Source: Irineochytrium annulatum
Taxonomy: Eukaryota > Chytridiomycota > Chytridiomycetes > Chytridiales > Chytridiaceae
Length of the DNA stretch: 40,537 nucleotides
Reading direction: 5' to 3'
Assembly (NCBI GenBank): GCA_027600665.1
Contig: JADGJL010000116.1
Coordinates: 1 to 40,537 of the forward strand
The translations under genes were made by a program, and so were the position numbers. The notes under the pieces were generated by a model that was not told the DNA's origin, made no database searches, and saw nothing but the letters and a program-made list of their open reading frames with translations. Positions 1-40,537 of the stretch are shown in pieces (the stretch's first letter is position 1; each line of letters opens with the position of its first letter).

Positions 1-316
1 GAGGAGGGGGGGCGGGGAACCCTTGGATGCCAGCGCAGGCTGCGGAATAACTGATCGTGATAGAGGTCGTCTGCGAGAAATCATCGAGATCGCAGACGTC
101 GGCGGCGCAGAGGCCAATGCTGGTGCCGTACGGGTCCTTCTGGCAGACATTTTGGGCCGTGACGCCGGCCTTGGTCGCGCATGAGGCGGCACAGGGAGGG
201 AGGGTGTTAAACAAGGTGGCGGCGGCGGCAGGATCGCTGGTCAGGTCGCTGGTGCTTCCCCGCACGTGGGGGAGGAGGCCGAGGAGGCCAAGGAGGACGG
301 CGGCGGTGGGCTTCAT
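1..316 (-). CDS. Secreted/membrane 6-Cys CFEM-like protein, 3' part outside window
   Basis: The reading frame starts at an ATG at 316 and stays open to the window edge (105 codons). It opens with a signal peptide (residues 1 to about 20, a hydrophobic Leu/Gly core ending LLPHVRG), followed by six cysteines at about 42, 46, 58, 70, 75 and 94. The spacing C-x3-C-x11-C-x11-C-x4-C-x18-C is the same as in the genes at 437-1446, 5073-6407 and 6651-7829. The opening P-x-C-A-x2-C and the last three cysteines resemble the fungal CFEM domain, but the central C-x-C pair of CFEM is missing, so I call it CFEM-like. After the last Cys a Pro-rich stretch begins, as in the paralogs. Whether a membrane helix and SAM domain follow cannot be seen. 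It lies 120 bp downstream of the SAM-tailed gene on the same strand. Confidence 0.72.
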   Translation of the reverse strand, partial: MKPTAAVLLGLLGLLPHVRGSTSDLTSDPAAAATLFNTLPPCAASCATKAGVTAQNVCQKDPYGTSIGLCAADVCDLDDFSQTTSITISYSAACAGIQGFPAPPP

Positions 317-436
317 GCTTGACTCGTGGGGACTTTCCAAACAAGCCACCCTGCCAGATCTCTGTATTCCACAATGTAAACACTTCAAACAGTTGTCTAT
401 GACGCTATCACTCGCCGTTTTAAAAAGTGTACCACT

Positions 437-1446
437 TCAAGAAGAGGGGAGCATAGAGACATACGGCGGCGGCTCGACCCCATTCGATGCCGCCGTTTCC
501 ACTTCCTCTCCCCCTGTGAGCCTCTCTAATGCAACCCGGAACAAATGTCTCGCGCTGTCGGACTTCACGCCCAGCATAATGAGGTCGTCGTCGGTCAAAG
601 AGCCGAGCCTGGCCCCGGTGATGTGATTTTCTGGCGCGTTTAGTGAGGGGTGGAAGTCGGGATTAAGCAAGAAGAGCGAGCAGCGTGGACGTGTGGGAAA
701 CCAGGGTTTTTACTTTGAAAAGTAAGCACGGTCGAGGGCCGCAACTCTAGCTCGTCACTTAGCCAACGCGCCACGTCCTCTGGAGTCCAGTCTGGCACGC
801 GCTCGCGGATTGGGATCGCGGATATTGATGCTGGTGGACTCGGCTCCGACATCTCCCACCTTGAGGCTGGCGGACTCGGCTCAACCGTCATCTGATGCAT
901 CGCAGCCAGCTGTGCCGTCAACGACAACCCGCCATCCTCGAGACTCCCTTGAGACAAGACGTCGTCGTCATCCCGCGCCGCCCTCTTGGCCCTTCTCGTC
1001 CTCACGTGGCGGACGCCAAAAGGCACCAGCACCACCAAAGTGATGCCCGCAAGCACAAGCACGCCGATCAGACGGGAGCTCGTGGTAGCCGTTGCCGAGT
1101 TTGGGCTCGAGTTTGGGCTCGAGAATGGAGGGTCGAAATAGAACGTCGCTGACGCCGTCGGCGGTAGCCGAGTCCCCACGCAACTGTTCAAGAGGTTCGT
1201 GATAAAAAAGGCCTCGAGCTCCATGTCGACGCCGCCGCATGCATAGAACATGCAGTCGTTCAGCATTGAGTCCCGCGCCATGCAGATGTTCTGGGCCGTG
1301 AAACCGGCCTGGGACGCGCAGGTGCGGATGCAGGGGGAGAGGTAATTGAAGTCGGTTGCGATCTCGCCGTTGGATTGGGAACGCACATGAAAGGGGAGGA
1401 GGAGGACTAAGGCGGCGGCGATGGCCGCTTGCCTGCACGGTGGCAT
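437..1446 (-). CDS. Single-pass membrane protein: 6-Cys CFEM-like ectodomain, TM, SAM domain, PPPY tail
   Basis: Two exons, 1446-714 and 630-437, with an 83-nt GT-AG intron, give 308 aa. I chose the ATG at 1446 because the in-frame codon upstream is only TTG. Order: signal peptide (1 to about 25, ending FHVRSQS), six Cys (39, 43, 55, 65, 70, 89), a short Ser/Asn stalk, a TM helix (about 126-146), a basic stop-transfer, an acidic patch, a repeated EPSPPAS motif, a SAM domain (about 220-283, opening W-T-x-E-D-V-A-R-W-L) and EPPPY (Y301) near the C-terminus. The intron cuts the SAM domain at phase 1, exactly where all SAM paralogs here are cut. The donor is A|GTAAAA; splicing restores the alignment FQ-K-NHITGARL with FK-G-SNVDGARL. 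A receptor or adhesion role is inference. It is divergent from the arrestin-like gene at 2407. Confidence 0.82.
631..713 (-). other. Phase-1 intron inside the SAM domain (representative)
   Basis: GT at 713-712 and AG at 632-631 on the minus strand, 83 nt. Paralogous introns at the same codon are 8663-8717 (-), 10657-10709 (+, pseudogene), 12715-12770 (+), 14061-14109 (-), 16866-16915 (+), 18699-18757 (+), 21441-21491 (+) and 23657-23710 (+). Lengths are 49-83 nt. Confidence 0.8.
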
Positions 1447-2406
1447 TCCCTTCCACAAAAAGACCGAAGGCGGAGGGATGGCTTGGAGAAGGTTGCCTCA
1501 GGCACTCAGCCAATCAGCCCCTTCACATCATTGCCAAACGCTTCCGTCGTCAACTTCGCCGTTGCTGGCCTGGCAAACGGCGACACGATACTCGGAATGG
1601 AATACTCGGAATGGACGCAGCCGTGAGTAGATGGCGTTGGGCCTCATGACGGCGGGCCGGGGCTCGATGGCGATCGCACTGGAGGGGACGCTTTCATTGC
1701 GGAACGTGGAGGGAGATGTGGTCATCCCGTGCCGCGACGAGCATCAATCGGGCTTCAAGGGCGATCACGAGGTGGCCAGCAGCCTTGGACACGCCGTGAT
1801 GCAGCTGAGCGAAGTGCTCGGTTTGTGTAGAGGGACGCCCCAAGTTTGGAGGGGAGCTCCGTCGGCTCATTATCAACCACGAACGGCACGGGAGCGGACC
1901 TCTTCATCTTCATGGCGGACGCTGATAGTTACGAGTCACGATCCGCGACAACCACATCGAGCACCCTACTTAAAACGGCATGGTGAAAGGGCTTAGGACA
2001 ACGCTTCCTGCGCTCTATACGACTTCACATATGGTTGTCATTGTACATTCTACGAAGAGGGAGTTGGGACGTGCGTGACTTTCATATATTTTCGGAGTAT
2101 TTTCATAACTTGTATAAACTGTTGTTGTTGGTGCGAGCGTTGCTCATAGCGCTCTCTTTATAATGCGCGGATGCCTTCTGCTTTGAAATGTTAACCCCCA
2201 TCCTGCCATGGATAGGCGTAAAGGGGTGCGCGAGTGGCTGGGCGATTGTTCTTTGGGCTGGTGTTCGACGTCATGGCGCTCCTCGGCGCAGGTGCCGGAG
2301 CCCAACACGGGGCTGGGGATGCGCCCGCGCACCACCATATAACCGTACGACAACCCCATCACCTGCCCGCTCCTGATGGACCTGGGCCTCTTCTGCGCAG
2401 GACATC
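1447..2406. other. Divergent intergenic region
   Basis: It separates the divergent SAM gene (start 1446 -) and arrestin-like gene (start 2407 +), so it should hold both promoters. A 14-nt direct repeat (atactcggaatgga, twice) lies near 1588-1615. A TATA-like stretch (ctttataatg) is near 2156. Open frames here (for example 1631-1996 +) show no domain, paralog or codon pattern that supports a gene. Confidence 0.5.
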
Positions 2407-4537
2407 ATGGCATCTTACCTCAGCCCGCCGCCATCCCCCACGGCTTTAGCAACAGCGCCGGCCCTGTCCTGCCCGCCCGGCGTCTCCCTGGCTGTTCTAC
2501 TTGATACCCCGACGCTCGATGTCCCGCCGCCCGGATGGGCCGCGATGTCACCGACGCGGAAGCTGGAGGGGACGCTGAGGCTGAGGCTGCATCCATCGGT
2601 CGGGAGCGTGCGGCTGGACCGGATACTACTGGACTTCAAGGGAGAAGGCGGAGCGACGGCTGAGAAGGTCGCGCCATCGAGGATGCGGGGCATGATCAAC
2701 CGGACGCCGAATGGGCATGAGTGCTGCCATGCGAGGGAAGAGGATGTGCATCACCGATTCCTCGTATGGGCAAACGTGCAGGGCTCGGTCGAGGATCGGA
2801 TAGGCTTCATGCCCGGCGTGTATGTTATCTTGTCCTTACGTAACTCCAATCTGGGGTGCTCACTGCAAAGATTCCGCCAGTCACGACTTCCCTTTCTCCA
2901 TCGACGTTCCCATGAACCTGTTGCCTACGCACACGCTCAACCTCCCTCACCTGCACCAACCCGCCTCACGCAATTACACCCTCGCCGCATCCTTTATACG
3001 CTCCCCCCATTCCACACCAACACCCCCCGCCCGGCGCTCGTCCCCGATGACTTCCGCACTCTGGCAGTGCTCGTTGCCCATCCATGTGCGCCAATGCTTC
3101 CCGCGGTGGCAGGTGGCGGAGAACTCCCGCCGCGTGGGACGCGGTGCGACGAGCAACAACGAGTTCGCCGTCAAGGCCGACGTGCCGCGAATAGCGTTCC
3201 GGGAGGATGGGGTGGCGGAGGTGCGGCTTGTCGTCACGCCGGGGAGCCGAGGTTTGGAAGGCGTTAGGGCGGTGAAATGTCAATTGGTCGAGACGAGTCG
3301 GTGTAAGGCCAGACCGGACGCTGCCGTGTCCGTGCCGGTTGGAGACGCATTCTACCATCAAGCAACCACGTCGGTCAAGCCGACTCTCCACAAGCCATAC
3401 CAAACGCTCGACACATTCACAATACCCGACAAACCTACCCCTATAACGCTAACCCTTGAACTGCCTCTTTCAACTGCCCATCCGGATGTTCAAACACCTC
3501 ATCACACGCTCGACCACCACCTGCTCATCCAAATCGAACACGCCGTGGCGCCCGAACGGCCGCGGATGGTCTTTGACGGCGTGTGGGATGTGATGATCCC
3601 CCGACGGCAATTCAATCTGCCTTTCCTTCCTGCTCTCACCGGGAGCGTCACCGCCCAGAATCGTCCGCTCACCGTCCCTGCATCAACGCCGGATCCATCC
3701 TTGCCGACATATATGTCCACACAACAACCGGCGGCCGGGCCGTTGCGGGACGGGATGTTGGTCCACACGGGCACGGTCCGGTCCACTCGGAGCTCCAACT
3801 CGTCCAGTTCGACGCTTTTCGACCACCCTGTGGCCGGGGAGGAATGCATTCGAACGGCGACGCTGACGGTCCCTATCCGGATCGCGCACGCGGCCGAGGA
3901 TCACGACGCGGCCATGATGGCCATCGCGCCGTTGCCGGGCGTGATGGATCCGTCGAGCGGCCGCGGTGGCGGGGACGATCGGAGGGGTTCCAAGGCGTGG
4001 GCGTCGGATGCCGCGAGCGTCGTGAGCTTTGTGATGGATGTCATGGAGGGACGGCATGACGCCGTCAGCGTCGCGAGCGTCGCGCGTTCGAGCAGACCGG
4101 CGGCGTCCGTTCGGCCGCCGTCCACGCTCACGGCACACATGCTCGCCGCACCTCCCTCACAAGACCCGTCGGCGCGTCGCATCTCCCCGGTTCCGTCGAC
4201 CCTGCTCCTCGACGTCAATCCGTTCATGCCCTCCCCGCCGCCGTCGCCGCTCCCACCCGGCGGCGTCCCCAACGACGAGCCCGTCGAGCAGGGCGTGCTG
4301 CACGAGCCTGTGGAGACGCCCCGCGTCGTCCTGCGCCCTCGCGCGCCGTCGGGTTCGCGCTCGGACGAGCTGGACCTCCGGGCCGGGGATCACGTCGTTG
4401 TAGGGGAGGAGGAGGACGGGTGGGTGTGCGGGATGAACCTGATGACGGGGAAGTGTGGGGTTTGGCCCGTGGGCGAGGTGGACTTTGCGCCGAAGGAGCA
4501 AGATGCGGATGACATAGGGCTGGGGATTGTGTCTTGA
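2407..4537 (+). CDS. Arrestin-like adaptor with C-terminal SH3 domain
   Basis: Two exons, 2407-2819 and 2881-4537, give 689 aa; the intron (61 nt) has a perfect GTATGT donor and CCAG acceptor. Splicing joins MPG-V to HDFPFSIDVP, the classic arrestin G-x-H-x-F-P-F-x-x-x-x-P motif. The N-terminal arrestin fold covers about 25-215 (L-G-T-L-R-L-like strand, then LDFKGE); a second arrestin lobe follows to about 400. A low-complexity Ser/Pro region leads to an SH3 domain at about 618-676 (DELDLRAGDHVVV, EEDGW, then G-V-W-P), with the usual ALYDY aromatic residues not conserved. An LPTY at 412-415 is a possible LPxY variant of the PPxY motif; there is no true PPxY. Arrestin-related proteins in fungi link cargo to Rsp5-type ubiquitin ligases for endocytosis. 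The SH3 fusion suggests a Pro-rich partner, which the neighbours offer. The family call is confident; the partner is inference. Confidence 0.8.
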
Positions 4538-5072
4538 TGATAGGTTGGACCTCATTTGCTGCTATAGGTAGTAGGACGAGAAGAGGCTGAACATTAAGCC
4601 TATAATGGTTGTTGGAAGGCGTTTCTTCTCCCACGTTGCACCTCTTTACCTAATGTTTTTTTTTTCCTTTCTATCTATTATGCTCATGAGAGCCTCATAT
4701 GCGACATGCAATATAACAGGCTTTGTGCCGGCCATAGAAGTATGTATGGTCATGACATTTGAAATGGCGTTTTGTCTGATCAACCTCGTGGGGGGATCTT
4801 TGTATGTTGATTAATATGCCCTGGCTCGCATCCGTGAGGCGAGTTAATGGAGCCCCGATCGTCAAGCCGGCAAGTGAATATCCTCCCACGCTGCGAAGGC
4901 TCACAAGCCGTACAAACTCTAATGACTAAATTGCTTGGCCATCTTCGCCTGCTTGCGGTGTGTTGTGTTGTTTCGCACCCGAAACGGGATCCCACGCAGC
5001 TACTTAGCCCATAAGTCCGTTCCGTGGAAAAACGCGGCTTGTCAGATCTTGCAACAGTTCTTTCATTCATTC
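4538..5072. other. Intergenic: arrestin 3' flank and promoter of 5073 gene
   Basis: It contains a long T-tract near 4650-4662 and otherwise unremarkable sequence. The open frame 4605-4814 has no support. The frame of the next gene is open upstream to 4935, but the hydrophobic leader starts at the ATG at 5073. Confidence 0.45.
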
Positions 5073-6407
5073 ATGTTGCCTCTTCCCATCACCATCGTCC
5101 TTGTCCTTGGCGTCCTCGTCGGCCTCCCGGCCCATGTGCGGTCGCAGTCCGAGACCAGCCCCGCCGTCACTGCCGCCTTCAACTCGGCCTCGCCCTGCAT
5201 CCTCAGCTGTGCCGCGCAGGCCAATCCCCCTCTCACGGCGGAGAACGTTTGCCAGGGCGGCTTTAGCCAACTCACGACGAAGGTCGACACTTGCGTGCAA
5301 AATGGTTGCTCCTTCAACGACTTCGACAGCATGATAACGCTGCAGGGGCAGCTGCAGCAAATCTGCTTCGCCTTCATCATGGGCGGCGGATTGACTCCAT
5401 CGCCGATCTCGGTGCCCGTCCCCCCGAACTCCGTACCGGCCAGCCCAAGCACCACCGTCGCCACCCCGTCCCCTGCAAGCCCCACAATCAACCCCGCCGC
5501 GTCCTCCCCATCAGCTAACCCAACTCTGTCCGGCGTTTCATCCACATCTGCAACGACATCCGGCATCGCGGCTCCCATCGCGACAGTTGACAGCAAGCCC
5601 TCATCCGCTTCAACCGCCTCCTGGGTGATCCCCGTCGTCGCCGGGTGCGCGCTCCTGGTCCTCATCGCCATCGGCGTCACCCTCTACTACTTCCTTGTCG
5701 TCCGCAAACGGCGAGGCCTGGCCGACGCCAAACCCGACGCGTACGACACCAACTACAACAACGCTCCCAGCATGCAGTACACGACCCCTTACGCGTCCCA
5801 GCAGACGACTTTCTACCCGACCATGGACCCGCCCCACCAGGCGCAATACGGGTCGGGCCCTGAGCTTCCAGACCTGACGTACCCGGAGCAAGGGACCAGC
5901 ATGTTTATGCATCCTCAGCACCCGTCCGCGTCGCCGTTCAGCGGCGGGGAGAAGAAGCAGCCCGGGATGGAGGCGTCGCCGCCGCCGTTGTTCGAGAAGC
6001 TCCCACTTCAGAGCGCGCCCAACAACAACGTGTCCTCGGACGGCATGTCGTCATCCGGCGGCTCTGGGTCCATGCGCAAGGCGGGGTTCAACCCCCAGCC
6101 GTCGACCGAGAGCTCTGGATCGTCGATGCTCAAGGACGGGTGGGCGAAAGGGGCCACGGCGGGGGGTGATTACTCGAGAATAGAGGGCGAGACGGCACCG
6201 CCGGTGTACAACAGCATGGCGGCGCCGCCGTCAAGCGGTGATGGCGCGTCGATGTTCGGGGGTGGTACTGGCGCATCGATGTTTGGGGGTGGGAGCTCGC
6301 AGATGGCGGGGAACTCGGCTCTGCCGGGGTACAACAGCACGGCGACGCCGCCGTCGAGCGGCACCGGGGCGGCAGGGGCGTCGATGTGGGGGTCGACGCG
6401 GCCTTGA
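5073..6407 (+). CDS. Single-pass membrane protein: 6-Cys CFEM-like ectodomain, Gly/Ser/Pro-rich tail, no SAM
   Basis: A single exon of 444 aa. I start at the ATG at 5073 because it immediately precedes a signal peptide (residues 1 to about 25, ending PAHVRSQS); the frame is open further upstream but not leader-like. Six cysteines (42, 46, 60, 74, 79, 98) follow the C-x3-C ... C-x4-C-x18-C plan of its paralogs. A Ser/Thr/Pro stalk (about 105-182) resembles a glycosylated spacer. The TM helix is at about 184-210, then RKRR. The 234-residue tail is Tyr/Pro/Gln-rich, then Gly/Ser-rich with the repeated motif GASMFGGG, and contains PPVY at 376-379 and LPGY at 417-420, so a WW-type ligand is kept although the SAM domain is absent. 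It is followed in tandem by the paralog at 6651. No enzymatic motif is visible; a cell-surface sensor or adhesin is inference. Confidence 0.8.
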   Translation: MLPLPITIVLVLGVLVGLPAHVRSQSETSPAVTAAFNSASPCILSCAAQANPPLTAENVCQGGFSQLTTKVDTCVQNGCSFNDFDSMITLQGQLQQICFAFIMGGGLTPSPISVPVPPNSVPASPSTTVATPSPASPTINPAASSPSANPTLSGVSSTSATTSGIAAPIATVDSKPSSASTASWVIPVVAGCALLVLIAIGVTLYYFLVVRKRRGLADAKPDAYDTNYNNAPSMQYTTPYASQQTTFYPTMDPPHQAQYGSGPELPDLTYPEQGTSMFMHPQHPSASPFSGGEKKQPGMEASPPPLFEKLPLQSAPNNNVSSDGMSSSGGSGSMRKAGFNPQPSTESSGSSMLKDGWAKGATAGGDYSRIEGETAPPVYNSMAAPPSSGDGASMFGGGTGASMFGGGSSQMAGNSALPGYNSTATPPSSGTGAAGASMWGSTRP

Positions 6408-6580
6408 GCGGTGGGAAGCCAGCATGGAGATTGACCCATCCCCAGTTGCATGCAGCCTCGATATCCCAACCACAACATTTTCCCTTCCATTTCTCCATTT
6501 TTTCGAGTTGCTCGGGATGACAGCGTAGCTTTTAATATCATTCTCGGTTACTCCCGTATTTGGATAGCGTCAAAAGGCTC

Positions 6581-6603
6581 TTGTGTTCAAGGCCCTTGTG
6601 TTC
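6581..6603 (+). promoter_or_regulatory. Two direct TTGTGTTC boxes
   Basis: TTGTGTTC occurs at 6581-6588 and 6596-6603, 15 bp apart, 48-70 bp upstream of the start codon at 6651. The same 8-mer recurs as inverted repeats upstream of other genes in the array. Confidence 0.5.
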
Positions 6604-6650
6604 GAAGGACGAAAATCTGCTCGGGTGGCTTGAATAATCGCCAGCAAGCC

Positions 6651-7829
6651 ATGACGTCCCTCAGCCCGTTCATGGCCGTCGCTGTTGTCCTCACCCTCCT
6701 CCTCGGCGTCCTCCCCGTTCACGTGCGGTCCCAATCCTTCGACGCCGCAGTCGCGGCGGCTTTCAACTCCCTTCCCGCATGCTCCAAAACATGCGCCAGC
6801 CAAGCCGGCATCACTGCGGAAAACATCTGCCAGAAGGACGAGATGAGCGATGCGATCTCTAGCTGCTCCCTCAACGCCTGCGGGCATGACGACTTTGGGG
6901 CCATGTCGTCGATAACCGCGAACATCTTCGGCCTCTGCACGGGCTTGGACTCGCCGCCAAAGCCGGTGACCCCGCCGACGCCTGCAACACCGCCGACGAC
7001 GTGGACCCCGCCGACGCCGTGGACCCCGCCGGCGCCCGTGACGTCGTGGACCCCGCCGACGCCTTCGGCCCCTCCGACGCCTTTGGCCCCGCCGACGCCT
7101 GTGGTCCTGCCGACTCCGTTGGTCGCGCCGACGCCGCCGTCGGGGGCCCCGGCGACGCCGTCGTTGGCCTCGCCGACGCCGTTGGCCCCTCAGCCTGCAG
7201 AGTCTGACCCTAGCTCGGGCGTCGCCAACTCAGCCCACCCGTCCAGCACACCCGTCGTTGCGCCTAAAACATTCACGTCTTCAAACCGCGCGTCCCCAAC
7301 TCCGCGGACATCGCACCCGGCCGCCAGCGACCCGACGGACACGACCAGCAGCTCCTCGAGCTCCTACTCCTCCTCCTCGCCCTCGTTCTTCTCATCGATG
7401 CCGCCGCTCTTTATGGTCGTCCTGGTCATCTTCGCCCTCGTCTTCCTGTGCGTCATCTTCGGGATCATCTACAAGCACTTCATTGCGAAACCGCGCGGCG
7501 AGAAAATGGGGCCCATGATCGTACCGCCGAAGGGCGTCATGCTGTACACGACGGGCGGGGCGGCCCGGAATCCATCACGACCTCGGTCGTCGACGACGAC
7601 GACGGCCGAGCCACGGCGGCAACCCACCAACGAGTTCACGTATCCCACCAGCGAATACACGTATCCGCAGTACCCTCAAGCGGCCGCGGGTCACCAGCAG
7701 GGTCAGTGGTATGCAGGAGGAGCCAGCAGCGGCTCTGGGACGTATCACTCGAGGACCAGTGAACCGACGCCGCCGTCGAGCATGCGAGCGGGTGAGCCGG
7801 TCCCGCCCTACCCCGCCTTTCACAGTTAG
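6651..7829 (+). CDS. Single-pass membrane protein: 6-Cys CFEM-like ectodomain with long TPP-repeat stalk
   Basis: A single exon of 392 aa. The ATG at 6651 starts a clear signal peptide (1 to about 28, ending PVHVRSQS); the frame is open upstream to 6450 but not leader-like. Cysteines at 44, 48, 60, 72, 77 and 96 give C-x3-C-x11-C-x11-C-x4-C-x18-C, identical to the partial gene at 1-316. A stalk at about 101-250 consists of repeated PPTP/WTPPTP units followed by a Ser run, probably extended and O-glycosylated. The TM helix is at about 252-274. The 118-residue tail has repeated FTYPTSEYTYP-like Tyr motifs and ends VPPYPAFHS, a degenerate relative of the PPxY ending. There is no SAM domain. Two TTGTGTTC boxes lie 48-70 bp upstream of the ATG. 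It is the tandem neighbour of the 5073 gene. Confidence 0.8.
   Translation: MTSLSPFMAVAVVLTLLLGVLPVHVRSQSFDAAVAAAFNSLPACSKTCASQAGITAENICQKDEMSDAISSCSLNACGHDDFGAMSSITANIFGLCTGLDSPPKPVTPPTPATPPTTWTPPTPWTPPAPVTSWTPPTPSAPPTPLAPPTPVVLPTPLVAPTPPSGAPATPSLASPTPLAPQPAESDPSSGVANSAHPSSTPVVAPKTFTSSNRASPTPRTSHPAASDPTDTTSSSSSSYSSSSPSFFSSMPPLFMVVLVIFALVFLCVIFGIIYKHFIAKPRGEKMGPMIVPPKGVMLYTTGGAARNPSRPRSSTTTTAEPRRQPTNEFTYPTSEYTYPQYPQAAAGHQQGQWYAGGASSGSGTYHSRTSEPTPPSSMRAGEPVPPYPAFHS
6968..7195 (+). repeat. Pro-rich minisatellite in coding sequence (CCGCCGACGCC-like units)
   Basis: Imperfect repeats of about 12-18 nt encode TPPTP/APPTP/WTPPTP in the stalk of the 6651 gene. The length is likely to vary between alleles by slippage (inference). 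Confidence 0.6.
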
Positions 7830-7989
7830 AACGGCGTTTTTTTAATGGATAGACGCCAACGCGTGCAGGAATGATGAGGGTAGAATTGAAGGCGTTTCTC
7901 GTAGAAGGTTAACGTTTCTCGAGGCGAATAGATTAATACAGGCATCTTATGCTTACTGCTGCATATTTCTTTTCACTCATTCTGCTAGA
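7830..7989. other. 3' flank of 6651 gene
   Basis: AT-richer sequence after the stop codon; no gene or motif that I can support. Confidence 0.4.
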
Positions 7990-8280
7990 TGGGTAACGGA
8001 TCACCGGCAGCCGCCGCGTCCTCCGCCCTGCGGACGAGAGGTTGCCACCCATGAATTAACCGCCGAAACCTGCGCGCAGTCGGCTAGTTGGCCATCGTGT
8101 CGGCCGAGCAGTTATTGTTAAACTGATAACAACAAAGCGGCAAGGGCACACCATCCATACCCGCCCTGAAATGAAGACACCAGTGGTATGCGGGCTTGTG
8201 ATTCTGCTGAGCGCTGCCAATGACCTCAAATGAGGCGTAGCCTTCTATAGAGGCATCAAAGAGGAGACATCTAGTCCGCG
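7990..8280 (-). pseudogene. Decayed ectodomain fragment of an 8-Cys SAM-receptor paralog
   Basis: This stretch aligns collinearly, with many substitutions and gaps, to 9386-9740, which encodes the stalk and 8-Cys ectodomain exons of the gene at 8478-9881. Shared words include gtcggccgagcagttatt, cctcaaatgaggcgta and aagcctgcgcgcagt-like sequence. No long frame survives, and the TM/SAM half is absent. It has the same orientation as the intact gene. I read it as the relic of a second tandem copy. Confidence 0.6.
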
Positions 8281-8345
8281 GGCTGCATCCATCCAGTTCA
8301 CAGGTTGATCTGCCAGTGGCGGTATATTAGCACTAATTTATTGTG

Positions 8346-8396
8346 AGAAGAACGTAAGCGGAGAGAAATGCACATAAAAGAACGCAGCGAAAGAAT
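8346..8396 (-). other. Conserved 3' flank block
   Basis: On the minus strand this reads TTCTTTCGCTGCGTTC...TGCATTTCTCTCCGCTTACG. Versions occur after the stop codons at 10952-11012, 13788-13850 (-), 17151-17212, 18997-19055 and 21742-21800. It is either a shared 3' UTR signal or unbroken paralogous homology. Confidence 0.5.
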
Positions 8397-8477
8397 TAAA
8401 TGGCCAAAACCGGAAAAAGAAAAATATTGGAGATGGAACCCGGACACCGCAGGCGAAGTGGGAACGCGGACGCCACT

Positions 8478-9881
8478 CTAAGCGGACGGCAACCTCGAAT
8501 GATAAGGCGGTGGCGACACTCCGCTCTGATCGCGCGCGGAGTCTCCCGTGAGTCTATCCAGCGCCGCCCGGAACATCAGTTTCGCATCCTCCGAAAGGCC
8601 CATCTCAACGCTCAAATCGTCGTCCGTCAGCGTCACCAGCCGCGCACCATCAACACCGCTGCCTGACAAGAGGACGTTAAACGTAAAAAAAAGTGGAGCG
8701 AAAAAAAACAAGCACACCTATAAATGCATTGACAATTGCCTTCCGGAGCTGGAGCTTGTCCTCGAGCCAGCGCGCGACGTCCAGTGTTGACCATGTCGCC
8801 ACATCCGGCATGACAGCATCTCTTGTAATTGAGTACGAGTTGGAATTCCCCCCGCGGGATGGTGCTACCGGTAACGCAGCCGAGGCCGCTGATATCGGGC
8901 TCTTTTCCACCATCGTCGAGGTTCCGGCCCCACCCGACATCAGCATCAGCCCATCCAATGACGGCGGCGGTATAGGCTCCTCATTTTGCGACACCCCGCT
9001 GCCGAATATTGGCATGCGCCTAGGAGCGTCAGCCATCGAGTTCAAGCGCGCAGGCCGCGACGGCTTTTTATCTACACGTGTTTCGTAGCGAAGAGACAAC
9101 TCCAAGGCTGACCCTTCAGCCGGCGAATTCGAGGTAATCACGTCAGCCGGGCCCAAGTGAGCCGCTTTCGTCACTCTCCACCTGCGGATCCAAATCGCAA
9201 CGCCGGCAGCCACAAAGCCGATCACCAGGACGGCGACGGCAACGCTAGCGATGATGACGGTGTTTGTCGAACCTCGCCCATCACCGCTGCCGCCAACAAC
9301 GGGCGACATCTGCATACCCGTCGTACCTGTCAAACCCGCTGCAACAGTCGACGTCTGCCCACCGGGCGCACCCGTCAAACTCGTTGCAGCAGGATCACCA
9401 GCAGCCGCCGCACCCGAGGAAGCCGCGGGGGCCAGCGAGAGAGAGGTAGCCAGCGATGAAGATACAGCCGAAGCCTGCGCGCAGTCTGCAAGTTGGGTGT
9501 TTTGATACTTGGCCAGATTGATGGTGTCGGCCGAGCAGTTATTCTTAAAGCAATCGATGAGGCTGCTGTACTGATGGAAACGAGCGTGAACAGGTGGGTA
9601 AGGATGCGCGATCCCCCTACCCTACCCTGAAACAAAGACACTGGTAGTATGCGGCCTTGTTGTTCTTCTGAAGACTGCAGAGAGCCTCAAATGAGGCGTA
9701 TCCTTGTACGGAGGCGTCGAAGAGGAGAACAGCAACGCAGCTATCATACGCGGTCTGTCAGTCGATCAGAACGGAGAACGGGATTAGAGAAAGAAGGAAA
9801 ACACTGATCACAGCATAACGTCACCTGCGCTATGCCGCAGGTAGCCGGGTAAGGTGCCGCGGTGGGCCCTGTAGCAGCCAT
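8478..9881 (-). CDS. Single-pass membrane protein: 8-Cys (C-x-C) ectodomain, TM, SAM domain, PPPY tail
   Basis: Four exons, 9881-9825, 9754-9626, 9570-8718 and 8662-8478 (introns 70, 55 and 55 nt), give 407 aa. Ectodomain cysteines 15, 25, 45, 58, 60, 69, 74 and 92 follow C-x9-C-x19-C-x12-C-x-C-x8-C-x4-C-x17-C, matched in the gene at 15830. The stretch YYQCLC...DCFKNNC resembles the CLC...CYNNCP module I recall from fungal GPI-anchored Ser-rich proteins. A Ser/Ala/Thr stalk, a TM helix at about 167-190, IRRWR, a SAM domain at about 322-385 and PPPY at 397-400 follow. No signal peptide is visible at the ATG at 9881 or at the upstream in-frame ATG at 9962, so exon 1 is uncertain. The upstream DNA is a rearrangement junction with a plus-strand pseudogene, which may have removed a leader exon. 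Confidence 0.74.
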
Positions 9882-9898
9882 CAGGGCGTGGTCGTCGA

Positions 9899-9951
9899 TT
9901 GTGTTCCGTCTTTTTGGCCATGTACGAACGGATGGACATATCGACGAACAC
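9899..9951 (-). promoter_or_regulatory. TTGTGTTC/GAACAC half-site pair and AAAAAGACGGAACACAA element
   Basis: On the minus strand, AAAAAGACGGAACACAA (complement of 9899-9915) lies just upstream of the ATG at 9881, and a GTGTTC (complement of 9946-9951) lies further upstream, forming a spaced inverted repeat with it. The element closely matches those before the genes at 13876, 15830 and 19695. Confidence 0.45.
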
Positions 9952-9964
9952 CGCTCATCCATCG

Positions 9965-10894
9965 CTGGTGTTCGGCTTCGTGACTGTCGGCGTCGAGTTT
10001 TAGATCCGCAGGCGGAGAGCGACGAAGGCGGTTCACATCTACCCTATCGCGCGCGGCGTCGGGCATGATGGCCGCCGCCGTTCAGATCACGGTGCGACAA
10101 CACCGCAGGAGGACAGCGGCGAAAGGTAGCCGTGACGGCTGCTGCCGTGGACGTGACCAACATAGACCTGGCGCCCGGTCCGAAGGGTGGCGGGGTGGGT
10201 TGGAAATGTAGCTTTCTTACGAACCACTTCCAGCGGGTGGTGTGACCGAGTTCAAGGCTTCGATCCCGTACGATCCCGCAGCCAACGTCGAGCCCGCACC
10301 GCCTCGGCGTGCGGCCTAGTTAGCCGTGGTGTCCACGCATGGCGGCAACGGCGAGGCTGTCCAAGGTAGAGCAGACCTCGCGGCCTGCTACCGTCCGCCT
10401 TGGATGGATGTCCAGCAGGTGGCTGACGCCGACCCCTCGAGGACGCTTTTAAGGAAACTCCCGACATCAGTTGTTGGGGGGCCTGGGATCTTGGCGTCAA
10501 ACGAGATTTCGCCGCTACTACTGAGCGGTGGGATGTTTTCGACGCCCGGAGATGCTTTCGCGATGACTGATGTGGGGACATGGTCATCACAGGACGTGGC
10601 GCGCTGGCTCGAGGACAAGCTCCAGCTCCGGGAGGCGATCGTCAATGCATTCAAAGGTATGGTGGTTTTTCCGCTCCACTTTTTCAACGTGCTAACGGAT
10701 TCTTGTCAGGCAGCGGTGTTGACGAAGCGTGGCTGTCGACGTTGACGGACGAGGATTTGAGCACTGTGATGGGTCTTTCGGAGAAGGCGACATTATGGTT
10801 CCGGGCGGCGTTGGAGAGACTCCCGGGAGGCACCGCGCGCGATGAGAGCGTAATGGCGCCTCCGCCGTATCATTCCAGGTCGCCGTCCGCCAAG
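9965..10894 (+). pseudogene. Mosaic SAM-receptor pseudogene (TM and tail only, stop gained and stop lost)
   Basis: 9965-10040 matches the TM/stop-transfer region of the 8-Cys gene (..GFVTVGV.., then IRRRRATKA) but with a stop. From about 10050 the sequence switches to a decayed copy of the TM and tail of the genes at 17420 and 19695 (GVTEFKASIPYDPAANVEP region). A TAG at about 10317-10319 sits where the paralogs have a Ser codon. From 10326 on, the tail, SAM domain, SAM intron (10657-10709) and APPPYHSR are well preserved. At 10892-10894 the paralogs' TAG stop is AAG, extending the frame to 11020 with KKQRPRSS and more. There is no ectodomain. The SAM half may still be transcribed, but no start or leader is credible. 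Confidence 0.7.
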
Positions 10895-11039
10895 AAACAG
10901 CGTCCGCGTTCCTCTTTTGACCGTTGGTTTTTGCAGGTTTTACGCCTTAGCTCTTTGGCTGCATTTCTTTTCGTGCGTTTCTCTCCGCTTTTATTCTCCT
11001 CAAGTAAATACACTTCGTGAGAATCCGCATGTCAGCCGA

Positions 11040-11097
11040 CGGACGACCACGTCCGATTATACCCAGCATCAACCACGAACACGAGTTTTCTGTGTTC
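11040..11097 (+). promoter_or_regulatory. CGG-N10-CCG palindrome plus GAACAC...GTGTTC inverted repeat
   Basis: CGGAC-gaccac-GTCCG at 11040-11055 is a perfect inverted repeat with the CGG-N10-CCG geometry used by some fungal Zn2Cys6 factors such as Put3. GAACAC (11077-11082) and GTGTTC (11092-11097) form a second palindrome. The start codon is at 11188, after the shared leader ggcgacatcagcgaggctgcc. Confidence 0.55.
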
Positions 11098-11187
11098 ACC
11101 TTCCCTTCCCTTCCCTCGCGCATTGCAACCATCCCCTCTCGAGGCGCGTGCTCGTCGCCGGCGACATCAGCGAGGCTGCCAGCTGCA

Positions 11188-13015
11188 ATGCTCCCCGCGA
11201 CGCCCAATGCCGCGCTCATCGCTCTGATCGCAGTCGTCGCTATGACAGTTTGGGCCGCGGCCGACCAAGTGGTGCGTTCGCTCTGTGCTCGTGCGCACGT
11301 TACTAATGCAAACAACCAGGGCAGCACAGACTTCATTGTGCGCGTCATCGAACGCGGCAACGGAATCACTTGGGACTATGATACCACCATCAACGCGGGC
11401 CAGTCCGTGCGCTGGCACAACGAAGTCATCTGGATTGTCGCCTCTGTACATCAACAGGACCAACCGAACGCATGCGCAAAATCCAGCCAAACCGTCATCA
11501 ACGTCGGGAACTTCACGGCCTCCTTCTCCGATGCCGTCGTTTTCCGGACGCCGGGGACTTACTATTGGTACTTGGACCCACATTCGGTCAACCTCCCTCC
11601 CTCTGCACACCAGTGCATCGAAGGGGCAATCATGGTCTTGGGCCCGCCGGCTCCGGAAGCATCCACCGGATCGGTGGCACCGTCGCCTACAACTGTGAGT
11701 ACTTAAAGCATCACAATTGACCGGCGAGGAGGCATGGAAAATGAGCAAAGAATGGGGTTGAGAGGAAGTTGGGCTTCTCCGTCCTGGACATCTTGAACAT
11801 CAGCAAATTTATTCGCTGCTGAATTACTCCCTTCTGAAGAAAATTCTATCGTTAAAAATAGGTTCCATCCACCACAACCGTCCACTTCGGAAACGCTGGC
11901 GTCCTCAATCAATCCGTGACCATCACTGAGGGCGACTCCGTACAATGGCAGGGTGATGTCCCGGGCTCCGTTTACCAAGAGGACGGGCCGGGCCAATGCA
12001 AGGAGTCGCGTGCGAACGTCACCATCGCGGTCAACAACATCTTTATCGGTGGCGGTGTATCGAATGCCATCGTCTTTGCAGTCCCGGGCATCTACTACTG
12101 GTTCGTCACGAAATCGATACAGAACAACACGATTGTGCCGTGTACGTCGAGCTCAGAAGGGGCTATTACGGTGCTGCCTCTGAGCACAACCGCTGTCAAC
12201 GGACGTGGGTCGCCACCCGCAGGCGCTATCGCTGGCATAGTCCTTGCTTCCGTCATTGTGGCGGGCTTGCTAGCTGCTGGCGCCACGATCTGGATCCGCA
12301 AACGGAGGGCAGAGAAAGCGGCGCGCAAGCTTGGGGAGGATGTCGGCCCCGTCGACTTGATACAGCCGTCGGCGGCGGAAGTGACAGATTTGGAGATTTC
12401 GGTTCCCTACGAGTCTCCCACGCTATTGAAGCCTTTGCCTTCTGCGCCCGTCGACATGATACAGCCGTCGGCGGCGGAAGTGACAGGTTTGGAGATTTCG
12501 GTTCCCTCCGAGTCTCCCACGCTATTGAAGCTTCTGCCTCCTGCGCGAGTGGCCTCGATGATTAACTTACCAGTACGTCCGTCGGGTGGTGAGAACCCAA
12601 CGTTGGGACACATCGTCGCTCTGCCGGATGTAGCCGCATGGTCTACCGAAGACGTGGCATGCTGGCTTGAGGATAAGCTATTGCTTCGGCCCCAGATCGT
12701 GGCTTTATTCCGAGGTAAGAGCGTTTTCTTCGAGAAAATACCGTCCCATGTTGCTTACGAATGTCATCAGACGGCGATGTGAACGGAACACGGCTCATGG
12801 CTATGACCGACGAAGATTTAAGTTACCGGCTCGGTCTGACGTCTGTGGACTCCAGGCAAATGTTCCGGGTAGCGTTAGGAAACCTTACGGGAAGTGCCGC
12901 AGCAAGCGGTGAAGGTGGGGAGGCGCCGCCGCCTTATCTCTCCAGGACGCGTCCGACGTTGCCATCTACGATGTCTTCTGCTACGATGCCTTCTGCTACG
13001 ATACCTTCTGCTTGA
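11188..13015 (+). CDS. Single-pass membrane protein: two cupredoxin-like domains, TM, SAM domain, PPPY tail
   Basis: Four exons, 11188-11271, 11320-11694, 11862-12714 and 12771-13015 (introns 48, 167 and 56 nt), give 518 aa. The first intron is supported by the paralog at 22018, where the same segment carries an in-frame TAG. Signal peptide 1 to about 25 (ends WAAADQ). Domain 1 (about 29-137) and domain 2 (about 154-262) each have G-[QD]-S-V-x-W, a mid Cys, P-G-x-Y-Y-W and C...EGAI-x-VL, the plan of a cupredoxin-like sandwich. The His-Cys-His-Met copper set is not conserved, so structural disulfides are more likely. TM about 275-298, IRKRR, a 33-residue tandem duplication, SAM about 413-476, then APPPYLS and a MPSAT/IPSA repeat ending. 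Ligand unknown. Confidence 0.85.
12351..12548 (+). repeat. 99-bp tandem duplication in the cytoplasmic tail
   Basis: Units 12351-12449 and 12450-12548 differ at only a few bases and each encodes VD[LM]IQPSAAEVTxLEIS-type sequence (33 codons, in frame). The related gene at 22018 has a single unit, so the duplication is recent. Confidence 0.85.
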
Positions 13016-13875
13016 ATTTTTTTGTCCAACCTCTTGCGTCGAAACGTTGTCTTCTTCGACAATCGGCATCTCCTCTTATCTACATACTTTTTCATCATGT
13101 CCTTGTTATCCCCTTAAACTCCGGCGAACATGTTTATCATTCAAGTATGATGTTGGTTCTTTTCTGCTTGCGCTTACTGAGTTAGAACCTCATACTCTTA
13201 CGCGATGTTAATCATAAATGTGGGATCGTAATTATCCGATTCCTGTCTGAATAAAGCGATATAATCCATTTGCACCGTCTGCCACGTTGCTAACACTGCA
13301 TCTCGATGTCCCCAAGGGTAAGAGATCTCATGCAGGTTGGGCTCCGTGATCATCATTTTTGTAGGAAGTTCGCCGTTACAACGTCTGTAATAGTACCAGA
13401 TTTATTACCTATCCCAGAAATAAACAACGACCAAACGTGCTCGCATGCATAGAAAGCAAATAACGCTCATAAAAGCGTCCGAGCCCCGGCCCGCGAGTAA
13501 TTGATTAAATATAATAATTATAACGACGGGGTTAAACACTTGAAAACATATATACCCAGCAGAAATCAGGAGCGTCGACATAGAGCGGAAAGATGTGTGT
13601 GGGAGTTCCAACTCGATGCCATCACCGTGCCAGATTGGCGCCGTGCCGATGGCTTGAGGAAAAGCTTCAGCTTCGGCTATTGCATTTTAGGGTATGAAAG
13701 ATGTTGCGCTCCACTTTCTATCGTATAAATTGTTATTATAATAAGCCGCAGTGTCGACGATGAGCTCGGATGTTGACGAACCGAATCTAAAATGAGGAGG
13801 CTAAAAGCGGGCCGTAATGCACGTAAAAATGAATGCAGGATAGAGAAACAATCGAAAAAGCATGAAAACTTGTTT
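13016..13875. other. Intergenic, convergent 3' ends
   Basis: AT-rich spacer between the convergent genes at 11188 (+) and 13876 (-). 13020-13410 aligns with 23955-24635 downstream of the paralog at 22018 (shared gaacatgtttatcatt, ttagaacctcatact, aagttcgccgttac), so the cupredoxin gene was duplicated with its downstream flank. No gene seen. Confidence 0.5.
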
Positions 13876-15402
13876 CTACGCAGCAACGATGCTGGAGTGG
13901 TACGGCGGGGGCGCCACCAGGGTCCCACCACCCGCAGAGCCTCTCACGAGTCTTTCCAACGCCGCCCTGAACATCAGCTTCACGTCCTCTGACAGTCCCA
14001 TCTGAATGCTTAGGTCCTCGTCCGTCAACGTCATGAGGCGCGCGCCATCAACGTTGCTGCCTAATTACACCCGCGTTAAAAAAGGCGAGAATGAGATAGT
14101 CATTTTTACCCTTGAATGCATTCACGACCGCAGGCCGGAGCTGCAGGCTGTCCTCGAGCCAGCGTGCCACGTCCGCAGTTGACCATCTTGCCACCTCCGG
14201 CATCACGACGGTATCCCCGGACGTCGAAGCCATCCCAACGCTACGAGTTGGTGGCGGTCGCCTCTCCAACGACGGCGAGATCCCAGACCCGCCAACAACC
14301 GAGGGTGGGAGGACTTTTCCCAATATTGTCGTTGAGGGGTCGGCGCTCATCCTCATGCGAACATCCGCACCGCGGCCGCCGCCCGTCGGCTGCGGAGATT
14401 CCTCCTCTATCTTCGACAGCCTCGCCGCCGCCGCCGCCGCCGCGACGACCTCCCGCGTGGACTCCACTGTCAGCGAGGCCGCACGTCGAGGCGGTGAGGG
14501 CTTGACGTCGGCGGCTGCGGGATCGAACGGGATCGAAGCCTTCAGCTCGGCCACACTACCCGGTGGAAGGGGTTCGTACGGGATCGAAGCCTTCAACTCG
14601 GCCACAGTACCCGGCGGAATGGGTTCGTAAGGGATCGACACCTCCAACCCAGTCACACCATTCTTCGGGCCGGGCGTCAGGTGCACGTTGGCCATGTCCA
14701 TGGCCGCAGCCCTCGCGGCTGCTTTCGCCTCGGCCCGCCTACGCTGTCGTCGCATGCAGATGGAGATGCCGGCGGCCATCATGCCCAGCACTGCAAGGCC
14801 CCCGATGCCTGCGCCGGCGATGACGCCAATCGACGGTGTCGACGATGCGCTTGCCTGTGTTTGATCGGATGACGACGAGCTTGACGGCGAAGACGGAGTT
14901 GATGACGGCGCCCGCGACACCGTGGCTCCCGGCGGCAGTACGGTGATGACGCCCTCATTGCCCATCTTGCAGGCCTGGCCGGGGGCCATGCCGGACACGT
15001 CGGCGTACCAGTAGTACACCCCAGCCGTCCAGTGGGTTCCACGCCCGACGTGCTTTGTGACGCTGCCGCCCGCGGACGCCGGGTTGCCCTCGTTCAACGT
15101 GGCGGAGGCGACGCACCGGCCCGGCGCGTCCTCCATGTAGACGAAGTACTCAAAGTCCGTCGACGTCTGCCAGAAGACGCTGGAGCCGTCGCCGGGGACG
15201 GTGATGGCTGTCGGCGAGATGCCGAGGCCGTTCGCCGCGGTGCCGTTGCCGAGCCAGACGGCTATCTGATCAGCCTGTGTTTGTGCGTTGAACTGGTCAG
15301 TTTGAGCCCATCTCCTGCAAGGGGTTCACGGGCAATGACCTGGACCACCGCGGCTGCCGCAACGGCGACGACGACGACGGCCAGGCGCGTGGTCGAGCTC
15401 AT
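13876..15402 (-). CDS. Single-pass membrane protein: one cupredoxin-like domain, TM, SAM domain, PPPY tail
   Basis: Three exons, 15402-15340, 15274-14110 and 14060-13876 (introns 65 and 49 nt), give 470 aa. The first intron (GTCATT...ACACAG) is supported by the aligned intron of the gene at 19695. Signal peptide 1 to about 21 (Val/Ala-rich). The cupredoxin-like domain spans about 22-135: AVWLGNGTA, Cys75, GVYYWYADV, Cys123 and EGVITVLP. A Ser stalk, TM about 170-195, three juxtamembrane repeats of the 17-residue ELKASIPYEPLPPGSVA type, PSPPRRAAS, an Ala run, SAM about 385-448 and PPPY at 460-463 follow. It is the closest relative of the 19695 gene but has fewer repeats. It starts head-to-head with the gene at 15830. 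Confidence 0.84.
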
Positions 15403-15415
15403 AGCTGAGGTGGGA

Positions 15416-15434
15416 CTTGTGCTCCGTCTTTTTT
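15416..15434 (-). promoter_or_regulatory. AAAAAGACGGAGCACAAG upstream element
   Basis: Minus-strand 18-mer 14 bp upstream of the ATG at 15402; identical to the plus-strand copy at 19656-19673 before the paralog at 19695, and two bases different from the one at 15796-15813. Confidence 0.5.
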
Positions 15435-15781
15435 GCATGGGGCGTGCAAGCCTTGAGCAGGTCTGGTTATCACGCTTGTGCCATTGGCGCCTCGATGGTG
15501 GGACGGAAATGGCTGCTGAGCCGGGCCAACCCGCGTCGCCGAGAGTGGCCGCTCACGGGCGTGGCGCCGGGTCCGGATATGTCCAACAACCCTGTGGGCG
15601 AGGCAGCCGTGCCCGACGCGCTCCAATGGTGGCGGGAGCGAGAGCATCAAACGTTGGGAGTACGGTCGAATGTTCTTATTTATCGATTTAACAGTACTAA
15701 CCTCACTCCCTAAATGACCGCCAACGAGATAACCACCTGTTTTAATTCAGCTAAAGGTTTTGGCGCGTGTATGAAGGAGTT

Positions 15782-15813
15782 TTGTGTTCACATGGAAAAA
15801 GACCGAACACAAG
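15782..15813 (+). promoter_or_regulatory. TTGTGTTC...GAACACAA inverted repeat with AAAAAGACCGAACACAAG
   Basis: TTGTGTTC (15782-15789) and GAACACAA (15805-15812) are perfect 8-bp inverted repeats with a 15-bp spacer, ending 18 bp before the proposed ATG at 15830. Confidence 0.5.
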
Positions 15814-15829
15814 CTTCAACGAAGAGGCA

Positions 15830-17100
15830 ATGGCCACTGTCGCCACGTCGGTGTCCACGTCGGGGTGGGCCGCGAATCCGTATCACGGAAACTGCGGGGC
15901 CAACCAGGTATGGCTGTTGAGAGGGTGGAGATGGGAAACGACGCGGAGGCGATCTCCGACGACGCCACCGTCCAATTGTCCCTCATTTCCTTCTCTCCTT
16001 GCACCTTTCAACTGAAGGCATCCTCTCGTTGAGCAGAACAACTTCGACCTCTGCGTCCACAACCTCCTCGCCGACAGCTCCAAGAGATCCTTCGTCACCG
16101 TTGAGGGCTATTGCTCTTTCCAGCCGGACACCTACTACCAGTGCCTCTGCGACCGCTACAACCGCCTCGTCCAGTGCTTCACCAACAACTGCGCGACCGA
16201 CACCGTCAACGTTGTGGACTACCAGCACTCCGAGTCCGCCGACTGCTCTATCGCGTCCCAACTGGGTCAGTCGCCAACCGTAGGGTCGGCGACCCCGCCA
16301 AGCAAACAGGTGACGATCGATATCGACAGCGCTACGGCGGCGTATATTATCGTCCTCATGGTGGTGGGCATCACGGCCCTCGGAGGTGTGGTCTGGAACT
16401 GTGTGGTCTGGATCCGTAGGTGGAGGGCGACCAAAGCGGAGCAAGCGGGTCCCGTCGACCCGATACCGCCTCGTTCGGCAACCGGATGGACGGGTATAGA
16501 CGTGTCTCATCGCTGTGACCCGCCTCTGGAGGTTAAGCTACCACCACTTGCGCGTGCGGCCTTGCCGACTGAGGTACCGTCCCGCATGTCAGGTTTCGGC
16601 ATCGGGTTGTCGATGGCGGAGCCTGTGCCGCCGCCATCATTGGATGGGCTGATGCCGATGTCGGATGGCGCCGGATTTTCGACGATGGTGGACAAAGGCC
16701 CGATATCAGTGGTTGAGCCATCCCGCGGTGAAAGGTCCAGCACGTACTCAATTACTATGGATGCCGTCACATCACCGGATGTGGAGACATGGTCAACGCT
16801 GGACGTTGCGCGATGGCTCGAGGACAAGCTCCAACTTCGGCCCGCCATCGTCAATGCATTCAAAGGTGTGACAGAGTTTACCCTCCACTTCCTGTCTTCT
16901 AAATTGTTATCATAGGCAGCAATGTTGACGGCGCGCGGCTCCGGACGTTGACGGACGAGGATTTGAGGGTTCAGATGGGTCTTTCCGAGGAGGCGAAAAT
17001 AATGTTCAGGGCCGCGTTGGAGAGACTCACGAGGGACGCCGCGCGCAATCCGAGCGGAGTGTCGCCACCGCCTTATCACTCCAAGTTGCCGTCCGCCTAG
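15830..17100 (+). CDS. Single-pass membrane protein: 8-Cys (C-x-C) ectodomain, TM, SAM domain, PPPY tail
   Basis: Three exons, 15830-15907, 16037-16865 and 16916-17100 (introns 129 and 50 nt), give 363 aa. Cysteines 22, 32, 52, 62, 64, 73, 78 and 96 match the gene at 8478-9881 in all spacings except one (x9 instead of x12), but this gene lacks the intron after the C-x-C that its relative has. The core is YYQCLCDRY, then QCFTNNC. A short stalk, TM about 127-152, IRRWR, a Pro-rich tail, SAM about 278-341 and SPPPYHS near the end follow. No signal peptide is apparent: residues 1-26 are polar, and the longer in-frame start at 15767 is not hydrophobic either. The 5' end is therefore uncertain, or the protein needs another route to the membrane. 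Confidence 0.76.
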
Positions 17101-17272
17101 AAACAGCGATGTCCGGGTTTCCGCTCCTACATTGTTGGTTTTTTAGCCATTCTTTCGCTGCATTCTTTTACGTGCATTTCTGTCCGTCTTCTCCTCATAA
17201 TAAATTAGTGCTTTATACCGCCAGCGGCTCCTCATGACGAGAATTTGCCATCCATGCATGACCAGTATCCCC

Positions 17273-17327
17273 CGGACTACAACGTCCGATAACCTAGGGT
17301 CGTACACGAACACCAGTTTCTGTGTTC
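17273..17327 (+). promoter_or_regulatory. CGG-N10-CCG palindrome plus GAACAC...GTGTTC inverted repeat
   Basis: CGGAC-tacaac-GTCCG at 17273-17288, then GAACAC (17308-17313) and GTGTTC (17322-17327). This is the same arrangement and spacing as before the genes at 11188 and 22018. The leader ggcggcatcagcgaggtt precedes the ATG at 17420. Confidence 0.55.
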
Positions 17328-17419
17328 GCCTTGCCCATTGCAATCAAAATCTCAATCTCAGTGATCTGCCCTTGGTGGACTCGTTGCGGGCGGCATCAGC
17401 GAGGTTCCACTTCCCGGCG

Positions 17420-18942
17420 ATGGCCTCCCCGATCTCCATCACGGGCTCGACGTTCCCGACGCTCCAGCTCCCTTCCTGTTACCGGGCGCTCAACGCCTTG
17501 TCCTTCCCCTTCACCTCCCCCAACTCCTCAGCGCCCTTCGGCCTCCCGCCCTCAATCTTCCCCGCATCCAACAACGACCCGTCCTTGCTGTGCTCCCCGC
17601 TCTGCCACTCCCTCGCCGCCTCCGTCCACGCCGACCCCGCAGCAGTCGGCTTTGTTGCCTACAACAACCAGCTCAAGACCGGCGTGCCCTGCGTCGGGTT
17701 GGCGCAGGGCGACCGGGGCCTGTGCTGCAAGTGCTTGTTGCTGCCGGATCTCGAGGGCGTGCTTCTTGCGCCGCAAGTCGACGATGCCGCGTGCCCGCTG
17801 TGCGTTGATGGGATGACCGGACGGTGCTCGGACGTGCAGGCCGGCTTGATCGGCGGGAGCGTCGTGTGGATTGAGAGGGTGAACAGCACAGCAGCGTTCG
17901 CGACGGGACAGGTGGTGTCGTTCGTGCCGTTCACGACGTTCGCGTCCACTTCCGGAGTAACCAGTGCCACCACGACGACCGCCGCCGAGCAAACTCACGT
18001 GGGCTCATCGTCTACGCCGTCGACCGGTGCTATCGCGGGGGGCGTCGTTGGGGCCATCGCGGCGCTTGGCGTGATGGCCGCCGCCGTTGCGGTCTGGGTG
18101 CGACGAAAACGCAGGGAGGTCGCCGCAAAAGGAGCCGCGAGGGGTGCTGCCATCGGCGCGGGCAACGTGGACTTGGTTCGGCGTTCGCAGGGTGGTATGG
18201 CTGGGTTGGAGGTGTCGATTCCGTATAAGCCCCGTCCGGCAGGTGTGACGACTGTTGTGGCTCCGGTGGAGGCTTCGATCCCGTACGAGCCCGCAGTTAA
18301 CGTCGAGCCCGCGCCGCCTCGGGAGCCCGTACCGCCTCGGCGTGCAGGTTCGTTAGCCGTAGAGCCCACGCGGGAGGTCGTGGCCGCAACGGCGAAGCTG
18401 TCAAAGATAGTGGAGACTTCGCGGCCGGCTAACGTCGGCCTTGGGGTGGATGTCCAGAGGGTGGCTGGTGCCGAGCTTTCAACGACGTTGCTAGGGAAAC
18501 TCCCGACGTCAGTTGTTGATGGGCCCGGGATCTCGGCGTCGAAGGAGAGGACGCCGCCACTAATGAGCGGTGGGACGATTTTGGCGCCCGGGGATGCTTT
18601 CGTGATGCCTGATGTGAGGACATGGTCAACACAGGACGTGGCGCGCTGGCTCGAGGACAAGCTCCAGCTCCGGAAGGCGATTGTCAATGCATTCATAGGT
18701 ATGCTGGGTTTTTTTTTTTTCGTGTTCCGCCTTTTTTACGTTCTGAACTATTGTCAGGCAGCGGTGTTGACGGTGCGCGGCTGGTGACGCTAACGGATAA
18801 GGATTTGAGCGTTGAAATGGGTCTTTCGGACGAGGCGAAATTGATGTTCCGGGCGGCGTTGGAGAGACTCACCGGAGGTTCCGTGCGCGAACAGAGCGAA
18901 GTAGCGCCACCGCCTTATCACTCCCGGTTGCCGTCCACTTAG
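17420..18942 (+). CDS. Single-pass membrane protein: unrecognised 10-Cys ectodomain, TM, SAM domain, PPPY tail
   Basis: Two exons, 17420-18698 and 18758-18942 (59-nt intron), give 487 aa. I chose the ATG at 17420 because it directly follows the leader shared with the genes at 11188 and 22018; the frame is open back to 17234. The ectodomain (about 1-175) has ten cysteines, including L-C-S-P-L-C, C-C-K-C and C-P-L-C, and I do not recognise it. A Thr-rich stalk, TM about 203-227 (GAIAGGVVGAIAALGV), basic residues, two degenerate LEVSIPYKP/VEASIPYEP motifs, PVPPRRAGS, SAM about 402-465 and PPPY at 477-480 follow. The TM and tail match the 19695 gene closely although the ectodomains are unrelated, which points to module exchange. 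No signal peptide is visible at either start, so the N-terminus is uncertain. Confidence 0.77.
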
Positions 18943-19109
18943 AAACGGCGATATCCGAGTTCACGCTCCTCCCTTGTTGGTTCTTTTTACCCAGTTTTGC
19001 GCTGCATTCTTTTTTACGTGCATTTTCTCTCCGCTTATATTCTCCTCATAATAATATCTTGCTTGAGACACCGCCACTGGTTCGTATGTGAGAATCTGTT
19101 TGGCTCCCC

Positions 19110-19161
19110 CGGACTACTGTGTCCGACAACCAAGCCACGGAACACAAGAGGTTTTGTGTTC
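19110..19161 (+). promoter_or_regulatory. Orphan CGG-N10-CCG palindrome plus GAACACAA...TTGTGTTC inverted repeat
   Basis: CGGAC-tactgt-GTCCG at 19110-19125; GAACACAA (19140-19147) and TTGTGTTC (19154-19161). The leader words catcagcgaggctgg follow at about 19184, but no reading frame resembling a family member starts there. Confidence 0.5.
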
Positions 19162-19655
19162 GCCGTCGGCTTCGTGTGTTCAACATCAGCGAGGCTGGCA
19201 GCCACCGAGCTTTGCTCTGACCTTTTTCATGTGGTGCCAACCTTCTTTCGTCGTTACGATCGATTCTCCTTCGCACGTTTCGTTTCTTTTCTTATCGTCG
19301 AAACTGCATCCAAAAGAAAAGCGAATTTATAAATGATCGACCACATCACAGACCGCCACCGCTACGCGTGTCGATGTCGGGGTGCATGCGATACCTCCGA
19401 GGCCATATTGTTGGATAAGCATCGTGAGTGGAATGCAGCGACAACGGCAAATACAAAACTGCGGGCAGAAAATAATTGCATCTAAAATTGAACAAAAATT
19501 CGAACGCGTTGGGGATATCGAAAGAAAGGGGTCGTGCAAACGGGAGGATCAATGAATTTCGAGGTGAATGTCAGGATAACATGCCTTCTCCACTGTATTC
19601 CTGATCCGACGCATGTGAACAACCCGCGATAGCTTTGTTTGTACGCCGACGCGCG

Positions 19656-19673
19656 AAAAAGACGGAGCACAAG
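19656..19673 (+). promoter_or_regulatory. AAAAAGACGGAGCACAAG upstream element
   Basis: Exact 18-mer match to the element before the paralog starting at 15402 (-); it ends 21 bp before the ATG at 19695. Confidence 0.5.
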
Positions 19674-19694
19674 CCCTCGGTTTCTTCACCCCCG

Positions 19695-21676
19695 ATGATC
19701 GTGACGCGCCTGGCGTCCGTCGTCCTCGCCGTCGCGGCAGCCACGGTGGCCGCGGTCAGTGGCCGCGGACTGTTGCAGGAGAAGGGCTACAACTGATTAT
19801 TTCGCCGAACGAACAGGCCGAATCGATCACCATCTGGCTCGGCGACGACACAGCAGCAAAGACCATCTCACCGGTCTCCGCCACCGTCCACGATGACGGC
19901 GGCGTCAACGTCTTTTGGAACACGAAAACCGACAATGCATATACTATTTGCATGCAGGAAGGGTGCGGATCCGGGTGTATTGGGGGCGACGTCAGAAAGC
20001 CTGACGGGTTCGGTCAACGCCTCGAGGTTGGAGTGTATCACTATTGGACCGACTTGGGCGGTGGCTTTGGACCGCGATGCAAGATGAGCCAACCTCCTGA
20101 GGCCACCATCACCGTCCTGCCTCGGGAAACTAAGGCGTCTCCGTCACCGTCATCTACGCCCAACTCGCCGTCATCAAAGCCCACCCCGCCGCCATCAAAG
20201 TCGACCTCGCCGTCATCAACGTCCACCTCATCGTCATCATCGCCCACCTCACTTTCATCGTCCTCATCGTCATCATCGTTCAGTACCCCATCGCTCGCCC
20301 CAACGGTGACTGATCCGGTGCCGCCGACCACGGCCGCCGCGCAGTCGATCACGCCAACGAGCGCCACTACAACGACGGCAGCTGAGCAGACTCACGCGGT
20401 TTCAGCGTCGACGGTATCGAACGGCGCTATCGCGGGGGGTATCGTCGGGGCCGTCGCGGCGTTGGGCATAATGGCCGCCGCCGTTGCGATTTATGTGCGA
20501 CAGAAACGCAGGAATACCGCATCGAAGGGATCCGCGAGGGGTTCGGCCATGGCCGTGTCCAACGTGGAATTGGCGCCTGGTCCGAAGGATGGTGGGACCG
20601 GGTTGGAGGTGTCGATCCCTTACAAACCCCTTTCAGCGGGTGGTGTTGCTGGGTTGGAGGTGTCAACCCCTTGCGAACCACTGCCAGCGGGTGGTGTGGA
20701 CGAGCTGAAAGCTTCCATCCCGTACGAACCCCTGCCAGCGGCTGGTGTGACCGAGCTAAAAGCTTCGATCCCGTCCGAGCCCCTGCCAGCGGGTGGTGGG
20801 ACCGAGCTGAAAGCTTCGATCCCGTACGAACCCCTTCCACCTGGTAGTGTGGCCGAGCTGAAGGCTTCGATCCCGTACGATCCCGCAGCCGCCGACGTCA
20901 AGCCCTCGCCGCCTCGACGTGCGGCCTCATTAGCAGTGGAGTCCGCGCGGGAGATCGTGGCTGACTTAAAGGCGGCGATCCCTTATGAACCCCTTTCAAA
21001 TAATCGTGTGGCCGAGTTAAAGGCTTCACTCCTATACGATCGCACAGCCGACGTCAAGCCATCGCCGCCTCGACGTGCGGCCTCGTTGATAGTGGAGTCC
21101 ACGCGGGAACTCGTGGCGGCGACAGCGAGGCTGTCGATGATAGAGGAATCTCTCTCGCGGCCGCTGGACGGCGGTCGCGGCGTGGACGTTTGTGTGACGA
21201 GGGAAGCCGACCCCTCAACGACAGTATTGAGGACAGTCGTCCCGCCGTCAATTGTTGGCGGGCCTAGGATATCGGCGTCGTTGGAAAACTCAGCGCCACC
21301 ATCACGAAGCGGTGGGATGGCTTCGACGCCAGACGATGCAGTCGCGACGCCGGAGGTGAGGAGATGGTCAACACAGGAAGTGGCGCGCTGGCTCGAGGAC
21401 AGGCTCCAACTCCGGCCCGCTATTGTCAATGCATTCAAAGGTATGACAGAATATGCGCACCCACTATCTGTCTTCTTAAATGTTATTATAGGCAGCAATG
21501 TTGACGGCGCGCGGCTGTGGACGCTGACGGACGAGGAGTTGAGCGTTGAGATGGGTCTTTCGGATGAAGCGAAGTTGATGTTCCGGGCAGCGTTGGAGAG
21601 ACTCCCGGGAGGCTCCGCGCGCGATGAGAGCGAAGTGGCGCCTCCGCCTTATCACTCCCGGTTGCCGTCCGCTTAG
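19695..21676 (+). CDS. Single-pass membrane protein: cupredoxin-like domain, Ser-rich stalk, 17-residue repeats, SAM, PPPY
   Basis: Three exons, 19695-19754, 19817-21440 and 21492-21676 (introns 62 and 51 nt), give 622 aa. The last intron has a length divisible by three and no stop, so it could be mistaken for coding sequence; alignment to paralogs shows it is an intron. Signal peptide 1-20; cupredoxin-like domain about 21-122 (TIWLGDDTA, an extra C-x4-C-x3-C cluster at 65-74, GVYHYW, Cys108, ATITVLP). A Ser/Pro stalk to about 220 includes poly-Ser. TM about 224-247. Six 17-residue repeats (GLEVSIPYKPLSAGGVA to ELKASIPYDPAAADVKP) start at residue 282, followed by a second partial array with PSPPRRAAS twice. 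SAM about 537-600; PPPY 612-615. It is the longest member of the array. Confidence 0.85.
20600..20905 (+). repeat. Six tandem 51-bp units encoding a 17-residue PYEP repeat
   Basis: Units start at 20600, 20651, 20702, 20753, 20804 and 20855. The consensus [EG]L[KE][AV]SIPYEPLPAGGV[AT] is in frame. The gene at 13876 carries about three related units, and 17420 two degenerate ones. A further partial array lies around 20960-21060. Confidence 0.85.
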
Positions 21677-21852
21677 AAACAGCGACGTCCGCGTTCCGCT
21701 CGTTTGACCGTTGGTTCTTCACCAAGTTTTTTTGCGATCCAATTCTTTCGCTGCATTCTTTTGCATGCATTACTCTCCGCTTAAGTTCGCCTCATAATAT
21801 GATTATTGCGTAATACACCACGCATTGGCTCGTGGAATGATGATGCAGCCCG

Positions 21853-21909
21853 CGGACTACCACGTCCGATAACCCAGCATCAACCACGAACACAAAAAGA
21901 CTTGTGTTC
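21853..21909 (+). promoter_or_regulatory. CGG-N10-CCG palindrome plus GAACACAA...TTGTGTTC inverted repeat
   Basis: CGGAC-taccac-GTCCG at 21853-21868; GAACACAA (21888-21895) and TTGTGTTC (21902-21909) with a 6-bp spacer. The shared leader ggcgacatcagcgaggctgcc ends just before the ATG at 22018. Confidence 0.55.
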
Positions 21910-22017
21910 ACCGTCCCTTGCAACCATTACAGCCATCCCACTGCGCTGGAGCCAACCTCCAGCAATCGGCCCCTGGCGTCCTCGTCGGCGGCGACATCAG
22001 CGAGGCTGCCAGCTGCA

Positions 22018-23949
22018 ATGATCCCCGCAGCGCCCGGAGTCGCGCTCATCGCTCTCACCGCGCTCATCGCGGTCGTCGCGGTGGCAAGTGGGGCCGCGGC
22101 CGACCAAGTGGTGCGTACACACTGTTCTCGTGCGCACGTTGCTAATGGAAACAACTAGGGCAGCAAGGACTTCATTGTGCGCCTCCTCGAAGACGACGGA
22201 ATCATTTGGGACGGTGATGTCACCATCAAGGCCGGCCAGTCCGTGCGTTGGCATAACGAAGTCAGCTGGCTTGTCGCCTCTGTACTCCAAGAAGACCAGC
22301 CCGGCGCATGCGAAAAGTCCAGCAAGACCCTCATCAACCTCATCAACTTCACGGCGTCCTTCTCCGATGCCATTGTTTTCCGGACGCCAGGGACTTACTA
22401 TTGGTTCTTGGACGCACATACGGACAAGCTCCCCGTCCTTCCAAACGACTGCATTGACGGAACGATCAAAGTCTTGGGCCCGCCGGCTCCGGAATCATCA
22501 AGCGGATCGGTAACACCGTCGCCAACAACTGTGAGTAGCTGCGGCGTGACAAGTGACCGGAAAGCGACACGAAAGATGAGCCAAAAAAGGGATGAAGGAA
22601 CGGAAATCGTCAAGCGGAAGTTGGGATATGTGGTCATAGACATCCTCAACAGCAGCGGAATTATACACTGCCGGATCATGGCCCTGACTCCATTCTAAAG
22701 GAAGATTCATCATTAAAACTAGGTCCCATCCACCACAACCGTCCACTTCGGCGACGGTGGCGTTCTCAATCAATCCGTGACCATCTCTGCTGGCGACTCC
22801 ATACAATGGCAGAGTGATGCCCTGGGCTACGTCTACCAAGAGGACAGGCCCGGTCAATGCGTGGAATCGCTTGTGGACGTCACCATTGAGGTCAACAACG
22901 CCTTCGTCGTTAACGGCGTCTCGAATGCCATCGTCTTTGCAACACCGGGCATTTACTACTGGTTCGTCACGAAATCGATGCGGAACGATACGATTGCGCC
23001 GTGTACGTCGAGCGCAGAAGGGGCTATTACGGTGTTACCGCTGAGCACGACCGCTGTCAGCGACCGTGGGTCGCAACCCGCAAGCGCAGCCATCGCTGGG
23101 GCCGTCGTCGCTGCCGTCATTGCGGTGGGCTTACTGGCTTCTGGCGCCATGATCTGGATCCGCAGACGGAGGCGGGCTGTGAAAGCGCGCGATCTTGGGA
23201 AGGATGTGGGGCCCGTCGACATGATAGAGCCGTTGGCGGCGGAAGTAATGGGTTTGGAAACATCGGTTCCCTATGAGCCTTCCAAGCCAGTGAAGCTTTT
23301 GCCTCCTACGCGAGTGGCCTCGATGATTAACTCACCAGTGCGTCTGTCGGGAGTCAGCTTCAGCTTGTCGGCGGTGGAGGAGGATCCTATGGGTCACCTC
23401 TCGACATTATTGGAACACATAGGGCCGGCGGGTGAGATCCCATCGGTAGAGGATAAGATTCGGCTGGGAGTGGATGACGCCGGGGGTTCGCCTATGGTAG
23501 AGCGACCGTTGCCGGTCCAAGCATCTGGTGGCGAGGACTCGACGTTGGGAGATCTCGCCGCTCCGCCGGATGTGGCGACATGGTCTAGCGAAGACGTGGC
23601 CCACTGGCTTGAGGATAAGCTCCAGCTTCGGCCTACGACCGTTGATTTATTCCGAGGTAAGAGCGCTTCTTCAAGAGATACCCTCGCATGTTGCTGACGA
23701 ATTTCATTAGGCGGCGATGTAAATGGAGCACGGCTCATAGCTCTGACCGACGAAGATTTAAGGGACCAGCTCGGTCTGACGTCTGTGGACGCCAGGCGTA
23801 TGTTCCGGGCAGCGTTAGGAAGCCTCATGGGGTGTGCCGCAGTAAGCGGTGAAAGTAGGGAGGCGCCGCCGCCTTATCTTTCCAGGATGCCTTCTACGTT
23901 ACCTTCGACGTTGCCTTCTACTTTGCTTTCTACTACGTTGCCTGCTTAG
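22018..23949 (+). CDS. Single-pass membrane protein: two cupredoxin-like domains, TM, SAM domain, PPPY tail
   Basis: Four exons, 22018-22110, 22159-22530, 22723-23656 and 23711-23949 (introns 48, 192, 54 nt), give 545 aa. An in-frame TAG at the end of the first intron (aactag) proves it must be spliced. Signal peptide 1 to about 28 (ends GAAADQ). Cupredoxin-like domain 1 about 32-140, domain 2 about 156-264 (W-Q-S-D, GIYYWF, Cys before EGAITVLP). TM about 277-301, IRRRRR, one LETSVPYEP juxtamembrane motif, an insert of about 60 residues that the paralog at 11188 lacks, SAM about 442-505, then APPPYLSRMPST and LPST repeats. It is the dispersed duplicate of the gene at 11188, with homologous promoter, introns and downstream flank. 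Confidence 0.85.
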
Positions 23950-25094
23950 ATGTTTTAGTCCAACCTTGCGTCGCAACGGTCTGTCTTCAGCGACAATCTT
24001 TTCTTTGGCATCTCTTTTTATATACATGCAAATTGGTCCTTCATCCTTCATCGTGACCTTGTATCCCATTACTCCAACGAACATGTTTATCATTTATGTT
24101 TGATAATAGTTCTTTTAAGCTTTTGCCTAGATGCTGCATTAGAACCTCATACTTCTACGTGTGGTTAATCCAGATATGGGATCAATAGTATCTAAATCCC
24201 CTCGAAAAAGTAGCCTTATAAATCCATTTACAACATCCGTCACGGTTTGCAACTACAGCTGTCAGAATTGCGAAGTATGCAGACGAAGCGAACAAGAGAA
24301 TATTCGAGTTTCTTTTATCGTAATTTTGCTCTTTCCCTAAATTATGGCGCACTCACTCCAACGACGGCAAGAATCCACATCCACCCATCCCTGCACTCTC
24401 GACGCGCGTTCCGCTGGATTGACGCTATTCTTCGTCTTCGCGTCATGACGTCTGGGATTGCACGGTTATGCGCGCGCAGGACCGGGTCCGTAAAACCTGG
24501 CCTTTAGCTGGTTATTAGACGGCCGTGAGGAAGTCCCACTCGAAGGTGCACGGGCTATATGTGCAAAAGACTTACTATTGCAAGTTCGCCGTTACGACGT
24601 CTTTGATGGTACTTAATTTATTGCCAATAAAAGTAAAGGGGGTTATTTGTATCGAAGCAATATAAAATAATACTTATACTTACATAAAAAAGCGGTAAAC
24701 AGTAGTGTCCATAGTGGTAAAAGTGGTTCGCTGCAGGAATTATGAAAAAAGGACCTGGCTAAGGACGATGAATTACCCCCACCCCCCAATCCGACAAGAA
24801 GGTATACAAAGTTTAATAATACTGCTAGAGGTCCACGCAAAACTGAGGTTCTTTTTTTGGGTTAAAGAGGATATTTGCGGAGAATGACACAACATGGAAG
24901 GTGGATTTACACGGACAGAAATGAAAACGGCGCAATGGGACCAGGCTAACAAGACAGCCACGGCAGAAGATTATCGTCGACGCGTACGACGAGCTCGAAA
25001 GGTTCACCTCGCGGGCCGTTGTTGGGTGGAACCATGGAGGCGAGAGCGGAGGCTACGGCGCGACTGTTTAAAGAGTGGGCCGATGTGGTAAGAA
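23950..25094. other. Intergenic, convergent 3' ends
   Basis: 23955-24635 is homologous to the 3' flank of the gene at 11188 (13020-13410). The rest is AT-rich up to the 3' end of the minus-strand gene at 25095. Short frames here have no support. Confidence 0.45.
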
Positions 25095-26031
25095 TCAAGC
25101 ATTTAAAAAAGGACCATGCCTGAGTATTAAGTCTTCGTAGTCGTTGCCGGACGCGTCCCGGCCCCCATCGATGGCAGCAGCCGGCGGCGGAGCAGCGGCC
25201 GGTGGGTCTGCGGCCGGCGGAGCAACGGCCGGCGAAGCAGCGGCCCCGGCACCCGTACGCCCAGCAACGGACGGAGCAGCAACCGGCGAGGCAGCGACCG
25301 ACGGGGCAGCAACCGGTGGGGCAGTAACCGGCGAGGCAGCGGCCTGTGGGTCTGCGGCCGGCGAAGCAGCGGCCGGCGAGGCAGCCGGCCCGGCACCCGT
25401 ACGCCCATGCCGGTACCGGAGGTATGCAACGACCCATGCACCAATGACGGCCGCGACGGCGCCGCTAAATCCGGCGCTGATCCCGCCAACGTCTTTGCCC
25501 GACATCGCGGCGTCAGCGGTGGCGCCCCCCGTCGGGGCTGAGGGTTGCGTGCTCATTGCCGTGACGGAAATCGTCGTTGGAATCGCCGGGACCACCACTA
25601 TCTTTCCCTCGAACCCGTTCGTGCACCACCACATGGCTGTTGCGAGGTGCGGGTACCAGTAATAGGTCCCCGGCACTCGGAAGCGGATCGGTATCGACCC
25701 GACGAAGGCGTCCAGCCTGAGGACCTCGAAGCTGAAGTTCTCGGCCGTCTCGTTGCAGACACCGGGCGCGCGTTGTTGTAGCACGTCCATCCCCGCAAAC
25801 TCGGTGTAGAAGGAGACGAAGTCGCCGACACGGATAATCAGAGCGGCGTTCTCAATAGTGGGCACTTGTCGAGGCCCGTCATCTACGAGGATGCGGACGG
25901 TGACGACGAGCCCCTGACAAGGTCGGGGTGGCATGTCAGCTGGAGAATGGAACGTGCGATGACAGTACGGGAAATACCTGCACGCTCCCGATGGCCAGCC
26001 CGCAGGCGAAAAAGGCCAAAAGACTTCGCAT
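25095..26031 (-). CDS. Cupredoxin-like membrane protein with Ala/Pro-repeat tail, no SAM
   Basis: Two exons, 26031-25978 and 25913-25095, with a 64-nt intron (CAG|GTATTT...TTGTCAG) give 290 aa. Signal peptide 1-18 (LLAFFACGLAIGSVQ). The cupredoxin-like domain spans about 19-127, with V-G-D-F-V-S-F, Cys71, VPGTYYWY, Cys115 and EGKIVVVP, aligning with the ectodomain of the SAM-tailed genes at 11188, 13876, 19695 and 22018. TM about 164-184, then YRHGRTGAG. The tail is about 100 residues of AASPAA/APPVAAP repeats with an internal duplication around RTGAG, ending DYEDLILRHGPF. There is no SAM domain or PPxY. It shows the ectodomain attached to an unrelated cytoplasmic end. Confidence 0.77.
25165..25415 (-). 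repeat. GC-rich Ala/Pro coding minisatellite
   Basis: Imperfect 9-18-nt units related to gccggcgaagcagcg, with one larger duplication containing cccgtacgccc at about 25250 and 25397. It encodes the tail of the cupredoxin-like gene. Confidence 0.65.
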
Positions 26032-26973
26032 TTACGGAGGGGATGGCGCGGTGATATTGCAGGGCAAACTGACTCCCCGCGGGCTTGCTCCAGTTAAGAG
26101 AGTTTTGAGCGATGGATGTCAGCGAACGACGCACCAAAAGCAATCACTTGAGCGGTTGTCAAATCCGGCGGGGCTTGTTCTCGTGGTCGCTTGATGGTGG
26201 TGCTTGCGATTGGCTATACCTGCCGGATGGAGGTCTGATCCGGTCCCGGGGGAGGCCGTACGACCCCGTGCTCTCGGTCGGATCGTCGACCTCCGCCGCC
26301 TGAGAGCGGATGTCACAGGGGCAGCGGGTGGTCAACACCCTGAACACCCTGATCACACAACGGGCGCAATGACGGCGTATGAAGACAGGGGAACAGGGAT
26401 TTGTGCTGGCGAGAGGTTGCGGGGAGGGAAGTAAGGCGATATCTGCAGCAGCAAGTCGCGGGTTGAGGAAGAACTTAAAAGGGGCTTCGTATGGACTGGT
26501 ACAGCCTGGAGGAGTCCTTTTAAGGGGGCAGCAGGACCGGTGCCGACCAGTCGACGGTGAAGAGTCTCAATTACTTGGTTTGTCGTGGTGACAAGACAGA
26601 AGAAAGGAAATAAAAGAATACAAATATTTCTTTCTGTTCAGCATTGTCTGTATGCGCTGATGTTCGTTCCCATCCAAGGGAGCCCTTGTCAGAAAAAGTC
26701 CGAGAATATGATCGACCAGATGAGCGCGAGTGCTCTGACAAGCCAACCTCTGTCTTTGCGCGCCTCCACCATTGACATCAATTCATGACTTGATCTGCAA
26801 CTCGAACCGAGATCAGTTCGGCGCCTTTTCACATCGCTGGCGCTGGCGGTGATCAGCTATCGTGCAAGTCGCTAAAGGAACGTAGTAATGGAATGATTCG
26901 TTCTTGCCTTCTGGGTGAAAAAGGTGACTCCGCACACGTCCCCTTTAGCTCATCACTCCAATTTACAGCCGAG
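26032..26973. other. 5' region of first F-box/LRR copy
   Basis: From about 26375 on, it aligns with 30317-31127 upstream of the second copy (gtcgcgggttgaggaa, ttcgtatggactggtacagcc, gtttgtcgtggtgacaagacag). Both copies contain an ATG opening M-I-D-Q (26708 here, 30658 there). An acceptor-like tttacag lies just before the start codon at 26974, so a 5' UTR intron is possible. Confidence 0.45.
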
Positions 26974-28452
26974 ATGCAACTCGTCGTCGACATCTACCGC
27001 CAAATCTTCCAAGAGCTCGATCCGAACCGGCGGGAGGACCGCTATGCGCTCTGGTGGTGCCTGCACGTGAACAGATTGTTGTTCGAGCTCGGCGCCGCGC
27101 GATTGTGGTCGATAGTCTCCCTGTCCTCCTCAACAACGGGCGACACGCCCGGGGACAGGCTTCTGCAATATGTCTTCGACGGCAATCTTCCCGTCGACAC
27201 CTCCTCAGCGGCCGCGCCCGTGGCTGCAACATTACTCGCGGGCTGGCGGCACGAGGTGTACTTTAAAGCCGTGCGCACGCTTACGTGCGAAGTGCTGGTT
27301 CCGCCCGAACGAATATTACAATGGGTCCGAAAGCTTGACTGGGTAGACGCGAGTAATGCGGATGAGGGTTGGGTGGCGGCACTGCAAGGCTGGATGGGCG
27401 GCCGTGGTGGTCCGTACCACCTCTCTGTCCCGATCGCTGGGCCAGCTGCCGCGCTCCTCGACGAGGCAACAAAATCCGTCCACCTCTACGCAGGCGGGGT
27501 TGCTCCGAGGAACGTCGCTGCTTGTCTCGGGGCCATGAACATCGGCGCAGACGTGGAGGAGATTGGGTTCCATGTGCATGATGGGGTCGACTTTGGCGCT
27601 ATGTCGTCTGTTCTCGCTGGACGCGGCGCCAATCTTCGCCGACTGGAGATCGACCTGGGCCTGCGGTGGGGCAAGCCTGTTGCGGTCCTTGGATCGACGA
27701 CGTTGACGCGGACAGTCCGCGAGCTTTGCAATTTAACCCACTTAGCCGTCGCTTACGACAATCGCCACGACATCGGCACGATCTTGACGGGGCTACTGGA
27801 GGCGTCTCGAGATTCGCTCCTTGACCTCAAGGTCACCATTCTCAGCGCGGATCCTCCGAGCACAGCTCACGCGCTGCCCCGCCTTCAGTCATTCGAGTGG
27901 GCCAGCTATTCGTACAGTTTCAATACTGGCTTGATAGGGCCCCAGCTCCGTTCGATGGCGTCGGTGACCACGATTTTTGTTACCCTCTTCGACGCTAGTC
28001 AGCTCCGGTCTTGTATGAGCGGAGTCTTCCATTCGGTCACGCTAAAACAGTTGTCTCTGCATCTGGATGGACATGGATGGGCATGTCAAGAACCGCTGCT
28101 GTTTAAGATGAGGCAATTGCGGACGCTCAAGTTAACATCGAATGGGCCGAAGGCTAAGTTAGGCGTCGCTGATTCGAAGGAGATTTCACAAGCTGGGCTG
28201 CTGTCGGCCGAGGAGCTTCATCTGGACCTTGTGTGCATCAAGCTTCTCTGCACCCCCAAGCTCGAAAACCTGTTTCAGTGGACACTCCGAGATCAAATAT
28301 TGAACCCGCTGAGAACGCCTGCCCTGGCGTCCGTGAAGCTGAAATTGGCGTATGTTAAGCGCAGTCTGCAAGACATCGAACTGTGCGGCCCAAGGGTGAT
28401 GTGGAGTTTGAAGGACTTGAGACACCTTAGGAGCGTGAGATCTAGAAACTGA
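26974..28452 (+). CDS. F-box/LRR-like protein, first tandem copy
   Basis: Single exon, 492 aa from the ATG at 26974; the frame is open back to 26893, but similarity to the second copy begins at MQLVVDIY. The N-terminus (VVDIYRQIFQELDPNRREDR...LWWCLHVNRLLFELGAARLW) has the spacing of a fungal F-box: hydrophobic start, I-F-x-x-L, a Cys/Val core and a final L-W. The typical LP-x-E opening is missing. The rest (about 120-490) is an irregular Leu-rich region with L-x-x-L-x-L turns, as in fungal F-box/LRR proteins that recruit substrates to SCF ubiquitin ligases. It is clearly a paralog of 31128-32642 and ends about 12 residues earlier. The F-box assignment is by pattern only. Confidence 0.7.
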   Translation: MQLVVDIYRQIFQELDPNRREDRYALWWCLHVNRLLFELGAARLWSIVSLSSSTTGDTPGDRLLQYVFDGNLPVDTSSAAAPVAATLLAGWRHEVYFKAVRTLTCEVLVPPERILQWVRKLDWVDASNADEGWVAALQGWMGGRGGPYHLSVPIAGPAAALLDEATKSVHLYAGGVAPRNVAACLGAMNIGADVEEIGFHVHDGVDFGAMSSVLAGRGANLRRLEIDLGLRWGKPVAVLGSTTLTRTVRELCNLTHLAVAYDNRHDIGTILTGLLEASRDSLLDLKVTILSADPPSTAHALPRLQSFEWASYSYSFNTGLIGPQLRSMASVTTIFVTLFDASQLRSCMSGVFHSVTLKQLSLHLDGHGWACQEPLLFKMRQLRTLKLTSNGPKAKLGVADSKEISQAGLLSAEELHLDLVCIKLLCTPKLENLFQWTLRDQILNPLRTPALASVKLKLAYVKRSLQDIELCGPRVMWSLKDLRHLRSVRSRN

Positions 28453-28984
28453 TAGAGGAGTGGTTAAGAATGAAAGGCAGGCGATTCTTTCCAGAGCCAT
28501 CGAAGTATGAAGTGTCTCGCGCGGGGTTACTTCATTGCGGTGATGCGAGGAGCTGATATCCAAACGCAACGAGAGCTAATTTGCGCGTGTGATGATGTTA
28601 GTATTTTTGCCGCATACGAGATATCTTGCCGAGACTTTTTGTACTGCCAGCGGCAATGAATGTGCATAACAAAAATAATGTCACATGCGTCACACCTCGC
28701 AGGGCGCGGCCGCGGCCAGCACGCTGATCGCCACAACGAGCTCAACGGAGGCGCCGCTTTCGGGGTTGCTGGGCCTTCGGGTGCTGTTGTCGCGGCCGCG
28801 GTGCTTGTGGTCAAAGAGGTGGAACGAACCCCGCTAGGCGTGGGCGCCAAAATGAACTTGCATGCTGGGTCGAAGACAACGAGGTTGGCAGGGATGGGGT
28901 TTGCAATGATTGTATCGCCCGGCGAGCTCGCGTCCTATGACGATGAGTGCGACGCATCGGTCGGGTTTATTCTGTTAAGGACAT
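28453..28984. other. 3' flank of first F-box/LRR copy
   Basis: Partly similar to 32643-33360. The plus-strand frame 28660-29160 runs antisense into the decayed minus-strand gene and has no independent support. Confidence 0.4.
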
Positions 28985-29522
28985 TAAAGTTAATACACGT
29001 CCTTCTCACCCACCCTTGCCATATCTTCCTTCCATCGGTTGCCGATGTTAACTCTCTTATGCGGTACGGCATGCGTGCTAACCTTGGATGGTGGATTTTG
29101 AATGAGCTTCAGATTAATGCGAACCTGACGGCCGTCGCAAGGGATATGCACGGCCTGTGAATATTGCACAAGGTGGAGAAATCCGGCAGGATTGTTGGTA
29201 GAGCGGCAACTGCTATCCTTTGGGTCTCCTACGCGCCAGATCACGACCGCCCGGCCGGGCCCCCGAGCATTCGACACGATCAACGGCTCCATCGCGACGG
29301 GCTGCGCGGGCAAGACGATCCCGACGCACCGCCCAGCGACCACGCCTGATCCAAACCCGCTCCGTGATGCCGGCCCCAGATCGCCGGCCGCGGCCCTGTC
29401 CACATCAATCGCGTCCTTCCGTTGACCACCCAGCTAGAGCCGTCCGCCATCTTGGTCTCGGCGTGCCGTAAATAAGGACACGTATCGTCGCGATTGCCCA
29501 ACGAAAAGTCGAATCTCAGCAT
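28985..29522 (-). pseudogene. Decayed gene of unknown function, copy 1 (frameshift)
   Basis: It starts at the ATG at 29522. Frame 1 reads SLGNRDDTCPYLR, KMADGSSWVVNG and TRLMWTGPRPAIW, then the match to copy 2 shifts frame (one base missing near 29355) and continues GVVAGRCVGIVLPAQPV, EPLIVSNARGPGRAVVI and AVHIPCDGRQVRINLKLI. I do not recognise the family. Copy 2 (33363-33899) has the shifted region intact but a nonsense codon elsewhere, so the ancestral gene was real and divergent from Yop1. Confidence 0.55.
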
Positions 29523-29577
29523 GCATCATCAACCCACATCCCATATCTCATCCCTCCGCCGCGATCAACACCCGACG

Positions 29578-29970
29578 ATGGACGCCAAGGCCAAGTGTGA
29601 CCATGCGATCGGCTTGGAGTGGCGTGGAAGGGACCGGGGGGATGGGGTGTGGTTGGGCGTTGTGGATCGAGCACGGGCTGGATGGAATAGGCCCACTGCT
29701 CGCTGCTCCTGACGGCGCAGCTGGCGATCACGTCGTGGAAATGCATGATCAACGTCCAGCGCAGGGGATTGCACGCATGGACGTCATCTGTTGGAATGCT
29801 ATCCTAAGTACCCGTTTGCGAACGATCTTGAAAAGGTATTCTTTTCGCTGCACCTGGGGGAGCGGGATCTTATGGGGACTTACGTTTGTGCAGTAGCGGA
29901 TGAACGTCCCGAGGATGTATCTCTTTGGCGGCGTCGGCGCGTTCTCCTATTTCCTCCTGATTCTCCTCAA
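29578..29970 (+). pseudogene. Truncated Yop1/DP1 gene fragment
   Basis: It matches 33970-34415 of the intact Yop1-like gene: the first exon ATGGACGCCAAGGCCAAG, intron 1, part of exon 2 (YPFANDLEK), intron 2 and part of exon 3. The donor GTGAGT is mutated to GTGACC, about 50 bp including the exon 2 acceptor are deleted (next to 29813), and the sequence diverges at about 29970 before the membrane-hairpin exons. Confidence 0.75.
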
Positions 29971-30009
29971 CGGTCGTGGGTGGAAAATCGCTGGTATGCT
30001 ACCCCTTGA

Positions 30010-31127
30010 AGCACACCCACGCTTCCTTTCGTAGAGACGCCTTCTTTTGGGAACGAGCGGCCTTCTTAAACGGCGTTATCTGGACGCACTAAACCCCGCG
30101 CACGAGATTTTCTACCTCCAACACACCTCGCGGCGAACCATCGCAGATGCACGGAATTTCGCCTGCCGCTATACCATATCATGGCAACAGCAGCGTCGCA
30201 CCTGCACCATGGTGTCCGGCGCGACGTTTGAGACGTACCGCGGGCGGTGCTTTGATAGAGCACTGTTGGGGTGTGAGATAAGGTCGTCGTGGATGCGGCG
30301 GTCTTTGACATGCTGGACGAAGAGAGGGGAACAAGGATGTTGTCCTAGCGGGAGGTTGCGGGGCCGAATGGATGGAGGGAGGTAAGGAGATATTTGCGGC
30401 AGCAAGTCGCGGGTTAGGGAAACTTAAAAGGGCTTCGTATGGACTGGTACAGCCTGGAGGAGTCCTTTCAAGGGTGCAGAGAACAGCTGCCGACCAGTCG
30501 ACGGTGCCGAGTCTCAATTATTTGGTTTGTCGTGGTGACAAGACAGAAGAAAAGGAACACAAGAAGAAATATAAATATTTATTTCTGTTCAATATTGTCT
30601 GTATGCGCTTAAGTTCATTAAATAGGAGCCGCTTATCAGACAGTAAAGTCCGAGAACATGATCGACCAGACAAGCGCAGGCGACCCCTCCCATGATGGTC
30701 GACGGCTGTTGCCGGTTAAGGACAATACGTCGCTGAGCCACGACGGGACCTTACGAGGCCAGCGATTGGAAGCTCTGCAGATGGCTTGTTTCGTCGCCAG
30801 CTCCAAGATATCTCCCACCCTTGGTTCGCTGCATTGATCATTGATCGGAAGCTTTCAAGATGCCTCCCAGTCAACCTCCCGTTCGTTCGGCGGCGCTGTC
30901 TCCTCCTCCGCTCCCTCTGTCTTACCCGCCTGCGCCGTCATCGTCAATCCGTGACGTTATCTGCATCTCGAAGCGAGCTCAGTTTGCGCTCCTTCTCATC
31001 TTTGGCGCTGGCGGTCATCAGCTATCGTGCTAGTAGTTAAAGGAATCTAGGAATTATTCGTCTTGACGTCTGAGTGGTGATTTCGCACGCGTCCACTTTT
31101 AAGCTCATTGCTTCCATTTGCAGCCAA
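30010..31127. other. Duplication junction and 5' region of second F-box/LRR copy
   Basis: 30010-30316 is unique in the window. From about 30317 it repeats 26375 onward. An ORF from the ATG at 30658 (59 codons, MIDQTSAGDPSHDG start) shares its opening with 26708 in copy 1; it may be an uORF or a 5' exon. A tttgcag acceptor lies right before the start at 31128. Confidence 0.45.
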
Positions 31128-32642
31128 ATGCAACTCGTCGTCGACATCTACCACCAAATCTTCCAAGAGTTCGACCCGAACCGGCGAGAGGACCGCTATG
31201 TGCTCTGGCAGTGCCTGCAAGTGAACAGGTTCTTTTTCGAGCTCGGGGCCGCGCGTCTGTGGTCGATAGTCCCCCTGTCCTCCTCAACAACGGGCGACAG
31301 ACCCGGGGACAGGCTCCTGCGATACGTCTTCGACGGCAATCTTCCCGTGGGCACCTCCTCAGCGGCCGCGCCGGTCGCTGCAACATTTCTCACGGGCTGG
31401 CAGCACAAGGTGTACTTTCAAGCCGTGCGCACGCTTACGTGCGAAATGATGGTTCCGCCTGAACGAATATTACAGTGGGTCCGAAAGCTTGACTGGGTCG
31501 ACGCGAGGAATGCCGACGAGGGTTGGGTGGCGGCACTGCAAGGCTGGATGAGCCGCCGAGGTAGTCCGCACCACCTCTCTGTCCCGATCGCTGGGCCGGC
31601 TGCCGCGCTCCTCGACGATGCAATAAAGTCCGTTCACCTCTTCGTCGACGAGGTTGCTTTGAGAAACGTCGCTGCTTATCTCGGGGGCATAAACATCGGC
31701 GCAGACGTTGAGGCGATTGGGTTCCATGTGCATAATGTAGTCGACATGGACACTTTATCATCTGTCCTTGCTGGACGCGGCGCGAATCTTCGCCGGCTGG
31801 ACATCGCTTTCGGCACGCCGTCGAGAGGTTACGTTGCCGAACTTCTTTCAACGAAGTTGACGCGGACAGTGCGCGGCCTTTGCAATTTGACCCATCTAAG
31901 CTTGGTTTACGGCATACCCCACGGCATCAGCGAAATCTTAAAATGGCTATTAGAAGCGTCTCATGATTCGCTCCTCGAGCTCAAGGTCCACTTTTTCGAC
32001 TCGGCTCCTCTGAACACGGCCCACGCGCCGCCCCGCCTTCAGTCATTCGAGTGGGCCTGCCGTTTGGGTTCCAAACTTGGCTTGATAGGGCCGGAGCTCC
32101 GTTCGATGGCGTTAGTGACCAGGATGCGTGTCACTCTATACAGCGCTAAACAGCTTCAGTCTTTCATGAGCGGAATCTTCCATTCGGCCACGATGAAAGA
32201 GTTGTCTCTGCATCTGGGTGGATATCTGTGGGCTTGTGAAGAACTGCTGCTGTTTAACATGAGGCGACTGCGAAAGCTCGAGTTAACATCGAATGGGCCA
32301 ACGGCGAGGTTGCGCGTCGCCGATTCAAAGCAGATTTCAGAAGCTGGGCTGCTGTTGGTCGAGGAGCTTCAACTGGATCTTCAGAGGATCAAGCTCTTTT
32401 GCACTCCCAAACATGAAGGACTGTTCCAGTGGACCATTGGAGATTTAGTCTTAGATTCACTGAGAACGCCTGCACTGATGTACGTGAAGCTGCGATTGGC
32501 GTATGTTGCGAAGAATCAGGAAAATATCAAGCTGAACGGCCCAAGGGCGATGTGGAGTCTTGATGAGCTAAGGCGCCTCCGGAATGTGAGAAAGAGATCC
32601 TGGAGAAAGTTAGGGGAGTATTTAAGGGTTAAACGCAAGTGA
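31128..32642 (+). CDS. F-box/LRR-like protein, second tandem copy
   Basis: Single exon, 504 aa from the ATG at 31128 (MQLVVDIYHQIFQEFDP). The upstream in-frame region has only GTG codons and copy 1 conservation starts at this ATG. The F-box-like segment is at residues 1-48, ending LGAARLWSIVPL. The Leu-rich remainder aligns with copy 1 throughout; the most conserved parts are the APVAAT region, ILQWVRKLDWVDA and IGFHVH. It adds a basic C-terminal extension (RKRSWRKLGEYLRVKRK) that copy 1 lost through an earlier stop. Role by family: substrate receptor of an SCF-type ubiquitin ligase; the substrate is unknown. Confidence 0.72.
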   Translation: MQLVVDIYHQIFQEFDPNRREDRYVLWQCLQVNRFFFELGAARLWSIVPLSSSTTGDRPGDRLLRYVFDGNLPVGTSSAAAPVAATFLTGWQHKVYFQAVRTLTCEMMVPPERILQWVRKLDWVDARNADEGWVAALQGWMSRRGSPHHLSVPIAGPAAALLDDAIKSVHLFVDEVALRNVAAYLGGINIGADVEAIGFHVHNVVDMDTLSSVLAGRGANLRRLDIAFGTPSRGYVAELLSTKLTRTVRGLCNLTHLSLVYGIPHGISEILKWLLEASHDSLLELKVHFFDSAPLNTAHAPPRLQSFEWACRLGSKLGLIGPELRSMALVTRMRVTLYSAKQLQSFMSGIFHSATMKELSLHLGGYLWACEELLLFNMRRLRKLELTSNGPTARLRVADSKQISEAGLLLVEELQLDLQRIKLFCTPKHEGLFQWTIGDLVLDSLRTPALMYVKLRLAYVAKNQENIKLNGPRAMWSLDELRRLRNVRKRSWRKLGEYLRVKRK

Positions 32643-33362
32643 TTATGTCGAGAGCCATCGAAGTATGCGTAAGTGTCTTCCGTCGAGCGTTACTTGTTTT
32701 CAAAGATTTGAGGAGCTGTTATGCAAACGCAACGAGAGCTGATTTGCTCGTGCGACTGAAAGGTTCGGAAGGAGATGCTGTTGGTATTTTTGCCGCATTC
32801 GTGATATCATGTCGAGAGTTACTGTCCTGCAAGGTGGCAATATGTGCATCTGAAAACAGAAGAGTGGTCATCAAGACAAGATATGGGGAGAAATCAGTTT
32901 TGATATCTGATAATTTTGGTGTATTTCATTTGGCTTTTGCAAATAAGGAGTAATAATATTCATCGTTGTCTCGCGCTATTCTCCAACCATCATGCGAATT
33001 CGCAGCAAATGAAGACGGGAAAATATCGGCATTCACTGCGGTTCTTCTTTAATCTCACGAGAAGGCTTCACCGTCGATTCCACACCCTCATCTGGCCCCC
33101 CACCTTCCAAAGAATCGCCACGGTAAGTATGGAGCGTGATAGACTCACCAGCCGATTTGATTATACCGGACTCCCATAACACGGAACCCATCTCAAGGCT
33201 CCGTAAGTCTGTCCTCACTTCTCATCATCCCCGGTCCCTCCGTCCCGTTCGGTTACTTCTCACTTCGTCCGCCATCCACATCTTCCAATCGGGTTCACTT
33301 GCAACGATTGCAAAGCCTGGCAAGCTCACGCATAGGCGATGATTGCGACGCATCGGTCCGGT
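32643..33362. other. 3' flank of second F-box/LRR copy
   Basis: No supported gene. 32643-32830 resembles 28480-28640; the rest of the spacer is longer than in copy 1. Short frames (32639-32953, 32916-33179) lack support. Confidence 0.4.
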
Positions 33363-33899
33363 TTATTCTGTTAAGCACATATAAGTTAATACACGTCCTT
33401 CTGACCACCCCTGCCATATCTTCCTTCCATCTGTTGCCCATGCTAACTCTCTATGCGGTACGGCGTCCGTGCTAACCCTGGATGGTGGATCCTGAATGAG
33501 CGTCAGATTAATGCGAACATGACGGCCGTCGCGAGGGATATGCACGGCCTGCGAAGTATTGCACAAGGTGGAGAAATCCTGCAGGCTATCATTTAGGTCT
33601 CCTACGCGCGAGATCACGACCACCCGGCCAGGCCCCCGAGCATTCGACACGATCAACGGCTCCAGCGCGACGACGGGCTCCGCGGGCAAGACGATCCCGA
33701 CGCGCCGCCCAGCGACCACGACTGATCCAAGCGCCGCTTTGTGATGCCGGGCCCAGATCGCCGGCCACGGCCCCGTCAACATCAATCGCGTCTTTCCGTT
33801 GACCTCCCAGCTCTAGCCGTCCGCCATCCTGGTCTTGGCATCCCGTAAATAAGGACACGTATCTTCGCGATTGCCCAAGCAAAAGTCGGATCCCAGCAT
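33363..33899 (-). pseudogene. Decayed gene of unknown function, copy 2 (nonsense codon)
   Basis: It starts at the ATG at 33899. It reads LGNREDTCPYLRDAK, KTRMADG-stop-SWEVNGKTR, then TGPWPAIWARHHKAALGS, VVVAGRRVGIVLPAEPVV, EPLIVSNARGPGRVVVI and HIPRDGRHVRINLTLI in one frame. An in-frame TAG at about 33818 breaks the N-terminus where copy 1 has a sense codon. It is head-to-head with the Yop1-like gene (70 bp between starts). Function not recognised. Confidence 0.55.
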
Positions 33900-33969
33900 C
33901 CAACTTGAATCGCATCGTCATCAAACCACATTCCATATCCCACCCCTCGGCCGCGATCAACACCCGACG

Positions 33970-34979
33970 ATGGACGCCAAGGCCAAGTGTGAGTATGCGA
34001 TTGGGTTGGAGTGGGCGTGGAAGGGAGCGGCGGGGATCGGGTGTGGTTGGGCGATGTGGATCGGGCACGGGCTGGATGGGATGGGCCCGCTGCTCGCTGG
34101 TCCTGACTGCGCAGCTAGCGATCGCGTCGTGGGAATGCGTGATCAACGTCCAGCACAGGGGATTGCACGCATGGACGTCATTTGTTGGAGTGCTATCCTA
34201 ACACAACCGTGCGCGACAGACTACCTCGCCCAGTTTGACAAGGAGCTCGCGAAGTACCCGTTCGCGAACGATCTTGAAAAGGTATTCATTTTCGCTGCAC
34301 CTGAAGGAGCGGGATCTTATGGGGACTTACGTTTGTGAATTAGCGGACGAACGTCCCGAAGACGTACCTCTTTGGCGGCGTCGCCGCCTTTTTCTTCCTT
34401 CTGATTCTCTTCAACTTCTGGTGAGCGTTTCTTCCCCGCCTTTGTTACTCTCCATGTCATCCAATGCTGATCGTATGTACTCTACAGGGGTAACTTCCTC
34501 ACAACCCTCCTCGGCTTTATCTGGCCCGCGTACCAGTCCTTCAAGGCCATCGAGTCTAAGGGCACCGATGACGACACCCAGTGGTTAACGTACTGGTGTG
34601 TCTTCGGGTTCTTGAACGTCCTCGAGTTCTTTGGGGACAACTTGCTCTACTGTAAGTTTTTAGGACGTTGATGCAAGAGTGGTCGTGGTAGTGGTTTCTG
34701 CTCGGATGTTTCGATTTCCTTGTTATCCCTTAATCTTCTAACGCCCTCCTCTTTTCATCAGGGATCCCCTTCTACTATACCTTCAAGGCCGGCGTAATCC
34801 TCTACATGATTCTCCCCCAATTCCGGGGCGCGACCGTGATTTACAACCAGGTCCTTCGCCCATACCTGATCAAGGAGCAGTTCAAGGTCGACGGCGGGAT
34901 CAACGGGTTCAAGGCCAAAGTGGCTGCGGCAGCGAGCGAGGTCGAGAAAGAGCTGGCGAGCGCCGGGAAGGCGGAGTAG
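33970..34979 (+). CDS. YOP1: Yop1/DP1/HVA22-family ER-shaping membrane protein
   Basis: Five exons, 33970-33988, 34220-34281, 34344-34420, 34488-34651 and 34762-34979, give 179 aa. All introns have GT-AG ends and phases fit. The start MDAKAKYYLAQFDKELAKYP is followed by NVPKTYLFGG, a hydrophobic hairpin (VAAFFFLLILFNF), then GFIWPAYQSFKAIES, DDTQWLTYWCVFGF, EFFGDN and a second hairpin (IPFYYTFKAGVILYMILPQ), then RGATVIYNQVLRPYL: the order of conserved blocks in yeast Yop1, REEP5/DP1 and plant HVA22. These proteins wedge into and curve tubular ER membranes with reticulons. Length matches the family (about 180 aa). The Ala/Glu-rich C-terminus suggests an amphipathic helix. A truncated duplicate lies at 29578-29970. 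Confidence 0.93.
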
Positions 34980-35719
34980 AGACTGGGATTGGGGGAGAAT
35001 CTTGGGTATAGTTTGGGGACTGTGAAAGGTCGGGACTGTATTGTAGGTTGTGTTTTGCGCCTTTAAACAGCTTATGGAGTAAATATGTGTTTTTGTAATC
35101 GCTCCGCTCGTCGTTGTACAGCATTCTTGGCAGATCGCTTCTCCTTGGTCTGACTTTCCCTCGGTGCATTCAGCCCAGCCAAATCGCTCACTATTGTGAC
35201 ATCTGTTCATCGGTGAAGCAAGCAACGTTGCTGTCTCAAGGCAACCAGAAAAGTTTTCTTGCTTTCTATGCGTGTAGAAATTCTGCCGTTCAAGAGAGAA
35301 ATATAATTTAAGCAGGTTGATGCCGTTCGCCTTCACGTTGCTGCCTCCCTTCTCGTGGATGATGATGATGCCACACAGCCCACAGAGCGTTGCCGTCCTT
35401 TTCGAGATGATGACGCGCCAACCAGTATGCAGTTATGAATACAAGGGCCACTCAAGGGGCTCAGCTCGGGACCTTCCTAGCCAATCGGAATAGTTCCGAA
35501 AATCGCCGAGGGTTCCCACCCCAAGCCACAACGCCTGGCCCGCTCCTTCCATCATCCACATCTCTCGCCCCCAACAACCGTCATCGCGCCGTCTCCCCTC
35601 TCCCTCACGAACGTACACCATCGTGTCGATACCCGATACCCATTACTCTCTTTCTATCAACCTACCGCCGGCCTCGAGCCTCAACTCGCCCCGCCTGTTC
35701 GCCGGAAGCCAAGCAAGTC
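34980..35719. other. Intergenic
   Basis: 3' flank of the Yop1-like gene and promoter of the next frame, with a short gatgatgatgatg run near 35357. No supported gene. Confidence 0.4.
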
Positions 35720-36157
35720 ATGTATCGCCGCCACGCTCTCTGCGGACGCCGCGCCGCGGACTTCAAGCCGTCGTCCTCCATCTGGGACTACATGACCTCC
35801 TGGAAGACCTCCTCCGCGAGCTCGTCCGCGTCCACGACCTCGTCGTCGTCGCGATCGTGTGGCTTCTCGACGACGTCGTCGTCCAAGCGGTCGTCCGGTC
35901 TCGTCGCCGGATCGTCGTCGTCGCTGTCCGCCAAGGAGTGGAAGAGCGGGGCGAGGAGATCCGGCATGCATTCTCACGACGCGAATGTGAGCGGCGTCGC
36001 GAGCAGGGAGCCGAGTATCAAGGGGGACAGGAAGGGGGAGGGGAAGGCGGCGAAGGGAAGGGGTTTTGGCATGAGGCCGTCAATGCAGAGTGTGCAGAGT
36101 GTGCAGAGTGTCGCGTCGGGGGTCGCGATAGAGGACACTAAGGACGGGAGGGTGTAA
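35720..36157 (+). CDS. Small Ser-rich basic protein, unrecognised
   Basis: 145 aa if started at the ATG at 35720 (MYRRHALCGRRAADFKPSSS). The frame is open upstream to 35435, but that part is Pro-rich, compositionally unlike coding sequence, and reads like 5' UTR. After SIWDYMTSWKTSS comes a Ser/Thr run (about 30-75), then SAKEWKSGARRSG, a Gly/Lys-rich part and a short QSVQSVQSV repeat before the end. It looks intrinsically disordered; there is no membrane helix or known domain. GC3-rich codon use through the Ser run supports coding. Function unknown; it could also be spurious. Confidence 0.42.
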   Translation: MYRRHALCGRRAADFKPSSSIWDYMTSWKTSSASSSASTTSSSSRSCGFSTTSSSKRSSGLVAGSSSSLSAKEWKSGARRSGMHSHDANVSGVASREPSIKGDRKGEGKAAKGRGFGMRPSMQSVQSVQSVASGVAIEDTKDGRV

Positions 36158-37008
36158 TGATAAGACGTTGAAGAGCAGAAGAGGGTGGGGAGAGGGGATA
36201 ATGATGGATTGTAGGACTGAGGTTGTCTTTGTATCAGCTCGCGTGTACTGTTCGTGTCATCTCTTGCTGCACCCCTCACTCTCTTACGTACGGCTTCCTC
36301 TCCTCATTTGTCGTGTTCACTATCCTTCCAACCTGCCTCGTAATCTTTTAACCCTTCGAATGCCACGATATTGTATTGCCTTAGTTTCCTTTTTCCCCAT
36401 CTGTTGGCCTTCCTTTTTCCTGTCCTCTTCGCACCTCATTTCTTGTTTTAATGTGCATGGCCGGCTCGCCGAGTCTGAGTACCTCTTTATCCCCTCACTT
36501 GTCTCGCACGTGTATTTGGTCGCTCGTCTCTTCTACTCTTGAAGCAAGTGCTCAGCATGTGAAGACTTTTTTCCATGCATTTTAGTTGTTGCTTTCCTCA
36601 GTTGTCAATACATTGACCCTTCTGTTGTTCAACGATTACATTTCGTTGTACCGTGTTATTCTTCGTCTGTAGCACGGAAGTGAAGTCGCATGGAACGTTA
36701 ATTTTTAATATTTCGCCTTCATAACTTATAATCACGCTGGTATCATGATGAAATGATGAGCTTTGAAGAGGATGAAATCGGTATCATATTGAAAGATAGG
36801 ACAGAACGCGGATGCAGACGAGGTTGGCACCCGGAGATATGATAGAAACAGTTTGTACAAGTTAAGCAGAAGCAAGACATCAAAATGGTATGGAAAGAAG
36901 GGCGGGATCCAAAACAAAAAAACCTTCGCATATCAGAGAGAGGCAGCGAGTAACGGAAGAGGGACGACGACCGCGAAAGAAAAGAGAGGGCTAGGCTAGA
37001 AAAAAAAG
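36158..37008. other. Intergenic, convergent 3' ends
   Basis: AT-rich 3' flanks of the convergent genes at 35720 (+) and 37009 (-). No supported gene. Confidence 0.4.
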
Positions 37009-37494
37009 CTAATGCTTCATCGCAAACACGTTCTTCCACCCCTTCCTCTGCTTCACCTCTGCCTCTCCCACAACAACTCCCTGCTCACCAGCCATCACGA
37101 CCATCTCCGCCTCAACCATAGCCGCCTCAACAACACGCTCAGGCGCGACGTCGCTCCCCGTCTCCTCCCCCGAGCTGACATCCCCGCCCACGTCATAAAC
37201 CGGCGGCTCCCCCTCCCCTGCTTGCTCCGCAATCATGATGGTGTTCGCCAGCATCACGCTGTCATCGTCGACGACCATGCCCTCGGAGTCGACCACCATC
37301 CCGCCCGTCAGAGCCGACAGGACCTCGGCCGTCGTGAGGGCGTGAGCGTGGTACTCGTTCTGCTGCGCGGCGGCGGCTCTGGAGTCGTGAGCGCCGGCGT
37401 GGGAGGTGTGGTGGTCTCGGGACGCGCGGCGGCGCTCGGCGCGGCGGGCCTCCTTGACGAGCGTGGGCATGAGGGCTTTGTACATGTTGACCAT
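37009..37494 (-). CDS. Small protein with PPVY motif, unrecognised
   Basis: 161 aa, single exon, ATG at 37494. The N-terminus (MVNMYKALMPTLVKEARRAERRR) looks like an amphipathic basic helix. A His/Ala-rich part follows, then two repeats GMVVDSE/GMVVDDD, an acidic middle with EGEPPVYDVGG (PPVY at 97-100, a WW-domain ligand) and a Val/Glu-rich end KGWKNVFAMKH. There is no signal peptide or TM helix. Codon use and an ordered composition favour a real gene. The family is not recognised. An upstream exon is possible (a caacag acceptor lies 14 bp before the ATG) but not needed. Confidence 0.55.
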   Translation of the reverse strand: MVNMYKALMPTLVKEARRAERRRASRDHHTSHAGAHDSRAAAAQQNEYHAHALTTAEVLSALTGGMVVDSEGMVVDDDSVMLANTIMIAEQAGEGEPPVYDVGGDVSSGEETGSDVAPERVVEAAMVEAEMVVMAGEQGVVVGEAEVKQRKGWKNVFAMKH

Positions 37495-38245
37495 CTTGAT
37501 CGGGAAGCCTGTTGTGTTTGGAAGAGGAGCGGTCGGAGGATGGTGTGGAAGGGCGGAAAGACAACCAGAGGTTCGAGAGGAGACTTGTGGGGAGTATGGA
37601 TTGCGCTGAGGTAGCAGCAGAAGGACAGCTCGGGGAAGAAGGTCGGTCGGGGAGCGAGAAGCGAATAAAGGCTCGTCGGAGGAGGCCGCTCCCTTTTCAC
37701 TGGGTTACCATCGAGCCCGAAACCGAGCTCCCCACGACGATCCCCCGCGTTTCCTGTCCGTTTTGCGAGTGTGTCGAGGCGGTTGCGTGTCATGCGCGGC
37801 TGTCTTGGAACAAAGCAAGTCAAGGAGTTGGTCTGAAGGCAATAAATCCGATTTATTCCACTGGTTCGTGGCTTGCCCATATGGATACAGGGGCTAAATA
37901 AGGGATCAGAAGACTAACTGCGTTGTTATCAGGGCTGTAAGTGGCTGCAAGTTATTGGATAATACAAGGCAATCTTGAGGCCAATGTATTTCAATTTCTC
38001 GTTATGTACAAACTACGTGATAAGTGCTTATCAAAAGTGCTGGTGTGCGAGTGGTTTACGAATGCAAACATGACGGCAGGGCAGCAAAGAAGGTTACAAA
38101 AATATGGCCTTCACTGGTATGCAAGTCTCCCGATAAAATAGCAGCGGGAGAAGAAAGGAATTGAAAAGGAAACGAATAATGCAAAAACAAAAAAAAAAAG
38201 GTATCTTACACCAAAACAATCATCAAACGACCCTTTCCGAAAGAG
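37495..38245. other. Intergenic
   Basis: Promoter side of the 37009 gene and 3' flank of the zinc transporter. The frame 37512-37901 (+) and its antisense 37308-37880 have no domain support. Confidence 0.4.
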
Positions 38246-39759
38246 TTACCGCCTAATCAAAGCATTCCCCAACGGGCTGACCTTCCTCCAATCGATCTTG
38301 GGCATTTCCTCCGTCTGCACGCTGATCTGAATCGTGCTGTCCTCGATGTCATGATCCTCCAGCACGTCCTCGATCGCGTGCGTAAAGATGTTCGCGTCGA
38401 ACTTCTGCATGGCCTCCCGGGCGGCGTAGACGGACTGCGTGGATTTGCGGGAGTGCGCCTTGGAGAGCTGAAGGCCGTCGCATCGGGCAAGGACGTGGAC
38501 GTTGGCGACGGCGGTCTCCTCGGAGAGACGCCAGAGGTTTAGTTGCTTGATGCCGACGACCTGTTTTTTCAAAACACAGGGTTTGTTTTTATATCAGTTT
38601 TAGAAACGTTAAAAGCGAAAACCATGCGTGCGCGTGCGCTAAAGACTCACATCAGGAATGGCCATGATCTGCTCCCTGATCTTCTTCTCCTCGACGCCCT
38701 CCGGCACACCCTGCAGCAAGATAGCGGTCGACATCTTGACGAGCGGGATGGCGCTGTTCGTGACCACGAGCGAGATCACGACCGAGGCCGCGGGGTCCAT
38801 GTAATACCTCCAGGACCCCTTCGCGAGGAGGATGACGAGCGAGGATCCGATGACGCCGAGGTTCCCGAAGGCGTCCGACAGGGCGTGGAGGAAGATGCCC
38901 TTGGCTCCCATGTCGCCGTGCGAGTGGCCGCCGTGGGAGTGCCCGTGCCCACCGTGGCCGCCGCCGCCGCCGGCGCCGCCGTGTCCTCCGTGACCGCCGT
39001 GTCCTCCGTGTCCTCCATGCCCTCCATGTCCGCCGTGTCCGTGCGCCTTCTTCTTGCCGTGCCCGTGCTTGTGGTCATCATCGTCTGACTCGGAATCCGA
39101 GTCGTGTTGCTTGGATCCCTTCTTGTTGTGTCCGTGCCCACCGTGCCCGCCGTGCCCGCCGTGCCCGTGCGCGTGGTCGTCGTCCGAGTCGTCGTCGGAG
39201 TCGTCGCCATCGTGGTCGTCTCCGCCGCCCATAAAGAGGAAGATGCCGACCATGTTCATGAAGAAGCCGAGACAGCCGACGATCATGACAATGAGGGGGT
39301 TCTTCACAACTGTTGGTAATGGATTGAAGAGCCGTTAATACCATGCCCGATTTGAGAAGTAAATAAAGGCCACGGCCATAGGAATAAAACTCACCGACTG
39401 GGTCAAAAAACCTCTGCAGCGCGCCCAGGACGATGCTGAACGTCAACGCCAGTAGAATGATGCCGTTCGTGAAGGCACCAAGCACCTCCGCGCGCTGGTA
39501 CCCGTACGTGAACCCGGGGATGTCGCCGGTCTTCCGCGAGAGCTTCAGGGCCACAAAGGCGACCACGAGAGCGGCGATGTCTGACAGCATGTGGAAGGAA
39601 TCCGCGATCAAGGCGATGGAGCCGAATGCGAAGCCGGTCGAGATCTCGAGGAAGAAGAAGATGACCGTCAGGCCACCCAGAATACTGCAAGCAAACGCGC
39701 CGTTAGCACCCGGAGGACCAGGGTCGGGTCTCTGACCCCATCTTAGTCTCGGACTTCAT
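38246..39759 (-). CDS. CDF zinc transporter (Zrc1/Cot1-type), His/Gly-rich loop
   Basis: Four exons, 39759-39737, 39684-39395, 39309-38651 and 38560-38246 (introns 52, 85, 90 nt), give 428 aa. The start MKSETKMGILGG aligns with the first exon of the neighbouring paralog. TM1 FFFLEISTGFAFGS; TM2 DSFHMLSD with H39-x3-D43; KTGDIPGFTYGYQRAEVLGA; TM5 HALSD with H246 and D250. These two HxxxD pairs form the zinc site of zinc-specific cation diffusion facilitators. The loop between TM4 and TM5 (about 135-235) is an Asp stretch followed by long HGG/HGH repeats, a zinc-binding loop typical of fungal vacuolar transporters. The C-terminal domain (about 310-428) has the CDF ferredoxin-like pattern (VVGIKQLNLWRL, HVLAR). 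Probable role: moving cytosolic zinc into a vacuole or other organelle. Confidence 0.92.
38935..39175 (-). repeat. GGHGGH coding repeats in the zinc transporter loop
   Basis: 9-nt units (tgtcctccg-like on the plus strand) in two blocks, about 38940-39035 and 39128-39172, separated by an Asp/Ser/Lys spacer. They encode HGG repeats. Confidence 0.75.
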
Positions 39760-40081
39760 CGTGGCGGATCGGCGAGTGGTTCGGGGATGATGGGCTGGGG
39801 TATGGGAAGAGGACAACGCCGACGTTGTTCAACTGACTTAATGAAGGCTCGCAACTCCAAGCCCAGATCGAAACAAACTGTTGTAAAACCTGGTTGCATG
39901 GCGGGGTTGCGGCAATAAGAACCGTCTGTCCAAACACATCTGTCCAAACACTTCATTGAATACCCACATCGTCCCCAACATCAAAGCCTTCTTCCCATAC
40001 CGTCGTCCCCCCCTCCATCCCGCCGTCCATCACCACCCACCACCTACCAGCTTCCCCCCCTTTGAATCAAGCCTGCCCGCC
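39760..40081. promoter_or_regulatory. Shared divergent promoter of two zinc transporters
   Basis: 322 bp between the start codons at 39759 (-) and 40082 (+). A direct repeat ctgtccaaacac occurs twice at about 39925-39950. No classic Zap1 site (ACCTTNAAGGT) is seen. Confidence 0.45.
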
Positions 40082-40537
40082 ATGAGGAAGGAGACGAAGA
40101 TGTACATCATGGGTGCCATGTGCACAGGTGAGTTGTATTTGATGCACCGCGTTCTTGTGTCCCGGACCGCCCCACCTTCTGACCTCGCGCCAACAACAAC
40201 GAAAATGCTCCTATCTTTTGTGAAGTATTCTTCTTCATCGAGATCGCCGTCGGGTTCGCCTTCCAGTCCACGGCCCTCGTCGCGGACTCCTTCCACATGC
40301 TGTCGGACCTCGCGGCCTTGATCGTCGGGATGATTGCCCTGCGGCTGGCCGCCAAGACGGGCGATATACCAGGTTATACGTACGGCTTCCAGAGGGCCGA
40401 GATCCTGGGCGCGTTCACGAACGGAATCATTCTGCTGTCGCTGACGTTCACCATCTTTTTGGATGCTCTGCAGAGGTTCTTTGATCCCGTTCGTGAGTAT
40501 TTGTCCAGAGTTTTTTACTTTTTGCGACTTTTAGAAT
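40082..40537 (+). CDS. CDF zinc transporter paralog, 3' part outside window
   Basis: Exon 1 40082-40127 (MRKETKMYIMGAMCT), intron to 40225 (acceptor tgaag, weaker than usual), exon 2 40226-40492, then a donor GTGAGT at 40493 and the window ends in the intron. Exon 2 encodes FFFIEIAVGFAFQSTALV, ADSFHMLSD (HxxxD in TM2), KTGDIPGYTYGFQRAEILGA and LQRFFDPV, closely matching the minus-strand neighbour, with an intron at the same place after DPV. It is a divergently oriented paralog with the same zinc-site residues. Whether it has the His-rich loop cannot be seen. Confidence 0.88.

Follow-up and report, generated by a model that had tools for sequence, protein, structure and literature searches.

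Unrelated heads on a common TM-SAM-PPPY tail: an apparently undescribed receptor-like family in Irineochytrium annulatum

We found unrelated heads joined to one conserved tail, consisting of a membrane helix (TM), a SAM domain and a PPPY motif, in a gene array of Irineochytrium annulatum. The window analysed was a stretch of 40,537 nucleotides of contig JADGJL010000116.1, and eight intact genes were rebuilt from exons across positions 437..23949, on both strands, in agreement with a preliminary description of the same interval. The array looks like an undescribed receptor family made by head swapping. We give about even chances to its being a family of receptor-like, single-pass proteins without a kinase, specific to this lineage and probably co-regulated, in which the SAM domain would serve clustering and the PPPY turnover.

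Genes of the array and their common tail

The genes and fragments considered in the window were:

437..1446, minus strand: gene A (exons 1446-714 and 630-437); 6-Cys CFEM-like head, TM, SAM, PPPY; SAM_2 27.3 bits
5073..6407, plus strand: gene B; CFEM-like head and TM, without SAM; PPVY in the tail; CFEM 11.2 bits
6651..7829, plus strand: gene C; CFEM-like head and TM, without SAM; CFEM 18.1 bits
8478..9881, minus strand: gene D (exons 9881-9825, 9754-9626, 9570-8718 and 8662-8478); 8-Cys head with C-x-C, TM, SAM, PPPY; signal peptide not obvious; SAM_2 23.1 bits
about 10052..10888, plus strand: fragment E, a ninth copy; headless TM-tail-SAM-PPPY with two in-frame stops
11188..13015, plus strand: gene F; signal peptide, two cupredoxin-like domains, TM, SAM, PPPY; SAM_2 21.7 bits
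13876..15402, minus strand: gene G; signal peptide, one cupredoxin-like domain, TM, SAM, PPPY; SAM_2 28.2 bits
15830..17100, plus strand: gene H; 8-Cys head, TM, SAM, PPPY; SAM_2 25.7 bits
17420..18942, plus strand: gene I; 10-Cys head, TM, SAM, PPPY; no obvious signal peptide; SAM_2 25.9 bits
19695..21676, plus strand: gene J; signal peptide, one cupredoxin-like domain, Ser/Thr stalk, TM, SAM, PPPY; SAM_2 22.4 bits
22018..23949, plus strand: gene K; signal peptide, two cupredoxin-like domains, TM, SAM, PPPY; SAM_2 31.4 bits
25095..26031, minus strand: gene L; cupredoxin-like head and TM, Ala/Pro-rich tail, without SAM

All eight rebuilt genes (A, D, F, G, H, I, J and K) contained a single internal membrane helix and a PPPY motif followed by 7–25 residues up to the C-terminus. 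Their SAM_2 (PF07647) scores were all above the Pfam gathering cut-off in the profile scan, the domain search that the preliminary description had proposed; its multigene family with a constant interior and differing outer modules was recovered, with TM, SAM and PPPY in every gene. An extra hydropathy peak within the head of F was borderline (1.63). An Arg-rich sequence follows the helix and precedes the PPPY, which would lie on the cytoplasmic side in the topology that we infer. In each gene the helix, half of the SAM domain and some or all of the head lie on one exon, so the fusion is independent of splicing guesses, and the last intron interrupts the identical SAM codon, in phase 1, in all eight. 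The LExS[IV]PYEP-like motif, described earlier as common to the family, was present in its fixed pattern in five of the eight genes (two copies in F, three in G, two in I, eight in J and one in K), the eight juxtamembrane repeats of J lying between TM and SAM; it was degenerate in D and H, as judged by eye, and the fixed-pattern search did not find it in A.

The SAM domain is mostly under purifying selection: dN/dS could be scored in 23 of 28 pairs, with a median of 0.22 (range 0.13–0.69), values that are rough, given that five pairs were saturated and many others had dS > 1. Constraint was slight between the recent copies F and K (0.69) and J and D (0.65). The SAM domain of G was modelled with five helices (pLDDT 60–69), and the closest solved SAM domains included ETV6 and Shank, both of which form polymers; we take this as resemblance only. 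Nine further SAM_2 matches were detected elsewhere in the genome, none of them on this contig.

The product of G is identical to the deposited protein P0005. In contrast, we rejected the architecture of the deposited HK101_000991 (P0001), which joins the SAM of fragment E to gene F, because F is equipped with a start of its own, a hydrophobic N-terminus and an inverted repeat upstream. Two candidates from elsewhere in the genome were also set aside: C672 has SAM halves and no PPPY was seen there, while the region from C380:12761 onward has SAM-like units and then PPPYHSF, with broken frames and no clear head. A further copy, on C111, changes frame directly after the helix.

Word-based protein searches, of limited reach, returned no match to the same architecture outside I. 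annulatum. With the tail of A as protein query, none of 100 candidates reached E<=10; A itself was absent from the protein matches, so this gene seems not to have been deposited as a matching protein. A kinase-less receptor design of SAM plus PPPY was not found in the literature searched either, which bears out, within these searches, the earlier statement that no family with such a combination had been described. To our knowledge, little has been described of the surface receptors of early-diverging fungi, and a review (PMC6023273) reports likewise for adhesion molecules outside ascomycete yeasts.

Head types and their relatives

Four head types were found on the common tail, namely cupredoxin-like (single or double), 6-Cys, 8-Cys and 10-Cys. 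In the profile search with the cupredoxin-like head, plastocyanins ranked first (best E 5.4e-6), and the best Foldseek match of the G model was the cupredoxin 5fc9_A (E 5.1e-4, target TM 0.53, rmsd 8.3), from a model of low confidence (mean pLDDT 41). The sequence profile and this fold match both place the heads in the cupredoxin fold, the latter with the confidence of the G model. Blue copper proteins bind their metal through His/Cys/His/Met. The heads differ here from plastocyanin-type cupredoxins: no His/Cys/His was kept in the plastocyanin alignment, which stops before the Met, and none of nine single cupredoxin-like heads matched a Pfam copper-binding family, the scan returning two families at chance level. 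We therefore did not assign the heads to the blue copper proteins.

The heads of A, B and C have six cysteines each, whereas CFEM is defined by eight. Like fungal CFEM proteins, gene B, gene C, a partial gene at 2-388 and a gene on C380 have a Cys-rich head with a weak CFEM (PF05730) match, but all scored below the cut-off of 22 (11.2, 18.1, 17.3 and 14.1 bits, respectively), and A had no CFEM match at E<=1 in the Pfam scan. Membership in CFEM was rejected on both grounds. The 8-Cys head was modelled with helices only (mean pLDDT 59), and the 10-Cys head of I had no second copy in the genome at E<=0.1.

For three of the four head types, this genome also has copies that lack the SAM tail. SAM-less 8-Cys heads of GPI type were found on C233, on C246 and in one gene of C348, a SAM-less CFEM-like TM gene on C380, and B, C and L are likewise SAM-less within the window. 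For some gene pairs, head similarities and tail similarities disagreed. On the tail including the 3' flank, the AU test rejected the groupings of J with C111 (0.003), of D with H (0.033) and of G with J and C111 (0.046), and did not reject G with J (0.51), although correction for the six tests performed on the tail would leave only J with C111. On the SAM coding sequence alone, G with J and C111 and D with H both gave 0.21 and were not rejected. The conflict in the tail tree thus appears modest. In the 8-Cys tree, branches were very long and the test of H with D gave p 0.136, and for both reasons we do not claim repeated capture of the 8-Cys head.

The heads had all been described as extracellular. 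This fits A, F, G, J and K, whose highest 15-residue hydropathy within the first 50 residues was 2.34–3.03, but D, H and I have no comparable hydrophobic N-terminus (0.75–1.43). By comparison with the GPI-type paralog on C233, the 8-Cys head of H is truncated at the 5' end, and the reading frame of H begins inside an exon that, on C233, also includes the signal peptide. Both observations would fit a reading in which D, H and I are not displayed at the surface, their heads remaining inside, and only the members with a signal peptide are receptors. We consider this doubtful, since the heads of D and H retain their cysteines (head dN/dS 0.33), and a helix followed by an Arg-rich sequence, as in the neuregulins, can insert into the membrane with the N-terminus outside. 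Finally, the diversification of the ligand side proposed earlier, taken as positive selection, was not seen: head dN/dS was 0.33–0.59 in the three pairs measured. The self/non-self role suggested earlier stays a conjecture on the single strain covered here.

DNA elements upstream of the family genes

In this genome, two short DNA elements were found exclusively next to family genes, most of which have at least one of the two. The elements were absent from the preliminary description and are the best new argument for a single regulated system. The sequence AAAAAGACSGARCACA had six exact matches in the 26.9-Mb genome and its reversed control had none; all six lie 12–42 bp before the ATG of family genes (D, G, H, J and the copies on C111 and C77). 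Allowing one mismatch added two matches, with two for the reversed control. The second element, GAACAC-N6-10-TGTGTTC, had six matches at four sites in the genome, compared with three matches for its reversed control, and all four sites are within the window, where they precede F, I, J and K. The sites in the window were:

9900..9915, minus strand: element AAAAAGACGGAACACA, before the ATG of D
11077..11097, plus strand: inverted repeat GAACAC-N8-TGTGTTC, 90 bases before the ATG of F
15418..15433, minus strand: element AAAAAGACGGAGCACA, before the ATG of G
15796..15811, plus strand: element AAAAAGACCGAACACA, before the ATG of H
17308..17327, plus strand: inverted-repeat element, 92 bases before the ATG of I
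19140..19161, plus strand: inverted-repeat element, 533 bases before the ATG of J
19656..19671, plus strand: element AAAAAGACGGAGCACA, before the ATG of J
21888..21909, plus strand: inverted repeat GAACACAAAAAGACTTGTGTTC, containing AAAAAGAC, 108 bases before the ATG of K

Gene A had neither AAAAAGACSGARCACA nor the inverted repeat, only a partial reversed match. GAACACA sites were concentrated in the 600-bp 5' flanks of nine genes (12 of the 14 in the window; binomial p 8e-10), a value to be read in the light of a flank length picked after the sites were seen and of paired sites that are not independent.

The 16-bp element was 88–100% identical between pairs of copies, while identity was 17–35% over the 40 bases upstream and 10–45% over the 20 bases downstream. 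Its conservation in otherwise unalike flanks speaks for selection rather than recent ancestry. It also argues against a decaying lineage-specific duplication with little function, whose common tail and elements would reflect recent ancestry only. The two stops of fragment E, the frame shift just past the helix in the C111 copy, the SAM dN/dS of 0.65–0.69 in recent pairs and the detection of the family in one species only, by limited searches, are consistent with such decay; nevertheless, eight genes are open and the median SAM dN/dS is low, and we regard it as improbable.

Known systems and a proposed mechanism

Like the members of this family, Eph receptors are single-pass receptors with an intracellular SAM domain, and their ephrin partners are cupredoxin-derived (PMC6485061). 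The family differs in ending in PPPY and in having the cupredoxin-like domain and the SAM on one chain. Tyrosine kinase and Eph ligand-binding domains had no Pfam match in seven genes at E<=1 and in D at E<=0.1. The helices of G, I and J matched TM_ErbB1 below threshold (15–18 bits, cut-off 27.1), which we took as a generic helix match.

Among fungal proteins, the yeast HOG pathway protein Opy2 is likewise single-pass with a Cys-rich domain, an 'extracellular eight-cysteine motif' figuring in a title cited by PMC13233613. According to that source, Opy2 gets to Ste11 via Ste50, which it binds through the Ste50 RA domain, and the Ste50 SAM binds Ste11. The family could by analogy anchor a MAP-kinase module, its SAM tail directly binding the SAM of a Ste11- or Ste50-type protein, with one protein acting as Opy2 plus Ste50; the nine other SAM_2 matches, off the window's contig, might include partners. 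However, Pfam includes an Opy2 model that matched none of the eight genes in our scans, and such anchoring leaves the PPPY unexplained, so we judge it quite unlikely.

The PPPY may link the family to ubiquitin ligases. As a PPxY motif of an Rsp5/NEDD4 client or adaptor it is present in all eight genes, on the presumed cytoplasmic side, and the genome has 16 WW matches, three each on C776 and C193. In yeast, membrane proteins are established Rsp5 adaptors: Ear1, Ssh4 and Bsd2 recruit Rsp5, whose WW domains bind PY motifs, and Ear1 and Ssh4 contain SPRY domains (PMC2810449). The family might similarly consist of membrane-bound adaptors in which the PPPY brings Rsp5 and the SAM or the head picks other cargo for degradation. 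This is unlikely in our view, if less so than the MAP-kinase anchor, as Pfam scans gave no SPRY or arrestin match in the family and an adaptor would not need diverse large heads. We know of no Rsp5 membrane adaptors with exchangeable heads.

We return to the receptor-like reading, in which we see a co-regulated cassette of promoter element, exchangeable head and fixed TM-SAM-PPPY tail. The head would meet a surface or environmental ligand, and the SAM would cluster the tails or dock a SAM-bearing signalling partner. The PPPY would recruit a WW protein, most simply an Rsp5/NEDD4 ligase, which would ubiquitinate the clustered receptor and lead to its uptake and turnover. New members may arise when the head of a GPI-type or TM-type surface gene comes to lie, as part of one gene, between the 5' element and the fixed tail; neighbouring genes may exchange tails later. 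A more tentative extension, which we think possible at best, is a head-capture regulon: the start-proximal 16-bp element and the fixed tail would frame heads taken from GPI-anchored or other surface genes, with tails reshuffled within the array, giving the cell a changeable receptor set for recognising kin, partners or prey, all connected to the same output of clustering and turnover.

The family forms a small testable set of one tail, four head types and two DNA elements, and these elements predict its co-expression. If the clustering and turnover model is true, it would represent a receptor design of SAM plus PPPY with no kinase, and a visible route to new fungal receptors, by which a secreted head is joined to a ready-made promoter and tail.

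Gene models and the constant tail

Irineochytrium annulatum belongs to the chytrid order Chytridiales; a literature search on the genus and genome returned no paper title about the I. annulatum genome. The genome comprises 26.9 Mb in 1082 contigs, the window being contig C122, and our sample was one strain. Exons were set by hand from reading frames, with GT...AG introns of 48–192 bases and weak donors in two of them (the first introns of G and J). The eight intact family genes, each with an outer N-terminal module (head), one membrane helix, a SAM domain and PPPY, lie on the minus strand (A, D and G) and on the plus strand (F, H, I, J and K). Deposited I. annulatum hypothetical proteins compared with our models as follows:

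HK101_000990: gene D, differing in the N-terminal 24 residues
HK101_000991 (window 10052-13015): fragment E and gene F run together
HK101_000992: gene G, identical to the hand-built model
HK101_000994: gene J, differing over a stretch of stalk
HK101_000995: gene K, differing by a few residues in the segment that separates the cupredoxin-like domains, and ending early inside SAM

Fragment E has no head and two stops; its joining to F was most likely introduced by gene prediction and would give the false impression of a SAM-cupredoxin-TM-SAM protein. H, I and A had no counterpart among the deposited proteins returned by the protein searches, which score only candidates with exact five-residue words in common (7997, 266 and 100 candidates); because they failed to return even A, relatives in other chytrids were possibly missed.

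The TM-SAM-PPPY tail is common to the eight genes on both strands, as the preliminary description had proposed: the SAM_2 profile exceeded the Pfam cut-off in 8/8, PPPY was found 7–25 residues from the C-terminal end in all eight, and throughout the last intron was a phase-1 intron interrupting the same SAM codon. The top matches of the SAM-PPPY alignment profile to solved structures were SAM proteins (ETV6 fusions, Shank2, liprin and SARM1). In every one of the eight genes a single exon spans at least part of the head, the membrane helix and the first half of SAM, so sequence largely answers the question, raised in the preliminary description, of whether the SAM exons join the head; only the rest of SAM, together with PPPY, relies on the one conserved intron. 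The juxtamembrane motif, previously counted as part of the same interior, was strict in five of the eight genes (1 to 8 copies there) and not strict in the rest.

The tail is under constraint. Nei-Gojobori dN/dS was calculated for 28 SAM pairs, 5 of which were saturated; the 23 pairs scored had a median of 0.22 (range 0.13 to 0.69), many of the low values coming from pairs with dS >1 and being rough, and the highest were F-K (0.69) and J-D (0.65). For pairs F-K, G-J and D-H, dN/dS was 0.62–0.64 in the Pro-rich spacer before SAM and 0.33–0.59 in the heads.

Heads with and without the tail

The cupredoxin-like heads of F, G, J, K, L (a window gene without SAM) and of genes on contigs C111 and C77 could be aligned together (nine domains), and their profile gave plastocyanins as first matches (E 5.4e-6). 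Copper-ligand positions covered by the plastocyanin profile alignment were not conserved, and 0/9 single heads matched Pfam copper families. A weak AlphaFold model of G (mean pLDDT 41) showed an eight-stranded head and a five-helix SAM; it matched a cupredoxin (E 5.1e-4, target TM 0.53, rmsd 8.3) as well as SAM structures. Both the C111 and C77 genes also carry SAM and PPPY and are further members, the former with a frame change just past the helix; related SAM sequence was present on C672 and C380, with no clear full gene. Protein-query genome searches scored best candidates only, so copy numbers are lower bounds.

A six-cysteine head is common to A, B, C and a partial gene at 2-388; it was described earlier as CFEM-like, and its CFEM scores are under the Pfam cut-off. 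A CFEM-like head is followed by a helix, without SAM, in B, C and C380:3780. Separately, five CFEM-like matches were clustered in two open frames at C352:2209-5059 (-).

D and H have in common an eight-cysteine head, predicted to be helical at low confidence (second exon of H, mean pLDDT 59). It was also found on C233 and C246, with 68–69% identity to H and 41–42% to D, and more distantly on C348; C233, C246 and one C348 gene were readable and end in a GPI-type hydrophobic stretch, without SAM. The C233 signal peptide, called like the others from hydropathy only, and the head start occupy one exon; homology with H starts inside that exon at H's ATG, so the signal-peptide part is absent from H. 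Gene I has a ten-cysteine head, for which the genome search found no second copy.

Upstream elements and neighbouring genes

AAAAAGACSGARCACA had six exact matches in the genome (reversed control 0). Each sits 12–42 bp upstream of the ATG of a family member with TM, SAM and PPPY; four of these genes are in the window (D, G, H and J), and the other two, on C111 and C77, have cupredoxin-like heads. One mismatch added 2 matches, the same number as in the control. Between gene pairs the motif was 88–100% alike, against 17–35% for the 40 upstream bases and 10–45% for the 20 downstream. The inverted repeat GAACAC-N6-10-TGTGTTC was found 90–108 bases before the ATG of F, I and K and 533 bases before that of J; genome-wide it gave 6 matches, with two palindromes, at these four sites only (reversed control, 3 matches). 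K's copy also contains AAAAAGAC. GAACAC is common to both elements. The window has 14 GAACACA sites, 12 of them no more than 600 bp upstream of one of nine genes (p 8e-10, with the flank length picked once sites were seen and paired sites not independent). Both elements were missing from gene A, where a partial reversed match beside the start was all that was found. We read the two family-associated elements as a putative single regulon.

Other observations in the window were:

2822-4537 (+): long open frame between A and B, with a C-terminal SH3_9 match below threshold (20.5 bits, cut-off 30)
19140-19200: inverted-repeat element, then a stretch resembling by eye the F, I and K leaders (catcagcgaggct...), with no head behind; this may be what is left of the 5' end of a lost gene
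26893-28452 and 31074-32642 (+): a pair of open frames (519 and 522 aa), clearly related to each other and with no Pfam match at E<=0.1; they may represent another duplicated family
39078-39611 (-): cation efflux gene (Pfam PF01545, 67 bits)
38639-39307: frame just downstream of the latter, rich in His-Gly repeats

The C111 member adjoins a polyubiquitin gene (tandem ubiquitin repeats, same strand).

Head and tail histories and proposed working

G and J have the same head type, yet the SAM of J had diverged less from the SAM domains of D, I and H (dS 0.23–0.32) than from that of G (0.74). Likewise D and H have the same head type, yet the tail of D was closest to I (82.7%) and C111 (80.3%), with H at 77.4%. 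The most similar 5' parts in the pairwise table were those of J and C111 (80.8% over 255 bases). Six AU tests were run on the tail: the two on SAM coding sequence alone gave p 0.211 for {G,J,C111} and 0.212 for {D,H}, and the four with SAM, intron and 3' flank gave 0.046 for {G,J,C111}, 0.003 for {J,C111}, 0.51 for {G,J} and 0.033 for {D,H}. These comparisons suggest that head and tail histories differ modestly, and tail exchange or gene conversion between members is likely.

Eph receptors, with a SAM tail in common, and Rsp5 membrane adaptors are the closest known systems by behaviour; Pfam scans of the family genes found none of the other defining domains of either. The genome has 16 WW matches, including three on C776 and three on C193. 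By analogy with known domain behaviour, SAM would cluster or dock, and PPPY would recruit WW proteins.
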